A DNA stretch of 64,000 bases from assembly GCA_001414325.1 (NCBI GenBank), contig LLKB01000006.1:62001-126000 (forward strand), read 5' to 3'. The notes beneath the pieces were generated by a model that saw only the letters and a list, made by a program, of their open reading frames with translations, did no database searches and was not told the origin of the DNA. This stretch comes from Butyribacter intestini. Its GTDB lineage: Bacteria > Bacillota > Clostridia > Lachnospirales > Lachnospiraceae. Positions 1-64,000 of this stretch are shown one piece after another; position 1 is the first letter of the stretch, and each line of letters starts with the position of its first letter. Position numbers and translations under genes: made by a program.

Positions 1-137
1 TTGCATTTGAATATGAAATGAAGTACGGAATAGTGATTTCGCCTATTATAAAAAATGATAAACATTTTGAAAAATGGATGGAGGTGCTTCCGTTCTACCA
101 GAATGTTGTCAAGGAGGGAGTATGTGTATATGAATAA
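1..137 (+). CDS. C-terminal end of an MNT-type nucleotidyltransferase (partial, cut by window start)
   Basis: Reading frame 3 is open from the window edge to a TAA at 135-137 and gives about 44 residues ending in the pattern YGIVISPII...FEKWMEVLPFYQNVVKEGV. This resembles the C-terminal end of small nucleotidyltransferase-domain proteins that pair with HEPN-domain proteins (MNT/HEPN modules). The next reading frame starts at 130, overlapping this one by 8 nt, and its first residues look like the start of a HEPN protein, which supports the assignment. The catalytic GSxxxG...DxD part lies outside the window, so activity cannot be judged. Confidence 0.5.
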   Translation, partial: AFEYEMKYGIVISPIIKNDKHFEKWMEVLPFYQNVVKEGVCVYE

Positions 138-265
138 AGAAGCGGATAGATTAAATTTAAGCAAATATCGTTTGGAAAGTGCTGAAAGCACATATAGAAC
201 TAGCTAAAACAGTCATATATCAAGTGAAAGAATACCTAAAAGAAAAAACAGGAGATTTCCAATGA
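130..265 (+). pseudogene. Decayed HEPN-domain protein gene (internal deletion and frame change)
   Basis: ATG 130 opens a 25-residue frame (MNKEADRLNLSKYRLESAES...) that stops at 205-207. A second frame starting near 194 gives ELAKTVIYQVKEYLKEKTG and ends with TGA 263-265. The first piece resembles the N-terminus and the second the C-terminus of HEPN-domain proteins, which are normally about 120-140 residues. The middle, which holds the RNase motif of toxic HEPN proteins, is missing and the ends are out of frame. The gene is therefore read as a deletion remnant. Its stop overlaps the recJ start in an ATGA arrangement, so recJ may once have been translationally coupled to it. Family assignment rests on short terminal stretches only. 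Confidence 0.5.
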
Positions 266-2001
266 AACAGTGGATGTATAAAAAATGCAATGCCGATACC
301 GCAGCAGTTGCGAAAAGATATAATATTTCTGAGATATTTGCGAGAGTTCTTGTAAACAGGGGACTCCATTCATGGAAAGCAATGGATGCTTATATTTTTC
401 CGGATATGGAAAAAATGTATAGACCTGAGCTTATGAAAGATCTCACTAAGGCGGCAGATATTCTTGTAAATTCGATAAATGATAAAATCAAGATAAGAGT
501 TATAGGTGATTATGATGTTGATGGAGTTATGTCGTCGTATATTCTTTACCGGGGGATAAGGATGCTCGGTGGAGAGGTGTCCTGTCGTATTCCGCACAGG
601 GTAAAGGACGGCTATGGTATCCGTGATTACATGGTTGACGAGGCGGCAGATGACGGAGTCGGTCTTATCATTACCTGTGACAATGGAATATCTGCCTTAG
701 GTGCGGCTAAAAGGGCAAAAGAGCTTGATATTAAATATATTCTTACGGATCATCATGAAGTGCCGGACAAGGACGGGGTGGAGATTATCCCGGTTGCAGA
801 TGCAGTTGTTGACCCGAAGCAGAAAGCGTGTACCTATCCTTATAATATGCTTTGTGGTGCAGGTATTGTCTATAAACTTATGAGTTATATTTTTGAGGGG
901 AAAAATGACAAGTCATATATAAATGAACTTCTTCCGTTTGCGGCAGCTGCAACGGTGTGTGATGTTGTACCGCTCGCTGATGAAAACAGGATAATAGTGA
1001 GCAATGGACTTAAGATACTCAACGATACTGCACATCTTAAAAATACCGGCATGCGAAAGATGATAGAACTTCTTGAACTGTCTGAACATATAAAATCAGG
1101 GTCTCTCGGTTTTCGTATAGGTCCGTGCATAAATGCAGCGGGGAGACTTGATGATGCCTCACTCGGTCTTAAGATGCTTATGACCGAAGATGAAAAAGAA
1201 GCAGTAAAACTTGCAAATGAACTGATAACGCTTAACGAGGAGAGAAAGGAACTAACGGCACAGGCAACGGATGATGCAATTACACAGATTGAGGAAACGA
1301 ATGCACTTGAAAGACCTGTACTTGTAGTTTATCTTAAAGACTGTCATGAGAGTGTTGCGGGCATAGTGGCTGGGCGGATAAGGGAGAAATACTACAGACC
1401 GGCATATATACTTACCGACGGTGAAAAAGGGCTGAAAGGTTCTGGACGCTCAATACCAGGGTATCATATGCAGCAGGCATTGCAAAACTGTCAGGAACTG
1501 CTCACTGAATTTGGAGGCCATGCACTGGCGGCAGGTTTTTCGCTGCCAAAAGAAAATCTTGGAAAATTTAGGGAAACTTTAAATGAACAATGCCGTCTTT
1601 CCGATGAGCAGCTTGTTGAAAAAGTAAGTTTTGATATGGAACTTGAGCTGTCGAAAGCCACAAAAAATCTTGTAGAACAGCTTCAATATATGGAGCCTTT
1701 TGGTGAGTCAAATGACAGTGCCGTGTTTGCGAGAGGAAAGCTTAAGATAAGTTCGATGTATCTCTGCGGAAAAGAAAATCAGATTGCAAAATTAAAACTT
1801 GAAGATGACGGACTTTTGTATGAAGCGGTGGATTTTCATGCGGATAATTGCCTTTTGCGTGCAATAGAAGAAAAGTACGGAAAAAATGAGTGGGAGAAAA
1901 TGAAGCAGGGGAAGTTCGGGCAGCAGATAAGTATTCTCTATCAGCCTGAGATTAATAACTGGAGCGGAAATGTGCAGATGAAGATTGTTGATTGTATGTA
2001 G
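262..2001 (+). CDS. recJ: Single-stranded-DNA-specific 5'-3' exonuclease RecJ
   Basis: RecJ is a cytoplasmic DHH-family 5'-3' exonuclease that degrades single-stranded DNA in recombination and mismatch repair. The protein is 579 residues, normal for the shorter RecJ type. Metal-binding motifs are visible in order: DYDVDG at about 83-88, CDNG at 139-142 and TDHH at 162-165. The DHHA1 domain follows with GSGRS at 393-397 and GGHALAAGFS at 418-427, and an OB-fold region fills the C-terminus. The ATG at 262 overlaps the stop of the preceding HEPN remnant. No clear Shine-Dalgarno is seen apart from the GGAG at 251-254, which is at a usable distance. It is followed by an untranscribed-looking gap and a new promoter at 2072. 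Confidence 0.93.
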   Translation: MKQWMYKKCNADTAAVAKRYNISEIFARVLVNRGLHSWKAMDAYIFPDMEKMYRPELMKDLTKAADILVNSINDKIKIRVIGDYDVDGVMSSYILYRGIRMLGGEVSCRIPHRVKDGYGIRDYMVDEAADDGVGLIITCDNGISALGAAKRAKELDIKYILTDHHEVPDKDGVEIIPVADAVVDPKQKACTYPYNMLCGAGIVYKLMSYIFEGKNDKSYINELLPFAAAATVCDVVPLADENRIIVSNGLKILNDTAHLKNTGMRKMIELLELSEHIKSGSLGFRIGPCINAAGRLDDASLGLKMLMTEDEKEAVKLANELITLNEERKELTAQATDDAITQIEETNALERPVLVVYLKDCHESVAGIVAGRIREKYYRPAYILTDGEKGLKGSGRSIPGYHMQQALQNCQELLTEFGGHALAAGFSLPKENLGKFRETLNEQCRLSDEQLVEKVSFDMELELSKATKNLVEQLQYMEPFGESNDSAVFARGKLKISSMYLCGKENQIAKLKLEDDGLLYEAVDFHADNCLLRAIEEKYGKNEWEKMKQGKFGQQISILYQPEINNWSGNVQMKIVDCM

Positions 2002-2071
2002 GGGATAGTATTTGTGTATGACGGCTGTGTGTAGGGATAATTAACAAGACAAAAGCGTATTGAAATAGATG

Positions 2072-2100
2072 TTGCTGACTTTGCCGGTTAATGCTATTAT
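2072..2100 (+). promoter_or_regulatory. Predicted sigma-A promoter for the Ser-rich protein gene
   Basis: TTGCTG at 2072-2077 and TATTAT at 2095-2100 are separated by 17 nt. This is the only good match in the 209-nt gap between recJ and the next gene and leaves a leader of about 105 nt. Confidence 0.5.
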
Positions 2101-2210
2101 ATGTAATATAACCAAGTTTTGTGCAATAAATGGCACGCAATAGTGCAATAGTACATAAATACAAACTGAAATGATTTTTTGGAATTTTTAAATAACACAG
2201 GAGGAGTTTT

Positions 2211-2879
2211 ATGTCAGATTTATCTTCTTTATCTGCGATAGCAGGTTTGTCGGGACTTAATGAGAGGGATTCTTATTACCAGTATCTTATAAACAACAAT
2301 TCGACCAGCAATATGCTTAATGCGTTGTCCGGGGATTCGAGTGATAGTGACAGCAGTAGCAGTCTGTCAGGGATTACAAATCTTCTTAGTCAGGCATCCT
2401 CACTTACAGGAGCAGATTCTTCATCTCTTTCGGGATTGTCATCACTGCTTGGAAGTTCTACGAGTGACGGAGATATTTCATCACTTGGCACTATTTCAAG
2501 TTTTTCCCAGATATTAAAGACATATCTCACGGCAGAACAGACTGAAGCGGCAAAGATGGCAAATACAATGTCGGAGGCTCTTAAAGAAGCAGACGCAAAC
2601 GGAGAGGATAAATCTTTGACCACATATAAGACAGTGCAGGAATTATATGATTATTTTACAAGTAAGGCAAGTGCTGAGGGGAAGTCTAATATTGCATCAG
2701 CGGCGGATTCGACAGGAACAAAGAGTTCATCGGTTTCAGATACAGATAGCAGCACAAGTGAACAAAGTCTTGCATCAGCCGGACAGGCATCAGCGGCGGA
2801 GTTTGATTTTGACGGTTTTGAGAGTGATGTTGACAGCAGCATAGAGTCAGTGATGGCATCAACGGGTATTACCATGTAG
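2211..2879 (+). CDS. Serine-rich low-complexity protein of unknown function
   Basis: I do not recognise this 222-residue protein. It follows a strong ribosome site (AGGAGG about 7 nt before the ATG), so it is very likely real. Residues 1-100 are dominated by Ser, Leu, Gly and Asp in repeating patterns such as SSLSGLSSLLGSS. Residues about 100-150 (SQILKTYLTAEQ to VQELYDYFTSK) look helical and more ordered. The tail is again Ser/Ala/Asp rich. There is no signal peptide or membrane segment. It is monocistronic, with its own promoter and a strong terminator right after the stop. It precedes the mbl/flagellar rod genes, but nothing in the sequence links it to them. Low Lys/Arg content makes it acidic. 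Confidence 0.75.
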   Translation: MSDLSSLSAIAGLSGLNERDSYYQYLINNNSTSNMLNALSGDSSDSDSSSSLSGITNLLSQASSLTGADSSSLSGLSSLLGSSTSDGDISSLGTISSFSQILKTYLTAEQTEAAKMANTMSEALKEADANGEDKSLTTYKTVQELYDYFTSKASAEGKSNIASAADSTGTKSSSVSDTDSSTSEQSLASAGQASAAEFDFDGFESDVDSSIESVMASTGITM

Positions 2880-2883
2880 ATAA

Positions 2884-2930
2884 AATGCAAGGGCTGGGAA
2901 TCAGAGTTTCGCCCTTGCATTATTTTTTAT
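2884..2930 (+). terminator. Rho-independent terminator of the Ser-rich protein gene
   Basis: The arms AATGCAAGGGC (2884-2894) and GCCCTTGCATT (2911-2921) are perfectly complementary and are followed by a T-rich run (ATTTTTTATT). Confidence 0.85.
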
Positions 2931-2932
2931 TG

Positions 2933-2966
2933 TATGATGTTAGGGTCAAGCCAGTAGATAGCAATG
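2933..2966 (+). repeat. Dispersed intergenic repeat, copy 1 (ATGATGTTAGGGTCAA ... AGTAGATAGCAATG)
   Basis: This stretch recurs in reverse orientation at 25062-25093. The two copies share TATGATGTTAGGGTCAA, then two or three variable bases, then AGTAGATAGCAATG. Both lie in non-coding DNA downstream of a terminator. Confidence 0.7.
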
Positions 2967-3093
2967 AAGCAATCCGGAGCATTAGTGAGATACCATTTTT
3001 TTAAATCAGGAATTTGCAAAATTAACTTCAGGCTGTGCTTAGTGTGTAATTATAACTAATAATAGTGCTGACACGCTCTTACTATGTTGTCAT

Positions 3094-3597
3094 TTATATA
3101 TTGAGATTTATAAAATCATGATGAATTTTATAATGAAATATTATCTTGGCTAAAAAGCGGGATATTATGTATATTATAAGCATAAAACTGGGAATAATAT
3201 TTACCGGGTAAGAAAATACATTTTTTTGTATCAAAACATTTTGCCATACAACAAGAAGCAGTGAAATAAGTATAAAATTATAATTCTCTGCTTTATATTT
3301 TTTATACGAAAAATTATATTTTTTTGCAGTCTGGCTAAGTGTAAAAAAACATTCCCTGTCGGAAACATCAGCCTTTTTTTGGGAAGCAGTATTTTTATCC
3401 GGGGATGTTTCAAGATTAACTGCAAATCTGAGAGCAGCAGGGAAAATGATTCCTGCAAGAAGAATATATCCGGGGATAATGTTCATCGGATATAATGTTA
3501 TGATAAGAAGAGCAAATATCAGATATTTGGATATAATAAGTCCCATATATCTGCTTATAATGTTTAATTCGTGATTTATTTCTTTAGCCTGTGACAT
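3094..3597 (-). CDS. Small four-helix membrane protein of unknown function
   Basis: This is a hypothetical protein of 167 residues. The start is placed at the ATG encoding MSQAKEINHEL because a GAGG lies six nt upstream of it. The longer frame to 3615 has no ribosome site. Four hydrophobic stretches are visible: two near residues 20-60, one near 105-125 and one near 130-155. The second half repeats the first: YPMNIIPGYILL is echoed by YPVNIIPSFMLI, so the protein looks like a duplicated two-helix unit with a polar 45-residue loop between (ETSPDKNTASQKKADVSDRE). It is the only minus-strand gene in this part, convergent with nothing and divergent from mbl. No function is proposed. Confidence 0.65.
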   Translation of the reverse strand: MSQAKEINHELNIISRYMGLIISKYLIFALLIITLYPMNIIPGYILLAGIIFPAALRFAVNLETSPDKNTASQKKADVSDRECFFTLSQTAKKYNFSYKKYKAENYNFILISLLLVVWQNVLIQKNVFSYPVNIIPSFMLIIYIISRFLAKIIFHYKIHHDFINLNI

Positions 3598-3711
3598 AAT
3601 AATCCTCATTTCCATGTATGATAAATATATATATAAACATTATAAACAGTATAGCAAATTTAGTCAAAAATGACAAAAATCTTACAATTTGCTTTTAAAT
3701 TGAAAAGGGTC

Positions 3712-3740
3712 TTTAAAATTGAAAGCAAATGGTATATAAT
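3712..3740 (+). promoter_or_regulatory. Probable sigma-A promoter for mbl
   Basis: TATAAT at 3735-3740 is preceded at 17 nt by TTTAAA (3712-3717). A direct repeat (TTTAAATTGAAA near 3693 and TTTAAAATTGAAA near 3712) and flanking arms ATTTGCTT/AAAGCAAAT overlap it. They could be an operator, but no regulator is known to me. Confidence 0.45.
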
Positions 3741-3818
3741 AAATTGGAATATGTAGAAATATGCTGAAAAATAAAATAGTGAAATATGAAAGTAAATGTA
3801 TCGAAAGGAGAAACAGAG

Positions 3819-4814
3819 ATGGTAGGTAGCGATATCGGAATAGATCTTGGTACAGCAAATGTACTTGTTTATATAAAAGGAAAAGGTGTTGTTTTAAGAG
3901 AGCCTTCAGTTGTTGCTTTTGACAGGGATACAAATAAGATTAAGGCTATAGGTGAAGATGCAAGACTTATGCTTGGTCGTACGCCTGGAAATATCGTAGC
4001 AGTTCGTCCGCTTCGCCAGGGTGTTATTTCTGATTATACAGTTACTGAGAAGATGCTCAGATACTTTATTCAGAAATCTTGTGGAAAGAGCCGTTTCAGA
4101 AAGCCACGCATAAGTGTATGTGTACCTAGTGGTGTTACTGAAGTTGAAAAGAAAGCAGTAGAGGATGCCACTTATGAAGCAGGTGCAAGAGAAGTTGCAA
4201 TCATAGAGGAGCCTATTGCAGCAGCTATTGGTGCAGGAATAGATATTTCAAAGCCATGTGGAAATATGATAGTTGATATAGGTGGCGGTACGGCAGACAT
4301 TGCTGTTATCTCGCTTGGCGGTACAGTTGTAAGCACTTCTATAAAAGTAGCAGGTGACAACTTTGATGATGCTATCGTAAGATATATGAGAAAAACGCAC
4401 AATCTTCTTATCGGTGAGAGAACAGCTGAGGAAATCAAGATAAAGATAGGTTCTGCTTATCAGCGTCCTGAGGTTGTTACTATGGATGTAAGAGGTAGAA
4501 ATCTTGTTACAGGTCTTCCAAAGACTATTACGGTTACATCTGATGAGACACTTGAGGCACTTAAGGAGATTACTTCACAGATTGTTGAAGCAGTGCACAG
4601 CGTACTTGAGAAGACTCCGCCTGAACTTGCAGCCGATGTATCAGACAGAGGAATTGTCCTTACCGGTGGCGGAAGTCTTTTATATGGTCTTGAAGAGCTT
4701 ATCGAGGAAAAGACAGGAATTACGACTATGACAGCAGAGGAGCCTATGACAGCAGTAGCCGTAGGTACAGGAAAATTTGTTGAGTTTTTGGCAGGAAAGC
4801 GTGACGACGACTAA
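3819..4814 (+). CDS. mbl: MreB/Mbl-family actin-like cell-shape protein
   Basis: This is a bacterial actin that forms membrane-associated filaments and guides lateral wall synthesis. The start is the ATG encoding MVGSDIGIDLGTANVLVY, 331 residues, because AAAGGAG lies 8 nt upstream. An upstream in-frame ATG at 3786 has no such site. ATPase-fold motifs are present: phosphate-1 DLGTANVLVY near the N-terminus, phosphate-2 DIGGGTADIAV around residue 160, and adenosine motif GGGSLLYGLEEL around residue 285. The gene order mbl followed by two hook-basal-body rod genes is the same as mbl-flhO-flhP in Bacillus subtilis, which favours Mbl over MreB. A sigma-D-like promoter overlaps its stop codon, so the downstream genes can be expressed separately. 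Confidence 0.9.
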   Translation: MVGSDIGIDLGTANVLVYIKGKGVVLREPSVVAFDRDTNKIKAIGEDARLMLGRTPGNIVAVRPLRQGVISDYTVTEKMLRYFIQKSCGKSRFRKPRISVCVPSGVTEVEKKAVEDATYEAGAREVAIIEEPIAAAIGAGIDISKPCGNMIVDIGGGTADIAVISLGGTVVSTSIKVAGDNFDDAIVRYMRKTHNLLIGERTAEEIKIKIGSAYQRPEVVTMDVRGRNLVTGLPKTITVTSDETLEALKEITSQIVEAVHSVLEKTPPELAADVSDRGIVLTGGGSLLYGLEELIEEKTGITTMTAEEPMTAVAVGTGKFVEFLAGKRDDD

Positions 4815-4839
4815 AGAAAAGATGTGATTTTGACGATAA
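4812..4839 (+). promoter_or_regulatory. Sigma-D (sigma-28) type promoter for the flagellar rod operon
   Basis: TAAA at 4812-4815 (overlapping the mbl stop) and GACGATAA at 4832-4839 are 16 nt apart. The flagellar sigma consensus is TAAA, 14-16 nt, GCCGATAA/T. The same spacing is seen in the flgM promoter at 57420. In B. subtilis, flhO-flhP is also transcribed by sigma-D. Confidence 0.65.
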
Positions 4840-4969
4840 ATCAAGTATGAAAGTGTCTGTGCAGCAGCCGGGTATGAAGCAGTTGTTTAAGATTGCATTT
4901 TAGAATAAGCTGATATGGTATATGCATCAGACAGATTAAGAGTTTGTTCCTTATGAAAGGGGATAGTAG

Positions 4970-5743
4970 ATGGTTAGAGGATTATATACTGCCTACACGG
5001 GTATGGCTAATGAACAAAAGAGACTTGACATTATATCAAACAATCTTGCCAATTCAGCAACAGTCGGATATAAGGAAGAGAATGTTACGAGTAAGTCATT
5101 TAAGGATTTTATGATAACAAAGATAAGAGATGGCTCAGAGGCATATGTTGACAGAGAAATTGGTGCGATGAATCCGGGTGTCAAGATAGGCGAAACATAT
5201 ATGAACTGGGATCAGGGTTCCCTTCGTGAGACGGACAACACATATGATATGGCTATTCAGGGAAATGGTTTTTTTGCCATAAAAGTAGTTGACAAAAATG
5301 GTGATTCATCCATCAAATATACACGAAACGGTCAGTTTACCATTACAAATGAGGGTTATGTTGTTGATGTTGACGGAAACAGACTTCAGGGAGCCAACGG
5401 TGATGTGCAGGTTCCGGTAGATGCTACAGATGTAGCAATCAAGTTAAATGGTGCGGTATATGCAAATGGCGAGCAGGTTGATACCATTACACTTACTGAT
5501 TTTGAGGATTACAATTATCTTGATTTGTACGGTGACAATATGTATAACGCAGTTGACGGAGCTACGACAAAGAGTTCAACAGCTACCATTCTTCAGGGAT
5601 TTACGGAACAGTCAAATGTTAATGTAGTTGATGAAATGGTTTCAATGATAACTATTACGCGTGCATATGAAGCAGGTCAGAAGATGATAAAGACACAGGA
5701 CAGTCTGCTTGAGCAGGCGGTTTCAAGTGTAGGTAAGGTCTGA
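4970..5743 (+). CDS. flhO: Flagellar hook-basal body rod protein, FlgF/FlgG family (FlhO-like)
   Basis: This is a structural protein of the flagellar distal rod, exported by the flagellar type III apparatus and assembled in the cell envelope. It has 257 residues. The N-terminal rod motif MVRGLYTAYTGM...DIISNNLANSATVGYK is diagnostic of the FlgB/C/F/G/E/K family, as is the C-terminal heptad-rich helix (VNVVDEMVSMITITRAYEAGQKMI). The middle domain is short, as in FlgF. A GAAAGGGG ribosome site precedes the ATG. It is the first gene of a three-gene operon behind the sigma-D-like promoter. FlhO and FlhP are the names used in B. subtilis for the pair next to mbl; FlgF is an equally fair family name. 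Confidence 0.87.
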   Translation: MVRGLYTAYTGMANEQKRLDIISNNLANSATVGYKEENVTSKSFKDFMITKIRDGSEAYVDREIGAMNPGVKIGETYMNWDQGSLRETDNTYDMAIQGNGFFAIKVVDKNGDSSIKYTRNGQFTITNEGYVVDVDGNRLQGANGDVQVPVDATDVAIKLNGAVYANGEQVDTITLTDFEDYNYLDLYGDNMYNAVDGATTKSSTATILQGFTEQSNVNVVDEMVSMITITRAYEAGQKMIKTQDSLLEQAVSSVGKV

Positions 5744-5852
5744 TAAAATATAATGTTGTCATTTGTCATAATTATTCAAATGGCATATATTAAGCAGTAA
5801 AGTCAGCAATGTATTTCAAACGGAATATACATGACAGAAATGGAGAGGCATT

Positions 5853-6671
5853 ATGATGAGATCGCTTTGGACTGCTGCTTCGGGCATGAAAGCTCAGCAG
5901 ACAAGTCTTGATATTATTTCAAATAACTTATCAAATATAAATACAACAGGATATAAGAAAGAGACAGCAGAGTTTCGTTCACTCTTATATCAGAACATTC
6001 AGAAACAGACTACTGACACAAACGGTCAGGAAAAGCCTATCGGTGCACAGGTTGGTCTTGGTGTAAAGGTCGCTGCCGTTGGAACGACTTTTAAACAGGG
6101 CAATTTTGCAACTACTGATGGTGCATTTGATTTTGCGATAAACGGCAAAGGTTTCTTTATGATAGAACAGCCTGACGGAAGTATTGCCTATACAAGAAAC
6201 GGTAATTTTCAGCTTTCAGTTAATACATCAGGTGGTCTTACCCTTTCTACATCAGATGGATATGCAGTGCTTGATTCAACAGGAAATCCTATCACTTTTG
6301 ATGCAAATGTAGATACGACAAAGCTTACTTTTGACAATTATGGAAATATCAAATATGTAGATGCTACGGGAAATGCCCAAAATCTTGGAATTGCCATCGG
6401 AATTGCACAGTACAACAATCCGGCAGGTCTTGAAAAAATGGGTGACAGTTATTTTAAAGAGTCAGTTGCATCAGGAACACCGAGAATAGAAGGTCAGGAT
6501 GCAAATCTTCAGAGAAGTGTCGTAAAGAACGGTTACCTTGAAAGTTCAAGTGTGCAGGCAGTTGATGAGATGGTTGATATGATTGTTACACAGCGTGCAT
6601 ATGAGATGAATTCAAAGGCTATAACTGCATCAGATGAGATGCTCCAGCAGGCAAACAACTTAAGATCTTAA
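5853..6671 (+). CDS. flhP: Flagellar distal rod protein, FlgG family (FlhP-like)
   Basis: This is the second rod protein, 272 residues. The N-terminus MRSLWTAASGMKAQQTSLD...NNLSNINTTGYKKE and the C-terminus SSVQAVDEMVDMIVTQRAYEMNSKAI match FlgG closely. The middle region holds the FlgG-type segments GVGTTFKQGN-like (VAAVGTTFKQGNF) and FFMIEQPDGSIAYTRNGNF. Translation may start at either of two adjacent ATGs (5853 or 5856) after GGAG. The 109-nt gap after flhO holds no terminator, so cotranscription is likely. FlgG-type proteins polymerise on top of the proximal rod and meet the hook. Confidence 0.9.
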   Translation: MMRSLWTAASGMKAQQTSLDIISNNLSNINTTGYKKETAEFRSLLYQNIQKQTTDTNGQEKPIGAQVGLGVKVAAVGTTFKQGNFATTDGAFDFAINGKGFFMIEQPDGSIAYTRNGNFQLSVNTSGGLTLSTSDGYAVLDSTGNPITFDANVDTTKLTFDNYGNIKYVDATGNAQNLGIAIGIAQYNNPAGLEKMGDSYFKESVASGTPRIEGQDANLQRSVVKNGYLESSSVQAVDEMVDMIVTQRAYEMNSKAITASDEMLQQANNLRS

Positions 6672-6683
6672 GGAGGTTAGGAT

Positions 6684-7025
6684 ATGAGTTCAGTTTTAGA
6701 TGTTTCATCAATATACAATTCATATTCATCAAAGCTTGGTTCTACATCCGCGGATTCGATTGAGAGTACATTAAAGAGTACAAATTCTTCCACAGATTCA
6801 GAAAAGCTTATGGATGTATGTAAAGACTTTGAGTCATATTTCGTGCAGAAGATTATCGAGGAGTCAAAGAAAACACTTGATAACGAGGACGAACAGGGAG
6901 AGTATATGCAATATTTTTCAGATACATTAAACCAGGAATATTCAAAAATCATTACGGATAATGGTGGAACAGGTCTTGCACAGCAGTTATATGATTCGTT
7001 AAAAGGTACATATAATATAAAGTAA
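6684..7025 (+). CDS. FlgJ-like rod-binding protein (single domain)
   Basis: This protein has 113 residues and starts 12 nt after flhP, with AAGGAGG before the ATG. The core LMDVCKDFESYFVQKIIEESKKT...YMQYFSDTLNQEYSKII...GGTGLAQQLYDSL matches the rod-binding domain found at the N-terminus of enterobacterial FlgJ. The muramidase domain of enterobacterial FlgJ is absent, as is usual in Firmicutes. The first 40 residues are Ser/Thr rich and probably disordered. Its likely role is as a scaffold or cap for rod assembly in the periplasm-equivalent space. Wall opening would need a separate hydrolase not seen here. Confidence 0.85.
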   Translation: MSSVLDVSSIYNSYSSKLGSTSADSIESTLKSTNSSTDSEKLMDVCKDFESYFVQKIIEESKKTLDNEDEQGEYMQYFSDTLNQEYSKIITDNGGTGLAQQLYDSLKGTYNIK

Positions 7026-7062
7026 AAATAGCATTTAGTTATGCACTTGAACGCAGAATAAA

Positions 7063-7093
7063 CATCCCATCGCTTCTGGTAAGCGGTGGGATG
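7063..7093 (+). terminator. Hairpin after the flagellar rod operon
   Basis: CATCCCATCGCTT (7063-7075) pairs with AAGCGGTGGGATG (7081-7093) with one wobble. The following sequence has few T residues (CTTGTGTT), so it is either a weak terminator or a 3'-end stabiliser. Confidence 0.5.
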
Positions 7094-7205
7094 CTTGTGT
7101 TAGTGGGAGTTAAAAAGACCTGCTGACAGACCGGCGGCTGCGTTCATGAGCAGGAAGTGAAAGCGGATTGCTAATGTCCGTTTTACTAAGGAATAGAGGG
7201 TTATT

Positions 7206-9449
7206 ATGAAACAGGTAGAGGGATATGTAGAGAGAATTACATATAGAAATGAAGATAACGGCTATAGTGTCATTTATCTTTCAAACCCGGAGCCAAAAGC
7301 TGATGAGGATGATGAGGTCTGCTGTGTCGGATTTTTTTCGTTTGTGTCTGAGGGAGAGTATCTTGTCATAAACGGCAGGGAGACAGTACATAAAAGCTAT
7401 GGGCCGCAGATACAGGTAGAAAGTTACGAGACTAAAAGACCAAGCAGTCAGGTAGCGATAGAAAAATATCTTGGTTCGGGTGCAATAAAGGGCATAGGTG
7501 CTGCACTTGCCGCAAGAATAGTGAGAAGATTCGGAGAAAAAACTTTTGAGATTATAGAAAATGAACCTGAGAGACTGGCTGAGATAAAAGGCATAAGCAT
7601 GAAGATGGCAGTAAGTGTTGCCAAGCAGTTTAATGACAAAAGGCAGATGCGTCAGTCAGTCATATTTCTTCAGGAATATGGTATATCTGTAAATATGGCA
7701 GTAAAGATATACAAATTTTATGGAGAGAAGATTTATGAGATTATGCAGCAAAATCCTTACAGGCTTGCGGAAGATATAGCAGGCATAGGTTTTAAGATAG
7801 CAGACACGATAGCACTTAAAGCCGGATTTAATCAGGATAGTGAATTTAGGATTAAGGCTGGCATACTGTATGTTTTGCAACAGTCCGGTTCAAACGGACA
7901 TTGTTATCTTCCGGAGACAGAGCTTATCGACGAGACAGCAGGACTGCTTGGTATAGAAAGAGAAAATGTCGAGAGAGAGCTTGACAATCTTACTTTAAAC
8001 AAAGAACTTGTAATAGAGGAATGTGACGGAGAGAGGAGACTTTACCAGAGTAATCTTTATTATATGGAGATGAACTGCGGGCGTATGCTTCACGATCTCA
8101 ATATCCCATATAAGATAAAGCCTGCCGTACTTGAAAAGAAAATAGCTGCAATCGAAAAGAAGGATAAGATAGAACTCGATAAAATGCAAAAAGATGCGGT
8201 GTTTCAGGCTGTTCAAAATGGTATTATGATAATAACCGGTGGTCCGGGAACAGGTAAGACAACGACGATAAATACGATTATCCAGATAATGGAGAGTGAA
8301 GGATTTGATATACTTCTCGCTGCACCTACAGGCAGGGCGGCAAAGCGTATGTCAGAAACTTCCGGTATGGAAGCACAGACGATACACAGGATGCTTGAGA
8401 TAGACGGAGGTTCACTCGACGATGACAGAGGCGGTATGCACTTTGAGAGAAATGAGACAAAACCGCTCGAAGCAGATGTTATAATAGTTGACGAATTTTC
8501 AATGGTCGATATTTATATGCTAAATGCTCTGTTAAAGGCAATAGTTCCGGGAACGAGACTTATAATGGTGGGTGATGTGAACCAGCTTCCGTCAGTAGGA
8601 CCCGGAAATGTGTTGAAAGACATGATAAAATCTGAGTTTTGCAATGTTGTGAAATTAAACAGGATATTCAGACAGGCGGCGGAGAGTCAGATAGTTACAA
8701 ATGCCCATAAGATAAATGACGGGGAACAAATATCTCTCGACAATAAAAATATGGATTTTTTCCATCTGGAGAGAAGTGCAGGGAAAGATGTTATCAATGT
8801 CACGGTACAGCTTATAATGAAAAATCTGCCGCCGTATGTTGATGCGACCAGCTATGATATTCAGGTGCTTACGCCGATGAGAAAAGGTGAGCTTGGCGTG
8901 GAAAACTTAAACAAGGTTTTGCAGGCATATATGAATCCTAGGATGGACGGAAAAAATGAGCATGAATTTCACGGAGTTATTTTCAGGGAAAATGACAAAG
9001 TTATGCAGATAAAAAATAATTATCAGATTAAATGGGAGAGGAAAAACCGCTTTGGTGATGTATATGAGGAAGGAACAGGCGTGTTCAATGGTGACACTGG
9101 CATAATAAAACAGATTATAGAAGCTGCGGAAGTTGTATATGTCGAATATGAGGAAGGCAAGATTGTAGAATATAATTTCAGCGATATGGATGAGATGGAA
9201 CTTGCCTATGCGATAACTATACATAAATCGCAAGGCAGCGAATATCCGGCAGTTATTCTTCCGATAATATCCGGACCGAGGATGCTGCTTAACAGGAATT
9301 TATTATATACGGCGGTGACAAGGGCTAAGAAATGTGTAACCATAGTGGGAAGCAGTGACACTGTCCGTAGAATGATAAAAAATGTAAATGAGCAGAAAAG
9401 ATATTCGACATTGTGTCAGAGAATTATAGAAATGGGGGAGTATAAATAG
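7206..9449 (+). CDS. recD2: RecD2-type ATP-dependent 5'-3' DNA helicase
   Basis: This is a superfamily 1B helicase of 747 residues, the RecD2 form that works without RecBC in Firmicutes, in DNA repair and replication-fork maintenance. The N-terminal OB-like part (EGYVERITYRNEDNGYSV) and helix-hairpin-helix region (GSGAIKGIGAALAARI, IKGISMKMA, IAGIGFKIAD, residues about 91-200) are the RecD2-specific extension. Walker A GGPGTGKT is at 345-352 and Walker B VIIVDEFSM near 425. The late helicase motif AITIHKSQGSEY is near 670, followed by NRNLLYTAVTRAKK. The C-terminus is followed directly by comF, whose proposed start overlaps this stop codon. Confidence 0.93.
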   Translation: MKQVEGYVERITYRNEDNGYSVIYLSNPEPKADEDDEVCCVGFFSFVSEGEYLVINGRETVHKSYGPQIQVESYETKRPSSQVAIEKYLGSGAIKGIGAALAARIVRRFGEKTFEIIENEPERLAEIKGISMKMAVSVAKQFNDKRQMRQSVIFLQEYGISVNMAVKIYKFYGEKIYEIMQQNPYRLAEDIAGIGFKIADTIALKAGFNQDSEFRIKAGILYVLQQSGSNGHCYLPETELIDETAGLLGIERENVERELDNLTLNKELVIEECDGERRLYQSNLYYMEMNCGRMLHDLNIPYKIKPAVLEKKIAAIEKKDKIELDKMQKDAVFQAVQNGIMIITGGPGTGKTTTINTIIQIMESEGFDILLAAPTGRAAKRMSETSGMEAQTIHRMLEIDGGSLDDDRGGMHFERNETKPLEADVIIVDEFSMVDIYMLNALLKAIVPGTRLIMVGDVNQLPSVGPGNVLKDMIKSEFCNVVKLNRIFRQAAESQIVTNAHKINDGEQISLDNKNMDFFHLERSAGKDVINVTVQLIMKNLPPYVDATSYDIQVLTPMRKGELGVENLNKVLQAYMNPRMDGKNEHEFHGVIFRENDKVMQIKNNYQIKWERKNRFGDVYEEGTGVFNGDTGIIKQIIEAAEVVYVEYEEGKIVEYNFSDMDEMELAYAITIHKSQGSEYPAVILPIISGPRMLLNRNLLYTAVTRAKKCVTIVGSSDTVRRMIKNVNEQKRYSTLCQRIIEMGEYK

Positions 9450-10204
9450 AAGCTGCAAAGATTATAAAACAGATAGCGGAGGGGTTTGCGGAAATTTTAT
9501 ATCCATACAGATGTCCGGTATGTGACGATGTGCTCAGTATAGGTGTAAAGACAACTTTATGCCGTAAATGCATTAACCGTGTGGAAAGAGTGGCAGAGCC
9601 ATCGTGTATGAGATGTGGCAAACCTCTTGAGGATGAAACAATGCAATATTGTTATTCCTGCAAAAACAATCAACATTTATATGAACAGGGCAAGGCGGCA
9701 TTTGTGTATAACAGAAGTATGAAAAGTTCTATTGCTGCGTTTAAGTATGGAGCAAGAAAAGAATATGGAAGGTACTATGCTGCTGAACTTGCAAAAAAAC
9801 ATGAAAGCTGGATTAAAAAAACAGGGGCACAGGCACTTATACCGGTTCCTATACATAAAGAGAGACATAAAAAAAGAGGCTATAATCAGGCAAAGGTCAT
9901 TGCAGATTATTTAGAGGGTGAAACAGGAATACCGGTTATTGACGATTATCTCATCAGAATAAAAAATACGGAAGCACTAAAAGAATTAAGTGCAGCCGAA
10001 AGGAAAGCAAGTTTGGAAGATGCTTTTTTAGTATCAGAGACAAGCAAATTGTTGTATCGTAATTTAAGGTGTGTTATACTTGTAGATGATATATATACAA
10101 CAGGAAGTACAATCAATGAATGTGCCGCCACACTTAAAAAATCAGGAGTATTGAAAGTTTATTTTTTATGTGCCTGTATAGGAAAGGACCAAGGAGGGGA
10201 ATAG
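9446..10204 (+). CDS. comF: ComF-family phosphoribosyltransferase-like protein, apparent AUA start
   Basis: ComF proteins act in DNA uptake and are fused to or follow a helicase. This one has two zinc knuckles (CPVC with CRKC, then CMRC with CYSC) and a phosphoribosyltransferase motif VILVDDIYTTGST. A GTG at 9530 is the first canonical start, but it would remove the CPVC half of the first knuckle. The frame stays open upstream to a TAA at 9443-9445. Between them there is no ATG, GTG or TTG. AUA at 9446 sits 5 nt after GGGGGAG and overlaps the recD2 stop as ATAG, so it is the best candidate (252 residues); AUU 9461 is second. Canonical starts are far commoner, so a sequence error must be considered. 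yvyF follows with 2 nt between. Confidence 0.7.
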   Translation: MEAAKIIKQIAEGFAEILYPYRCPVCDDVLSIGVKTTLCRKCINRVERVAEPSCMRCGKPLEDETMQYCYSCKNNQHLYEQGKAAFVYNRSMKSSIAAFKYGARKEYGRYYAAELAKKHESWIKKTGAQALIPVPIHKERHKKRGYNQAKVIADYLEGETGIPVIDDYLIRIKNTEALKELSAAERKASLEDAFLVSETSKLLYRNLRCVILVDDIYTTGSTINECAATLKKSGVLKVYFLCACIGKDQGGE

Positions 10205-10206
10205 AT

Positions 10207-10608
10207 ATGGATGTAAGGAATTGTAAAAATTGTGGAAAATTATTTCAGTATGTGGGTAAACCGTTATGCCCGGCATGCAATAAAAAACTTGAGGATAAAT
10301 TTTTTGAAGTAAGGGATTATATTTATGAAAACCCAACTGCAAACATGAGTCAGGTGTCTGAGGAGATGGAGGTACCTATCCAGCAGATTAAAAAGTGGGT
10401 GAGAGAGGAGAGACTTGCATTTTCAAAGGATTCAGGTATCACCATATCATGTGAAAAATGCGGAAAACCTATCCTTACGGGAAGATTTTGCAATGAATGT
10501 AAGAAAACAATGCAAAAAGATTTGTCAAAAATGTATGGTACTGAAAATAAGGTTCAAAAGAGTTCAACAAAGGATCCTAATGGAAAAATGCGTTTCCTTA
10601 AAAACTGA
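10207..10608 (+). CDS. yvyF: YvyF/TIGR03826-type flagellar operon protein
   Basis: This is a 133-residue zinc-ribbon and helix-turn-helix protein. The start is the ATG 10207 preceded by AAGGAGGGG; an in-frame ATG at 10168 inside comF lacks a site. The N-terminal motif NCKNCGKLFQYVGKPLCPAC and a C-terminal CEKCGKPI...RFCNEC form two zinc ribbons. The middle part (IYENPTANMSQVSEEMEVPIQQIKKWVRE) looks like a winged or MerR-like DNA-binding helix pair. In Bacillus, comFC-yvyF-flgM-flgN-flgK-flgL are contiguous. Here the flgM block lies 47 kb away and cheX-cheY follow instead. Its role is not established; the flagellar link is by context. Confidence 0.82.
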   Translation: MDVRNCKNCGKLFQYVGKPLCPACNKKLEDKFFEVRDYIYENPTANMSQVSEEMEVPIQQIKKWVREERLAFSKDSGITISCEKCGKPILTGRFCNECKKTMQKDLSKMYGTENKVQKSSTKDPNGKMRFLKN

Positions 10609-10640
10609 TTAAATGAGCAGTAAGTGAAAGGGGGAGCGCT

Positions 10641-11093
10641 TTGACTGAAATGAAGGTTGGAAAAATATTTGATGATGCATTTATATCAATTTCAAAAAAA
10701 CTTATATCTTTGGATTTAAGGCGAAAAAAAGAAGAGATAATTAGTGTAAAATGTATGGAATTTGTAAAAACCAAAGGTAAGTTTAATTCAACGATAATTT
10801 GCGTGTTTTCATCAGATATATTTGATGCGATAATAATTGGAATGAATGATGGAAAGATGCCGTCAGAGGACGAAAAAGTATTATATATAAATGAGTATGT
10901 AAATATAATATGTGGAAGGGCATTATCCGAAATAAATAACAGATTGGGCAGAACATCAAGGCTTACTGTACCTATGATGTGTTCTGATAAAGAGAGCATT
11001 GATATTGATGATTCTGAGATGGAAAATGAAGTTTTATTTTATGAAACAGAATTTGGAAATATAGAAGTTTGCATTTATTATAAAATAATATAA
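10641..11093 (+). CDS. cheX: CheX-like chemotaxis phosphatase
   Basis: CheC/CheX-family proteins dephosphorylate phospho-CheY in the cytoplasm. This one has 150 residues and a TTG start after GGGGGAG. The fold signature is weak at the N-terminus but the catalytic helix motif E-x-x-N is clear in YINEYVNIICGRALSEIN around residue 85. The single such motif fits CheX (one active helix) better than CheC (two). The C-terminal EVLFYETEFGNIEVCIYY is a typical final strand pair. It lies just upstream of a stand-alone receiver domain, its expected substrate. Sequence divergence is high, so a general CheX-domain protein is the safer wording. Confidence 0.75.
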   Translation: MTEMKVGKIFDDAFISISKKLISLDLRRKKEEIISVKCMEFVKTKGKFNSTIICVFSSDIFDAIIIGMNDGKMPSEDEKVLYINEYVNIICGRALSEINNRLGRTSRLTVPMMCSDKESIDIDDSEMENEVLFYETEFGNIEVCIYYKII

Positions 11094-11206
11094 TGATGCA
11101 AAAGTAAAATGCAGATAACAATCAGTAATATGCAGTATTATATTGTGGCTTATACACAAAAGATATGCATATTAAATAAGAGTCTGCGTGTAAAGGAGGA
11201 AATATA

Positions 11207-11614
11207 ATGGACAAAACAACTATAATTGTGGTAGATGATTCACCATTTGCATCAAAGCAGATAAAAGATCTTGTAGAAGAAAACGGGTATGAAGTGATAG
11301 GTTATGCAAAAAGCGGTGAGGAAGGCATAAAAATGTATGAGAAACTTCATCCGGACATAGTCATTCTCGACATAATAATGCCGGGAATTGACGGGATAGA
11401 GACAGCAGAAATTCTTTTTAAAAGTGATCCGTCTGCAACAATACTTATGCTAAGTTCACTTTGTGATACAGGAACATTAGAGGAAGTAAGAGCAATAGGA
11501 GTTAAATATCTGATTCCAAAGCCATGGGAGGATGATGTGCTTCTTGCAACACTTGAGTTGTTAAAAAAACATAGAGAAGAGTCACAGCAGGAGAATAATA
11601 ATAAACAGGCGTAA
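11207..11614 (+). CDS. cheY: CheY-like single-domain response regulator
   Basis: This is a 135-residue receiver domain without an output domain, preceded by AAAGGAGGAA. Phosphorylation residues are present: acidic pair D10/D11, phospho-acceptor D55 (IVILDIIMPG), S83/S84 in ILMLSSL and K105 in LIPKPWE. The 15-residue tail is Gln/Asn/Glu rich. Pairing with the CheX-like gene 113 nt upstream suggests a chemotaxis role, with phospho-CheY binding the flagellar switch. Clostridial genomes carry several such receivers, so it may not be the principal CheY. The 19-bp hairpin at 11705 ends the transcript. Confidence 0.85.
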   Translation: MDKTTIIVVDDSPFASKQIKDLVEENGYEVIGYAKSGEEGIKMYEKLHPDIVILDIIMPGIDGIETAEILFKSDPSATILMLSSLCDTGTLEEVRAIGVKYLIPKPWEDDVLLATLELLKKHREESQQENNNKQA

Positions 11615-11704
11615 GCGGTGACAGGTAGTTTTAAAAACTGTTTTAAGTAGAGGAGAAAAGTTTTGAATATCAAAACAAATACTTTATAAATGGATAGAAA
11701 AAAT

Positions 11705-11751
11705 AAAATAGCTGTATTTTTGTTAAAATTTCACAAAAATACAGCTATTTT
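11705..11751 (+). terminator. Strong terminator after cheY
   Basis: The 19-nt arms 11705-11723 and 11733-11751 are perfectly complementary (core AATAGCTGTATTTTTGT), with a 9-nt loop. A/T runs on both sides let it act in both directions. Confidence 0.85.
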
Positions 11752-11779
11752 ATTGTGAAAAATCACAATGAAAGTGGTG

Positions 11780-11809
11780 TTGACGAATTGATAGATTTTA
11801 GAATATACT
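11780..11809 (+). promoter_or_regulatory. Predicted sigma-A promoter of the fabT-fab cluster
   Basis: TTGACG at 11780-11785 and TATACT at 11804-11809 are 18 nt apart. The FabT-like operator lies just downstream, at about +10 to +26 of the predicted transcript. Confidence 0.65.
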
Positions 11810-11825
11810 TTTAATTGTTTGGTAA

Positions 11826-11842
11826 AGTTTGATATACAAACT
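11826..11842 (+). promoter_or_regulatory. Palindromic operator, FabT-like
   Basis: AGTTTGATATACAAACT is a near-perfect 17-bp palindrome (arms AGTTTG/CAAACT). FabT operators in streptococci have the form TTTGA-N3-5-TCAAA or close variants. Its position between the promoter and a MarR/FabT-family gene fits autoregulation. Confidence 0.6.
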
Positions 11843-11865
11843 ATTTTAATGTATAGGAAAAACAA

Positions 11866-12324
11866 ATGAATAATGTTTTAGGATCAATCAGTACAAATCT
11901 GATAAAATTATTTGATAATATTATGGAAGTGGAAGCCTATACCATAAAAAATGAGTATGGCAACAAGATTTCCATGACAGAAGTTCATACTATAGCTGCC
12001 ATAGGAATGGCGGAGTTAAAAAGCATGAGTGAACTTGCTGCACAGCTTAATATCACTGTCGGAACATTGACAGTTGGGATAAATAATCTTGTAAAAAAAG
12101 GATTTGTGGAACGTTATAAGACTGAGCGTGACAGAAGGGTTGTTAAGATAGCATTGACAAAAGAAGGAAAAAAAATATACGCATTACATGAAAAATTTCA
12201 TAAGGATATGGTATTTGCCCTTGTTAAAGGACTTAATGAAAATGAGATGGATGTTGTTGCGAAAGCACTTGACAATTTAGAAAGCTTTGTTGGAAAACGT
12301 TTTGAGAATGGAGAAAATAAATGA
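11866..12324 (+). CDS. fabT: MarR-family transcriptional regulator, FabT-like, of fatty acid synthesis
   Basis: This is a 152-residue winged-helix repressor. The recognition region MSELAAQLNITVGTLTVGINNLVKKGFVERYKTERDRR carries the helix-turn-helix and wing of the MarR family. The gene is first in a fatty-acid synthesis cluster and overlaps fabH by 4 nt (ATGA), the same place as fabT in streptococci and many Clostridia. In FabT systems the repressor binds operators with long-chain acyl-ACP as corepressor. That mechanism is inferred here from position and the palindrome at 11826. The start is the ATG 11866, with no ideal ribosome site (GTATAGGAAAA). Confidence 0.85.
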   Translation: MNNVLGSISTNLIKLFDNIMEVEAYTIKNEYGNKISMTEVHTIAAIGMAELKSMSELAAQLNITVGTLTVGINNLVKKGFVERYKTERDRRVVKIALTKEGKKIYALHEKFHKDMVFALVKGLNENEMDVVAKALDNLESFVGKRFENGENK

Positions 12325-13298
12325 TAACTACCAGAATTATTTCAACAGGTGCGTGTGTGCCTGAACAGGTTATCACAAATGATGATCTGTCAAAAATAGT
12401 TGATACGAGTGATGAATGGATAACACAGAGAACTGGTATAAAAAGAAGACATATATCAGCAGGAGAGAATACATCATATTTTGCTATAAATACTGCAAGA
12501 CAGGTGCTTGAGAGAGCAGAGGTTTCAGCGGAGGATGTTGACCTTATAATCGTGGCGAGTGTTACGGCAGATTATGGAACACCGTCCCTTGCCTGTATGG
12601 TTCAAAAGGAGATAGGTGCAGTAAATGCGGTGGCATTCGATGTAAATGCAGCGTGCAGCGGATTTATGTTTGCATTAAGCATAGCTGACAAATACATAAA
12701 AACAGGTATGTATGAAAATGCCATAGTCATAGGTGCAGAGACACTTTCAAAGATAGTTGACTGGAAAGACAGGTCAACCTGCGTATTGTTTGGAGATGGC
12801 TCAGGCGGTGCATATGTAGAAAAGTCAGAAGATGAGGGGATATTAAAAGAGGAACTCGGAGCGAAAGGTGAACTTTGGGATATTCTCACACAGGGTTATG
12901 TCGGATGTTCAAATGCATTTAATGAAGAACCACTTGAGAAAGACAATCTCTGGTATGTAAATATGGATGGCAGGGCAGTGTTTAAGTTTGCAACAAAAGC
13001 TGTCACAAAGAGCATAGAGAGAGTTATGGAGTCGGCAGGAGTAAAGCCTGAGGAGATAAAATATGTTGTGCCGCATCAGGCAAATGCAAGGATTGTTGAC
13101 ATAATTTCAAGAAAACTAGGTATAAGCAATGAAAAATGTTACAGGAATATGGCTGAGTATGGAAATACTTCTTCTGCAAGTATTCCTATTGTATTAAATG
13201 AGTTAAATGAAAAGGGACTTATTGAGAGAGGTGACAAACTTCTTCTCACAGGTTTCGGTGGCGGAATGACTTGGGGAACAATGCTCATTTCGTGGTAA
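12321..13298 (+). CDS. fabH: 3-oxoacyl-ACP synthase III (FabH)
   Basis: FabH starts fatty acid synthesis by condensing an acyl-CoA with malonyl-ACP. It has 325 residues. The catalytic triad is visible: C112 in DVNAACSGFMFAL, H252 in VPHQANARI and N282 in YGNTSSAS. The C-terminal glycine-rich LTGFGGGMTWG is typical. Its start codon overlaps the fabT stop, so the two genes are translationally coupled. A 122-nt AT-rich spacer without a clear terminator separates it from acpP. Confidence 0.95.
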   Translation: MITTRIISTGACVPEQVITNDDLSKIVDTSDEWITQRTGIKRRHISAGENTSYFAINTARQVLERAEVSAEDVDLIIVASVTADYGTPSLACMVQKEIGAVNAVAFDVNAACSGFMFALSIADKYIKTGMYENAIVIGAETLSKIVDWKDRSTCVLFGDGSGGAYVEKSEDEGILKEELGAKGELWDILTQGYVGCSNAFNEEPLEKDNLWYVNMDGRAVFKFATKAVTKSIERVMESAGVKPEEIKYVVPHQANARIVDIISRKLGISNEKCYRNMAEYGNTSSASIPIVLNELNEKGLIERGDKLLLTGFGGGMTWGTMLISW

Positions 13299-13420
13299 AC
13301 GGTTATCAGAAGATTTTATATTGACATTGCATGCCTGCATTTGCCGGCACAAATATTTTGATATAAAATTTTCATAACAAAAAATATATATATTTTAATC
13401 TATTTTTAGGAGGAAAAACC

Positions 13421-13648
13421 ATGGTATTTGAGAAAATCAGAGAGATTATTGCTGAGCAGACAGGTAAGGATGTTGACGAGATCACATTAGAGACAAATGT
13501 AAAAGAGGATCTCGACGCAGATTCTTTAGACTTATTTCAGATTATCAACGATATTGAAGATGAGTTCGATGTATCAGTTGAAGATCCTGAGTCTATCGTT
13601 ACTGTAAAGGATGCCGTTGATTTTGTAGAAAGTCACAAAGAAGCATAA
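13421..13648 (+). CDS. acpP: Acyl carrier protein
   Basis: This is a 75-residue acidic carrier protein. The phosphopantetheine attachment serine is S35 in DLDADSLDLFQ. A strong AGGAGG precedes the ATG, fitting high expression. It lies between fabH and fabD. In relatives a FabK enoyl reductase gene usually follows acpP, but here only 218 non-coding nt with a hairpin are found. Confidence 0.95.
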   Translation: MVFEKIREIIAEQTGKDVDEITLETNVKEDLDADSLDLFQIINDIEDEFDVSVEDPESIVTVKDAVDFVESHKEA

Positions 13649-13718
13649 TAAGCTATTTAACACTATCAGGCAAATAGCAGAGCGGATTGCGATATCTGCT
13701 TGATATAGCATGGAAGGC

Positions 13719-13775
13719 AGCGCTGGAAGTTAATAATATTTATTCACAACCGGCGCTATCTCTTTACTTTTTTGG
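13719..13775 (+). terminator. Hairpin with T-rich tail after acpP (partial terminator)
   Basis: AGCGCTGG (13719-13726) can pair with CCGGCGCT (13750-13757), followed by a T-rich stretch (ATCTCTTTACTTTTTT). A 23-nt loop makes it weak. It could reduce readthrough so that acpP transcript exceeds that of the downstream genes. Confidence 0.4.
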
Positions 13776-13872
13776 CATTGAGCAGGAGATTTTTGTTTAT
13801 CGGACATACATTATATAACCGGTAGTGATTTTATTAGATGGATTTGACACTTGAAAATGGAGGAAAATGCAA

Positions 13873-14811
13873 ATGAAAACAGTATTTATGTTTAGCGGTC
13901 AGGGTGCACAGTATGCAGGTATGGGAAAAGACCTGTATGAAAACTACGCCGTTGCAAAAGAAGTATTTGACAGAGCAGATGAGGTTTTGGGATATTCGAT
14001 AAAAGATATATGTTTTTCTGATGAGGAAAAACTCGGACTTACAGAGTTTACACAGCCTGCAATCCTTACAATGAGTATTGCGGCTATGAAAGTCTTACAG
14101 GAAAACGGGATAAATGCTGATATGACGGCAGGACTTAGTCTTGGTGAGTATTCGGCACTTGTTGCAAGTGGTGCGATGAGGTTTGAGGAAGCCGTGGCAC
14201 TTGTACAGAAAAGAGGAAAATTTATGTCAGAAGCCGTTCCGGCAGGGAAAGGCGGAATGTTTGCGATAATAGGTCTTGATACTGCACTTGTAGAAAAAGC
14301 CTGCGAGGAAGCAGTTAAAGAGGTCGGAGGAGTTGCCGTTCCGGCAAATTATAATGCACCGGGACAGATAGTCATAGGTGGAGATGCGGCAACAGTTGAG
14401 AAAGCAGGAGAGATAGCAAAGGAAAAGGGAGCAAAGCTTGCAGTAAAGCTTAAAGTAAGCGGTCCGTTCCATACAAGTCTTTTGCAGCCGGCAGCAGATA
14501 AACTTTTGCCGGAACTTGAAAAGATGAATATAGGAAAGATGGAAATTCCTGTCTATACAAATGTGACAGCAGAGGTGTTAAAGAGTGAGAGTGATATAGT
14601 TCCTACGCTTGCAAAACAGGTTGTGTCGCCGGTAAGATGGGAGCACATAATCAGAAATATGTACGATGCTGGTGCAGATACATTTATAGAATTAGGACCG
14701 GGAAAGACTCTTTGCGGTTTTGTAAAGAGAACAGTCAAGGGAATTGTCAATGTGAATGTTGAAGATACGGCTTCACTTGAGAAAGCACTTTTAAAGATTA
14801 AGAAAGCATAA
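13873..14811 (+). CDS. fabD: Malonyl-CoA:ACP transacylase (FabD)
   Basis: FabD loads malonyl groups onto ACP. It has 312 residues from ATG 13873; ATG 13867 is only 3 nt after GGAGG and so less likely. The N-terminal FMFSGQGAQYAGMGKDLY is diagnostic. The nucleophile elbow reads GLSLGEYSALV rather than the textbook GHSLGE, a variant also common in clostridial FabD. The later catalytic His is in KVSGPFHTSLL. The C-terminus FIELGPGKTLCGFVKRT is conserved. No oddities. Confidence 0.93.
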   Translation: MKTVFMFSGQGAQYAGMGKDLYENYAVAKEVFDRADEVLGYSIKDICFSDEEKLGLTEFTQPAILTMSIAAMKVLQENGINADMTAGLSLGEYSALVASGAMRFEEAVALVQKRGKFMSEAVPAGKGGMFAIIGLDTALVEKACEEAVKEVGGVAVPANYNAPGQIVIGGDAATVEKAGEIAKEKGAKLAVKLKVSGPFHTSLLQPAADKLLPELEKMNIGKMEIPVYTNVTAEVLKSESDIVPTLAKQVVSPVRWEHIIRNMYDAGADTFIELGPGKTLCGFVKRTVKGIVNVNVEDTASLEKALLKIKKA

Positions 14812-14853
14812 TACAGATATACGGACGGCATGCGGCTGTCAGTTATAATAACA

Positions 14854-14942
14854 ACGGCATGCTCTCGCTATGCTAATCACACAGCAGATACATAACGCAC
14901 TTGAAATATAGTGCGTAAGTACCGGTGTGCTTAGAATGCCGT
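14854..14942 (+). ncRNA. Candidate structured RNA element, copy 1 (between fabD and fabG)
   Basis: Pairings found by eye are: ACGGCAT (14854-14860) with ATGCCGT (14936-14942); CTAA-T-CACAC (14873-14882) with GTGTG-C-TTAG (14925-14934); and CGCACT (14896-14901) with AGTGCG (14910-14915). They flank an internal loop of AGCAGATACATAA on one side and TAAGTACCG on the other. The same loop is enclosed by different stems at 38222-38275 (GCAGCGGTACATAA / TAAGTACCG), and a CTYTCGCT motif precedes it in all copies. A partial copy lies at 41006. Function is unknown. No open frame or promoter is evident. Confidence 0.5.
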
Positions 14943-15044
14943 CTTACATTATAACTCGACAGGCCGCAAACCTGAGTTCGCAGGAATGTGAAAATAACTT
15001 TTAGTTGGAGTTTTTATAGATTTGATAAAGTTTGGAGGGATAAT

Positions 15045-15773
15045 ATGTTAGAAGGAAAGACAGTGATTGTTACGGGTGCTGCTAAGGGTATCGGTAAGGC
15101 GATTGCGATAGCTTTTGCTAAGGAGGGATGCAATATAGTTCTCAATTATCACAGCAGTGTGTCGGATGAGACTGTTAAGGAGATTGAGGAGCAGGGAGTT
15201 AAGTGTATGCCTGTTCAGGGTGATGTGAGTGATTTTGATTTTGCAAAAAATCTTATCAGGGATGTTAAAAAAGAATTCGGTTCTATTGATGTGCTTGTAA
15301 ATAATGCAGGTATCACAAAGGATATGCTTCTTATGAGAATGACTGAGGAACAGTTTGATTCTGTTATCAATACAAATCTTAAAGGTTCTTTTAATATGAT
15401 TCGTCATGCAAGCAGTGTTATGTTAAAGCAGAGAAGCGGTGCGATAATAAATATGTCATCTGTTTCAGGTGTTGCAGGAAATATTGGACAGGCAAATTAT
15501 GCGGCTTCTAAGGCAGGTGTTATTGGTCTTACTAAAGCGACTGCAAAGGAACTTGCACAGAGAGGAGTTACCTGTAATGCGATAGCTCCTGGATTTATTG
15601 AGACAGACATGACAGCGGTTTTAAATGATGATACAAAGGATGCTATACTAAATTCTATTCCGCTTAGCAGGGCAGGAAAACCTGAGGATGTTGCAAATGC
15701 AGCAGTATTTCTGGCTAAGAACAGTTATATTACAGGACAGGTCTTAAATGTAGACGGCGGAATGATAATGTAG
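15045..15773 (+). CDS. fabG: 3-oxoacyl-ACP reductase (FabG)
   Basis: This is a short-chain dehydrogenase reducing 3-oxoacyl-ACP with NADPH, 242 residues from the ATG encoding MLEGKTVIVTG. GGAGGG lies 8 nt upstream, while the frame extension to 14988 has no site. The Rossmann motif TGAAKGIG is at 10-17. NNAG near 87 and the catalytic Ser (NMSSVSG), Tyr and Lys (YAASK) are present. The C-terminal VNVDGGMIM-like end (LNVDGGMIM) is typical. It follows the structured element at 14854, so it may be controlled separately from fabD. Confidence 0.94.
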   Translation: MLEGKTVIVTGAAKGIGKAIAIAFAKEGCNIVLNYHSSVSDETVKEIEEQGVKCMPVQGDVSDFDFAKNLIRDVKKEFGSIDVLVNNAGITKDMLLMRMTEEQFDSVINTNLKGSFNMIRHASSVMLKQRSGAIINMSSVSGVAGNIGQANYAASKAGVIGLTKATAKELAQRGVTCNAIAPGFIETDMTAVLNDDTKDAILNSIPLSRAGKPEDVANAAVFLAKNSYITGQVLNVDGGMIM

Positions 15774-15861
15774 TTATAAACAAAATGAAAGACAGATATT
15801 TAGATATTAGAATCAGTTTAGGTATGTATTTGCCGTACCGGACTGTAGAAACGGGGGAATT

Positions 15862-17118
15862 ATGTCAAGAAGATGTGTGATAACCGGTATGGGTGTTGTA
15901 AGCCCGCTTGGAAGTACAGTGGATAGTATGTGGGAAAATGCCAAGAACGGTGTTTGTGGAATTGATAATATCACAAAATTTGATGCAACAGATTTTAAAG
16001 TAAAAGTAGCAGGTGAAGTCAGGGATTTTGATGCGGAAAAATATATGACTAAAAAAGACATCAAGAGAAATGACCCATTTGCCGTATATGCTATGGGTGC
16101 TGCTGTTCAGGCTATGGATGACAGCGGTATCGATATGGAAAAAGAGGATGCCTCAAGAGTAGGTGTTATCTTTGGTTCAGGTGTAGGCGGGCTTGGAACG
16201 ATGCAGCAGCAGGTTACGAGAATGAACGAAAAAGGAGCTTCAAGGGTTTCACCTATGTTTATACCTATGACTATAGGAAATATGGCAGCAGGAAATATTG
16301 CTATAAGATTTGGTGCAAAGGGTATAAATGAAGATATAGTTACAGCCTGCGCAACAGCTACAAGCAGTATCGGTGCAGCTTTTAGAAATATCATTCACGG
16401 CTATGCGGATGTTATCATTACGGGAGGTGCAGAGGCTGGTCTTTGTGAGATAGGTATCGCAGGATTTACAAATCTTACGGCACTTTCAACAAATCCGGAT
16501 CCAAAGGATGCGTGCAAGCCTTTTGATAAGAACAGGGATGGATTCGTGCTCGGTGACGGTGCAGGAGCACTTGTAGTTGAAGAACTTGAACACGCTCTTG
16601 CAAGAAATGCAACTATATATGGAGAAATTGTCGGATATGGTGCAACGAGTGATGCATATCACATTACTCTTCCTGAAAAGACAGGAGCTGGTGCGGCAAA
16701 AGCCATGGAGCTTGCAATGGAAGAAGCTGGAATAAAACCGGAGCAGGTTTCATATATAAATGCACATGGAACAAGTACACCGGCAAACGACTCAACAGAG
16801 ACAAATGCAATCAAACTCGCGTTTGGTGATGCGGCAAAAGATGTTGCCATAAGCTCTACAAAATCAATGACAGGACATTTGCTTGGAGCAGCAGGAGCAG
16901 TTGAAGCGGTAATGTGTGTTAAGGCATTACAGGATGATATACTTCCACCAACAATAAATTATAAGACACCTGATGAGGAATGTGACCTTGATTATATTCC
17001 AAATGAGGCAAGAAAGGTTGAAAAAGCTGAATATGCGTTATCAAATTCACTTGGATTTGGTGGACATAATGCAGTGCTCTGTTTTAAAAAGTGGGGGGAA
17101 CAAAATGAAATTCGATGA
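15862..17118 (+). CDS. fabF: 3-oxoacyl-ACP synthase II (FabF)
   Basis: This is the elongation condensing enzyme, 418 residues. The catalytic triad is C163 (VTACATATSS), H302 (NAHGTSTPANDSTE) and H339 (KSMTGHLLGAAGA). The N-terminus RRCVITGMGVVSPLG is diagnostic. The stop overlaps the accB start by 14 nt, suggesting coupled translation of elongation and carboxylase genes. FabF from this group also sets chain length and temperature response in E. coli; that is not testable here. Confidence 0.95.
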   Translation: MSRRCVITGMGVVSPLGSTVDSMWENAKNGVCGIDNITKFDATDFKVKVAGEVRDFDAEKYMTKKDIKRNDPFAVYAMGAAVQAMDDSGIDMEKEDASRVGVIFGSGVGGLGTMQQQVTRMNEKGASRVSPMFIPMTIGNMAAGNIAIRFGAKGINEDIVTACATATSSIGAAFRNIIHGYADVIITGGAEAGLCEIGIAGFTNLTALSTNPDPKDACKPFDKNRDGFVLGDGAGALVVEELEHALARNATIYGEIVGYGATSDAYHITLPEKTGAGAAKAMELAMEEAGIKPEQVSYINAHGTSTPANDSTETNAIKLAFGDAAKDVAISSTKSMTGHLLGAAGAVEAVMCVKALQDDILPPTINYKTPDEECDLDYIPNEARKVEKAEYALSNSLGFGGHNAVLCFKKWGEQNEIR

Positions 17119-17605
17119 AGTTAAAGAACTTATCGCTATTTTTGAAAAAAGCGATATGGGTGAGATGGAGATAAAACTTGACGGTGATAGTGTGCATCTT
17201 GGAAGAAATGCTTCATTTTCTGTTGGAAACAGTGAAACGGAGACAGTAAAAACCGTTATAGCGGGAGCAGAAAGTGGCATGGTATCTGCGGTACAGACAA
17301 ATGGTGCAGTTTCTAATGATACTGATATAAACCAGACTGCAGATGTGGAAAAAGAAAGCATGTCAGCAGATGACAAACTTGTCACAGCACCTATTGTTGG
17401 AACATATTATCAGAGTCAGGCACCTGATAAGCCGCCTTTTGTAAAGGTTGGCGATACGGTTGCCAAAGGTGATGTAGTATGTATCATAGAAGCAATGAAG
17501 TTTATGAATGAAGTTGTAAGTGAAGTAAGCGGAAAAATAGTTGAAGTTCTTGTAGAGGACGGAGAGTTTGTCGAGTTTGGACAGCCGCTTTTCAGAGTTC
17601 AGTAG
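17105..17605 (+). CDS. accB: Biotin carboxyl carrier protein of acetyl-CoA carboxylase (AccB)
   Basis: AccB has 166 residues from the ATG encoding MKFDEVKELIAIFEKSDM, after GGGGGG at about 7 nt. A longer frame from 16973 only reads through fabF in another frame. The N-terminal helix pair is followed by a Thr/Ser/Ala/Val linker (residues about 45-90) and the biotinyl domain. The modified lysine lies in EAMKFMNEV, where Phe replaces the usual Met/Leu after Lys. The carrier moves carboxybiotin between AccC and AccAD. It lies between fabF and fabZ, as in related Clostridia. Confidence 0.93.
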   Translation: MKFDEVKELIAIFEKSDMGEMEIKLDGDSVHLGRNASFSVGNSETETVKTVIAGAESGMVSAVQTNGAVSNDTDINQTADVEKESMSADDKLVTAPIVGTYYQSQAPDKPPFVKVGDTVAKGDVVCIIEAMKFMNEVVSEVSGKIVEVLVEDGEFVEFGQPLFRVQ

Positions 17606-17762
17606 GTTGTATAAAAAGGATTTTTATGCGAAAAATTTTTTGCAATAAAACTTTAGATACAAATTTTTCAGTAAAAAATATTAAAAATAAAAAAGTTTCA
17701 GATGCAGTTTTGGGGCATCAGACTTTGTGCAGGAGCAGAGATAGAATAGGAGTAAATTTAAA

Positions 17763-18188
17763 ATGGCAATGGATATCAAGGAAATCATGAGCATAATTCC
17801 ACACAGACAGCCGTTTCTTCTTATCGACAGAGTTGAGGAGATAGTCGAGGGAGAGTCGGTTACGGCAATTAAGAATGTTACCTATAATGAACCGTTTTTT
17901 GCGGGGCATTTTCCAAACGAGCCTGTAATGCCGGGAGTGCTTATTGTTGAGGCTATGGCACAGGCAGGAGCAGTAGCTATATTGTCTATGGATGAGTTTA
18001 AGGGAAAGACAGCTTATTTTGGCGGGATAAATAAAGCTAAATTTAAGAAGAAAGTTGTTCCGGGAGATACACTCCGCCTTGAAGTTAAGATTGAAAAACT
18101 TAAGAAAAATGCAGGTATCGGACAGGGTACGGCTTATGTAGGTGACAAGGTGGCAGCACAGGCAGAACTTGTATTTATGATTGGTTAG
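17763..18188 (+). CDS. fabZ: 3-hydroxyacyl-ACP dehydratase (FabZ)
   Basis: FabZ dehydrates 3-hydroxyacyl-ACP to trans-2-enoyl-ACP. It has 141 residues of hot-dog fold. The catalytic His is H49 and Glu E63 in [31 protein letters not shown] at 14-24 is also family-typical. It is preceded by a 157-nt AT-rich gap with a weak hairpin (CAGATGC/GCATCAG near 17700) and ends 13 nt before accC. Confidence 0.94.
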
Positions 18189-18201
18189 AGGTGAAAACTT
18201 T

Positions 18202-19548
18202 ATGTTTGACAAAATTTTGATCGCAAATCGTGGAGAGATAGCAGTAAGGATAATAAGAGCGTGTCGAGAGATGGGGATAAAAACGGTTGCCGTATTTTCA
18301 GAGCCGGACAGGGAAGCACTTCACACACAGCTTGCAGATGAAGCAGTATGCATAGGTTCGGCAAAAGTCGGCGACAGTTATCTTGATATGAATAATATAA
18401 TCAGTGCCGCTGTTGAAAAGCAGGCACAGGCAATACATCCGGGATTTGGATTTTTGTCGGAAAACAGTATGTTTGCGGGTGTGTGTAAGGATTGCAATAT
18501 CAAATTTATCGGACCGAAAGGTTCGGTGATAGATGCACTTGGCAACAAGGCAAACGCAAGACAGATGATGATAAATGCAGGAGTACCTGTTATTCCGGGA
18601 AGTGACGGGATTCTCGCTGATGTTGAGCAGGCTTATGAAATGGCAGATAAGTTAGGTTATCCTGTCATTGTAAAAGCATCTGCCGGAGGCGGTGGAAAAG
18701 GAATAAGGATAGTCAGAAAAAAAGAAGAATTAAAAGAGGCATTTCTGTCAGCCCAGAGTGAGACAAAAGCTGCGTTTGGCGATGACTCAATGTATATGGA
18801 AAAACTTATCGAGGGTGCAAGACATGTTGAAGTGCAGATACTAGGTGATAGTTTTGGCAATGTGATACATCTCGGTGAGCGTGATTGTTCATTGCAAAGA
18901 AAGAATCAGAAAGTTTTAGAGGAAACACCGTGCGAAGTATTGTCAGAGAGCACAAGGGCAAAAATCTGTGATTCTGCTGTAAGAGCGGCTAAGGCAGCAG
19001 GTTATGAGAATGCAGGAACTATTGAATTTTTGTATGATGAAGATTCCGATAAATATTATTTTATGGAGATGAACACAAGAGTTCAGGTAGAGCATCCGAT
19101 AACCGAGATGGTGACGGGTGTTGATATTGTTAAAGAACAGATAAGAATTGCGGCAGGAGAGAAATTATTATATACACAGGATGACATAAAGATAAGCGGT
19201 CATGCGATAGAGTGCAGGATAAATGCAGAGAATCCGTCAAGGAATTTTGCACCATGTCCGGGTACGATAGATTATCTTTTAATGCCGTCAGGCGGTCTTG
19301 GACTCAGGGTAGACAGTGCGATATATCAGGGCTATGAGATACCGCCGTACTATGATTCCATGCTTGCAAAGGTTATCGTGCATGGCAGGGACAGGGACGA
19401 AGCGATAGCGAAAATGAAAAGAGCATTGTATGAATTTATAATAGAGGGTGTAGATACGAATATAGAATATCAGAACAAAATTCTTAATAATAAGCAGTTT
19501 GAAAAATGTCAGTATAATACATCATTTTTAGAAAATGTAAAATTGTAA
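18202..19548 (+). CDS. accC: Biotin carboxylase subunit of acetyl-CoA carboxylase (AccC)
   Basis: AccC has 448 residues. The start is the ATG encoding MFDKILIANRGEIAVRII, with AGAGGTG upstream; the upstream frame start at 18181 would overlap fabZ and has no site. The ATP-grasp glycine loop KASAGGGGKGIRIV (near residue 160) and the catalytic stretch MEMNTRVQVEHPITE (near 290) are intact. It carboxylates the AccB biotin using bicarbonate and ATP. Length matches the family. Confidence 0.95.
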   Translation: MFDKILIANRGEIAVRIIRACREMGIKTVAVFSEPDREALHTQLADEAVCIGSAKVGDSYLDMNNIISAAVEKQAQAIHPGFGFLSENSMFAGVCKDCNIKFIGPKGSVIDALGNKANARQMMINAGVPVIPGSDGILADVEQAYEMADKLGYPVIVKASAGGGGKGIRIVRKKEELKEAFLSAQSETKAAFGDDSMYMEKLIEGARHVEVQILGDSFGNVIHLGERDCSLQRKNQKVLEETPCEVLSESTRAKICDSAVRAAKAAGYENAGTIEFLYDEDSDKYYFMEMNTRVQVEHPITEMVTGVDIVKEQIRIAAGEKLLYTQDDIKISGHAIECRINAENPSRNFAPCPGTIDYLLMPSGGLGLRVDSAIYQGYEIPPYYDSMLAKVIVHGRDRDEAIAKMKRALYEFIIEGVDTNIEYQNKILNNKQFEKCQYNTSFLENVKL

Positions 19549-19633
19549 AATAATATTATGGCAGTTAATGTGTAATCTTTATTTTCTGTCTTTTACGATT
19601 GACTGTTAATCAGATGTTGGAGTGAGGCAGGTT

Positions 19634-20503
19634 ATGAATATTTTCAAGAAAAAAAGTTATTTTTCAGTAAGTGGTACAGAAGAAAAGAAAAAAACTGAAA
19701 AAAACAAAAAAAGTCAGGAACCATCAATTCCGGACGGTATGTGGATAAAATGTAATACTTGTAAAAACATAATATACAAAAAGGAAGTAACGGAATTTAA
19801 ACTCTGTCCGAACTGCGGAGCACATTTCAGGATGAGTCCTGCTGAGAGGATAAAGATAATATGTGATGAGGGCAGTTTCAAAGAACTTGATGCAGATATG
19901 TCAACAAAAAATCCCATGAATTATCCCGATTATGATAAGGTGATAAAAAAAGCAAAGGCAAAATCGGGCATAAAAGAGGGAGTTGTGACAGGTGAATGTA
20001 CGATAGGCGGATTTAAAACCGTTATAGCTATAATGGACAGTCACTTTATGATGGGGAGTATGGGTTCAGTTGTCGGTGAAAAGATAACAAGGGCAATAGA
20101 ATACTCAACAGAAAATGAACTTCCTATTATAATATTTACAACCTCAGGCGGTGCAAGGATGCAGGAGGGAATAGTTTCTCTTATGCAGATGGCAAAAACA
20201 GCGGAGGCAGTCGGACAACATGACGAGGCGGGACTTTTATATGTGACGGTGCTGACCGACCCGACAACAGGTGGGGTGACCGCAAGTTTTGCGATGCTTG
20301 GAGATATAATACTTGCCGAGCCGAAAGCACTTATTGGATTTGCAGGGCAGAGAGTTATACAGGGAACAATACACCAGAAACTTCCGGAGGGATTTCAGCG
20401 TGCAGAATTTCAGCTTGAGCATGGATTTGTAGATAGGATAGTCAACAGGGAAGATATGAGAGACGAACTTATCTCGATATTAAAACTGCATGAAGCTAAG
20501 TGA
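19634..20503 (+). CDS. accD: Acetyl-CoA carboxylase carboxyltransferase beta subunit (AccD)
   Basis: AccD has 289 residues from ATG 19634 (GAGG 7 nt upstream); a GTG at 19622 gives four more residues and is less likely. A Lys-rich N-terminal tail (about 30 residues) precedes a zinc ribbon, CNTC then CPNC. The carboxyltransferase core has the oxyanion-hole segments [11 protein letters not shown] and [15 protein letters not shown]. With AccA it transfers carboxyl from biotin to acetyl-CoA. The accA frame begins at its stop codon. Confidence 0.94.
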
Positions 20504-20526
20504 TTATTAAGAAAGGAAGTGCCAGT

Positions 20527-21324
20527 GTGAACAATGCAATGAAATCCGTAAGGATTGCAAGAAAGATAGACAGACCTAACACAAGAGAATTTATTGATAA
20601 ATTATTTGAAAACTTTATGGAAATGCACGGTGACAGACTGTTTGCGGATGATGGTTCGATAGTCGGAGGAATTGCGTCCTTTGAGGGAACACCAGTTACT
20701 GTCATAGGAATACAGAAAGGTCACACACTTGACGAAAATGTGGAATGTAATTTTGGAAGTCCAAACCCTGAGGGTTACAGAAAAGCATTAAGGCTCATGA
20801 AGCAGGCAGAAAAATTTCACAGACCTGTTATCACACTTGTAAATACGGCAGGAGCATTCTGCGGTATAGGAGCAGAAGAAAGAGGTCAGGGCGAGGCTAT
20901 TGCAAGAAACATAATGGAAATGTCAAGACTGAAAACTCCGATAATATCAATATTTACCGGAGAGGGCGGAAGTGGCGGAGCACTTGCACTCGCAGTAGCA
21001 GATGAAGTGTGGATGTTAGAGCACAGTCTTTATTCGGTACTCTCACCGGAGGGATTTGCAAGTATATTGTGGAGAGATTCGGAAAGAGTAGAAGAAGCCG
21101 CAGAACTCATGAAAATGACAGCAAACGAACTCTTAAAAAATGGTGTTGCAGACAGAATGTTTCCGGAACATAAAGATGGAATAGAAAATAATTTAAACTA
21201 CACAACAGACCAGATAAGAGAAGCACTCAGAAAAAAATTACCTGAACTCGTGAAAAAAGAAACAAAAACATTACTTGATGAGAGATATAAAAGATTTAGA
21301 AAATTCGGGGAATATGCAGAGTGA
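20527..21324 (+). CDS. accA: Acetyl-CoA carboxylase carboxyltransferase alpha subunit (AccA)
   Basis: AccA has 265 residues from the GTG at 20527 (AAAGGA 9 nt upstream). The family N-terminus normally begins 8-10 residues before the [17 protein letters not shown] block, which fits this start. A GTG at 20500, overlapping the accD stop, is the alternative. Diagnostic segments are [17 protein letters not shown] and [16 protein letters not shown]. It closes the fab/acc cluster. AccA and AccD are separate genes, as in most bacteria. The C-terminus ends with a Lys/Arg-rich helix. Confidence 0.93.
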
Positions 21325-21355
21325 TAAAACAGCCTTGCTTCTATCAAAACTATCA

Positions 21356-21382
21356 AATTTAACAGACAGTGTCTGTTAAATT
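21356..21382. promoter_or_regulatory. 27-bp perfect palindrome downstream of accA
   Basis: AATTTAACAGACA, one central G, then TGTCTGTTAAATT form an exact 13+1+13 palindrome. There is no T-run, so it is not a typical terminator. With such a small loop it looks more like a protein-binding site. No regulator is identified. Confidence 0.5.
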
Positions 21383-21449
21383 GTCATGGTCACATTATTG
21401 TGAACTGTTGACGATTTCAGACCCGGACAAACGCAGCTTCTATGAAAAA

Positions 21450-21493
21450 GAAACTAAAAAAGCCTTCTCCCCCAGCTATGCTGTGGGAGAAGG
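21450..21493 (-). terminator. Terminator of the cvfB-like gene
   Basis: CCTTCTCCCCCAG (21463-21475) pairs with CTGTGGGAGAAGG (21481-21493) with one mismatch. On the minus strand it is followed by a T-rich run (complement of 21450-21462), which fits the convergent minus-strand gene. Confidence 0.7.
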
Positions 21494-21531
21494 GGGAAAG
21501 TTGAAATGGTGGTTATTAACTTGATAAATTA

Positions 21532-22635
21532 TCAATCATTCAAATGAATACCGTCTTTTTCAATCGTTATAAGTCTTTCTTTATATAAATGTCCGATGGC
21601 ACGCTTAAATGCATTTTTGCTCATATGAAAACGGTTTTTAACCGCTTCTGAGTCAGATTTATCATTAAATGGAAGAAATCCATTTTCTCTCTGTAAAGTT
21701 TCATATATAAATGAAGCGTCATCATTCATTTGCTCAGGTATTTTTTTCTTGACACTTAAAGTAAGTCTGCCATCATCCATGACTTGTGCAACTCTTGCAT
21801 ATACCGGCTGGTTTATACGGTATTTTTCAAAAACTTCTTTTTTAGGAAGAAGTGCGGAATATTTATCATCAACTGCGATAAATACACCAAAATTGTCACT
21901 TATTTCATAGACACGACCGAAAACCTCATCATCTTTTTTATAAGGTGATTCATTTGAGAGGTGATTGTAGACCTTCATTGAAGCACAAAGTCTGTCACTT
22001 TTGTCAACATAGAGTGTGACAAGTACCGCGTCATCTTCTTTTACTTCATATGCCTGCTCTTTAAATGGAAGAAGAAGGTCTTTTGAGAGTCCCCAGTCGA
22101 GAAAAGCACCAATTTTTGTGACTTCCTTGACATAGAGCCTTGCAACTTGACCAAGTTCAATGGACGGTTCTTCCATAGTTGCAATAGGTCTGTCCTCTGA
22201 ATCTTTGTAAACAAACACATTTAGTACATCATTAAGCTGCGTGCCTTTTGGAACCTGTGATTTTGGCAGGAGTATCTTGTCACTGTCCTCACCGGTAGGA
22301 GTGTTTAAAAATACTCCAAAATCAGTTGTTTTTACAACTATAAGTTCCTGGGTTTTACCGATTGGGATGGCTGATTTCTTTTTTTGATCCTCATCTCTGT
22401 GTTTATCTGAGTAATGATTTTTGTCAGAAAAGCTATGTCTGTTATCATTTCCGTTTTGTCTGTTAAAGCGGTTTCGCACATCCTTTTTGTCATTTCTGTC
22501 GAAACTGCCTCGTCTGTCTTTTTTGTCAAATCCGTCCCGCCTGTTATTTTTTTCATATCTGTCATTTTTTCTGTGACTGTTATGGGAATATGTTCTGTCA
22601 TCATTTCTGCCGCCATAAGTTCTTTCGTTTTTCAA
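21532..22635 (-). CDS. cvfB: CvfB/YitL-like S1-domain RNA-binding protein with a charged N-terminal extension
   Basis: The protein has tandem S1-like domains (GKTQELIVVKTTDFGVFL, ELGQVARLYVKEVTKIGAFLDWG, GRVYEISDNFGVFIAVDD) and a C-terminal winged helix (SKNAFKRAIGHLYKERLITIEKDGI), as in CvfB/YitL. I place the start at TTG 22635, ten nt after GGAGG, giving about 367 residues. The ATG at 22683 lies inside a palindromic 5'-UTR hairpin (22663-22704) and upstream of the ribosome site. Residues 1 to about 90 are an Arg/Lys/Asp/Asn-rich disordered extension with repeated DRN and KKD patterns, absent from Staphylococcus and Bacillus CvfB. It probably adds RNA contacts. Substrate RNA is unknown. Confidence 0.82.
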   Translation of the reverse strand: MKNERTYGGRNDDRTYSHNSHRKNDRYEKNNRRDGFDKKDRRGSFDRNDKKDVRNRFNRQNGNDNRHSFSDKNHYSDKHRDEDQKKKSAIPIGKTQELIVVKTTDFGVFLNTPTGEDSDKILLPKSQVPKGTQLNDVLNVFVYKDSEDRPIATMEEPSIELGQVARLYVKEVTKIGAFLDWGLSKDLLLPFKEQAYEVKEDDAVLVTLYVDKSDRLCASMKVYNHLSNESPYKKDDEVFGRVYEISDNFGVFIAVDDKYSALLPKKEVFEKYRINQPVYARVAQVMDDGRLTLSVKKKIPEQMNDDASFIYETLQRENGFLPFNDKSDSEAVKNRFHMSKNAFKRAIGHLYKERLITIEKDGIHLND

Positions 22636-22662
22636 AATTAAAGGTCCTCCGTTCTGTTGTGA

Positions 22663-22704
22663 TGTACTCTCGGAATTCTTCATTCAGAAGATTCTGGGAG
22701 TACA
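22663..22704 (-). repeat. 5'-UTR palindromic hairpin family, copy A (cvfB leader)
   Basis: The 42-nt near-perfect palindrome has arms TGTACTCTCGGAAT and ATTCTGGGAGTACA (two wobbles) plus inner TCTTC/GAAGA pairing. It ends 27 nt before the proposed TTG start. Relatives are at 40894, 51643, 58526 and 60584. Confidence 0.75.
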
Positions 22705-22754
22705 TTTTGTTAAGTTGACAATAAGTTGCCAGAGTTTTGTATTAAAAATAAGTA

Positions 22755-22801
22755 TAACAGTTCAGTTTTTCATTTGTTATGTTATTATTGCTGAACTGTT
22801 A
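22755..22801. repeat. Short AACAGTTCAG inverted-repeat element
   Basis: TAACAGTTCAG (22755-22765) and CTGAACTGTTA (22791-22801) are exact inverted repeats around 25 AT-rich nt. The same ends bound the larger element at 51231-51418. Single or degenerate arms occur at 42826 and 25758. Confidence 0.65.
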
Positions 22802-22843
22802 CAAATAAGTATATAATTTTTACAAAAAAAAATCCAGTTAAAA

Positions 22844-22872
22844 TTGAAATTTGTGCAAAATTGCGTTATACT
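22844..22872 (+). promoter_or_regulatory. Predicted sigma-A promoter upstream of ridA
   Basis: TTGAAA (22844-22849) and TATACT (22867-22872) are separated by 17 nt. The distance to ridA (about 310 nt) is long, so it may also drive an unrecognised small RNA. Confidence 0.55.
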
Positions 22873-23188
22873 GTAAATTGTAGGAAAATTTATGTAAATT
22901 TAATAATATTAAACAAGCAGCAGAGCAGGTCACAGATATCCACCTGACTGATACTAAAGCAAACATATTAAAAAGTTAGTGTGAAATATTCCATATATGC
23001 AAGAATTTTCATACTATGTACAAAAAACATGTGTAGAAATGAAGGTTAATATTATATGGATTAAAACAAAAAACGGATAAGCGTGGAGCTGATATGGTGA
23101 AAATCATTATACATATCAAATTGTGTGATTAACAAAAATATATAGTTTGACGATTATCTAAGACAAAAACAGAAAAGAGGTTATTTAA

Positions 23189-23566
23189 ATGAAAAACATT
23201 ATCAGTACAGACAAAGCACCGGCGGCAATAGGACCATATTCTCAGGCAGTTGAAGTAAACGGTCTTGTATTTACATCAGGGGTTGTTCCTATCGACCCTG
23301 CTACGGGAGAACTTGTTACGGGACCGGCTGAAGTTCAGGCAGAGAGAGCTTTTAAGAGTCTTAAGGCACTTCTCGAAGCGGCAGGTTCGTCAACTGCGAA
23401 TGTTATCAAGACAACGGTTTTTATCAGTGATATGAATGATTTTGGCAAGATTAATGAAGTATATGCAAAATATTTTGAAGAGCCATATCCGGCAAGATCA
23501 TGTGTAGAGGTTGCAAGACTTCCTAAGGATGTTGCTATAGAGATAGAGGCTGTAGCCACAAAATAG
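23189..23566 (+). CDS. ridA: RidA-family enamine/imine deaminase
   Basis: RidA hydrolyses reactive enamines and imines (for example 2-aminoacrylate) released by PLP enzymes. It has 125 residues with AGAGG before the ATG. Family markers are GPYSQAVEVNGLVFTSG near the N-terminus and the active-site region EEPYPARSCVEVARLPKDV, whose Arg binds the substrate carboxylate. It is normally a trimer. It is monocistronic or linked to the next gene by a 62-nt gap with no terminator. Confidence 0.93.
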   Translation: MKNIISTDKAPAAIGPYSQAVEVNGLVFTSGVVPIDPATGELVTGPAEVQAERAFKSLKALLEAAGSSTANVIKTTVFISDMNDFGKINEVYAKYFEEPYPARSCVEVARLPKDVAIEIEAVATK

Positions 23567-23628
23567 CTGATTTTTAAGTTACTGCCAATACTAACATTAT
23601 AGACAACAGCATATTAGAGAGGTAGGAT

Positions 23629-24732
23629 ATGGAGAGAATACAGTTGAGAAAACAGCTTATCAAGTGTTGTGTATTTGCAATTTCGCAATTAGTTATTGTA
23701 TCAGGAACATTCATTCTGAAATCCGAAAAGGCAGAGGCGGCTGGCAATAATCTTGCTATATCTATTGCTAACGACTATGTAAATATCAGAAATAAACCAT
23801 CATTAAATGGAAAAGTAAAAGGAAGGCTTTATAGAGGAAGTGCAGTTTATATTACAAGAACATATAAAAACGGATGGGCACTTATAAAAAGCGGAAATTT
23901 CAGAGGATACATAAAAAAAGAATTTCTTGCAACCGGCACAAAGGCTAGACAGCTTGCAAGAAAATATGGAGTCAAATACATAACCGTAAAAAAGAATGTC
24001 GGTGCACTAAATGTGCGGGAAAAGACCAGCAAAAAAGCCAAAATAATTACTTCTATAGGTTCGGGAGAAAGTTTTTATGTAAGAAAATTATGTGGGAAAA
24101 GCTGGGTTCGCATATCTGTTGACGGGGAACAGGGATATGTGGCAAGAAATTATGTCAATCTCAGAGTGAAATATAAGCATCCTGTTTCAATCGCTCAGGT
24201 AAAAGCTGAAGAAAAGAAACAGGAAACTACCACTAAGAAAGATACTACTACAACTAAGAATAGTACAACCACGACAAAGAACAGCACGACTAAAAAAGAC
24301 TCAACTACGACCACGAAAGACAGCACAACATTAAGTGAGGAAACAGATAACACAAATGATACAGCAAAGAAAAAAGTAACCGGAAGCCAAATAGCTAATT
24401 ATGCAAAGAAATTTTTGGGAAATCCGTATAAATATGGAGGAACAAGCCTTACAAATGGAGCAGATTGTTCAGGATTTACACAGAGCATATATAAGGAGTT
24501 TGGATATGATATTCCAAGAACTTCGCTTGAGCAGTCATCGTATGGGACAAAAGTTTCAGTTTCTTCAATAAAACAGGGTGATTTGGTTTTTTATCAGAGT
24601 GGAAAAACAGTTGGTCATGTTGCATTGTATATAGGTGATGGGGAAGTGATTCATGCAAGTAATGAGAAAGACGGCATAAAAATATCAAAAATGAATTACA
24701 GGACGCCGTATTGTATTAGAAGAATTGTCTGA
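23629..24732 (+). CDS. Secreted NlpC/P60 cell-wall endopeptidase with two SH3 domains
   Basis: The 367-residue precursor has a basic start and a hydrophobic helix (residues about 10-32), with a likely cleavage after AEA (37). Two bacterial SH3 domains follow (about 42-102, VNIRNKPSLNGKV; about 117-180, LNVREKTSKKAKI). A Thr/Lys/Ser-rich linker of repeated TTTTK units spans about 198-235. The NlpC/P60 domain has catalytic C280 (GADCSGFTQSIY), H330 (VGHVALYIGDG) and H342 (VIHASN). It should cleave peptide stems of peptidoglycan, as in cell separation enzymes. The DNA encoding the linker is itself repetitive and could vary in length between strains. Confidence 0.88.
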   Translation: MERIQLRKQLIKCCVFAISQLVIVSGTFILKSEKAEAAGNNLAISIANDYVNIRNKPSLNGKVKGRLYRGSAVYITRTYKNGWALIKSGNFRGYIKKEFLATGTKARQLARKYGVKYITVKKNVGALNVREKTSKKAKIITSIGSGESFYVRKLCGKSWVRISVDGEQGYVARNYVNLRVKYKHPVSIAQVKAEEKKQETTTKKDTTTTKNSTTTTKNSTTKKDSTTTTKDSTTLSEETDNTNDTAKKKVTGSQIANYAKKFLGNPYKYGGTSLTNGADCSGFTQSIYKEFGYDIPRTSLEQSSYGTKVSVSSIKQGDLVFYQSGKTVGHVALYIGDGEVIHASNEKDGIKISKMNYRTPYCIRRIV

Positions 24733-24781
24733 CAATTTAAAAGTTAAATGTGAATAGTAAAAACAATTATAAACAAAAAGT

Positions 24782-24942
24782 TGTTGATAACTGACATAAA
24801 ATGTTGATAAGTTTTAGCACAAGGTCATTAATCGACAATAAATTAACATAAAATGTTGATAAATCGACAGTAAAGAGAGCCGTATAATGTCGAAAAATGC
24901 GAAAAAATTGAGTTATGCACTAAGTTATCAACATTATCAACA
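24782..24942. promoter_or_regulatory. Cluster of five TTATCAACA/TGTTGATAA boxes (DnaA-box-like)
   Basis: Exact nonamers are TGTTGATAA at 24782-24790, 24802-24810 and 24854-24862, and TTATCAACA at 24925-24933 and 24934-24942, the last two in tandem. TTATCAACA differs by one base from the DnaA box TTATCCACA. Two copies sit in a longer direct repeat (ACATAAAATGTTGATAA). dnaA and dnaN are not in the window, so this need not be the chromosomal origin. Confidence 0.5.
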
Positions 24943-24948
24943 AAATTG

Positions 24949-24990
24949 AAATCCACAGGTTGTCAATAAAACCTGTGGATTTCTTTTATC
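24949..24990 (+). terminator. Terminator after the box cluster
   Basis: AAATCCACAGGT (24949-24960) pairs exactly with ACCTGTGGATTT (24971-24982), followed by CTTTTAT. Confidence 0.75.
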
Positions 24991-25061
24991 AGACATTTTG
25001 TTAATAACATAACGTAAAGACCAAAAACAGATGGTAATGCAGCAATTTGCATATAAATATG

Positions 25062-25093
25062 CATTGCTATCTACTTTTGACCCTAACATCATA
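25062..25093 (-). repeat. Dispersed intergenic repeat, copy 2
   Basis: This is the reverse complement of the repeat at 2933-2966, sharing the two blocks TATGATGTTAGGGTCAA and AGTAGATAGCAATG with slightly different spacing between them. Confidence 0.7.
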
Positions 25094-25158
25094 ATATGCG
25101 TTTAGTGATAAATGTATAATAAAAAGATGTAAATGATTATATTATTGTGCAATTTTAC

Positions 25159-25187
25159 TTGCTTTTTAAGAAAAAGTGAGGTATAAT
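25159..25187 (+). promoter_or_regulatory. Predicted sigma-A promoter of hpf
   Basis: TTGCTT (25159-25164) and a consensus TATAAT (25182-25187) are separated by 17 nt. The leader to the hpf start is about 25 nt. Confidence 0.75.
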
Positions 25188-25218
25188 AAATTTAACAATT
25201 TGTAAAGGAGTGATAGTC

Positions 25219-25746
25219 ATGAAATTTATTATCAGTGGTAAAAATCTTGATGTAACAGATGGACTTAAAGCAGCAATCGAGGAAAAGATCGGAAAGCTTG
25301 AGAGGTATTTCACTCCGGAAACTGAAGTTCATGTTACCTTGAGTGTAGAGAAAGAAAGACAGAAAATAGAGATTACGATCCCTATGAAAGGAAACATCGT
25401 AAGAGCTGAGCAGGTCAGCGATGATATGTATGTTTCAATAGATTTGGTTGAGGAGGTTATTGAGAGACAGTTACGCAAGTACAAGAACAAGCTTGTTGAC
25501 AAGCAGCAGGCAGCGACAAGCTTAAGCAAAGCATTTATCGAAGAAGAGATAGAAGACGATGATGAGATTAAGATCATCCGTTCAAAGAAGTTCGGCATGA
25601 AGCCTATGGATCCGGAAGAAGCCTGCATCCAGATGGATCTTCTCGGACACAACTTCTATGTATTCCGTAATGCAGCAACAGATGAGGTAAATGTAGTTTA
25701 CAAGAGAAAAGGAAATACATTTGGACTTATAGAGCCTGAGTTTTAA
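25219..25746 (+). CDS. hpf: Long-form ribosome hibernation promoting factor
   Basis: HPF binds the 30S subunit and dimerises 70S ribosomes into inactive 100S particles in slow growth. It has 175 residues from the ATG encoding MKFIISGKNLDVTDGLK (AAAGGAG upstream). The N-terminal S30AE domain (about 1-95) is followed by a linker (EEEIEDDDEIKI). The C-terminal dimerisation domain is KKFGMKPMDPEEACIQMDLLGHNFYVFRN...VVYKRKGNTFGLIEP. The presence of both domains marks the long form. The order hpf-secA-prfB is the same as yvyD-secA-prfB in B. subtilis. Confidence 0.94.
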   Translation: MKFIISGKNLDVTDGLKAAIEEKIGKLERYFTPETEVHVTLSVEKERQKIEITIPMKGNIVRAEQVSDDMYVSIDLVEEVIERQLRKYKNKLVDKQQAATSLSKAFIEEEIEDDDEIKIIRSKKFGMKPMDPEEACIQMDLLGHNFYVFRNAATDEVNVVYKRKGNTFGLIEPEF

Positions 25747-25888
25747 TAAATATAGTAACAGTTAAGCCATAAAAAGATAATTGGCAATACAATGAGCTGT
25801 TACATAAGTAACATAAAATGAAATTAACACTTTGGAGAGAGTGTTACATATATGAAAACAAAAGTATGAAATCGATTTAAGCAAAAGC

Positions 25889-25962
25889 AGTCCCGGAAAA
25901 TTCCGGGACTGTTTATTATGTTGCATGAAAATTCTCATTTCCTACAACATAATAAACAGTCC
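25889..25962 (+). terminator. hpf terminator overlapped by an alternative 18-bp hairpin
   Basis: AGTCCCGGAA (25889-25898) pairs with TTCCGGGACT (25901-25910), giving a compact terminator stem followed by GTTTATTATG. The right arm is also part of GGACTGTTTATTATGTTG (25906-25923), which pairs exactly with CAACATAATAAACAGTCC (25945-25962). The two stems exclude each other. A further stem GAGTCG/CGACTC with TTTATT follows at 26023-26044. Confidence 0.7.
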
Positions 25963-26080
25963 GTGAGGATGTGCATTTCGCGGAAAAGAAATAAATATTA
26001 CGCATTCCGCTCAAGCACAAGGGAGTCGTAAGCGACTCTTTATTCTTGCGGTAGTATAGTGTTTTAGCAAAAAACAAAGG

Positions 26081-26109
26081 TTGAAAAACAAAGTATTTAA
26101 TGATATACT
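26081..26109 (+). promoter_or_regulatory. Predicted sigma-A promoter of secA
   Basis: TTGAAA (26081-26086) and TATACT (26104-26109) are separated by 17 nt, giving a leader of about 48 nt. Because it lies after the hairpins at 25889-26038, those belong to the hpf transcript rather than to a secA leader. Confidence 0.7.
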
Positions 26110-26163
26110 GTAAAATAGTTTTTTTATACAAATAAATAGTAATAATGTATAGGAGTGAAATTC

Positions 26164-28728
26164 ATGAGTGTATTTAGTAAAATTTTCGGTACTCACAGTC
26201 AGCATGAAGTGAAAAGAATTATTCCGATAGTGGATAAAATAGAAGCTCTTGCTCCTGAGTTTGAAAAATTGACAGATGATGAACTTAAGGCGAAAACACC
26301 TGAGTTTAAAGCACGTCTTGAAAAGGGAGAGACATTAGATGATCTGCTTCCTGAGGCATATGCAACAGTCAGAGAGGCAGCAACAAGAGTTCTTGGAATG
26401 AGACATTACCGTGTACAGCTTATCGGTGGTGTGATTCTTCATCAGGGAAGAATTACAGAGATGCGTACAGGTGAAGGTAAAACACTTGTTTCGACACTTC
26501 CTGCATACTTAAATGCATTAGAGGGCAAAGGTGTTCATATCGTTACGGTAAATGATTACCTTGCAAAACGTGATGCTGAGTGGATGGGTCAGGTTCATGA
26601 GTTTCTCGGCCTTACAGTTGGTGTTATCTTAAATTCAATGGACAATGACGAGAGAAGAGAAGCATACAACTGCGATATAACATATGCTACAAACAATGAA
26701 CTTGGTTTTGATTATCTTCGTGACAATATGGTCGTATATAAAGAGGAACTTGTGCAGAGAGAACTTCACTATGCGATTATCGATGAGGTCGATTCAGTAC
26801 TTATTGATGAGGCTAGAACACCACTTATCATTTCAGGACAGAGTGGCAAGTCAACAAAGCTTTACGAAGCTTGTGATATATTTGTTAAACAGCTTACAAA
26901 GGGTACTGCAAAAGAACTTTCAAAGATGGACATCATCATGAACGAGGAAGAGCAGGAAACCGGTGATTATGTTGTTGATGAGAAAGATAAGAATGTAAAC
27001 CTTACTGAAGAAGGCGTAAGAAAAGCAGAGAGATTTTTCCAGGTTAAAAACCTTGCAGATCCGGACAATCTTGAATTACAGCACAACATAAACCTTGCAC
27101 TCAGAGCACATTCTCTTATGTTTAAGGATAAAGATTATGTTGTAAAAGATGATGAGGTACTTATCGTCGATGAGTTTACCGGACGAATCATGCCGGGACG
27201 CCGTTTCTCAGACGGATTACATCAGGCTATAGAAGCAAAAGAACATGTAAAGGTTAAGAGAGAGAGTAAGACACTTGCAACCATTACATTCCAGAACTTC
27301 TTCAATAAATATGCAAAGAAATCAGGTATGACAGGTACAGCTCTTACAGAGGAAAAAGAATTCCGTGACATCTATGAGATGGATGTTGTTGAGGTTCCTA
27401 CAAATCTTCCGGTAGCTCGTATCGATTATGAAGATGCTGTTTATAAGACAAAGGAAGAAAAGTTCAATGCTGTTGTTGCTGATATAGTAGCGGCACACGA
27501 AAAAGGACAGCCTGTACTTGTGGGCACGATAAATATTGACACATCTGAATACCTTAGCGAAAAGCTTAAGAAGAAAGGTATTCCGCATAAAGTTCTTAAT
27601 GCCAAATTCCATGAGCTTGAGGCTGAGATTATTGCCGATGCAGGTCAGATGGGTGCAGTGACAATTGCTACTAACATGGCTGGTCGTGGTACTGATATTA
27701 AGCTTGGCGATGGCGTTAAGGAACTCGGAGGTTTGAAGATAATAGGTACAGAGAGACATGAGTCACGCCGTATCGACAATCAGCTCCGTGGTCGTGCCGG
27801 TCGTCAGGGCGATCCGGGTGAGTCAAGATTTTACATCTCACTTGAGGATGATCTTATGCGTCTTTTCGGTTCAGAGAGACTTATGGGACTTTTCTCAGCA
27901 ATGCCTGATGGTGAGCAGATAGAGCACAAGATGCTTTCAAATGCCATTGAGAGTGCACAGAAGAAGATAGAGGGCAACAACTTTGGTATCAGAAAGAACC
28001 TCCTTGAATTTGACCGTGTAAACAATGAGCAGAGAGAAGTTATCTACAAAGAGCGCCGCAAGGTTCTTGACGGTGAGAATATGAGAGATACTATCTATAA
28101 GATGATAACTGATGTTGTAGAAAAATGTGTTTCTTCGATTATAGGCGATGAGGGTTCTCCTGAGGAATGGGATATTGCAGAGTTAAATAATGTTATCCGT
28201 CCTATAATCCCTATAAAAAAGATAGTTCTTTCAGATGAAGAATTAAAACATGGTTCAAAAGATGAACTTATCCAGAGACTTAAAGAAGAAGCCGTAAAGG
28301 TTTATGAAGCTAAGGAAGCTGAGTTCCCTGAGGCAGACCAGATAAGAGAAGTAGAGAGAATTATCCTTCTTAAAGTTATCGATAGAAAATGGATGGATCA
28401 TATCGACGATATGGATCAGCTCCGTCAGGGTATCGGACTTCAGGCATACGGTCAGCGAGATCCTGTAGTTGAGTACAAATTTGCCGGATTTGAAATGTTT
28501 GATTCGATGATAGATGCAATTACTGAAGAGACTGTAAAAGCACTTACACATATTCAGATAGAGCAGAAAGTTGAGCGTGAACAGGTAGCAAAAGTTACGG
28601 GAACAAACAAAGATGAGACTGTAGCAGCAAAGCCTAAAAAGCGCGAGGGAAGAAAAGTGCAGCCAAACGATCCGTGTCCATGTGGAAGCGGTAAGAAATA
28701 TAAGATGTGCTGCGGAAGAAAATTCTAA
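26164..28728 (+). CDS. secA: Preprotein translocase ATPase SecA
   Basis: SecA drives secretory proteins through SecYEG. It has 854 residues from the ATG encoding MSVFSKIFG (AGGAG upstream); a GTG nine nt earlier is less likely. Walker A MRTGEGKT is near residue 102-109, the DEAD-like box [15 protein letters not shown] near 210, and GTDIKLG and RQGDPGES mark the second motor domain. The C-terminal SEC-C metal-binding tail ([17 protein letters not shown]) is intact. It is followed by prfB after 27 nt. Confidence 0.96.
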
Positions 28729-28755
28729 AAAGTTTTAATAGAAAGAGGTGAGTTG

Positions 28756-29875
28756 ATGGTAGAATTTGATAATATCAGGATAGCATTATCAAATTACGAT
28801 GAACCACTGCTTGAAATGGGGAACTCACTTTGACTTAGCTAATAAGCGTGACAGAGTCGAAGAGTTAGAGCATACTATGGAAGAGCCGGGATTTTGGGAT
28901 GATCCAAATAAATCGGCAGCAGTTGTTCAGGATTGTAAAAAGTTAAAGACGACTATCGAGAGATATGAGAAACTTTGCAATGACAAAGATGATACACTTA
29001 CACTTATAGACATAGCCGAGGAGGAAAATGATGCAAGTCTTCTGCCTGAGGTGGAGGAGTCGTTTAATGCCTTTGAGGAAGAATATAATGCACTCAGGAT
29101 AGAGACATTATTAAGTGGTGAATATGATAAATGCAATGCTATACTTACGCTTCATGCAGGAGCAGGCGGAACAGAGAGTTGCGACTGGGCGAGTATGCTA
29201 TGCAGAATGTACCAGCGGTGGGCTGAGAAAAAAGGTTTCAATGTTGAGATGATAGATTTTCTTGACGGTGATGAGGCCGGCTACAAATCAGTTACATTGC
29301 AAATAGACGGTGAAAATGCGTATGGTTATCTGAAATCAGAACATGGTGTGCACCGTCTTGTTAGGATTTCTCCGTTCAATGCGGCAGGAAAAAGACAGAC
29401 TTCTTTTGTATCATGTGATGTGATGCCTGATATAGAGGAGGATCTTGATGTTGAGATTGCAGATGATGATATCAGGATAGATACATATCGTTCAAGTGGT
29501 GCAGGTGGACAGCATATAAACAAGACCTCATCGGCAATACGAATCACGCATTTTCCAACCGGAATCGTGGTACAGTGTCAGAATGAGCGTTCCCAGCATA
29601 TGAATAAAGATAAAGCCATGCAGATGCTTAAGGCAAAGCTCTATATGCTTAAACAACAGGAGCAGCTTGAAAAGGCGAGCGGTATCCGTGGCGAGGTCAA
29701 GGATAACGGCTGGGGCAGTCAGATTCGTTCATATGTAATGCAGCCTTACACTATGGTAAAAGACAACAGAACAGGTCAGGAAGTAAGTAATGTGGCAGGA
29801 GTGCTGGATGGAAATCTTGATCCGTTTATAAATGCATATCTTGCATGGATTACATCGACAGACAAACAGAACTAA
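28756..29875 (+). CDS. prfB: Peptide chain release factor 2, with programmed +1 frameshift
   Basis: RF2 reads UAA and UGA stops. The first frame starts at ATG 28756 (GAGGTGAG upstream) and runs 25 codons to an in-frame TGA at 28831-28833 in the context CTTTGAC. Reading resumes at +1 from GAC 28832 (DLANKRDRVEELEHTM) to 29875, a total of about 373 residues. This is the classic autoregulatory RF2 frameshift. GGGG upstream could serve as the stimulatory Shine-Dalgarno, though at 6 nt before CTT it is farther than the usual 3. The catalytic GGQ is in SSGAGGQHINKTSSA. The gene is intact; the break is not a pseudogene mark. Confidence 0.95.
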
Positions 29876-29890
29876 GAGATGGAGGATGAG

Positions 29891-31105
29891 ATGGTAAAAG
29901 TAGGAATATTAGGATATGGTACAGTAGGTTCAGGTGTTTTTGAGATATTAGATAAAAACAGCAATATAATATCAAAGAGAGCAGGTCAGGATATAGAAGT
30001 AAAATATGTACTTGACCTCAGGGATTTTCCGGGAGATCCGGCAGAAAAATATGTTGTGCATGATTTCTCAATCCTTGAAAATGACGATGAAGTAAAGATT
30101 GTTGTCGAAACAATGGGAGGACTTCATCCTGCATATGAATTTGTTAAGGCAAGTCTTCTTAAAGGAAAAAATGTCGTAACATCAAACAAAGCACTTGTTG
30201 CTTCATTTGGTACCGAACTTTTACAGATTGCAAGAGATAAAAATGTAAACTTTTTATTTGAGGCAAGTGTAGGTGGTGGTATTCCTATCATAAGACCACT
30301 TCAGACATCTTTAGCTCCTGATGAGATAGATGAGATTTCAGGTATCTTAAACGGTACAACAAACTTTATTCTTACTGAGATGACAGAAAACGGTTCTGAC
30401 TTTGACTCAGTTCTTAAGGATGCACAGGCAAAAGGATATGCGGAAGCTGATCCGACGGCAGATGTTGAGGGATATGATGCGTGCCGTAAGATTGCTATTC
30501 TCACATCACTTGCATATGGAAAGCAGCTTGACTTTGAGGATATTTATACAGAGGGTATCACAAAGATAACTGACAGGGATATTAAATATGCTGCAAAGCT
30601 TAAGGCAAAAGTTAAGATATTTGGTTCAAGTAAATTAGCAGGGGATAAAGTAAGTGCGATGGTAGCACCAAAACTTATCACACATGACCATCCACTCTAC
30701 AGTGTTGACGGAGTGTTTAATGCTATCCTTGTAAAAGGAAACATGGTCGGGGATGTAATGTTTTATGGTCAGGGAGCAGGTAAGCTTGCAACAGCAAGTG
30801 CGGTTGTCTCTGATATTATGGAGGCATCAGAAAATCTTGACAATAACATCAATGTCATCTGGTCAGATGAGAAACTTGAGCTTATGCCTATGGATGAAGT
30901 AGTTTCTAAATTCTTTGTAAGAGTATCAGGAAACAAAGCTGATAACGAAGCAAAGATAAAAGAATTATTCGGCGAGGTTGAGTTTGTTGATGCAGGTTAT
31001 GATGATGAGACAGGTTTTGTAACAAAAGATATCACTGAAGCAGTATATGAAAATGCTGCAAAAGAGATTGGCAGTGTTATAAATAAGATTCGTTTTGATG
31101 CGTAA
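29891..31105 (+). CDS. hom: Homoserine dehydrogenase with C-terminal ACT domain
   Basis: This enzyme reduces aspartate semialdehyde to homoserine on the threonine/methionine pathway. It has 404 residues from ATG 29891 (GGAGG upstream). The NAD-binding motif GILGYGTVGSGV is at the N-terminus. The catalytic domain contains GGGIPIIRPLQ, GILNGTTNFIL and YAEADPTADVEGYDACRKIAILTSLAY. The C-terminal 80 residues (SKFFVRVSGNKADNEAKIKELFG) form an ACT domain, implying feedback by threonine. The preceding prfB ends 15 nt upstream, so readthrough transcription is likely. Confidence 0.94.
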   Translation: MVKVGILGYGTVGSGVFEILDKNSNIISKRAGQDIEVKYVLDLRDFPGDPAEKYVVHDFSILENDDEVKIVVETMGGLHPAYEFVKASLLKGKNVVTSNKALVASFGTELLQIARDKNVNFLFEASVGGGIPIIRPLQTSLAPDEIDEISGILNGTTNFILTEMTENGSDFDSVLKDAQAKGYAEADPTADVEGYDACRKIAILTSLAYGKQLDFEDIYTEGITKITDRDIKYAAKLKAKVKIFGSSKLAGDKVSAMVAPKLITHDHPLYSVDGVFNAILVKGNMVGDVMFYGQGAGKLATASAVVSDIMEASENLDNNINVIWSDEKLELMPMDEVVSKFFVRVSGNKADNEAKIKELFGEVEFVDAGYDDETGFVTKDITEAVYENAAKEIGSVINKIRFDA

Positions 31106-31153
31106 AACATACAAAATAGTTAGCACGGAAAAATTTAATCGTTTATAATATTT

Positions 31154-31185
31154 ACAACAGGCGGCTATTTTATAGCCGTCTGTTG
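31154..31185 (+). terminator. Hairpin after hom
   Basis: ACAACAGGCGGCTA (31154-31167) pairs with TAGCCGTCTGTTGT (31172-31185), with one mismatch. The T-tract is poor (GTGTGTTT). Confidence 0.6.
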
Positions 31186-31277
31186 TGTGTTTAGAGAAAA
31201 AGTGTTTCCTGCTATATATAGGTGTGGACAGGAACACTGTTTATGGGCAGAAAATGTGCATAGAAATGGAGATTATC

Positions 31278-33659
31278 ATGGATAACAAATTAGATATTGC
31301 GGCAAAGATTGCCGAGGAACTTGAGATAAAAAAATGGCAGGTAGAAGCCGTTATCAAACTTATAGATGAGGGAAATACGATTCCTTTTATCGCAAGATAT
31401 AGAAAGGAAGCACACGGTTCTCTTGATGATGAACAGCTTAGAAATCTTAATGAGAGACTGACTTATCTTAGAAATCTTGAAGAAAAGAAAGCACAGGTGA
31501 TTGCAAGCATTGAAGAGCAGGGAAAACTCACAGAGGAGCTTAAAAAGCAGATAGAGCAGGCACAGACACAGGTTGTGGTTGATGACCTATACAGGCCGTA
31601 CAGACCAAAGAGAAGAACAAGGGCAACAATAGCAAAAGAAAAAGGTCTTGAACCGCTCGCTGATATAATCTTTGAGCAGGCTGCATCAGAGTCTGTAGAA
31701 ACACTTGCAATGGACTATGTTTCAGAGGAAAAAGAGATTGCAACGCCTGAGGATGCCATTTCTGGAGCAAAAGACATAATAGCCGAGATAATATCTGACA
31801 ATGCGGATTATCGTATATATATAAGGAATATAACGATGCAGGAGGGCTTACTTATATCTAATGCTAAAGATGAAAAAGAAAAATCTGTTTATGAAATGTA
31901 TTACGAATTTCAGGAAAAACTCGACAAGATAGCAGGTCACAGGATATTGGCGATAAACAGGGGAGAAAAAGAAAAGTTTCTCACCGTAAAAATCGAAGCA
32001 CCTGAGGAGCGGATAATCACTTACCTTAAAAAGATGGTTATAACAAACGACAATGCAAACACAAACGAGATACTTGCGGACACTATAGAGGACAGTTACA
32101 AAAGACTTATAGCACCTGCGATAGAGCGTGAGATAAGAAATGAACTTACTGAAAAAGCTGAGGACGGAGCGATAAAAGTCTTTGGAAAAAATCTCGAACA
32201 GCTTCTTATGCAGCCGCCTATTAAGGGAAGAAATGTTCTTGGCTGGGACCCGGCTTTCAGAACAGGATGTAAGCTTGCGGTGGTTGACAGTACGGGAAAA
32301 GTTCTCGACACGACAGTAGTATTTCCAACAGAACCACAGAATAAGGTCGAGGAGACAAAGAAAACTGTTAAGAAACTTATTGATAAGTACGATATATCTC
32401 TTATATCAGTAGGAAACGGAACTGCATCAAGGGAGTCTGAGCTTATAATCGCGGAGATGTTAAAAGAGATAAATAAGCCGGTTCAGTATATCATCGTAAA
32501 TGAGGCCGGGGCATCCGTTTATTCAGCAAGCAAACTTGCAACGGAAGAATTTCCGGAACTTAATGTCGGTGAGAGAAGTGCAGCTTCGATAGCGAGAAGA
32601 CTTCAGGACCCGCTTGCAGAACTTGTAAAAATAGATCCAAAATCCATAGGTGTCGGTCAGTATCAGCATGATATGAACCAGAAAAAACTTGAGGAAACAC
32701 TTACGGGAGTTGTTGAAGACTGCGTAAACAGGGTTGGTGTTGACATAAACACAGCGTCAGCTTCGCTTCTTGAGTATATATCAGGTATAAGCAAGGCTAT
32801 AGCTAAAAACATAGTTATATACAGAGAGGAAAATGGTAAGTTTACAAACAGAAAGCAGCTTTTGAAAGTTGCCAAACTCGGACCAAAGGCATTTTTACAA
32901 TGTGCGGGATTTTTGAGGATAGAGGGTGGAGACAATCCGCTTGATGCGACAAGCGTTCATCCGGAGTCATATGATGCCGCCGAGGCACTTCTTGAAAAAC
33001 TTGGCATATCACAGGAAGAATTAAAAGAGATACAGACTGAGGCTGCAAAGAATATTGAGCATAAAAAAAATGCACAAAACACAAAGCCTGAGAGAAAGAA
33101 AAAGAAGAAAGATTTTGTTGTAAAAAATAAAAACTCAGCATTTGGTGCGGCACTAATGAAAGCATTAGGTGACGGTGCAGGTATCGAATTTGAGGATGAT
33201 GGAAATAATTCTAAAAACAGCAGGGACAGTTTTGCAGGAAGTGGAAAAAATGCTAAAAACAGCATTGAGTACCGCATAAAAGACAAGGCAAAGATGGCAG
33301 AGGAACTCGGTATAGGTGAGATAACGCTTGCAGACATAGTAAAAGAACTTGAAAAGCCGGGCAGAGATCCGCGTGATGAGATGCCAAAGCCGATACTTCG
33401 CACCGATGTACTTGAAATGAAAGATTTAAAACCGGGGATGATACTTAAGGGAACGGTCAGAAATGTTATTGATTTTGGTGCATTTGTGGATATAGGAGTC
33501 CACCAGGACGGACTTGTTCATATATCGGAACTTTCAGACAGCAGATTTGTTAAACATCCGCTCGATGTAGTCAGTGTCGGAGATATAGTTGATGTCAAAG
33601 TTATGAGTGTTGATCTTGAAAAAAAGAGGATTCAGCTTACAATGAAGATGAAAGGCTAA
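31278..33659 (+). CDS. tex: Tex-family RNA-binding transcription accessory protein
   Basis: Tex is a conserved nucleic-acid-binding protein linked to transcription. It has 793 residues from ATG 31278 (GGAG nine nt upstream); longer frames have no site. In order there are an N-terminal helical region, a YqgF/RuvX-like domain (NVLGWDPAFRTGCKLAVVD), helix-hairpin-helix repeats (GVDINTASASLLEYISGIS, LLKVAKLGPKAFLQCAGFLRI) and a C-terminal S1 domain (GTVRNVIDFGAFVDIGVHQDGLVHIS). A Lys/Asn-rich insert (about residues 605-670, KKKKKDFVVKNKN) sits before the S1 domain and looks disordered; it is longer than in typical Tex. Confidence 0.93.
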   Translation: MDNKLDIAAKIAEELEIKKWQVEAVIKLIDEGNTIPFIARYRKEAHGSLDDEQLRNLNERLTYLRNLEEKKAQVIASIEEQGKLTEELKKQIEQAQTQVVVDDLYRPYRPKRRTRATIAKEKGLEPLADIIFEQAASESVETLAMDYVSEEKEIATPEDAISGAKDIIAEIISDNADYRIYIRNITMQEGLLISNAKDEKEKSVYEMYYEFQEKLDKIAGHRILAINRGEKEKFLTVKIEAPEERIITYLKKMVITNDNANTNEILADTIEDSYKRLIAPAIEREIRNELTEKAEDGAIKVFGKNLEQLLMQPPIKGRNVLGWDPAFRTGCKLAVVDSTGKVLDTTVVFPTEPQNKVEETKKTVKKLIDKYDISLISVGNGTASRESELIIAEMLKEINKPVQYIIVNEAGASVYSASKLATEEFPELNVGERSAASIARRLQDPLAELVKIDPKSIGVGQYQHDMNQKKLEETLTGVVEDCVNRVGVDINTASASLLEYISGISKAIAKNIVIYREENGKFTNRKQLLKVAKLGPKAFLQCAGFLRIEGGDNPLDATSVHPESYDAAEALLEKLGISQEELKEIQTEAAKNIEHKKNAQNTKPERKKKKKDFVVKNKNSAFGAALMKALGDGAGIEFEDDGNNSKNSRDSFAGSGKNAKNSIEYRIKDKAKMAEELGIGEITLADIVKELEKPGRDPRDEMPKPILRTDVLEMKDLKPGMILKGTVRNVIDFGAFVDIGVHQDGLVHISELSDSRFVKHPLDVVSVGDIVDVKVMSVDLEKKRIQLTMKMKG

Positions 33660-33666
33660 TTTATTT

Positions 33667-35595
33667 ATGAAAAAATTATTTGTGGAAGTAAAAAATGGCG
33701 GCAAGATGACTTACAGCGTAAGTGATTTGAACAAACTTGACAGGATGTATGAGACAGAAGTTTTTGAGAGAAAAGAAAAAAGAGTAATGTCACCTTTCAA
33801 GAAAGAGATGCAGAAAAGTTTTCAGGCACAGGTCAGAGATTATGCTTTTGAAAAAATTCTTGACAGGCATCTTTATACATTTAAATATCTGCTTGTCATA
33901 CCAAATCCATATGGACTTGCAAAACAGACGGCACTTATTTTATTCAATTCTTCAAAAGAATGTAAAGTTGTGTATAGAGTTATAGGTGACACTCCGGACT
34001 GCGATTTTACAGGCGAAACAGAGTACACGACAAGACACAGAGTTCCGATACTTGGCTTGTATGGCGGTAGAAATAATAAAATTGACTTAAGCCTTGTAGA
34101 TAAAAACGGCGAGACAATAAAGCACAGAGTCATTCAGATATATGTTTCGCCTATTCAGGAAAATATAAGGAATATGGTTTCAGAAACCGACACGAAAATG
34201 TCACAATTTGGTTTTATAATGCTTAATACTGCGATAGGTAGCCCGGTTGCAATAGACAGAAACGGGGATGTCAGATATTCTATTCAGATAAAAACAGGAA
34301 AGCTTGGTATGATACCGCTTGCAAACGGTCATTTTCTGCTTGTGGACAAGACTGCAAACAGGATTGACAAATATGGCAGGGTCACTCCGTGCAGATACCA
34401 TGAGATGGATTATATGGGCAGAGTGTATAGGACATATCTTCTTGAATACAGGATAGGAAGAGCCATAACACAGCATGGAGATTCACTTTTCTTTGTTACT
34501 GCATCTGATGATGGACATTTATCTGACAGGATAGCAGAGCTTAATCTAAAAACAGGAGAACTTATAAAATATTGTGATATTCACAGTATTGTCGGTGACA
34601 AATACAGAGTGTATGACAACTGGATCGACACATCAAACATAGAATACAATGACGGCAGGATACTTATAACGGCAAAAAGACTTAACTCTATAATAAGCAT
34701 TGACTGGAAAGAGTTAAAGCCTGACTGGATAATCGCACCGCCAAAGGTATGGCAGGACAGCGATGTGAGCAAGTATGTGCTTAAAGACAAGTCAGAGCAT
34801 AGAGAAGGGGAAGCTGTTATACCGGTATGCTCATTTCCTGAATACACATCACTTATGGAGGACAATGGGGACAAAAAGAAAATCGTATTGTTTGATATAA
34901 GAAATGTTGTTAAATATGATGGAAAAGTCATTGTGCCCGGAGGAAAACGCTCCACCAAAAATTCTATGGTGAAGATAATAGATATAGACGAAAAGGATAT
35001 GTCATACAGGGTAAGTGAACAGACGGAGGTTTTAAGTTCGCTTAGATTTTCAAGAGTTATCCATTCTGAAGATGAAAAATATCTTCTTGTTGCACAGGGA
35101 TACCTAAGAGAGCAGACGGATGATGTGCACAGCATTATCCAGGAAATTGATGCAGGCACCGGAGAAAAACTTCATGGTTCAAAAATCAGAAAAGTATTTT
35201 CAAGTGCATGGATATTTGCACCTGATATAAAAGAATTCTGCGTATCAATGGAAAAGAATGACAATGTGATATTTGGAAAACTTAATCCGCTAGAAAAATT
35301 TGCTGGTGAACTGCCGGTATTGTCAAAAGAAAAAACAGATGGTTATTACTTTGGCAATGGAAGAATATGCGATGAATTATTTCTTTGCAATATGAGACCG
35401 GGAACAGTTGACAGGATTTATTTTATCGGTGAGCACAATGCATATGTTAAAGATATGGAAAATGTTGCTTTTAAAAATAAAAAGGAAAGCTTTGCGATAC
35501 CTTTAAAGGAGTTTGTAAAGGACGAATATCATGTGTATGTAGAATATAATGATGAGGTGCATAAACTAAAAAATGAAATACGCATAGTAAAATAA
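33667..35595 (+). CDS. Arylsulfate sulfotransferase (ASST)-like protein lacking the usual catalytic histidines
   Basis: This 642-residue protein has the ASST N-terminal domain (YLLVIPNPYGLAKQTALILF, RHRVPILGLYGG) and propeller-like repeats (NGDVRYSIQI, DKYGRVTPCRY, WIIAPPKVW). ASST moves sulfate between phenols through a sulfo-histidine. Segments that align by eye with the family's active-site blocks have lost the key residues: WID for W-x-H, TAKRLNS for SSRHQ, GRAITQ for HHD, PEYTS for QHAP. No signal peptide is seen, while classical ASST is exported. It is probably not a standard sulfotransferase. It starts 7 nt after tex (ATG 33667 or 33706) and is followed by cysC, a PAPS-making enzyme. 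Confidence 0.65.
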   Translation: MKKLFVEVKNGGKMTYSVSDLNKLDRMYETEVFERKEKRVMSPFKKEMQKSFQAQVRDYAFEKILDRHLYTFKYLLVIPNPYGLAKQTALILFNSSKECKVVYRVIGDTPDCDFTGETEYTTRHRVPILGLYGGRNNKIDLSLVDKNGETIKHRVIQIYVSPIQENIRNMVSETDTKMSQFGFIMLNTAIGSPVAIDRNGDVRYSIQIKTGKLGMIPLANGHFLLVDKTANRIDKYGRVTPCRYHEMDYMGRVYRTYLLEYRIGRAITQHGDSLFFVTASDDGHLSDRIAELNLKTGELIKYCDIHSIVGDKYRVYDNWIDTSNIEYNDGRILITAKRLNSIISIDWKELKPDWIIAPPKVWQDSDVSKYVLKDKSEHREGEAVIPVCSFPEYTSLMEDNGDKKKIVLFDIRNVVKYDGKVIVPGGKRSTKNSMVKIIDIDEKDMSYRVSEQTEVLSSLRFSRVIHSEDEKYLLVAQGYLREQTDDVHSIIQEIDAGTGEKLHGSKIRKVFSSAWIFAPDIKEFCVSMEKNDNVIFGKLNPLEKFAGELPVLSKEKTDGYYFGNGRICDELFLCNMRPGTVDRIYFIGEHNAYVKDMENVAFKNKKESFAIPLKEFVKDEYHVYVEYNDEVHKLKNEIRIVK

Positions 35596-35661
35596 TGGGC
35601 TGTAATTTATAACTGTATAGCTTATAAGAATTGCGGCAATAAATTATTTATGGAGGAAGAA

Positions 35662-36378
35662 ATGGATAATTTATCAGATTTTTCTGCAAAAGAGACAGAT
35701 GGAATTTGTTTTATGCAGGATATTTTGGGTGGGACCGGATATTCGGATACAGAAGCATTTGATAAAAAAGAGCTAAAGAAAAAAGTTGATACCGAGAAAA
35801 ATCTAACATGGCACAGCATGGATATAACAAAAGATGTGCGTGCAAAACAGTTAGGGCAGCAGCCAAAGACGATATGGCTTACGGGATTGTCAGGTTCAGG
35901 CAAATCGACAATAGTAAATGAGCTTGAGAAAAGATTATTTGTTTACGGTAAAAAGACAATGGTACTTGACGGGGACAATGTCAGGATGGGACTGAACAAA
36001 AATCTGGGATTCAGTGAAGCGGACAGAGTAGAAAATATCAGGCGGATAGCTGAGGTATCAAAACTGATGAACGATGCAGGACTTATTGTACTCACATCAT
36101 TTATTTCTCCATTTAGAAAAGATAGAAGAAATGCGAAAGAAATAGTAGGAAAAGACAGTTTTATAGAAATTTACATTAGTACTCCATTAGAGGAATGTGA
36201 GAAAAGGGATGTAAAAGGCTTATATAAAAAAGCAAGAGCAGGTGAGATAGCCGATTTTTCGGGAATATCAAGTCCTTATGAGGAGCCTGAAAATCCTGAT
36301 ATTGAAGTAGATACTACAGGAAAAAGTATAGAAGAAACTGTAGAATATATTTTTTCGAGATTAAAGAAGTATTTATGA
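35662..36378 (+). CDS. cysC: Adenylyl-sulfate (APS) kinase
   Basis: CysC phosphorylates APS to PAPS, the sulfate donor. The ATG at 35662 follows GGAGG by 5 nt and gives 238 residues, longer than the usual 180-200. The first 65 residues are an unfamiliar acidic extension. The kinase core has P-loop GLSGSGKST, DGDNVRMGLNKNLGFS and the family stretch FISPFRKDRR. No ATP sulfurylase (sat or cysDN) is in the window. Pairing with an ASST-like gene 66 nt upstream suggests a sulfation function, but the acceptor is unknown. Confidence 0.88.
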   Translation: MDNLSDFSAKETDGICFMQDILGGTGYSDTEAFDKKELKKKVDTEKNLTWHSMDITKDVRAKQLGQQPKTIWLTGLSGSGKSTIVNELEKRLFVYGKKTMVLDGDNVRMGLNKNLGFSEADRVENIRRIAEVSKLMNDAGLIVLTSFISPFRKDRRNAKEIVGKDSFIEIYISTPLEECEKRDVKGLYKKARAGEIADFSGISSPYEEPENPDIEVDTTGKSIEETVEYIFSRLKKYL

Positions 36379-36411
36379 TAAGAACTGTTTTCCGAATTTA
36401 TAAAAACAAGG

Positions 36412-36456
36412 CAGTATATGGTTCTTAGGCAGAAATCATATGCTGTTTTATTTTAT
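36412..36456 (+). terminator. Terminator after cysC
   Basis: CAGTATATGGTT (36412-36423) pairs with AATCATATGCTG (36434-36445) using two wobble pairs, followed by TTTTATTTT. The remaining gap to chrA is AT-rich with no other feature than the promoter. Confidence 0.7.
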
Positions 36457-36608
36457 ATACCTTATGAGAAAGCATAGCATGACAGTAAATATTGTGTGAG
36501 TGAACAGTATTAGTTATTTGATATATTTTATGAATTATGATGAAATGTTATAAAAATACAAATAAATATTTGATTTTGTAATAAAAGTGAGAAAATTTGT
36601 AAATAGGC

Positions 36609-36637
36609 TTGCTTTATTCATAGTAATCCTATATGAT
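36609..36637 (+). promoter_or_regulatory. Predicted sigma-A promoter of chrA
   Basis: TTGCTT (36609-36614) and TATGAT (36632-36637) are separated by 17 nt, about 28 nt before the start codon. Confidence 0.6.
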
Positions 36638-36664
36638 ATAGAAAAAAGATAGGAATTAAAGAAT

Positions 36665-38158
36665 ATGAAGGCAGAGATACAAAAAGAATTAAAACTGATG
36701 GCTTCAATCTTCAAAATAGGTGTGGTTGGTTTCGGTGGCGGAACTGCTTTAATCCCTGTTATTGAAAGAGAAGTTGTTGAAGACCAGAAAATAGTTGAAA
36801 AAAGTGAATATGACAAGGATGTGATCGTGGCAAGTATTACTCCGGGTGCTTTACCGGTCGAGATTGCTACAGGTCTTGGAAAGCGTGCATATGGAGCTAA
36901 GGGTATGGCACTTGCTGCATTCCTTATGGCTTTTCCGGGTGTGCTTATGACCGTACTTATGTTATCAGTTTTGTCAAAGGTTGACGAAAAACTTTTTGTG
37001 CAGATAGAGTGTCTTTCTATCGGTCTTACAGCATTTATAAGCTGCCTTCTTACACAATATGCTGTAAAGAGTATGCAGGAAGCAAAGAAAGAGTCTGTAA
37101 AAAGATTTGGCAGGGCATTTGTTATAATGATAGCTGTTTTTATATTATCATGCGGAAAATCTGTTTACAATATACTTGGCATAAAAGAAACACCTGTATT
37201 TGGACTTTCAACGGTTCAAGTTCTTGGAATTGCATTTTTTGGAATATTTTATACACATTGCAGATTTAACATAAAAAATACACTTGTTTCAGGAATTACC
37301 ATTATATTATATATACTTTGTGTAGGAAAAGCAGGTATAATACAGAATATTTATCTTGAGACAGTGTTAAAGATATTTATGTTCATACTTGCAATACATG
37401 GACTTTATGTTTGTACGAGATATGGTATGAGCAAAGGTAAAAGATCCGAAGAAGAGCTTGAAAAGGCAGGACACAGGCTCACAGCGGCAGGATTTTCAAA
37501 AGAGATGATAACATGGTTATTATTTATAATAATACTTTCAATACCGGCATTTATCATAACAAAAGACACATGGATTTATCTGTTTAGAGGATTTGCATCA
37601 TCAATAATATCTTTCGGTGGCGGTGATGCTTATTTATCAGTAGCAGACGGTATGTTTGTAAGTACCGGAATGATAAAGGAAAGTGAATTTTACAGCCAGC
37701 TAGTTTCAATAGTAAATGTACTTCCGGGTTCTATCCTCTGTAAGACACTTGCCGGAATCGGTTACTTTATCGGTTTTGACATAGACGGCAGTGTACTTCA
37801 GGGATATGCGGTAGCACTTGCAGGATTTGCGTGCAGTGTTGCAGCATCAGGAATAGTATTTTGTATAATATATTACCTCTATGAAAAATTTGAGGGAATA
37901 GCAGTATTTAAGCTTATCGGAAGATGGATAAGACCGATAATAGCAGGACTTTTGCTAAATGTCATGGTATCAATGATATACCAGAATATAGAAACAGGAA
38001 CAGCTATAGGAGGAAGTGTGGTTACGACACTTATCATTACATTTGTTATTTATTTTGTAAATCTGGTATTTATGCTCAAGGCAAAGGCAGGTAACGGAAT
38101 ACTTATACTTATATCGGCTGTACTTGGAATTGCACTTTGCAATGGGATTTTGATTTAA
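36665..38158 (+). CDS. chrA: ChrA-family (CHR) transporter, fused two-domain form
   Basis: The protein has 497 residues and about 12 hydrophobic segments. Two CHR domains are fused. The first contains VGFGGGTALIPVIEREVV and SITPGALPVEIATGLG. The second contains SFGGGDAYLSVADGMFV and IVNVLPGSILCKTLAGIGYF. A charged linker (GMSKGKRSEEELEKAGHR) lies between. Family members export chromate in some bacteria, but in gut anaerobes the natural substrate is uncertain and may be another anion. Monocistronic. Confidence 0.85.
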   Translation: MKAEIQKELKLMASIFKIGVVGFGGGTALIPVIEREVVEDQKIVEKSEYDKDVIVASITPGALPVEIATGLGKRAYGAKGMALAAFLMAFPGVLMTVLMLSVLSKVDEKLFVQIECLSIGLTAFISCLLTQYAVKSMQEAKKESVKRFGRAFVIMIAVFILSCGKSVYNILGIKETPVFGLSTVQVLGIAFFGIFYTHCRFNIKNTLVSGITIILYILCVGKAGIIQNIYLETVLKIFMFILAIHGLYVCTRYGMSKGKRSEEELEKAGHRLTAAGFSKEMITWLLFIIILSIPAFIITKDTWIYLFRGFASSIISFGGGDAYLSVADGMFVSTGMIKESEFYSQLVSIVNVLPGSILCKTLAGIGYFIGFDIDGSVLQGYAVALAGFACSVAASGIVFCIIYYLYEKFEGIAVFKLIGRWIRPIIAGLLLNVMVSMIYQNIETGTAIGGSVVTTLIITFVIYFVNLVFMLKAKAGNGILILISAVLGIALCNGILI

Positions 38159-38171
38159 CAATATCAGTTAC

Positions 38172-38317
38172 GACAAAAATAAGGATTATTATTATGCGCT
38201 TAGGGACGCTTTCGCTCGGAGAACAACGCAGCGGTACATAAAGGTGCAAAAAACGCACCTTAAGTACCGGCGTTGTTCAAACGCCCTTCGGTCATGATAA
38301 TAATCCTTATTTTTGTC
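38172..38317 (+). ncRNA. Structured element, copy 2, enclosed by 25-bp terminal inverted repeats
   Basis: The outer arms 38172-38196 and 38293-38317 (core AAAAATAAGGATTATTATTA) match over 25 bp with one mismatch. Inside are GACGCTTTCGCTC, AACAACGC (38222-38229) paired with GCGTTGTT (38270-38277), and AGGTGC/GCACCT. The loop strands GCGGTACATAA and TAAGTACCG match copy 1 at 14854. The element begins 13 nt after the chrA stop, so it may also end that transcript (TTATTTTTGTC). Confidence 0.55.
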
Positions 38318-38324
38318 TGGGTGT

Positions 38325-38588
38325 TGTAAAGTTAAGTTTTTCGTGCGACAATGAAGTTTTTGTTGTAAAATTTGTTCATATGTTAATAAATTTTTTTTGC
38401 TGTAAAGTTAAGTTTTTCGTGCGACAATGAAGTTCTTGTTGTAAAATTTGTTCATATATTAATAAAGTTTTTTTGTTGTAAAGTTAAGTTTTTCGTGCGA
38501 CAATGAAGTTTTTGTTATAAAATTTGTTCATATGTTAATAAATTTTTTTGTTGTAAAGTTAAGTTTTTTGTATGCTAATGAAGGTTTT
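38325..38588. repeat. 76-bp tandem repeat array (three units plus a partial)
   Basis: Units start at TGTAAAGTTAAGTTTTT at 38325, 38401, 38477 and 38552, giving periods of 76, 76 and 75 bp. Each unit carries CGTGCGACAATGAAG, then TTGTAAAATTTGTTCATAT and TTAATAAA with a T-run. Units differ by only a few substitutions, and the fourth decays after about 36 nt. No repeat-spacer structure is present, so it is not a CRISPR. Confidence 0.9.
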
Positions 38589-38715
38589 ATTAAAGCTCAT
38601 TTTTTTATTGATTTTTGAATAAATGTTTTGTATAATGTATATATAAATTTGCTGGTTATGTTTAAATGATTAGTGATTTTGTACAAAAATATCGTTACAT
38701 ATATTTTAGGTGTTT

Positions 38716-38819
38716 GCGAAACTGGTTGATTGTATCAATGATACAGTACATTATCATAATATATTATTAAATTATGTGATTATAACATTGTAATTTACAA
38801 AACAAATGATTAGTTTCGT
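38716..38819 (+). repeat. CGAAACT...AGTTTCG stem element, copy 1, with inner palindrome
   Basis: GCGAAACT (38716-38723) pairs with AGTTTCGT (38812-38819). Within it TGTATCAATGATACA (38731-38745) is a perfect palindrome that could be an operator. Related stems lie at 50791 and 51598, and a half copy at 40970. Confidence 0.55.
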
Positions 38820-38858
38820 GATTACCTGATATACATTTATACAGGAGGTAGATAAATT

Positions 38859-40007
38859 ATGGCAAATCGTTTTATTTTAAATGAGACATCTTATCATGGA
38901 GCCGGTGCTATTGCAGAGATTGCTACGGAGGTTAAGTCAAGAGGGTACAAGAAAGCTTTTGTTTGTTCCGACCCTGATCTTGTGAAGTTTGGTGTTACAA
39001 AGAAAGTTCTTGATGTTCTTGAGAAAGACAGTCTTGATTATGAGTTGTATTCAAATATCAAGCCAAATCCAACTATTGAAAATGTTCAGACAGGTGTTGA
39101 AGCATTTAAGAAGTCCGGTGCAGATTATCTTATAGCTATCGGTGGAGGTTCGTCTATGGATACGGCAAAGGCTATCGGTATCATCATCAACAATCCTGAT
39201 TTTGCCGATGTTGTAAGTCTTGAGGGAGTTGCTCCTACAAAGAATAAATCAGTGCCTATCCTTGCGGTGCCTACGACAGCAGGAACTGCGGCAGAGGTTA
39301 CTATAAACTATGTTATAACTGACGCTGAAAAAAACAGAAAGATGGTCTGTGTAGACCCTAAGGATATTCCGGTTGTTGCTTTTGTGGACCCTGACATGAT
39401 GTCATCTATGCCTAAGGGACTTACGGCAGCGACAGGTATGGATGCACTCACTCATGCTATCGAGGGATATATTACGGCAGGTGCATGGGAACTTTCTGAT
39501 ATGTTCCATCTGAAAGCTATCGAAATCATATCACGCTCACTCAGAGGAGCAGTTGACAATACGCCTGAGGGCAGAGAAGGTATGGCTCTCGGTCAGTATG
39601 TTGCAGGTATGGGATTTTCAAATGTCGGACTTGGTATAGTACATAGTATGGCACATCCGCTCGGTGCACTTTATGATACACCACACGGTATTGCAAATGC
39701 CATAATTCTTCCTACTGTTATGGAGTACAATGCAGAAGCTACAGGAGAGAAATACCGTGACATAGCAAAGGCTATGGGAGTTGAAGGCACGGAGAATATG
39801 TCTCAGGAAGAGTACAGAAAGGCAGCAGTAGATGCAGTAAAACAGCTCTCAAAAGATGTTGGAATACCTGCAGACCTTAAAGAAATCGTAAAGAAAGAGG
39901 ATATACCATTCCTTGCACAGTCAGCATATGACGATGCGTGCCGTCCTGGCAATCCAAAGGAGACAAGTGTAGAAGATATAACAAAACTTTATGAGTCACT
40001 TATCTAA
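38859..40007 (+). CDS. Iron-containing alcohol dehydrogenase (FucO/lactaldehyde reductase-like)
   Basis: This is a group III NAD-dependent dehydrogenase of 382 residues. A strong AGGAGG and frequent highly-expressed-type codons suggest abundance. The coenzyme motif GGGSSMDTAKA is near residue 97. The iron ligands sit in TGMDALTHAIEGY (Asp, His), VHSMAHPLG (His) and YDTPHGIANA (His). Similarity in these blocks is closest to FucO-type lactaldehyde reductases, which make 1,2-propanediol during fucose or rhamnose fermentation. Ethanol or butanol dehydrogenase activity is also possible. It stands alone, with the CGAAACT element and a palindrome upstream. Confidence 0.88.
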   Translation: MANRFILNETSYHGAGAIAEIATEVKSRGYKKAFVCSDPDLVKFGVTKKVLDVLEKDSLDYELYSNIKPNPTIENVQTGVEAFKKSGADYLIAIGGGSSMDTAKAIGIIINNPDFADVVSLEGVAPTKNKSVPILAVPTTAGTAAEVTINYVITDAEKNRKMVCVDPKDIPVVAFVDPDMMSSMPKGLTAATGMDALTHAIEGYITAGAWELSDMFHLKAIEIISRSLRGAVDNTPEGREGMALGQYVAGMGFSNVGLGIVHSMAHPLGALYDTPHGIANAIILPTVMEYNAEATGEKYRDIAKAMGVEGTENMSQEEYRKAAVDAVKQLSKDVGIPADLKEIVKKEDIPFLAQSAYDDACRPGNPKETSVEDITKLYESLI

Positions 40008-40081
40008 ATTAGAAAATTAAATAAATATAGCTGTTTATGCGTAGAGGATTATATGGAAACTTATGGTGTAAACAGTGACGA

Positions 40082-40130
40082 TTGCAGCCTATAAGAAATG
40101 TATATTAAATGCAATGCTTATAGGCTGTAA
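40082..40130 (+). terminator. Hairpin between adh and ktrA (convergent genes)
   Basis: TTGCAGCCTATAAG (40082-40095) pairs with CTTATAGGCTGTAA (40117-40130) with one wobble. T-runs are weak on both strands. Confidence 0.55.
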
Positions 40131-40220
40131 TACTGTAAAATGTAGTTATGACTATTGTCTGGCTGTTATTATACAGAGGGACTTTCATAATTATTTAAAT
40201 ATCCCTTTATATACAAAAAA

Positions 40221-40871
40221 TTATAATAGATTATCAAGGTCTTTCACCTCACAGGTGATAAGCATAGTCATCTTATCGGTCAGTCTTATATCAGGTGACG
40301 GGTTTACCTCGTATTCAGATGATGTATCCTGTCTTACGGCAATTACATTCAGGTTTTCTTTTTTTCTTAGGTCGAGTTCCATAAGAGATTTTCCTATCCA
40401 GTTTGGCTTGACATCAATCTCCACCATTTTAAGTTTGTCAGATATTTCCATAAAATTAATAACACGCCTGTTGGAGAGTTTCCTTGCAAGACGGATTCCG
40501 GTTTCCTGTTCTGGCATTATTGTCTGGTCTGCTCCAAGTTTTTCAAGTATTTTTTTATGTGTTTCATCCTGAGCCTTGCATACTACGGTTTTGACACCGG
40601 CATCTTTTGCATAAATTGTTGCAAGAATACTTATATCAAGTTTTTCAGTGATTGCAACGACAACGGCATCCATATTAGAAAGACCGAGAGTATCCATTGC
40701 TTCTGTATCCCTTATATCGACAGCAACTGCACAGGTGACAAAGTTGGCAACAGAGTGGACACGCTCTTTATCTATATCAACAGCGAGAACATCGGCACCT
40801 GTATTTGCAAGTTCAATGGCAACGCTTCGTCCAAATTTTCCAAGTCCGATAACGGCGAATGATTTTTCCAT
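40221..40871 (-). CDS. ktrA: KtrA/TrkA-type potassium channel regulatory subunit (RCK protein)
   Basis: This is a cytoplasmic gating ring subunit that binds nucleotide and controls K+ flux through KtrB/TrkH. It has 216 residues: an RCK-N Rossmann domain (VIGLGKFGRSVAIELANTGADVLAVD) and an RCK-C domain from about residue 140 (KMVEIDVKPNWIGKSLMELDLRKKENLNVIAVRQ). GGAGGA precedes the ATG. It lies downstream of the channel gene on the same strand, but with a 222-nt gap filled with repeat elements, including the 5'-UTR hairpin family 22 nt before its start. Confidence 0.92.
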   Translation of the reverse strand: MEKSFAVIGLGKFGRSVAIELANTGADVLAVDIDKERVHSVANFVTCAVAVDIRDTEAMDTLGLSNMDAVVVAITEKLDISILATIYAKDAGVKTVVCKAQDETHKKILEKLGADQTIMPEQETGIRLARKLSNRRVINFMEISDKLKMVEIDVKPNWIGKSLMELDLRKKENLNVIAVRQDTSSEYEVNPSPDIRLTDKMTMLITCEVKDLDNLL

Positions 40872-40893
40872 GAGTTCCTCCTTGTTGTTTAAT

Positions 40894-40934
40894 GTGCTCT
40901 CGAAAGTATTCGTTTTGAGAAGATACCGAGAGTA
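40894..40934 (-). repeat. 5'-UTR palindromic hairpin family, copy B (ktrA leader)
   Basis: On the + strand it reads TGCTCTCG...TACCGAGAGTA, with inner ATTCG and GAGAAGATACC similar to copy D. It ends 22 nt before the ktrA start codon and is in the opposite orientation, relative to its gene, from copy D. Confidence 0.7.
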
Positions 40935-40969
40935 AATTTTAATGTACTAGCTAGTGTGCTGGCATGTTG

Positions 40970-41060
40970 CGAAACTAATTGTATGTTGTGCTAATTGCAC
41001 AAATATAACAAATAATGCCGCAGGCACACTTTCGCTGCCTGTCACTCTTAACAGTACATA
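40970..41060. repeat. Partial copies of two other repeat families in the ktrB-ktrA gap
   Basis: GCGAAACTAATT followed by GTTGTGCTAATTGCAC (about 40970-41000) matches the element at 50791. From about 41006, GGCACACTTTCGCTGCCT and AACAGTACATAAGGC resemble the left half of the structured element at 14854 and 38172, without its right half. Confidence 0.5.
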
Positions 41061-41093
41061 AGGCAGCAAAAAGCATAAATTATATTATAAGTA

Positions 41094-42464
41094 TCAGCCG
41101 ACATTTATATCTTCATGAGGGAAAGAAACAAAGTCATTTTTTCTTTCTTTATTGAAGAAGATAACCATCGAGATTGGTCCTATCCTGCCGAGATACATAC
41201 ATATTATTATTATAAGCTTGCCTAAGAGGTGAAGCTTTGAGGTGTAATCTCTTGTAAGACCTACGGTTGCTATCGCACTTGTGGTTTCGTAGACAACATC
41301 GACCATTGAGCCACCCTCTGCCTGATATAGTCCGACGGATGCAAGCAGCAGGAATGATATGCTGACCATTGTTACGGCAAGTGCTTTTGTGACCGTCTGG
41401 TGTGGTATGTTTTTCCTGAAAACGACAAGATGTGTCTTTCCTTTTACAATGGCACGGGTGCTTAAAAATAATGTGGCAACGGTTGTTGTTTTTATTCCGC
41501 CAGCCGTACCTATTGAAGAACCACCGATAAACATCAAAAAGTAACAAAGAAGCACAGTTCCGTGTCTTAAGCCCGACTGTGAAAATGTTGCAAATCCGGC
41601 AGTCCTTAATGTGACCGATTGAAAAAGGCTTGCAACTATTTTATCAAAAAAGCTCAGTTTACCAATCGTGTCAGTATTTGTATATTCAAGGACAAATATA
41701 AGTAATGCACCGCCTAAGATAAGGATAGCAGTTGTTATAAGTGTTATCTTTGTGTGAAGTCTTAATTTTTGCAAACTCTTCTTAACAGAAATTTTATTCT
41801 GAAAATAATTTTTAACGGTAGCTTTTAAATCCATCCACACGATAAAACCGATTCCGCCTGAAACAATAAGAAACATCGTTACAAAATTTATCCATGGATT
41901 TGAAATATACGGTTCAAGGCTGTTTGCACCGAGCAGGTCAATACCGGCATTACAAAAAGCGGAAACAGCATGAAATATGGAAAACCACAGTCCTTTTATC
42001 AGACCGAAATCGGGAACGAAAACGAAACTGTAGCAGATTGCACCGATTATTTCTATTATAAAAGTACCTCTGAAAATAAATTTTAAAAAGCGGACAAGAC
42101 CTTTGAGAGTGCTTAAATTGAGTGCATCTTCAAGGAGAAGCCTGTCGCTCAATGTAATGCGGCTTCCTGCAACCATCATTATCCCGGTGACAAAGGAAAC
42201 TATTCCAAGTCCGCCTAGCTGGATAAGTATGAGAATGACTATCTTGCCAAAAAGACTCCAGTGGATTGCTGTATTTACAACAACAAGTCCGGTCACGCAG
42301 ACGGAAGTAGTTGATGTAAATAGGGCATCGATGAAAGGAGTGAAATTTCCATCTGCCGAGGAAAATGGCAGACAGAGTATCAAGGCACCTATAAAGATAG
42401 CACCTAGAAAACCAAGTGCTATTATCTGGGTAGTAGAAAGTTCTTTGTTTAAAGTATGGAACAT
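41094..42464 (-). CDS. ktrB: KtrB/TrkH-type potassium uptake channel subunit
   Basis: This is a membrane K+ translocating subunit. It has 456 residues from the ATG encoding MFHTLNKELSTTQIIALGF (GTGAGG upstream); the frame extension to 42605 has no site and unusual composition. Four pore-loop repeats with the selectivity glycines are visible: TSTTSVCVTGLVVV, HAVSAFCNAGIDLLG, QSVTLRTAGFATF and TTSAIATVGLTRDY. About ten hydrophobic helices are present. It works with KtrA, encoded downstream. The family distinction between KtrB and TrkH cannot be settled by eye; the length fits KtrB. Confidence 0.9.
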   Translation of the reverse strand: MFHTLNKELSTTQIIALGFLGAIFIGALILCLPFSSADGNFTPFIDALFTSTTSVCVTGLVVVNTAIHWSLFGKIVILILIQLGGLGIVSFVTGIMMVAGSRITLSDRLLLEDALNLSTLKGLVRFLKFIFRGTFIIEIIGAICYSFVFVPDFGLIKGLWFSIFHAVSAFCNAGIDLLGANSLEPYISNPWINFVTMFLIVSGGIGFIVWMDLKATVKNYFQNKISVKKSLQKLRLHTKITLITTAILILGGALLIFVLEYTNTDTIGKLSFFDKIVASLFQSVTLRTAGFATFSQSGLRHGTVLLCYFLMFIGGSSIGTAGGIKTTTVATLFLSTRAIVKGKTHLVVFRKNIPHQTVTKALAVTMVSISFLLLASVGLYQAEGGSMVDVVYETTSAIATVGLTRDYTSKLHLLGKLIIIICMYLGRIGPISMVIFFNKERKNDFVSFPHEDINVG

Positions 42465-42647
42465 ATAAACCTCACTTTCGCAAATTGCAGAAATACAATG
42501 AGTTGCTTTTGCAATTTTAACTGACTGCTGCATTGACAGTAAAAATTGTGAATTATCGTTACCAATCGTACAGCAGGATAAGCAATAACAAGTTATCAGT
42601 AACAAAAAATCCCCATATCATGACATTCATAATACGAGGATAATCAA

Positions 42648-42721
<74 letters not shown>

Positions 42722-42765
42722 ATATTTAGTTATTTAGTTGTTGTCGCTTCGCACCGACGAGTTAT

Positions 42766-42794
42766 ACTATACCCCATCTAAAATAAAAAGTCAA
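42766..42794 (-). promoter_or_regulatory. Promoter of tRNA-Arg
   Basis: On the minus strand TTGACT (42794-42789) and TATAGT (42771-42766) are separated by 17 nt, about 45 nt upstream of the tRNA 5' end. Confidence 0.7.
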
Positions 42795-42987
42795 CACTTA
42801 TTTTGAAAAAATTTAAAAAAATTGGTAACAGTTCAGCCTGCTCGTAAAAACTTGCAACTAATACCGGCAATGTGATATAAATATAAGAGGATTATAAATT
42901 AGTATTTGTTATAGCAGCAGAATTAACAAAACATATAATAGTTTCACAAAAAGTGATATAAATGCATTTAAAAAATTGGAGGTCAGC

Positions 42988-43914
42988 ATGGCTGAAACTG
43001 AAATCGTAAAAAAACTAATTGATATAAATGGAAAACAGTGTGTTTCTGAGTCAGAAGCAATGAGCAGACATACTACATTCAGGATAGGAGGTCCGGCAAA
43101 GGTATTTGTCAGTCCTGATAACATAGAAAAGATAATAAAGACAATAGAATTACTTAAAAAAGAAGAACAGGAATATTTTATTCTAGGTAACGGAAGTAAT
43201 CTTTTAGTTGCAGATGAGGGATATAATGGGATAGTAGTTTCTACGGAAAACTTAAAGGAACTTAATATAGAAAAAGAAGATGGCGATATGACATATATCT
43301 ATGCACAGGCAGGCGTGATGCTTTCAAGAGCAGCAGTTCTTGCTTCTGAAAGTTCCCTTACAGGGTTTGAATTTGCAGGGGGAATACCGGGAAGTATAGG
43401 CGGAGCGGTTTCGATGAATGCGGGAGCATACGGGGGCGAGATTAAAGATGTAATAGTCAGTGCGGATGTTCTTATGGATAATGGAAGTGTCGTGAAAATG
43501 ACAAATAAAGAATTAGAACTTTCATATAGAAACAGTATAATACAGAAAAAAAATCTTGTAGTTTTATCAGCTGAATTTGCTTTAAAGAAGGGAAAAAAAG
43601 AGGGAATACTTGCAAAGATGAAAGATTTTTCGACAAGGAGGCGGGATAAACAGCCGCTTGAATATGCAAGTGCCGGAAGTACATTTAAAAGACCGGAGGG
43701 ATATTTTGCCGGAAAACTTGTCGATGATGCAGGGCTAAGAGGTTACCGTGTCGGAAATGTCATGGTGTCAGAGAAGCATTGTGGATTTGTCGTAAATGTC
43801 GGCGGTGGAACCTGCGAGGAAGCAAAAGCTGTTATAACTCATGTAAGAGAAGAAGTAGAGAAAAAGTTTGGAGTCATACTTGAAATGGAAGTAAGAAAAC
43901 TAGGATGGAGTTAA
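42988..43914 (+). CDS. murB: UDP-N-acetylenolpyruvoylglucosamine reductase (MurB)
   Basis: MurB reduces the enolpyruvyl group to make UDP-N-acetylmuramate for peptidoglycan. It has 308 residues from ATG 42988 (GGAGG upstream). FAD and substrate motifs are HTTFRIGGPAKVFV, LGNGSNLLV and GIPGSIGGAVSMNAGAYGGE. The C-terminal catalytic region PEGYFAGKLVDDAGLRG and SEKHCGFVVN are present. It heads an operon with rapZ (16 nt gap), whiA and crh. Confidence 0.95.
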   Translation: MAETEIVKKLIDINGKQCVSESEAMSRHTTFRIGGPAKVFVSPDNIEKIIKTIELLKKEEQEYFILGNGSNLLVADEGYNGIVVSTENLKELNIEKEDGDMTYIYAQAGVMLSRAAVLASESSLTGFEFAGGIPGSIGGAVSMNAGAYGGEIKDVIVSADVLMDNGSVVKMTNKELELSYRNSIIQKKNLVVLSAEFALKKGKKEGILAKMKDFSTRRRDKQPLEYASAGSTFKRPEGYFAGKLVDDAGLRGYRVGNVMVSEKHCGFVVNVGGGTCEEAKAVITHVREEVEKKFGVILEMEVRKLGWS

Positions 43915-43930
43915 AGAAATGAGGATGAAT

Positions 43931-44809
43931 ATGCGTTTTGTAATAGTTACGGGAATGTCAGGAGCCGGGAAAAGCTCAGTGCTTAAAATGCTTGAGGATA
44001 TAGGATATTTTTGTGTAGATAACCTTCCGGTAAAACTTATACCAAAACTTACAAAAATGTTTATATGTGAAACTGACAGCATAGAAAAACTGGCACTTGG
44101 TATAGACATCAGAAATCTTGAGGGACTTTCACATCTTGATAAAACACTCAATGAAATGAGAGAAAACGGCTATCCGTATGAGATACTTTTTCTTGATGCT
44201 GACAGCAATGTGCTCGTTAAGAGATATAAAGAGACAAGAAGAAATCACCCTCTTGCCTTGCAAGGCAGGGTTGACAAAGCGATAGAGGCAGAGAGAGAAG
44301 AACTCCAGTTTATAAAAAAACACGCCGACTATATTATGGATACAAGTCATATGCTGGTGCGTGAACTCAAACAGGAGATTGATAAGATATTTTTAGAAAA
44401 CGAAGAGTATCAGAACTTTTTTATCACGATACTGTCATTTGGATTTAAATACGGGATACCGGCAGACTGTGACCTTGTTTTTGATGTGAGATTTTTACCA
44501 AATCCGTACTATATTCCGGAGTTAAAGAAAAAAACGGGAAATGATTTTGAAGTGTATGATTATGTTATGAAATCGGAACAGGCAAAAGAATTTGATGAAA
44601 AATTATTTGATATGATAAAATTTCTTGTTCCAAATTATATCACTGAGGGGAAAAACCAGCTTGTTATAGGAATAGGCTGTACGGGAGGAAAGCATCGTTC
44701 GGTATCACTTGCAAATGCACTTGCAAAGCATATGCAGGAACTTCCATACAGTCTTAAAGTTGAGCACAGGGATATAGAAAAGGATGCCAAAACAAAGGGA
44801 GAAAATTAA
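43931..44809 (+). CDS. rapZ: RapZ/YvcJ-family nucleotide-binding adapter protein
   Basis: This P-loop protein has 292 residues from the ATG encoding MRFVIVTGMSGAGKSSVLKMLED (GAGG 6 nt upstream). ATG 43919 and 43925 are weaker options. Walker A is GMSGAGKS. The C-terminal domain is recognisable by FKYGIPADCDLVFDVRFLPNP and IGIGCTGGKHRSVSLAN. In E. coli RapZ guides GlmZ RNA for RNase E; in B. subtilis YvcJ hydrolyses nucleotides and affects competence. In this organism the role is not known. It overlaps whiA by 1 nt. Confidence 0.92.
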   Translation: MRFVIVTGMSGAGKSSVLKMLEDIGYFCVDNLPVKLIPKLTKMFICETDSIEKLALGIDIRNLEGLSHLDKTLNEMRENGYPYEILFLDADSNVLVKRYKETRRNHPLALQGRVDKAIEAEREELQFIKKHADYIMDTSHMLVRELKQEIDKIFLENEEYQNFFITILSFGFKYGIPADCDLVFDVRFLPNPYYIPELKKKTGNDFEVYDYVMKSEQAKEFDEKLFDMIKFLVPNYITEGKNQLVIGIGCTGGKHRSVSLANALAKHMQELPYSLKVEHRDIEKDAKTKGEN

Positions 44810-45771
44810 TGTCGTTTGCAAGTGATGTAAAGGAAGAAATTGGAAAACAGTATGACAAAGGAAGACATTGTCAGATAGCCCAGCTTGCAGTGATATTCGC
44901 ACTTACGGGACATATAAAAAGAGATTTTAAAAATGAAAATTACATTGAAATGCGAACAGAGAACTTGACAGTTGCAAAGAAATCTTATATGTTATTAAAG
45001 TGCATGTTTGACATATCGCCGGAAGTGATGATAAGAACGCACAATCTTATGGCTCGCTCAAAAAACTATTTTATCTGTATAAAAGACAGTGAAAATGTAC
45101 TTGAAGTGCTAAGAACGATAAAACTTTTAAGTGATGAGGACACATGGGGAGATTTTAATGCCGTAAATCAGCTTATAATCAGGAACACCTGCTGTAAACG
45201 GGCGTTTCTGCGTGGAGCATTTATGGTTGCCGGTTCAGTTACCAACCCTCAAAAAGGCTATCATCTTGAGATAGCCGTGACAAGCGTCTCACTTGCACAG
45301 CAGTTAAAAGAAGCAATGAGCTGTTTTGAAATTGATGCGAAGATAGTCGAGAGAAAAAAATATCAGGTCGTCTATATAAAAGAGGGGGCACAGATTGTTG
45401 ATTTTTTAAATGTCATAGGAGCACATAAGGCACTTATGGAATTTGAAAATGTACGCATTGTTAAAGAAGTGCGCAACTTTGTCAACAGGCAGGTGAATTG
45501 TGAAACTGCAAATATTTCAAAAATAGTAAATACTGCTGCAAGGCAGATAGAAGATATTAAGTATATTCAATGTAATAGGGGGTTTAGTGCACTTACGGAC
45601 GGACTAAAGGAGATAGCCGAGTTGAGACTTGAATATCCTGACAGTTCCCTGCAGGAACTTGGAAAGATGCTTGACAGACCAATAAGCAAGTCAGGTGTCA
45701 ATCACCGTCTGAAAAAACTAAGCAATATTGCAAACGAAATCAGACAGGAAAAGGAAAATATGAATTTATAA
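44809..45771 (+). CDS. whiA: WhiA-family DNA-binding protein
   Basis: WhiA has 320 residues: an N-terminal LAGLIDADG-homing-endonuclease-like domain (CCKRAFLRGAFMVAGSVTNPQKGYHLEI) and a C-terminal helix-turn-helix (SLQELGKMLDRPISKSGVNHRLKKL). It acts in sporulation in Streptomyces and in cell division and chromosome segregation in B. subtilis. The start codon overlaps the rapZ stop (TAATG). The B. subtilis order is yvcJ-yvcK-whiA-crh; here the yvcK gene is missing between rapZ and whiA. Confidence 0.93.
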   Translation: MSFASDVKEEIGKQYDKGRHCQIAQLAVIFALTGHIKRDFKNENYIEMRTENLTVAKKSYMLLKCMFDISPEVMIRTHNLMARSKNYFICIKDSENVLEVLRTIKLLSDEDTWGDFNAVNQLIIRNTCCKRAFLRGAFMVAGSVTNPQKGYHLEIAVTSVSLAQQLKEAMSCFEIDAKIVERKKYQVVYIKEGAQIVDFLNVIGAHKALMEFENVRIVKEVRNFVNRQVNCETANISKIVNTAARQIEDIKYIQCNRGFSALTDGLKEIAELRLEYPDSSLQELGKMLDRPISKSGVNHRLKKLSNIANEIRQEKENMNL

Positions 45772-45809
45772 AAATTTTAAGTAATCTGTCTGATAAAAGG
45801 AGGAACAAC

Positions 45810-46070
45810 ATGATTACAAAAAAGATTCAGATTCAGCTTCAAAATGGTTTGGAGGCAAGACCGGTAGCCGTATTGGTTCAGGTTGCAAGTCAGTACAACA
45901 GCAGCATTTATGTTGAGTGTGATGATAGAAAAGTGAATGCAAAAAGTATCATGGGTATGATGACACTCGGACTCACGGCAGGCGAGGAAGTTGTAGTTTC
46001 GGCCAATGGAGATGATGAGCAGACAGCAATGGATGATATAGTAAAGTACTTAAGCACAGCCAATGCATAG
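45810..46070 (+). CDS. crh: HPr-like protein with Glu at position 15 (Crh-like)
   Basis: This 86-residue HPr-fold protein ends the murB-rapZ-whiA operon. The phosphocarrier histidine of HPr (GLHARPA) is replaced by Glu15 (GLEARPV). The regulatory Ser46 (KSIMGMM) is kept. B. subtilis Crh has Gln15 and Ser46 in the same gene context. The protein therefore cannot carry phosphate for sugar uptake through residue 15. If HPr kinase modifies Ser46, it could act with CcpA in carbon control. The C-terminal LSTANA tail is short. Strong AGGAGG precedes the ATG. Confidence 0.85.
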   Translation: MITKKIQIQLQNGLEARPVAVLVQVASQYNSSIYVECDDRKVNAKSIMGMMTLGLTAGEEVVVSANGDDEQTAMDDIVKYLSTANA

Positions 46071-46156
46071 AAAAGTATTGCCTGAGATAAAGTTTAAAGC
46101 GGACGGTTGCATTAGGCAGCATAGTTCGCTTTTTTATATTTAGAAAGGGGAAAGTC

Positions 46157-49100
46157 ATGAGTTTTACGCATCTTCATGTCCATACACAGTATTCACTGCT
46201 TGACGGTTCCTGCAAGATTGGTGAGATTGTGAACAGGGCAAAGGAGCTTGGTATGAAAAATCTTGCCATAACGGATCACGGAAATATGTATGGTGTTATA
46301 GATTTTTACAGGGCAGCAAAGGCGGCAGATATAAATCCGGTCATAGGCTGTGAGGTTTATGTTGCACCGGGGTCAAGATTTGAGAAGAAAAATGACAAAG
46401 GCGAGGGCAGATATAATCATCTTGTTCTGCTCGCAGAGAATGATAAAGGTTATGCCAATCTTATGAAGATTGTTTCAAGAGGATTTACCGAGGGTTTTTA
46501 TTATAAGCCAAGAGTGGATTATGAAGTGCTTGAACGGTTTCATGAGGGAATTATCGCTTTGAGTGCATGTCTTGCAGGTATAGTTGCAACAAATTTAAGA
46601 CAGGGATTTTATGATGAGGCAAAAAAAGAAGCACTCAGGTTAAGGGACATATTTGGAGAGGACAATTTCTTTTTGGAACTTCAGGATCATGGAATACCGG
46701 ATCAGGCGACCGTAAACCAGGGATTGCTCAGGATGAGTCAGGAGACAGGTATAGAACTTGTTGCGACAAATGATGTGCACTACATAATGGCTGATGATGC
46801 GAAAGCACATGACATACTTCTCTGCATACAGACACAGAAAAAGGTTACCGACGAGGACAGGATGAGATATGACGGTGGTCAGTATTATCTCAAGTCTGAG
46901 GACGAGATGAAACAGCTTTTTCCGTATGCACTTGAAGCATTGGAAAATACGGAAAAGATTGCAAACAGATGTCATGTCGAGATAGAATTTGGCAATTACA
47001 AACTGCCGCAGTACGATGTACCTGACGGCTATACGGCATGGGAATATCTAAATAAACTCTGTAATGAGGGACTTGTAAGAAGATATGGAAATCCTGACAA
47101 AGAACTTAAAGAGAGACTTGAATATGAGCTTGAGACAATCCACACAATGGGATTTGTCGATTATTTCCTTATCGTGTGGGATTTTATCAAATATGCGAGG
47201 GACCACGGCATAAGCGTAGGACCGGGACGAGGTTCGGCAGCGGGAAGTGTCGTATCCTACACACTTGGTATTACCAATATAGACCCGCTTAGGTATGACC
47301 TTCTCTTTGAGCGTTTCCTAAATCCGGAGCGAGTTACAATGCCCGATATAGATATAGATTTTTGTTATGAAAGACGGCCTGAAGTTATAAAATATGTAAT
47401 GGAAAAATACGGAAAAGACCGTGTTGTTCAGATAGTTACATTTGGAACTATGGCGGCGAGAAATGCCATAAGGGATGTGGGTAGAGCATTAGACCTGCCG
47501 CTTAATTTTGTCGATACTGTGGCAAAGGCAATTCCTATGGAACTTGGTATTACGATAGAAAAGGGACTTAAGGAAAATCCTGAATTAAAAGCACTTTATG
47601 ACAGTGATGAGCAGGCAAAAAATCTTATAGACATGTCTATGAGACTTGAGGGACTGCCACGCCACACATCAATGCACGCGGCGGGAGTTCTTATAAGTCC
47701 TGAGGCAGTAGATGAGTTTGTACCGTTGTCGAGGGCATCCGACGGAACAATAACAACGCAGTACACCATGACGACCTTAGAGGAACTTGGCCTTTTGAAG
47801 ATGGACTTTCTTGGTCTTAGGACACTCACCGTTATCCAGAATGCGGCACACATGGCAGGACTTGCCGATGACACTATGATGGATATAAATTACGATGACA
47901 AAAAAGTGTTTGAGATGATAGGAACAGGAAAAACAGAGGGTGTGTTCCAGCTTGAAAGTCCTGGTATGAGGCAGTTTATGAAAGAACTTAAACCTCAGAA
48001 CATGGAGGATGTTATAGCAGGTATCTCACTTTACCGTCCCGGACCGATGGACTTTATACCAAAATATATTGCCGGAAAGACAAACCGTGACAGCATAGTT
48101 TACGATTGTCCACAGCTTGAACCGATACTTGCACCGACATACGGCTGTATCGTGTATCAGGAGCAGGTAATGCAGATAGTAAGAAATCTTGCAGGCTACA
48201 GTTTCGGGCGAAGCGATCTCGTGCGCCGTGCGATGGCAAAAAAGAAAACAAAAGTCATGGAGGCAGAGCGTAAAAACTTTGTGTATGGCAACGGGGAAGA
48301 GGGTGTAAAAGGCTGCATCGCAAACGGAATAGATGAAAAAACGGCAAACAAGATATATGATGAGATGATAGATTTTGCCAAATATGCTTTCAATAAATCA
48401 CACGCAGCGGCATATGCAGTCGTGTCATATCAGACCGCATATTTAAAATGCTATTATCCCGTTGAATTTATGGCGGCACTTCTCACATCAGTAAAAGACA
48501 ATACTGCAAAAGTAATCTCATATATAATGAGCAGTAAAAGTCTTGGTATAGACATACTGCCGCCCGATGTAAACGAGGGATTCAGCAGATTTCATGTGGC
48601 AAACGGGGCAATACGCTTTGGAATGTCAGCCATAAAAGGTGTAGGAGAGCCGGTTATCGAAGCAATCGTGGCGGAAAGAGAGCGTGGCGGGAAATTTGAG
48701 TCAATGCATGATTTTATGATGCGCCTCACCTCAAAAGAGATAAACAGGCACACGATAGAAAACTTTATAAAAGCAGGGGCACTTGATTCTATGCCCGGAA
48801 ACCGCCGTCAGAAAATGATGGTTTATGATTCTATGTTAGATGCCGTAAACAGGGAAAAGAAAGATGCCATTGCAGGGCAGATGTCACTTTTTGATATGGG
48901 TGATGATGACCTTGACAAAGCGAATGAGATAAAGTATCCCGAAATTGATGAGTATGCAAAAGAAGAACTTTTGGGATTTGAAAAAGAAGTTCTGGGTATA
49001 TATATAAGTGGGCATCCTTTAAATGATTATACGGAGCTTATGAAAAAAAACTGCACAAATACATCTCTTGACTTTATGGTGTCTGAGGATGATGAGGAGT

Positions 49101-49624
49101 CATCTGTAAAAGTCGAGGACGGACAGAATGTTATTGTCGGCGGTATGATAGCAGACAAAAATGTAAAAGTTACAAAATCCTCAAACAAACTTATGGCATA
49201 TATACAGCTTGAAGATCTTTATGGAACTATAGAGATAACAATATTTCCGAGGGATTACGAGAGACTTAAGCCGCTTCTTACTGATGATGCGAAGATATTT
49301 GTCAGGGGCAGGGTTCAAACATCGGAGAACAGAGCAGCAAAACTTATCTGCCGTGATATAATACCTTTTGACAGAATACCGTGCGAATTGTGGATACGGT
49401 TTGAAAATATGGAGGAGTTTGTTGATAAAGAACAGGAATTATATAAAAACCTCCTGCCATATGATGGAAAAGATTTAGTATGTATATATGTTGCAAAAGA
49501 AAAACAGGTTAAAAGACTTCCAAAAAGCAGAGGTGTTGATGCGAGAAAACTTGTAAAAGATGACAATTTTAAGTTTATGCCGAAAGAGGCACTCGCAATT
49601 CGTGAAAAGAGTATTGAAAAATAA
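46157..49624 (+). CDS. dnaE: DNA polymerase III alpha subunit (DnaE)
   Basis: This is a C-family replicative polymerase of 1155 residues. The N-terminal PHP domain keeps metal-ligand motifs (HLHVHTQYSLLDG, ITDHGNMYG). The polymerase core has GPGRGSAAGSVVSY and PDIDIDF with the catalytic aspartates. Helix-hairpin-helix (near residue 850) and OB (VGGMIADKNVKVTKSSNKLMAYIQLEDLYG) domains follow. There is no exonuclease insert, so it is DnaE, not PolC. In Firmicutes DnaE extends primers before PolC takes over. AAAGGGG precedes the ATG. Confidence 0.96.
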   Translation: MSFTHLHVHTQYSLLDGSCKIGEIVNRAKELGMKNLAITDHGNMYGVIDFYRAAKAADINPVIGCEVYVAPGSRFEKKNDKGEGRYNHLVLLAENDKGYANLMKIVSRGFTEGFYYKPRVDYEVLERFHEGIIALSACLAGIVATNLRQGFYDEAKKEALRLRDIFGEDNFFLELQDHGIPDQATVNQGLLRMSQETGIELVATNDVHYIMADDAKAHDILLCIQTQKKVTDEDRMRYDGGQYYLKSEDEMKQLFPYALEALENTEKIANRCHVEIEFGNYKLPQYDVPDGYTAWEYLNKLCNEGLVRRYGNPDKELKERLEYELETIHTMGFVDYFLIVWDFIKYARDHGISVGPGRGSAAGSVVSYTLGITNIDPLRYDLLFERFLNPERVTMPDIDIDFCYERRPEVIKYVMEKYGKDRVVQIVTFGTMAARNAIRDVGRALDLPLNFVDTVAKAIPMELGITIEKGLKENPELKALYDSDEQAKNLIDMSMRLEGLPRHTSMHAAGVLISPEAVDEFVPLSRASDGTITTQYTMTTLEELGLLKMDFLGLRTLTVIQNAAHMAGLADDTMMDINYDDKKVFEMIGTGKTEGVFQLESPGMRQFMKELKPQNMEDVIAGISLYRPGPMDFIPKYIAGKTNRDSIVYDCPQLEPILAPTYGCIVYQEQVMQIVRNLAGYSFGRSDLVRRAMAKKKTKVMEAERKNFVYGNGEEGVKGCIANGIDEKTANKIYDEMIDFAKYAFNKSHAAAYAVVSYQTAYLKCYYPVEFMAALLTSVKDNTAKVISYIMSSKSLGIDILPPDVNEGFSRFHVANGAIRFGMSAIKGVGEPVIEAIVAERERGGKFESMHDFMMRLTSKEINRHTIENFIKAGALDSMPGNRRQKMMVYDSMLDAVNREKKDAIAGQMSLFDMGDDDLDKANEIKYPEIDEYAKEELLGFEKEVLGIYISGHPLNDYTELMKKNCTNTSLDFMVSEDDEESSVKVEDGQNVIVGGMIADKNVKVTKSSNKLMAYIQLEDLYGTIEITIFPRDYERLKPLLTDDAKIFVRGRVQTSENRAAKLICRDIIPFDRIPCELWIRFENMEEFVDKEQELYKNLLPYDGKDLVCIYVAKEKQVKRLPKSRGVDARKLVKDDNFKFMPKEALAIREKSIEK

Positions 49625-49802
49625 TTGGATTTGCCGTAAAATTATGTTGGATAAATGAGAATAAGTAATAGTAAAATTTATGTAAGGACGATTACGGTTA
49701 CTGTACGCACTTTGTGTGTCAGACAAAACTTATTGTACTATACTTATTGTTTCGGAAAATTTATACTAACGTTTTTATTTGACGATACTTAAGGAGGACA
49801 TT

Positions 49803-50780
49803 ATGAGTAATGCTGTTAAGACTATTGGTGTACTGACAAGTGGTGGTGATGCACCAGGAATGAATGCTGCGATAAGGGCAGTTGTCCGCACCGGAATTTC
49901 AAACGGATTAAAAGTAAAAGGAATCAGGAGAGGATATGCAGGTCTTTTAGAGGAAGATATCATAGACATGAACAATCTTTCTGTATCTGACATTATCCAG
50001 ACAGGCGGTACTATTCTGTATACTGCAAGATGTCTTGAATTTAAAAAGAAAGAATATCAGAAAAAGGCAGCAGATATCTGCCGCAAGCATGGTATTGACG
50101 GTATAGTTGTTATCGGTGGTGACGGTTCATTCAACGGAGCGAGCAGACTCTCAGAGCAGGGTATAAACACTATCGGAGTTCCGGGAACCATTGACCTTGA
50201 TATTGCCTGTACCGAGTACACTATCGGATTTGATACGGCTATAAACACAGCTATGGAAGCCATCGACAAATTAAGGGATACATCCGAGTCACATGAACGA
50301 TGCAGTGTTGTAGAGGTTATGGGACGCACGGCAGGTCATATAGCACTTTGGACAGGTATAGCAAGTGGTGCTGAATATATACTTACTACAGAGAAATATC
50401 ATGGTGATATTCAGAGAATTATCACAAAGATACAGGATAGAAGAAAACTCGGTAAGAAAAACCATATTATTGTAAACGCAGAGGGAGTAGGAAACTCAGC
50501 AGAGATGGCAAAGATAATCGAGGTTGCCACAGGTGTAGAAACAAGAGCTACAATACTTGGTCACATTCAGCGTGGCGGTAATCCTACATGTAAGGACAGA
50601 GTATTTGCATCAGCTATGGGTACAATGGCAGTTGAGCTTTTATGTGAAGGTAAGAGCAACAGAGTTGTAGGATACAAAGAAGGAGAGTTTGTAGACTTTG
50701 ATATCCAGGAAGCACTTTCAATGTCAAAAGACCTTGATCCATACTTGTTCCATATTACACATAAACTTACAACAAGATAG
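49803..50780 (+). CDS. pfkA: ATP-dependent 6-phosphofructokinase
   Basis: This is the glycolytic kinase making fructose 1,6-bisphosphate. It has 325 residues from ATG 49803 (AAGGAGG upstream). Motifs are VLTSGGDAPGMNAAIRAVVR, VIGGDGSFNGASRLSE (ATP/Mg) and GVPGTIDLDIACTEYTIGFDTA. The catalytic Asp in TID is kept, but the usual following Asn (TIDND) is Leu. HIQRGGNPTCKDR marks the allosteric/effector side. A Gly in GGDGS rather than Asp in that position supports ATP rather than pyrophosphate use. Confidence 0.93.
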   Translation: MSNAVKTIGVLTSGGDAPGMNAAIRAVVRTGISNGLKVKGIRRGYAGLLEEDIIDMNNLSVSDIIQTGGTILYTARCLEFKKKEYQKKAADICRKHGIDGIVVIGGDGSFNGASRLSEQGINTIGVPGTIDLDIACTEYTIGFDTAINTAMEAIDKLRDTSESHERCSVVEVMGRTAGHIALWTGIASGAEYILTTEKYHGDIQRIITKIQDRRKLGKKNHIIVNAEGVGNSAEMAKIIEVATGVETRATILGHIQRGGNPTCKDRVFASAMGTMAVELLCEGKSNRVVGYKEGEFVDFDIQEALSMSKDLDPYLFHITHKLTTR

Positions 50781-50790
50781 AAAAAGGTAA

Positions 50791-50855
50791 TTACGAAACT
50801 GATTACAGGTTGTGTTAATTGCACGATATAATTACGGATAATCATAGTTTCGTAA
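50791..50855 (+). repeat. CGAAACT...AGTTTCG stem element, copy 2
   Basis: TTACGAAACT (50791-50800) pairs exactly with AGTTTCGTAA (50846-50855). Inside, GGTTGTGTTAATTGCAC parallels GTTGTGCTAATTGCAC at 40980. It ends 19 nt before the next start codon, just before the AAGGAGG. Confidence 0.65.
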
Positions 50856-50874
50856 ACATTTAAGGAGGTTTTAT

Positions 50875-51192
50875 ATGAAGAAATTTTTAAAATTTGTTGC
50901 GGGAGTGGCGGCAGTTGCAGGTGCAGCCTGCGGAGTTGTTTATTGCCTTAAGAAATTCTGCGGAATCGATCTTTTAAACAGAGATGAAGATTTCGATGAG
51001 TTTGACGAGGAATTTGATGAAGATTTCGACGATGACTATGACGATGCTTCAGATGATGACGAAGAATCAGATGAAGAAAACGAGACATCAGATGATGACG
51101 AATCAGGTGACAGAGAATATGTAACACTTGATATGGATGGTGAAGAAGCTTCGGAGAAAGAAGATTCAGAAGAAGAAAAAGCAGAGGACTAA
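50875..51192 (+). CDS. Small membrane-anchored, highly acidic protein of unknown function
   Basis: This is a 105-residue protein. A short basic start and a hydrophobic Ala/Val/Gly helix (FVAGVAAVAGAACGVVYCL, about residues 7-25) are followed by KKFCG. The remaining 70 residues are dominated by Asp and Glu (about two thirds), with runs such as DEFDEEFDEDFDDDYDD. Net charge is strongly negative, so the tail should be disordered. The two or three Cys near the helix end are notable. AAGGAGG precedes the ATG, and a strong terminator follows. I do not recognise it beyond similar short proteins in Clostridia. Function unknown. Confidence 0.75.
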   Translation: MKKFLKFVAGVAAVAGAACGVVYCLKKFCGIDLLNRDEDFDEFDEEFDEDFDDDYDDASDDDEESDEENETSDDDESGDREYVTLDMDGEEASEKEDSEEEKAED

Positions 51193-51230
51193 GTTGTTCA
51201 CTGATTAAAATTAAAAATCTGTGTGGTTTT

Positions 51231-51418
51231 ATGTAACAGTTCAGCACAAAAAAGATAAGTCAATAATACATGAGCTTGCTCAATGTATTATTGACTTGTT
51301 TTTTGGGGCGGAATAGCCTTTCATTTATGAAATGAAGTAAACTTAAGCTGCATAGCAGCGACTGACAGCTTGCTGGCAGGTTTACGAATGTAATAAATGA
51401 AAGGCTGAACTGTTACAT
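51231..51418. repeat. 188-bp element with 15-bp terminal inverted repeats, containing a terminator and a branched fold
   Basis: The ends are ATGTAACAGTTCAGC (51231-51245) and GCTGAACTGTTACAT (51404-51418), exact inverted repeats. Inside, arms AAGTCAATAATACAT (51257-51271) and ATGTATTATTGACTT (51283-51297) with a T-run to 51304 form a terminator. The rest is enclosed by GCCTTTCATTTAT (51316-51328) and ATAAATGAAAGGC (51393-51405), then GTAAAC/GTTTAC, with two small hairpins (GCTGC/GCAGC; CAGC/GCTG). No frame is present. The 51419-51597 stretch after it is plain AT-rich DNA. Confidence 0.65.
51257..51304 (+). terminator. Terminator of the acidic small protein gene
   Basis: 15-nt exact arms 51257-51271 and 51283-51297, an 11-nt loop, then GTTTTTTG. 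It lies inside the larger inverted-repeat element. Confidence 0.8.
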
Positions 51419-51597
51419 TTTATATCGGACTGCACAGATTTTTTTTGCATTTTTTAAGATTTTCTGTTATAATATGCAAATATTTGTTCGTGTCAGTTTG
51501 CTGCTGATATTTATTTTGTTCTGATATATACAGTTTTGTTATGTGAAAATTAAGAACAACAGACAGACGGCAGATAGTGATTTATTAATAGGGAGTT

Positions 51598-51625
51598 GCG
51601 AGACTCTTATAACAAACAGTCTTGT
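51598..51625 (+). repeat. CGAAACT stem element, copy 3 (compensatory variant)
   Basis: GCGAGACT (51598-51605) pairs with AGTCTTGT (51618-51625). Relative to copy 1 (GCGAAACT/AGTTTCGT), an A-T pair has become G-C on both sides. ATTACCTG follows in both copies. Confidence 0.5.
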
Positions 51626-51642
51626 AATTACCTGTGATTTAA

Positions 51643-51670
51643 TCTACTCTCGGAAGATACCGGGAGTAGA
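51643..51670 (+). repeat. 5'-UTR palindromic hairpin family, copy C (parE leader)
   Basis: TCTACTCTCGG, then AAGATA, then CCGGGAGTAGA: a short version with the same stem but without the middle part. It ends 23 nt before the parE start. Confidence 0.75.
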
Positions 51671-51693
51671 TATTTATTAAAATGGAGGGCGTA

Positions 51694-53625
51694 ATGAGCG
51701 ACTATACAGGAAAAGAGATAGTGATACTTGAAGGACTTGAAGCAGTCAGAAAAAGACCGGGTATGTATATAGGTTCTACCGGTTCGAGGGGGCTTCACCA
51801 TCTTATATGGGAAATATTAGACAACAGTATAGACGAACATCTTGCGGGATTTTGTAATGAGATACATATAACGATGAAAAAAGACGGAGGAATCAGCATA
51901 GAAGATAACGGCAGAGGAGTTCCGGTAGATATACATCCGACAAAAAAAGTATCGACGGTGCGTGTGGTATATACGATACTCCATGCGGGCGGCAAATTTG
52001 GAAACTCAGCCTACAAGGTGTCAGGTGGGCTTCACGGTGTTGGTTCGTCAGTAGTAAATGCCCTTTCAACACATATGACAGTTGAGGTGAAAAGAGGCGG
52101 ACTTGTTTACAGAGATGAATATAAAGACGGCGGTCATCCTGTTACGGAACTTAAGAATGGTGCCTTAGAGCCGGTCGGTAAATGTGCAAAATCAGCGACG
52201 GGAACAAAAGTAACATTTTATCCTGATGCTGAGATTTTTGAGACTATACATTTTAAGGCGGAAGTCATAAAGAAAAAACTTAAAGAGATAGCATATCTTA
52301 ACAAAAATCTCAAACTTGTATTTAAGAATGAAAATGACGGCGAGGAGAAAACATATCTTGAAGAACATGGCATAAAAAGCTTTGTTTCATATATAAACAG
52401 GGATGCTCATGTACTCCATAAAGAACCAATTTATTTTGAGGGGACAAGCGGGGATATAGAGGTCGAAGTGGCTCTTCAATATACTACAAACTTTTCTGAG
52501 CAGATAAATCCATATTGCAATAGGATAAATGTAGTAGACGGCGGTACACTTGTGACAGGATTTAAGATGGCACTTACAAGAGTTATGAACCAGTATGCGA
52601 GGGAACTTGGAGTGCTCAAGGATAAAGATGAAAATTTCGATGGAAAAGACATAAGAAACGGACTTGTGGCAATCATTTCAATAAAGCATCCTGACCCGCA
52701 GTTTGAGGGGCAGACAAAGACAAAACTTGGAAACACTGACGCAAAAACGGCGGTGGACGAGGTCGTGACGACAGAGATACAGCGTTATCTCGATAAAAAC
52801 ATAAATGTACTTCAGGCGATACTCGACAACTCCGTAAAAAGTTACAATGCGAGAAAAGCGAGCGACAAGGCAAGAAATACAGTATTAAAGCAGTTAAACG
52901 ATGTGGATACAAAGAGTAAACTTGCTGCGTGTACTTCCAAAAATCCGGAGGAATGTGAGGTCTACATAGTTGAGGGAGATTCAGCCGGCGGTACAGTAAA
53001 AACGGCGAGAAACAGAAAAACGCAGGCGGTTCTTCCACTTAGGGGAAAAATATTAAATGTAGAAAAAGCATCACTTGAAAAAATATTGTTAAATAATGAG
53101 ATAAAATCAATGATAGCAGCATTCGGTTGTGGCATAGGTGATGAATTTGATATAAATAAACTCAGATATGACAAGATAATAATACTCACTGATGCTGATG
53201 TTGACGGAGCACATATAAGCACATTGCTGCTCACATTTTTCTACCGTTTTATGCCTGAACTTATCTATTCAGGGAAAATATACAGAGGTCTTCCACCACT
53301 TTACAAGGTTGATTATGAGGCGCTTGACAAAAAGACAAAGAAGAAAAATTCTGAATATGTATTTAATGACTTTGAACTTGAAAAGTTTAGAAAAAATAAA
53401 AACAATAAGATAGTAAGCATACAGCGTTACAAAGGACTTGGTGAGATGGACGCGTCACAGCTCTGGGAAACGACACTTGATCCTGAGAGCAGACTGCTCG
53501 CACAGATAACGATAAGTGACAGCGTGGATGCGGACGATGCGACGACGACGCTTATGAGCAGTAATGTGCCGCCGAGACGGCAGTTTATAATGGAAGAAGC
53601 ACAGTATGCAAATCTGGATATATAG
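51694..53625 (+). CDS. parE: Type IIA DNA topoisomerase ATPase subunit (ParE/GyrB family)
   Basis: It has 643 residues from ATG 51694 (GGAGGG upstream). The GHKL ATPase motifs EILDNSIDEHLAG, EDNGRGVPVDIHP and GGLHGVGSSVVNAL are intact. The TOPRIM domain has EGDSAGGT and DADVDGAHI, followed by YKGLGEMD. It pairs with the cleavage subunit 18 nt downstream. I favour topoisomerase IV (ParE), because the partner shows no GyrA box and dnaA, dnaN and recF are not nearby. A second gyrase is possible. The 5' leader carries two repeat-family stems. Confidence 0.85.
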   Translation: MSDYTGKEIVILEGLEAVRKRPGMYIGSTGSRGLHHLIWEILDNSIDEHLAGFCNEIHITMKKDGGISIEDNGRGVPVDIHPTKKVSTVRVVYTILHAGGKFGNSAYKVSGGLHGVGSSVVNALSTHMTVEVKRGGLVYRDEYKDGGHPVTELKNGALEPVGKCAKSATGTKVTFYPDAEIFETIHFKAEVIKKKLKEIAYLNKNLKLVFKNENDGEEKTYLEEHGIKSFVSYINRDAHVLHKEPIYFEGTSGDIEVEVALQYTTNFSEQINPYCNRINVVDGGTLVTGFKMALTRVMNQYARELGVLKDKDENFDGKDIRNGLVAIISIKHPDPQFEGQTKTKLGNTDAKTAVDEVVTTEIQRYLDKNINVLQAILDNSVKSYNARKASDKARNTVLKQLNDVDTKSKLAACTSKNPEECEVYIVEGDSAGGTVKTARNRKTQAVLPLRGKILNVEKASLEKILLNNEIKSMIAAFGCGIGDEFDINKLRYDKIIILTDADVDGAHISTLLLTFFYRFMPELIYSGKIYRGLPPLYKVDYEALDKKTKKKNSEYVFNDFELEKFRKNKNNKIVSIQRYKGLGEMDASQLWETTLDPESRLLAQITISDSVDADDATTTLMSSNVPPRRQFIMEEAQYANLDI

Positions 53626-53643
53626 TAATTTAAGGAGAATAAA

Positions 53644-55896
53644 ATGAAAACAAAGGAACAACCAATTATTCAGCTTGATTTCTCTGAGGAGATGAGAAAT
53701 TCATATAGAGATTATGCGATGAGTGTTATCATAGCGAGAGCACTTCCTGATGTCAGGGACGGTTTGAAACCTGTTCAGAGAAGGATTCTTTATGCTATGG
53801 ATGAGCTTTCACTTGCACCTGACAAACCCCACAGAAAGAGTGCTCGTATTGTCGGTGATACGATGGGTAAGTATCATCCTCACGGTGACAGCTCCATCTA
53901 TGATGCACTTGTGCATATGACGGAGGAGTATTCGCTTTCACTGCCGCTTGTTGACGGACACGGAAATTTCGGTTCGATAGACGGTGACGGTGCGGCAGCT
54001 ATGCGATACACTGAGGCAAGACTGTCAAAGACTGCGATGACGATGCTTGAAAATCTCGATAAAGGTCTTGTGCCGTTTGGACCAAACTTTGATGAGAGTG
54101 AAAAAGAGCCTCTCGTTCTTCCGGCAACACTGCCAAATCTCCTCATAAACGGAACAACGGGAATTGCAGTCGGAATGGCAACCAATATGCCGCCGCACAA
54201 TCCGGGCGAAGTTATAGACGGAGTTATCGCATATATGGATAATCCGGAGATTTCCACAAAAGGACTTATGAAATACATAAAAGGACCTGATTTTCCGACA
54301 GGTGCGGCGATAACAAACACGGATGATTTGTTTGATATATATGACACGGGCGAGGGAAAGATAAAACTTCGTGCAAAAGCCGAGATAGAAAACGGTACAA
54401 ATGGAAGAAAAAATATAGTTGTAACCGAGATACCGTACACCGTCGCAGGAAACAAGACAAAACTTCTTGAAAATCTTGTGTCACTTTCAAAAGATAAGGT
54501 GTTTGATGAGATATATGATGTGCGTGACGAGTCATCAAAAGAGGGAATAAGGATAGTAGTAGAAGTTAAAAAAGACAGAAATGCAGAAAACCTCTTAAAC
54601 GGACTTTACCAGAAAACAGCACTTGAAGACACATACGGCGTAAATATGCTTGCCGTAAAAGATAAGCAGCCTATAACATTTACATTAAAAGGACTTGTAC
54701 AGGAATTTGTGGAATTTCAGGAAGAACTTTACACAAAAGAGTACGAGCATCTTTTAGAAAAAGCAAAGGCAAGACTTGAGATAGTAGCAGGTCTTATAAA
54801 AGCAACAGATGTGATAGACCTTATCATAGAGATACTTCGTGGAAGCAATTCCGTAAAACAGGCGAAAAACTGTCTTATAAACGGAGTTACGACCGATATA
54901 AAATTCAAGTCTCAGAAATCAGAAAAGGCAGCAGCAAAACTTGATTTTACAAAAAATCAGGCAGATGCGATACTTGCGATGCCTTTAAGTAAACTTATCG
55001 GACTTGAACTTTTAAAGCTTCATCAGGAAAACGATCAGCTTCTTTCAAATATAGAAGAATACAACAACATACTTGGAAATATAGTTGAATTGCACAAAGT
55101 AATAAAGAAAAGGCTTAAAAATTATAAAAAGCAGTTTGGCAGAGGAAGACGCACAATACTCACAAATATGGACGCAGGAAAATATGTTGAGGAAGTAAAA
55201 GAAGAAGACCTCTATGTACTTATCGACAGATTTGGTTATTGCAAATCGGTGGACGAGTCAAGTTATTCGAGAATATCGGCTGAATCATTAAAAGAATACA
55301 CGCACAAGCTACAGATAAGAAACACTGACAAACTCTGTGTATTCACGAAAAACGGATTTATGCATCAGATAAAAATGTCAGCGGTACCAAAAGGAAGAAA
55401 CAGGGATAAGGGTGTACTTATCCAGTCACTATGCAAACTTGGAAACGATGAAGTGCTTATATATATAGCATTTGAAGACCTGTTTAACTCACAGCTTTTA
55501 TTTGCTACAAAAAACGGACTTGTAAAACTTGTATCTGGAATAGAGTTTGAAACGATACGCTCAACTATAAATGCAACAAAGCTCGATGATGGAGACGAAC
55601 TTATAGCAGTCAGACCGCTAAGTGATGAAGAATCCATCTCAGAAGACAGCAGTGTAGTCATAATAACCCACAAAGAAGCATCGCTGAGATTTCCGCTCTC
55701 ACAGGTAAATGAACTGAAGAAAGCCAGCAAGGGAGTAAAGGGAATAACGATGGCAGCAGATGATTATGCGTGGTATGCGGAGGTTATCTCAAAAGAAACT
55801 GAGACGATTGAGCATGACGGAAAGAAATTTTCGGCAAAGAAGATAAAAATACGAAAAAGGAATGACAAGGCATCGAGGTCGAAGATAAGGGAGTAA
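53644..55896 (+). CDS. parC: Type IIA DNA topoisomerase cleavage subunit (ParC/GyrA family)
   Basis: It has 750 residues. The catalytic tyrosine is Y122 in [11 protein letters not shown], and the quinolone-determining stretch [16 protein letters not shown] has Ser at 83, the sensitive state by E. coli numbering. A winged-helix core and coiled coil (about 330-470) are followed by a C-terminal beta-pinwheel. The GyrA box (QRRGGRG-like) that lets gyrase wrap DNA is not seen, which fits decatenating topoisomerase IV. The tail is Lys/Arg rich ([16 protein letters not shown]). Likely cotranscribed with parE. Confidence 0.85.
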
Positions 55897-56003
55897 AATT
55901 TCTCCGGTTAGGGTATTGAAACCTAAATTGATTTTTGATACCATAAGAAGTGGTATATTTACTAACAAAGCAAAAGACCGGCTTTAAGAAAGGATGACAC
56001 AAC

Positions 56004-57272
56004 ATGAAAAAGACACCATTTGTAACAAAAGAACAGATTGAAGAAATAGCAAAAACATACCCTACACCTTTTCACATCTACGATGAAAAGGGCATCAGAG
56101 AAAATGCGCGCAGACTTAAAAAGGCATTTTCATGGAACAAAGGTTATCGTGAGTATTTTGCGGTAAAGGCAACTCCAAACCCATTTATCTTAAAACTTCT
56201 CCAGGAAGAGGGATGCGGTGTTGATTGTTCATCACTCACGGAGCTTATGATGTCAGAGGCTTGCGGCTTTAAGAATGACGATATAATGTTTTCATCAAAT
56301 GTTACACCGGCAGCCGAGTACAAAAAAGCAAAAGAACTCGGTGCATATATAAACCTTGATGATATTACACATATAGATTTCCTCGACGAAACAGCAGGAA
56401 TCCCTGAAACTATCTGTTGTCGTTACAATCCAGGCGGAGTGTTTAAGATGGGAACAGACATAATGGACAACCCTGGAGATGCCAAGTATGGCATGACAAA
56501 AGAGCAGATGATAGAAGCTTTCAAGAGACTTAAATCAATGGGAGCAAAATATTTCGGAATACATTCATTCCTTGCCAGTAATACAGTAAGCAATGATTAC
56601 TATCCTACACTTGCAGGAATCCTCTTTGAACTCGCTGTAGAGCTTAAAGAAAAGACAGGAGTTGAGATTAAGTTCATCAACCTCTCCGGTGGTGTCGGAA
56701 TCCCTTATACAGAGGATAAAGAGCCAAACGATATAGCAATTATCGGTGAGGGTGTACACAAGAAATTTGATGAGATAATGGTACCGGCAGGAATGGGAGA
56801 TGTGGCAATATTTACAGAGCTTGGGCGTTTCATGCTCGCACCATATGGCGGACTCGTAACAAAAGCAATTCATGAAAAACATATATACAAAGAGTATATT
56901 GGAGTTGATGCCTGTGCGGTAAACCTTATGCGTCCTGCAATGTACGGTGCATATCACCACATCACGGTACTCGGCAAAGAAAATGAGCCATGCGACCACA
57001 AATACGATGTAACAGGTTCACTCTGTGAAAACAATGATAAATTTGCCATTGACCGTATGCTTCCAAAGATTGACATGGGAGATTATCTCTTTATACATGA
57101 TGCAGGAGCACACGGATTTTCGATGGGCTACAACTACAACGGTAAATTAAAATCAGCAGAACTTCTCCTCAAAGAGGACGGAAGTGTTCAGATGATAAGA
57201 CGTGCTGAGACACCAAAGGATTACTTTGCAACATTTGATTTCTGCGACATACTCAAAGATGTTAAATATTAA
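56004..57272 (+). CDS. lysA: Diaminopimelate decarboxylase
   Basis: This PLP enzyme makes lysine from meso-diaminopimelate. It has 422 residues. The PLP-binding lysine is K55 in YFAVKATPNP. GVDCSSLTELMMS, NLSGGVGIPY and the phosphate-binding GEG region follow, and the acidic GVDACAVNLMRPAMYGAYHH block holds the Cys of the second subunit's site. A hairpin with ATACCA/TGGTAT at about 55939-55956 lies upstream; no lysine riboswitch fits in the 107-nt gap. A strong terminator follows. Confidence 0.92.
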   Translation: MKKTPFVTKEQIEEIAKTYPTPFHIYDEKGIRENARRLKKAFSWNKGYREYFAVKATPNPFILKLLQEEGCGVDCSSLTELMMSEACGFKNDDIMFSSNVTPAAEYKKAKELGAYINLDDITHIDFLDETAGIPETICCRYNPGGVFKMGTDIMDNPGDAKYGMTKEQMIEAFKRLKSMGAKYFGIHSFLASNTVSNDYYPTLAGILFELAVELKEKTGVEIKFINLSGGVGIPYTEDKEPNDIAIIGEGVHKKFDEIMVPAGMGDVAIFTELGRFMLAPYGGLVTKAIHEKHIYKEYIGVDACAVNLMRPAMYGAYHHITVLGKENEPCDHKYDVTGSLCENNDKFAIDRMLPKIDMGDYLFIHDAGAHGFSMGYNYNGKLKSAELLLKEDGSVQMIRRAETPKDYFATFDFCDILKDVKY

Positions 57273-57364
57273 AAAGTAAGAAAATGTTATGCAATACAAT
57301 ATGCGGACTTAAGTATTGACAATTATTAAACTGTTGCGGATTTGTTCAAATTGCATAAAAAGAA

Positions 57365-57399
57365 AAAAAGACACCGGTAAAATTTGGCGGTGTCTTTTT
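57365..57399 (+). terminator. Terminator of lysA
   Basis: AAAAAGACACCG (57365-57376) and CGGTGTCTTTTT (57388-57399) are exact inverted repeats with the T-run in the right arm. Confidence 0.9.
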
Positions 57400-57419
57400 G
57401 AATTATATCTGAATACAGG

Positions 57420-57447
57420 TAAAGTTTTTTTTACTTAAGGTCGATAA
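57420..57447 (+). promoter_or_regulatory. Sigma-D (sigma-28) type promoter of the flgM operon
   Basis: TAAA (57420-57423), 16 nt, GTCGATAA (57440-57447). The spacing equals that of the rod operon promoter at 4812. In B. subtilis, flgM is also sigma-D dependent, giving feedback through the anti-sigma factor. Confidence 0.65.
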
Positions 57448-57547
57448 ATAGTATGAAAATGAAATTTACACATATTATCTGTGTTGAAAATACAGATAAT
57501 ATGTTGTGGAATCTTTAAATCACAAGTTTTGATTAGGTGGTGATAAT

Positions 57548-57826
57548 ATGAGGATAGATGCATTAAATCAGGTAAGTCAGTTATACCAGACGAGCAAACC
57601 TAAAAAAGTATTAAAGAACAAAGAAAACGATACATCAGACAAATTTGAAATATCGCAGTCAGCAAAGGATTACCAGACAGCAAAGGCAGCAGTAAAAACT
57701 TCTTCCGATATCAGGGAGGACAAAGTTGCTGAACTTAAAGAAGCTGTTACGAGTGGTACTTACAATGTATCAGCGGCAGAAATTGCAGACAAGATGGTAG
57801 GTAAATACTTCGATTCGATTTTTTAG
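57548..57826 (+). CDS. flgM: Anti-sigma-28 factor FlgM
   Basis: FlgM has 92 residues and binds the flagellar sigma factor until the hook is finished, when it is exported. The N-terminus MRIDALNQVSQLYQ is typical and mostly disordered. The C-terminal helices (REDKVAELKEAVTSGTYNVSAAEIADKMVG) are the sigma-binding part. A GGTGGTG site precedes the ATG. It is first in the operon flgM-flgN-flgK-flgK2-flgL. Confidence 0.93.
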   Translation: MRIDALNQVSQLYQTSKPKKVLKNKENDTSDKFEISQSAKDYQTAKAAVKTSSDIREDKVAELKEAVTSGTYNVSAAEIADKMVGKYFDSIF

Positions 57827-57855
57827 AGTAAGCCGTTGGCAGTGGATGCCCCGGT

Positions 57856-58389
57856 ATGAAAAAAGAGGAAAAAGATTTGGCTAGTTTAATGGATGAACTC
57901 CTTGAGGTTTTATCAGAGGAGAGAGATATTTATGAAGAGCTTGCACCAATATCGGAGAAAAAAACGCAGGTGCTTATAAAAGAGGATTTAAAAGAGCTCA
58001 AAAAGATTACTGACAAAGAACAGTTACTTGTTGACAAAGTAAGTATTGTTGACAGGAAAAGGGAAAAAGTCATTCAGAATATAAGCGTTGTTTTAAATAA
58101 GGATTCAAAGGAATTGGATCTTGCCACACTTGGCAATATATTATGTAAGCAGCCGGATGAGCGTAAAAAGCTCAATATGCTTCATGACTCGCTGAGACAG
58201 GTTATGAACAGGCTGGTGATTGCCAATCAGAAAAATAAAGAACTTATAGAAAATTCCCTAGAAATGATAGAGTTCAATATGAACTATATTAAAAGCACAA
58301 GGATGTCGCCGGGAAATAACAATTATAATCGCAATGCCGCTACAAGCTACACAGATTCAAGCAGAGGCGGATTTGATGCAAAACAGTAG
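57856..58389 (+). CDS. flgN: Flagellar export chaperone FlgN
   Basis: FlgN has 177 residues and is almost entirely helical (LMDELLEVLSEERDIYEELAPISEKKTQ-like heptads). It keeps FlgK and FlgL soluble and delivers them to the export gate. The C-terminal 35 residues (SPGNNNYNRNAATSY...) are polar and disordered. It lies between flgM and flgK as in other Firmicutes. The ribosome site before ATG 57856 is weak (CCCCGGT), so translation may depend on coupling with flgM, 29 nt upstream. Confidence 0.88.
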   Translation: MKKEEKDLASLMDELLEVLSEERDIYEELAPISEKKTQVLIKEDLKELKKITDKEQLLVDKVSIVDRKREKVIQNISVVLNKDSKELDLATLGNILCKQPDERKKLNMLHDSLRQVMNRLVIANQKNKELIENSLEMIEFNMNYIKSTRMSPGNNNYNRNAATSYTDSSRGGFDAKQ

Positions 58390-58443
58390 TTCTTACGGAG
58401 TATATTCTTAAAGATGCATGGTTTTAAAAACTATGCATTAGGA

Positions 58444-58508
58444 GTGTACAGCGTATAGCTATAAGCATCTGATAAGATTATGATTATACGGTGTACATTC
58501 TTTTTTTG
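58444..58508 (+). terminator. Terminator-like hairpin between flgN and flgK
   Basis: GTGTACAGCGTATA (58444-58457) pairs with TATACGGTGTACAT (58485-58498) at 12 of 14 positions, followed by TTCTTTTTTTG. A smaller palindrome ATGCATGGTTTT/AAAACTATGCAT is at 58414-58438. Some transcripts probably end here, so flgK and flgL would get less message than flgM and flgN. Confidence 0.6.
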
Positions 58509-58525
58509 ATTTAAACTATAAAAGA

Positions 58526-58563
58526 TGCTCTCAAAATTCTTCGTTCAGAAGATACCGGGAGTG
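58526..58563 (+). repeat. 5'-UTR palindromic hairpin family, copy D (flgK leader)
   Basis: TGCTCTCAAAATTCTTCG, then TTCAGAAGATACCGGGAGTG. Very similar to copy B. It ends 24 nt before the flgK start. Confidence 0.75.
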
Positions 58564-58587
58564 AATTAAAGAGTATGGAGGAAAAAG

Positions 58588-60573
58588 ATGAGCTTATTCG
58601 CAAGTTTACAAAACGGGGTTTCCGGATTAAATGCTGCATCATCGGGTCTTAACACGACAGCACACAATCTTGCCAATACAAAGACAGCAGGATATACGAG
58701 GCAGCAGACAATCCAGAAGGATATGTATTATCAGACTTTCAAAGTATCAAATAATGGTGCTATGAAGATAGGAATGGGAACATATGTCGCAGATGTGCGT
58801 CAGATAAGAGATATGTTTCTTGATAAAGAGTACAGATTGCAGGTCAGCAGACAGACATTCTATGAAAAACAGGTTGAATGTGAGCAGGAAGTAGAGGACA
58901 TCTTCGGTGAAAATGAGGGTGTAGAGTTTAGAAACTCTATGGAAAGTATGTGGGAAGCTATTCAGAACCTGTCAACAAATCCTGAAAGTGTAGTAAACAG
59001 ACAGCTTTTTATAGCACAGTGCGAATCATTTATAGAAACAGCAAAAAATGCTTATACAGCCATTACAAAGTATCAAAGCGGATTGAATACGGAAGTGGCG
59101 AAACAGGTAAAAGAAGTAAATGATATAGCAGACAAGATAGCAGCATTAAATAAGACGATAGCTGAAAAGGAGGCATCCGGTGTTGAAAATGCCAATGATT
59201 ACCGTGATCAGCGAAATCTTCTCATGGATGAACTTGCAAAATATACATACTATACCTACAACGAAGATATAGATGGCAAAGTTCAGATATATATAAACAA
59301 TGCACCACTGGTTATAGAGACAAAGGCATTTCATATGAAAACGGAAAGTGCCACACAGACAGGTCTTTATAATGTTGTATGGGAAAGTAATGGTTTCGGA
59401 GATGTCTACAAGCAGGATGAAGCGTATTCGACAGCTAAAAAGACAGATACAGGTACACTTTACGGAATACTTACGGCAAGAGGAAATAAAAATGCAGTTT
59501 ACAGTGATGTTCCACAGCAGCCCGATCCAAATGATAAAAAGTATCTGAATGCGGATGGTTCGTTCAATCAGACATTATATGATACAGATTATGGCAAATA
59601 TAAAGACAAGGTTGAGCTTTACAACAACACTATAGGAAATTCAATACTTACACAGGCAGAAGCACAGTTTGACCTTCTTATAAATGGAGTTGTAACAATG
59701 TTAAATGATGTGTTCTGCCCAAATCTAAAGGATAAAAATGATGATGACAGGATTACGATAAAAAGTGCAGTTGAGGGTACAACAAAAGATGCAAACGGCA
59801 ATGATATAACATTTAAGCTCGATACATCCAAAAAATATAAGCTGCTTGATGTCACGAACAGCCCGGTAGGAGCAGATGATGATGAAACTATCGGAACAGA
59901 GCTGTTTGTCAGAACAGGTATGTCAAGATATACAAAGATAACTCTTGACCATCAGGTTTATTCCGACAGCTGTGTAGATTCAGACGGAAATCCGCTGGGA
60001 CTTGCGAAAGACAATGGCGATGGAACATATACATTATATGTTTACAATGAAGAAAATGTATCAATAGAACAAGACAAGACAGACGGCAAATATACATATA
60101 ATTATCATGATGATAAAGACGGTTACACTGACAAGACAACAATGTACACTATCACAAATCTTCAGATAAATCCTGATATACTTGCTGATTATTCGCTTTT
60201 GCCGGTAAAGGAAAATTCAACCGGAGGAGATTCAGGTGCATATGCACAGGATATATATCAGAAAATTCTCACGGCATGGAAGTCAGATTTTGCAGTGCTT
60301 GACCCAAATACCAAAACTTCATATACATTTGATGAATATTACAATGAAATGATAGGAAACTTTGGTACAAGAGGAAGTGTATGGCAGACGATAGTAGATA
60401 ATCAGGAAAAAGAAGTACAACAGGATGAGGAAAAGCGTCAGCAGATAGCCGGTGTATCAACGGACGAAGAACTTGCAAGCCTTTTGACTTACCAGCACGC
60501 GTACAACGCAGCGTCGAGATATATAAATGTAGTAAATCAGATGCTTGAACATCTGCTTGAAAGACTCGGATAA
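58588..60573 (+). CDS. flgK: Hook-associated protein 1, FlgK (first paralogue)
   Basis: FlgK forms the hook-filament junction with FlgL. It has 661 residues. The N-terminal SLFASLQNGVSGLNAASSGL...HNLANTKTAGYTRQQ and C-terminal SLLTYQHAYNAASRYINVVNQML are diagnostic. The coiled-coil region near 150-200 (NTEVAKQVKEVNDIADKIAAL) is intact. A variable surface domain occupies about residues 280-560. A second, divergent FlgK follows directly, so the two may form the junction together or replace each other. Confidence 0.9.
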   Translation: MSLFASLQNGVSGLNAASSGLNTTAHNLANTKTAGYTRQQTIQKDMYYQTFKVSNNGAMKIGMGTYVADVRQIRDMFLDKEYRLQVSRQTFYEKQVECEQEVEDIFGENEGVEFRNSMESMWEAIQNLSTNPESVVNRQLFIAQCESFIETAKNAYTAITKYQSGLNTEVAKQVKEVNDIADKIAALNKTIAEKEASGVENANDYRDQRNLLMDELAKYTYYTYNEDIDGKVQIYINNAPLVIETKAFHMKTESATQTGLYNVVWESNGFGDVYKQDEAYSTAKKTDTGTLYGILTARGNKNAVYSDVPQQPDPNDKKYLNADGSFNQTLYDTDYGKYKDKVELYNNTIGNSILTQAEAQFDLLINGVVTMLNDVFCPNLKDKNDDDRITIKSAVEGTTKDANGNDITFKLDTSKKYKLLDVTNSPVGADDDETIGTELFVRTGMSRYTKITLDHQVYSDSCVDSDGNPLGLAKDNGDGTYTLYVYNEENVSIEQDKTDGKYTYNYHDDKDGYTDKTTMYTITNLQINPDILADYSLLPVKENSTGGDSGAYAQDIYQKILTAWKSDFAVLDPNTKTSYTFDEYYNEMIGNFGTRGSVWQTIVDNQEKEVQQDEEKRQQIAGVSTDEELASLLTYQHAYNAASRYINVVNQMLEHLLERLG

Positions 60574-60583
60574 AACATATAAA

Positions 60584-60652
60584 TGTACTGTCAGTATCTT
60601 CTAAGAACGAATCTATCTCAGAATTTTTCCTTTAGAAGCTGCCGGGAGTACA
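60584..60652 (+). repeat. 5'-UTR palindromic hairpin family, copy E (second flgK leader)
   Basis: TGTACTGTCAGTATCTTCT at the left and AGAAGCTGCCGGGAGTACA at the right enclose about 30 nt that include a second CGAAT/ATCTCAGAAT part, so it looks like two fused or expanded copies. It ends 24 nt before the start codon. Confidence 0.65.
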
Positions 60653-60676
60653 TATAAATTCAGGGGAGGAAAATAT

Positions 60677-62851
60677 ATGGCATCAACATTTTTTGGATTA
60701 AACATAGCTGTATCCGGAATGAACACATACAATGCCGTGTTAAATACAACAGCACACAACATATCCAATACTAAGACAAAAGGATATTCAAAGCAGGTGG
60801 TAAACCAGCAGGCAAAAAATGCATTGTCGCTCAGAACATCATTCGGAATGCAGGGTACCGGTGTTGAGGTTACTGAGATAGCAAATACAAGAGATTCTTA
60901 TTATGACTATAAGTACAGAAAAAGTACAACAACATTTGGATATTATGATGCGGCAAAATATTATATGAGCAGCATAGAAGATTATTTATATGTAAAGGAT
61001 GACAAGAGTGGAGGACTTTCAACATCGCTTGATTCATTCTTTAAATCACTTATAAATATGACGACTGATTCCACGGATACAACAAAGAGGGCAGAGGCAG
61101 CAGGTTATGCCGATTCACTTGGAGAGTATGCAAGGAAAATGTCAATGAATCTTCAGACACTTCAGAATGACATAAATACTGAGATAAGTTCTACGGTTAA
61201 GCAGATAAACGCATATGCAGAGCAGTTAGCTTCACTTACAAAGCAGATAAATTCGCTTGAAGTGTACGGAGGACAGGCAAACGATCTGCGCGACCAGAGA
61301 GCGAGGATACTTGATGAACTTTCGGCACTTGCCGATGTAGAAGTCACGGAAAAAGTTCCTGAGACAGGAAGCGGACTTCATCAGTACATAGTAGCACTCG
61401 GAGGTAATATCCTTGTAGACACATATTCATATAAAACAATATCTGTTGAAACATCTGCGACAAAAGACAATCAGTGTGATATTCAGGGACTCTACGGACT
61501 TAAATGGAGTGACGGTCAGACATTTAATATAAGAAGTACGATACTTGGAGGAAAACTTCAGGCATTATTTGAGATAAGAGATGGAAACAATGGTGAAAAC
61601 TTTAATGCAAAGCTTACTGACAATGGCAACGGAACTTGCGTAGGCAAGGATGCAAAAGGAAAATCGACCATCACATTATCAGCAGAGTCGATAACGGGAG
61701 CTAACAACTGCGATCTTGCAAAACTCAGCATACCGGAGTCCAATGCCTGCCTTACGATAGGAGGCATAGATTATAAATATGATTCATTTGAAGTATCAGT
61801 GGCATTGGATGGAACATACACATACACATTTACATTGTCAGAAAATCTTGATGCAACATCAACTACTAACATAGAAAAAGCTTATAAAAAAGGTGATTCG
61901 GCATCAATAGGCGATTCGGTAGATTTCAGAGGAATACCTTATTATATGTCACAGCTCAATGAGTTTATAAGAACATTTTCGGCGAATGTAAATCAGCTTC
62001 AAAATGCAGGATATGATATGAACAATGACCATGGTGTAGATTTGTTTGTAGGACTTGACAGCAAGACAAACAAGCAGATGGATATGATTGAACTTATCAG
62101 AAACACAAAAGATGGTTATTACTATCTCAATGGAAGCAAAGTATTTTCGTTCTCAGGAAATATAGATGACTCTGCAGACCCGACGAAAATAACAGCAGGG
62201 GCAGATAAAAATGATGCAACACTTATAGATTACCTTAAAAATAATGAATATACGATAAAAAAGGATTCAGAAGAAGTTGTAAGCAAAAACGGCATAAAAG
62301 GAAAAATATACACACTTGTCAATAAAGACGGTGATGATACAGAGACAATATTTATACCGGATGATGCAAAAAACATATTCTCATTCAGCTCGTCTTCAAC
62401 AGAGGATGCAAACGGAGATGTTCATTCATCATATTATGGAATTACGGCGGCACGCTTTCAGGCAAACAAGAATGTTGTAAAAGACGGAAGACTTATGGCA
62501 GCAGCTAAATATCCGCAGGAAAAAACCGGTTTATCAGAATCAGGAAACCTTGACAGACTTGTTGCATTGCAAAACGATCAGAATATATTTAAGCAGGGAA
62601 CACCGACGGCATTCCTTCAGATAATGACTGCAACGATAGGTGTAGATTCTAGTAAAGTTGTCGCAGCAGCAACGAACTCAGAAAATATACAGAAATCCAT
62701 TGAAAACAGAAGACTTTCTGTGATGGGTGTAGACGAAGATGAAGAAGCACAAAACCTTGTTATCACGCAGAACCTGTTAAATGCACAGTACAGGGTTATT
62801 TCAGTTATGAATGAGGTGCTCGACAAGCTGATAAATCAGACTGGAGTATAA
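60677..62851 (+). CDS. flgK: Hook-associated protein 1, FlgK (second paralogue)
   Basis: This 724-residue protein also has FlgK termini (FFGLNIAVSGMNTYNAVLNT...HNISNTKTKGYSKQ; LVITQNLLNAQYRVISVMNEVLDKL) and the internal coiled coil (INAYAEQLASLTKQINSLE). It shares architecture but little sequence with the first FlgK, so the duplication is old. The central domain (about 270-600) is rich in Asp, Asn and Lys. GGGGAGG precedes the ATG. A 10-bp perfect hairpin follows the stop. Confidence 0.87.
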   Translation: MASTFFGLNIAVSGMNTYNAVLNTTAHNISNTKTKGYSKQVVNQQAKNALSLRTSFGMQGTGVEVTEIANTRDSYYDYKYRKSTTTFGYYDAAKYYMSSIEDYLYVKDDKSGGLSTSLDSFFKSLINMTTDSTDTTKRAEAAGYADSLGEYARKMSMNLQTLQNDINTEISSTVKQINAYAEQLASLTKQINSLEVYGGQANDLRDQRARILDELSALADVEVTEKVPETGSGLHQYIVALGGNILVDTYSYKTISVETSATKDNQCDIQGLYGLKWSDGQTFNIRSTILGGKLQALFEIRDGNNGENFNAKLTDNGNGTCVGKDAKGKSTITLSAESITGANNCDLAKLSIPESNACLTIGGIDYKYDSFEVSVALDGTYTYTFTLSENLDATSTTNIEKAYKKGDSASIGDSVDFRGIPYYMSQLNEFIRTFSANVNQLQNAGYDMNNDHGVDLFVGLDSKTNKQMDMIELIRNTKDGYYYLNGSKVFSFSGNIDDSADPTKITAGADKNDATLIDYLKNNEYTIKKDSEEVVSKNGIKGKIYTLVNKDGDDTETIFIPDDAKNIFSFSSSSTEDANGDVHSSYYGITAARFQANKNVVKDGRLMAAAKYPQEKTGLSESGNLDRLVALQNDQNIFKQGTPTAFLQIMTATIGVDSSKVVAAATNSENIQKSIENRRLSVMGVDEDEEAQNLVITQNLLNAQYRVISVMNEVLDKLINQTGV

Positions 62852-62852
62852 A

Positions 62853-62876
62853 ACACCAAACCTGACGGTTTGGTGT
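62853..62876 (+). terminator. Hairpin between flgK2 and flgL
   Basis: ACACCAAACC, TGAC, GGTTTGGTGT form an exact 10-bp stem. No T-run follows, so it is more likely an mRNA stability or processing element than a terminator. Confidence 0.5.
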
Positions 62877-62930
62877 CAAATCGAGAAATGTTTAAAAGTA
62901 TAAATTTAGCAGTTCAGTGTAAAAATGTCA

Positions 62931-62938
62931 GCCGATAT
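62931..62938 (+). promoter_or_regulatory. Possible sigma-D -10 element before flgL
   Basis: GCCGATAT is an exact flagellar-sigma -10 match 28 nt before the flgL start. No TAAA is found at 14-17 nt upstream, so it may be weak or coincidental. Confidence 0.3.
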
Positions 62939-62966
62939 TATAGGTGATAAAACAAGGGGGAATAAC

Positions 62967-64000
62967 ATGAGAGTTACAAATTCTATGATTTCAAATAGTG
63001 CTTCGGCACATATTACAAATGCGAAGAATAGTCTTTTAAAATATTCAGATCAGTACACAACACAGAAAAAGATACAGAGACCTTCTGATGATCCGACAGT
63101 TGCCGTTCGTTCTCTGAAACTTCGTACAACATATTCACAGCTTACACAGTATGCTGAGAAGAATGTTCAGGATTCCATGAGCTGGATGGACACAACAGAG
63201 ACTGCGCTGGAAAATATATCAAAGAAGTTTGACAGTATGAAATCATATTTCAACCAGGGTGCAAATGATTATCTCAAGGCAGATGACAGAAAATCAGTAT
63301 TGAAAACTTTACAGCAGTATGTAAAGTCAATCTTTGAGGATGAAGCAAACACGGACTATTCAGGAAGATATGTATTTACCGGGTACCGTACTGACACATC
63401 ACTTTTATTTGAGGAAAATACTGACAAGCTTTCATATCAGATAAAAGAAGATTTTTCATATGCTTCATTTGACAGCATCACGGTAGTAACAGGTGGTGCA
63501 AATTACAGTGATACAGTAACGGACGGTCAGACATATACAGATGCGACAGCAAAGACAAATAATGTATATCAGTTAAGACTTTCTTACGATAATTGCTCAA
63601 AAGATGCATTTAATCAAACAGGTTCAAACGGTACAGGCATAGCAATTTCATTTACATATAAAGATGCGGCGGGAAAGACACAGACAGAGGTTTATGCAGC
63701 AGCAGGATATAAAGGAACACCGGCAGCATCCGGAAATATTATAACTCGTGCATCAACAGATACAAACGCATATGATGTAGGCGATGATGAGATGGTTTAT
63801 CTCTACGATACAGGAGAGGTGCTCGTAGGCAAGACAAAATATGCGGATATACAGACAAAGCAGGCTGATTTCAGTGTAACATATGTAAAAAATGATTTTG
63901 AAAAAGGTGACATCAGACCGGAAATGTATTTTGAATGTACAGCATATGATTCAGTCAACAATAAGACAACAAAATATGCAGATCCAAGTAATCAGGAAAT
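62967..64000 (+). CDS. flgL: Hook-associated protein 3, FlgL (partial, cut by window end)
   Basis: The reading frame from ATG 62967 (AAGGGGG upstream) stays open to the window end, 344 codons. The flagellin-like N-terminus MRVTNSMISNSASAHITNAKNSLL...QRPSDDPTVAVRSLKLRT and the helical YVFTGYRTDT block fit FlgL. The C-terminal D0 helix lies outside the window. FlgL joins FlgK to the flagellin filament. It is the last visible gene of the flgM operon; fliW-csrA and flagellin are the expected next genes. Confidence 0.88.
   Translation, partial: MRVTNSMISNSASAHITNAKNSLLKYSDQYTTQKKIQRPSDDPTVAVRSLKLRTTYSQLTQYAEKNVQDSMSWMDTTETALENISKKFDSMKSYFNQGANDYLKADDRKSVLKTLQQYVKSIFEDEANTDYSGRYVFTGYRTDTSLLFEENTDKLSYQIKEDFSYASFDSITVVTGGANYSDTVTDGQTYTDATAKTNNVYQLRLSYDNCSKDAFNQTGSNGTGIAISFTYKDAAGKTQTEVYAAAGYKGTPAASGNIITRASTDTNAYDVGDDEMVYLYDTGEVLVGKTKYADIQTKQADFSVTYVKNDFEKGDIRPEMYFECTAYDSVNNKTTKYADPSNQE

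Follow-up and report, generated by a model that had tools for sequence, protein, structure and literature searches.

The five hairpins that recur in the 64,000-nucleotide window, the whole stretch of Butyribacter intestini DNA that was analysed, are very probably copies of a non-autonomous, palindromic, MITE-like transposable element that is moved in trans and inserted at a fixed offset from a purine motif running from A-rich sequence into GGAGG. All five hairpins described by the sequence-only reading are present and are more than chance. Searching this genome (G000) with CTCTCGGAATTCTTC at up to 2 mismatches gave 33 matches compared with 12 for the reversed control, ATGTACTCTCGGWATCTTCT at up to 3 mismatches gave 87 compared with 1, and for a 44-nt consensus of the hairpin the folding energy is -23.6 kcal/mol (z = -6.6). 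About 71 merged places were found in the genome; the list takes in weak model matches up to an E value of about 4, and copy 5 was added to it from its position. Two entries, C1:381046 and C5:548249, are probably badly decayed or chance matches. A further six single ends are not among these places; by eye, five of them have a GGAGG-like motif at 11, and the sixth, C1:56998, has no fitting motif. The window copies and the Shine-Dalgarno (SD) sequences beside them are listed in Table 1.

Table 1. Element copies in the window and the SD sequences of their target genes (window coordinates; register is the distance in nt from the element edge to GGAGG).
Feature	Position	Strand	Details
Copy 1, 44-nt deletion form, leader of cvfB (gene on minus strand)	22662..22705		No exact target duplication
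SD GGAGG of cvfB	22646..22650	-	Register 11; start TTG 22635-22633; CvfB domains by Pfam
Copy 2, 46 nt, leader of TrkA_N/TrkA_C (KtrA-like) gene (minus strand; Pfam)	40892..40937		TTTA duplication
SD GGAGG of KtrA-like gene	40877..40881	-	Register 10; start ATG 40871-40869
Copy 3, 30 nt, stem only, leader of gyrase-B-type gene (parE; Pfam)	51642..51671		ATTTA duplication
SD GGAGG of parE	51684..51688	+	Register 12; likely start ATG 51694
Copy 4, 44 nt, left edge degraded, leader of flgK (Pfam)	58523..58566		TAAA duplication
SD GGAGG of flgK	58577..58581	+	Register 10; start ATG 58588
Copy 5, 71-nt deletion form retaining both ends, leader of second FlgK_D1 gene (Pfam)	60583..60653		ATAA duplication
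SD GGAGG of second FlgK_D1 gene	60665..60669	+	Register 11; start ATG 60677

The gaps from hairpin to start codon had been read as 27, 22, 23, 24 and 24 nt, from slightly different edges; with the edge placed at ...ACAT they measure 26 (to TTG), 20, 22, 21 and 23 nt. The parE leader also holds a second ATG, at 51682, upstream of the SD.

The full-length element is a palindrome of 155-178 nt, put at about 161-163 nt for the intact unit, with ends ATGTACTCTCGG...CCGAGAGTACAT that forms one end-to-end hairpin, and the short hairpins, of about 30-71 nt, are internally deleted forms of it. One window copy had been described as shortened to the stem only, and copy 3 is indeed the shortest, but copy 5 is likewise a deletion form of the same element. 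Intact copies carry ATGTACTCTCGG-like sequence at both ends as terminal inverted repeats, as MITEs do, with outer TGT...ACA and, in nearly all copies, an extra outer A...T. Copies measure 30-277 nt in G000 and 49-233 nt in the carrier genomes G346 and G424, lengths that, as the sole measure of coding capacity, fit a MITE, and no gene, such as a DDE transposase of the IS1202 type, was found inside the copies read. Identity of full-length copies to their consensus reaches 99%.

A 4-bp duplication flanks 25 of the 54 G000 copies with clean ends, compared with 1.8 expected from shuffled flanks, and 21/34 copies in G424, where 0.8 is expected; some duplications are of 5 bp, and 4- or 5-bp direct repeats flank four of the five window copies. 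Against the mobile-element model, an exact 4-bp duplication is missing in the other 29 clean-ended G000 copies, and the repeats in G346 are of 3, 4 and 5 bp. Nevertheless, a family of deletion forms of one palindrome combined with a 4-bp target duplication is what a MITE-like mobile element produces, and we therefore assign the hairpins to that class. Single-strand transposition of the IS200/IS605 type is not known to make 4-5-bp target duplications, nor is REPIN insertion known to cause duplication. Mobilization of a REPIN-like element by a RAYT (tyrosine transposase) would account for the hairpin made of two inverted ends, the many extragenic copies and movement in trans (compare the available portion of PMC3116915), but the duplications of 4-5 bp, together with the different ends and placement, make this extremely unlikely. 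REPINs are presented in that portion as inverted doublets that form a hairpin, occur in many copies, are thought to be moved in trans and are linked to RAYT genes; hairpin-forming inverted ends, high copy number and probable movement in trans are shared with our element, whereas REP-type ends and the RAYT link are not, and target duplication is not mentioned in the portion of PMC3116915 available.

Placement of the element is tied to the SD core rather than to the start codon. Typically the first base of GGAGG lies 11 nt from the edge of the element, that is, 7 nt past the duplicated 4 bp. The best AAGGAGG match falls at register 10-12 in 51/71 G000 copies, compared with 5.3% of 20,000 random intergenic positions; this is the controlled figure, the motif match in 68/71 being the maximum of many trials and having no separate control. 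The remaining 20 copies, whose best match is not at 10-12, count against the rule. With a scoring that gives a bonus to sites having a start codon, both SD and start were found at 65/71 places in G000, 27/34 in G424 and 9/14 in G346, and the standard deviation of the register was 0.90, 0.87 and 0.68, respectively, compared with 1.83, 2.10 and 1.45 for the distance to the start codon. The G424 and G346 stretches had been picked by their ends (mostly unpaired-looking, plus some pairs) and not by SD. Three of the 23 full-length G424 copies are identical to the consensus and all three stand at register 11, which suggests that the register is set by insertion. No second motif was seen on the distal flank of the element. 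In G425 each of the five paired copies read has, at register 11 beside one of its ends, a motif matching 6/7 or 7/7, and one further unpaired end has the motif at 14. Copies occur in both orientations, and we claim no orientation rule (among the 16 G000 copies 100 nt or longer, one end faces the SD in 13 and the opposite end in 3, p = 0.02; in G424 the split is 14 to 11, with 2 unclear).

Some copies sit at the motif where no start codon follows. A script flagged 1/71 such sites in G000, 7/34 in G424 and 4/14 in G346, and on closer inspection 9 of these 12 were firm (1/71, 5/34 and 3/14); L320 was dropped because an ATG overlaps its motif, L311 for an ATG 17 nt past the motif with a 161-codon frame, and L273 for having no real GGAGG-like match. 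Several of the start-less copies lie at terminator-like hairpins. Given these sites, what is targeted seems to be a DNA motif, most often in the form of an SD. In G000, 40 copies at an SD compare with 1 start-less copy, and the fetched DNA has 162 GGAGG sites of the first kind, a number that counts the targets as well, and 36 of the second (Fisher p = 0.008). The SD is thus favored over other intergenic GGAGG, against what recognition of the motif alone would predict, and hence context or selection adds something. Locus L323 has a coding-looking, putative frame on one side. An insertion within a GH3 gene was rejected for the truncated copy L299, which lies at a GGAG motif (5/7, register 10) and stands at the broken upstream edge of a GH3 frame, whose Pfam match begins at position 240 of 316; a rearrangement there is possible.

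The preference for SDs would also be produced by random insertion followed by selection that removes nearly all copies save those just outside the ribosome footprint, and all 71 G000 places fall outside the genes that our own gene finder predicted. We regard this explanation as very unlikely: sites 30-200 nt upstream of genes or behind stop codons would be equally harmless, yet the copies cluster at one register, the consensus-identical copies are already in it, and start-less purine motifs hold it as well.

The sequence-only reading had proposed a functional leader structure acting on translation or RNA stability or binding a regulator. As an mRNA hairpin for stability, translation or protein binding that selection holds at a set distance from the start codon, this is highly improbable, although several observations agree with it. 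The start-proximal preference on which that reading had made its proposal depend is retained, in that 65/71 copies lie just before an SD and start. Full-length hairpins show compensatory change between lineages (53 cells compared with 21.4 ± 4.5 in shuffles), and the 17 short copies pair slightly more than their shuffles do (91.7% compared with 90.4 ± 0.6; 24 of 500), with a covariation score that is likewise slightly higher (8 of 500). The decay of stems without compensation that had been named as contrary to the proposal is nearly what is seen within the genome, with the short copies barely above shuffles; clear compensation is confined to comparisons between full-length lineages. Moreover, the mRNA-strand bias that would mark a structured cis-regulatory RNA is absent from the terminal stems, where 58 copies taken in mRNA sense have 54 G-U and 45 A-C mispairs (p = 0.42), and the element varies less in its distance from the SD than in that from the start codon and stays in register at start-less sites. 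It was detected by blastn in only 2/28 genomes of the genus, and the five target genes in the window are mostly unrelated to each other by Pfam. The other suggestion of that reading, a tiny palindromic mobile repeat, agrees with the family, its ends, the target duplication, the very precise placement before genes and the lack of the element from the G008 ortholog leaders of parE, flgK and the second FlgK_D1 gene.

Nor had a described family with this sequence been known to the sequence-only reading, and we found none in Rfam or among the literature matches listed. At gathering score the window gives tRNA alone, nine element loci gave only sub-threshold matches, mostly to miRNA hairpin models, and the matches listed from the literature contained neither SD-directed insertion nor the element sequence as a bacterial repeat.

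End searches over 14 carrier genomes, with place lists complete for 6, found no transposase-bearing copy or matching transposase. No autonomous partner with matching ends appeared in G000, G008 and G028 (full place lists, flanking DNA read in part), among 100 of 104 ends listed in G346, or among 100 of 150 in G424, where 40 stretches were read; places were available for 7 of 10 ends in G222, and none were listed for G130, G252, G204, G249 and G042. Two ends 4.4 kb apart in G425 were rejected as an autonomous copy, being two separate small copies. An IS3-type partner, whose ends we take to be TGTACTG, was also rejected: rve (PF00665) matches occur in 7/8 carriers and not in G028, and no matching ends were seen at the 30 of 41 loci read. 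A broken Zn_Tnp_IS91 fragment adjoins the truncated copy L295, but tblastn over 358 loci gave no second case, so that an IS91-type partner there may be coincidence.

Several known systems resemble the MITE-like element in part. Tn7 encodes its protein machinery within the element, uses one attachment site per genome and makes a 5-bp duplication; Tn7 and Tn7-like elements resemble ours in that insertion is directed to a site at a constant distance from a recognized sequence, sparing the gene. In the available text of PMC10132070, elements of the IS1202 family ("dif site hunters") insert 5 bp from a recognized motif with 3-5-bp duplications and outer TGT...ACA, and those from Acinetobacter encode a transposase of 441-457 amino acids and insert in one orientation at XerC/dif targets. 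A small fixed distance from a motif and short duplications are common to both, and TGT...ACA recurs in our element, but in nearly all copies inside an extra outer A...T; the element described here has no gene, both orientations and an SD-like target. BOX, RUP and SPRITE of Streptococcus pneumoniae are also small, dispersed, structured repeats, BOX and RUP having inverted ends and target duplications like our element; in contrast, their sequence and host differ, and the available part of PMC3049150 describes no fixed SD offset for them.

For the MITE-like element, a transposase acting in trans would recognize the purine motif in DNA and make a cut staggered by 4 nt at a constant distance from it. 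The mobile unit may retain the hairpin because it is required for transposition or through conversion between its arms, and the hairpin would mostly decay after insertion. Site-directed transposition that reads the SD motif itself, possibly by RNA pairing with an anti-SD-like guide, by a resident gene outside the element ends, is conceivable but unlikely. Because most intergenic motifs are SDs, and because insertion 11 nt upstream spares both SD and start, such targeting would open many harmless sites; if so, the ribosome-binding motif serves as a landing address in a bacterial "safe haven" strategy with very many sites per genome, where Tn7 has a single site and the IS1202 elements have dif sites. 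A strong hairpin placed ∼11 nt ahead of the SD in dozens of genes could rewire leaders across the whole genome, and the element can mislead the prediction of gene starts and riboswitches.

Carriers in other genera have these ends, this register and this duplication as well, the largest number being 150 ends in a single genome; Falcatimonas MSJ-15 and Eubacterium MSJ-13 are among the carriers. Plasmid collections gave no match. In the phage and viral collections a match in a phage gene was judged to be chance, and a longer pattern gave 0 matches. One element was found in an IMG/VR contig, and two matches lie in unannotated "phage" clones from faeces.

All five palindromes that the sequence-only reading had described in the window are present (see table), as copies of a MITE-like element for which we found 71 merged places in the 3.61-Mb genome (G000), searched with one long copy and a covariance model built from 17 short copies. 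Several copies are near-identical 161-nt units, in which inverted ends ATGTACTCTCGG...CCGAGAGTACAT surround a central CGTAC...GTACG-type hairpin, and one of these has an end-to-end fold of -69.8 kcal/mol (z = -11.5). Because a shared TCTCG is present in the left end and again within the right end, the 42-46-nt window hairpins would be internal deletions of this unit. No Rfam family reached the gathering score for the window hairpins or for nine related loci, in line with the earlier supposition that this sequence has no described family.

Features of the window, with further loci elsewhere in G000 and in genome G424
Feature	Position	Gap from edge at ...ACAT to start codon (nt)	Gene	Flanking target repeat	Remark
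Copy 1	22662-22705	26	cvfB	none	
Copy 2	40892-40937	20	TrkA-type gene	TTTA	
Copy 3	51642-51671	22	gyrase-B-type gene (parE)	ATTTA	30-nt stem
Copy 4	58523-58566	21	flgK	TAAA	
Copy 5	60583-60653	23	second FlgK_D1 gene	ATAA	71-nt intermediate form
Longer element copy	L137:4069-4345 (G000 C5:1276068-1276344)				277 nt, extra internal insert of ~115 nt
Tandem repeat	38322-38624				76-nt unit, four copies; two 95-99%, one 61% of reference copy
Dispersed repeat	22777-22821, 42798-42837, 51214-51258, 51391-51420; also near G000 C5:1071500				core GTAACAGTTCAGC or complement
Hairpin	11702-11754				26-nt arms, 96% complementary, 1-nt gap
CRISPR-like repeats	L025 (G000 C5 ~196860)				GTTCTCGTCCCCTCGTTGGGGAT, around a chance pattern match
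Transposase piece	L295:3099-3579 (G424)				broken IS91-type zinc-ribbon (PF14319), joined to truncated element copy

The start-proximal placement claimed earlier holds in that 65 of the 71 copies precede a Shine-Dalgarno (SD) match of at least 5/7 plus a start codon (five of the remainder are weak and one is start-less), but the distance is anchored to the SD core. Measured from the element edge to where GGAGG begins, the register had a standard deviation of 0.90 among those 65, compared with 1.83 for the start codon, and was exactly 11 in 40. With registers 4-59 on either side considered and ties broken at random, the best AAGGAGG match fell at 10-12 in 51/71 copies, compared with 5.3% for 20,000 positions drawn at random from intergenic parts of the same DNA; the distal flank carried no SD-like motif. 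Element placement also suggests better starts for cvfB (TTG 22635) and parE (ATG 51694).

The earlier guess of a palindromic mobile repeat was supported, and the element is mobile. The four bases before and after the element were the same in 25 of the 54 copies with both ends clean (1.8 expected from shuffled flanks), and in G008, of the same genus, the orthologous leaders of the three window genes compared lack the element while retaining SD and start. Within the genus, blastn at E <= 0.001 recovers it in just two of 28 genomes, G000 and G008.

The short-hairpin model matched 17 of 397 genomes in the family at E <= 0.01, several of them weakly; some matches look like chance, and stretches L231-L233 and L237 are without a fitting SD. 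Clear relatives occur in G346, G249, G252, G204, G222, G391 and G042, by eye with GGAGG or close to it at ~10-13 and often with 4-5-bp repeats. Element ends with at most two mismatches numbered 104 in G346 (control 4) and 150 in G424, the Clostridiaceae isolate C65_88_CS_BP (control 0). The best match lay at 10-12 in 27 of 34 paired G424 copies read, 21 of which had a 4-bp repeat (0.8 expected), and in 10 of 14 G346 copies, with three four-bp (0.6 expected) and four five-bp repeats (0.3 expected). In each of five paired copies in G425, a Lachnospiraceae MAG, one flank carried a strong motif at register 11. Falcatimonas sp. MSJ-15 (G028) is a further carrier.

By script criteria, an AAGGAGG-like motif lacked a following start codon in 7/34 (G424), 4/14 (G346) and 1/71 (G000) copies, of which 5, 3 and 1 were kept after closer inspection. 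Several are by eye terminator-like hairpins (TTAAGGAGnC...GnCTCCTTAA in G000, AAAAGAGGGAATC...GATTCCCCCTT in G346); a truncated G424 copy sits at a GGAG where a glycosyl hydrolase family 3 frame is broken off, and the start-less copy L323, identical to the consensus, may lie in coding DNA. Since three consensus-identical G424 copies all have register 11 and the five youngest G000 copies have 11, 11, 13, 11 and 11, the data suggest that the register is fixed at insertion. A motif-only target rule is nevertheless incomplete, because SDs are over-represented among G000 targets (40:1 versus 162:36 available sites, p = 0.008); possible reasons for this excess are A-rich context, accessibility and selection after insertion.

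A functional leader hairpin acting as RNA found no such backing. Among 58 G000 copies with usable ends, terminal-stem mispairs in mRNA sense were 54 G-U and 45 A-C (p = 0.42), which gives no indication that inserted copies retain the RNA fold. As for stem decay, the 17 short copies pair only slightly above shuffles, but between lineages the palindrome of the full-length unit is kept: in 17 sequences 94.9% of cells pair versus 88.9 in shuffles, and 53 cells are altered on both sides versus 21.4 +- 4.5, counts inflated by relatedness. Neither double-change pairs (9; shuffles 7.2) nor further pair types (17; shuffles 21.5) stand out in this set. Most double changes replace one Watson-Crick pair by another and few involve G-U, a pattern that would fit maintenance at the DNA level.

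A trans-acting transposase with purine-motif targeting is the best-supported mechanism. The predicted enzyme would bring two ATGTACTCTCGG ends together and recognise target DNA by a purine motif running from A-rich to GGAGG, making a cut staggered by 4 nt at a point 7 nt upstream of GGAGG. Only its products (ends, duplication and register) are observed, and from these we infer the enzyme, its recognition mode and a safe-haven benefit. The DNA stretches and lists of element ends that we examined, the lists being complete for 6 of the 14 carriers, contained no copy bearing a transposase. The element behaves like a MITE with a site discipline resembling that of the dif-hunting IS1202 family, which passages in PMC10132070 describe as inserting at a constant 5 bp from the XerC site, with TGT...ACA ends and 3-5-bp duplications; we do not assign it to that family because no transposase was seen and its ends carry an extra A...T. 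Unlike REPINs, it has a target duplication. The open-access literature searched yielded no description of SD-directed insertion. L327 (MT838758.1) and L328 (MT838754.1), both unannotated clones from human faeces labelled 'Bacteriophage sp.', match the element, fully in one and partly in the other, and may be bacterial fragments.
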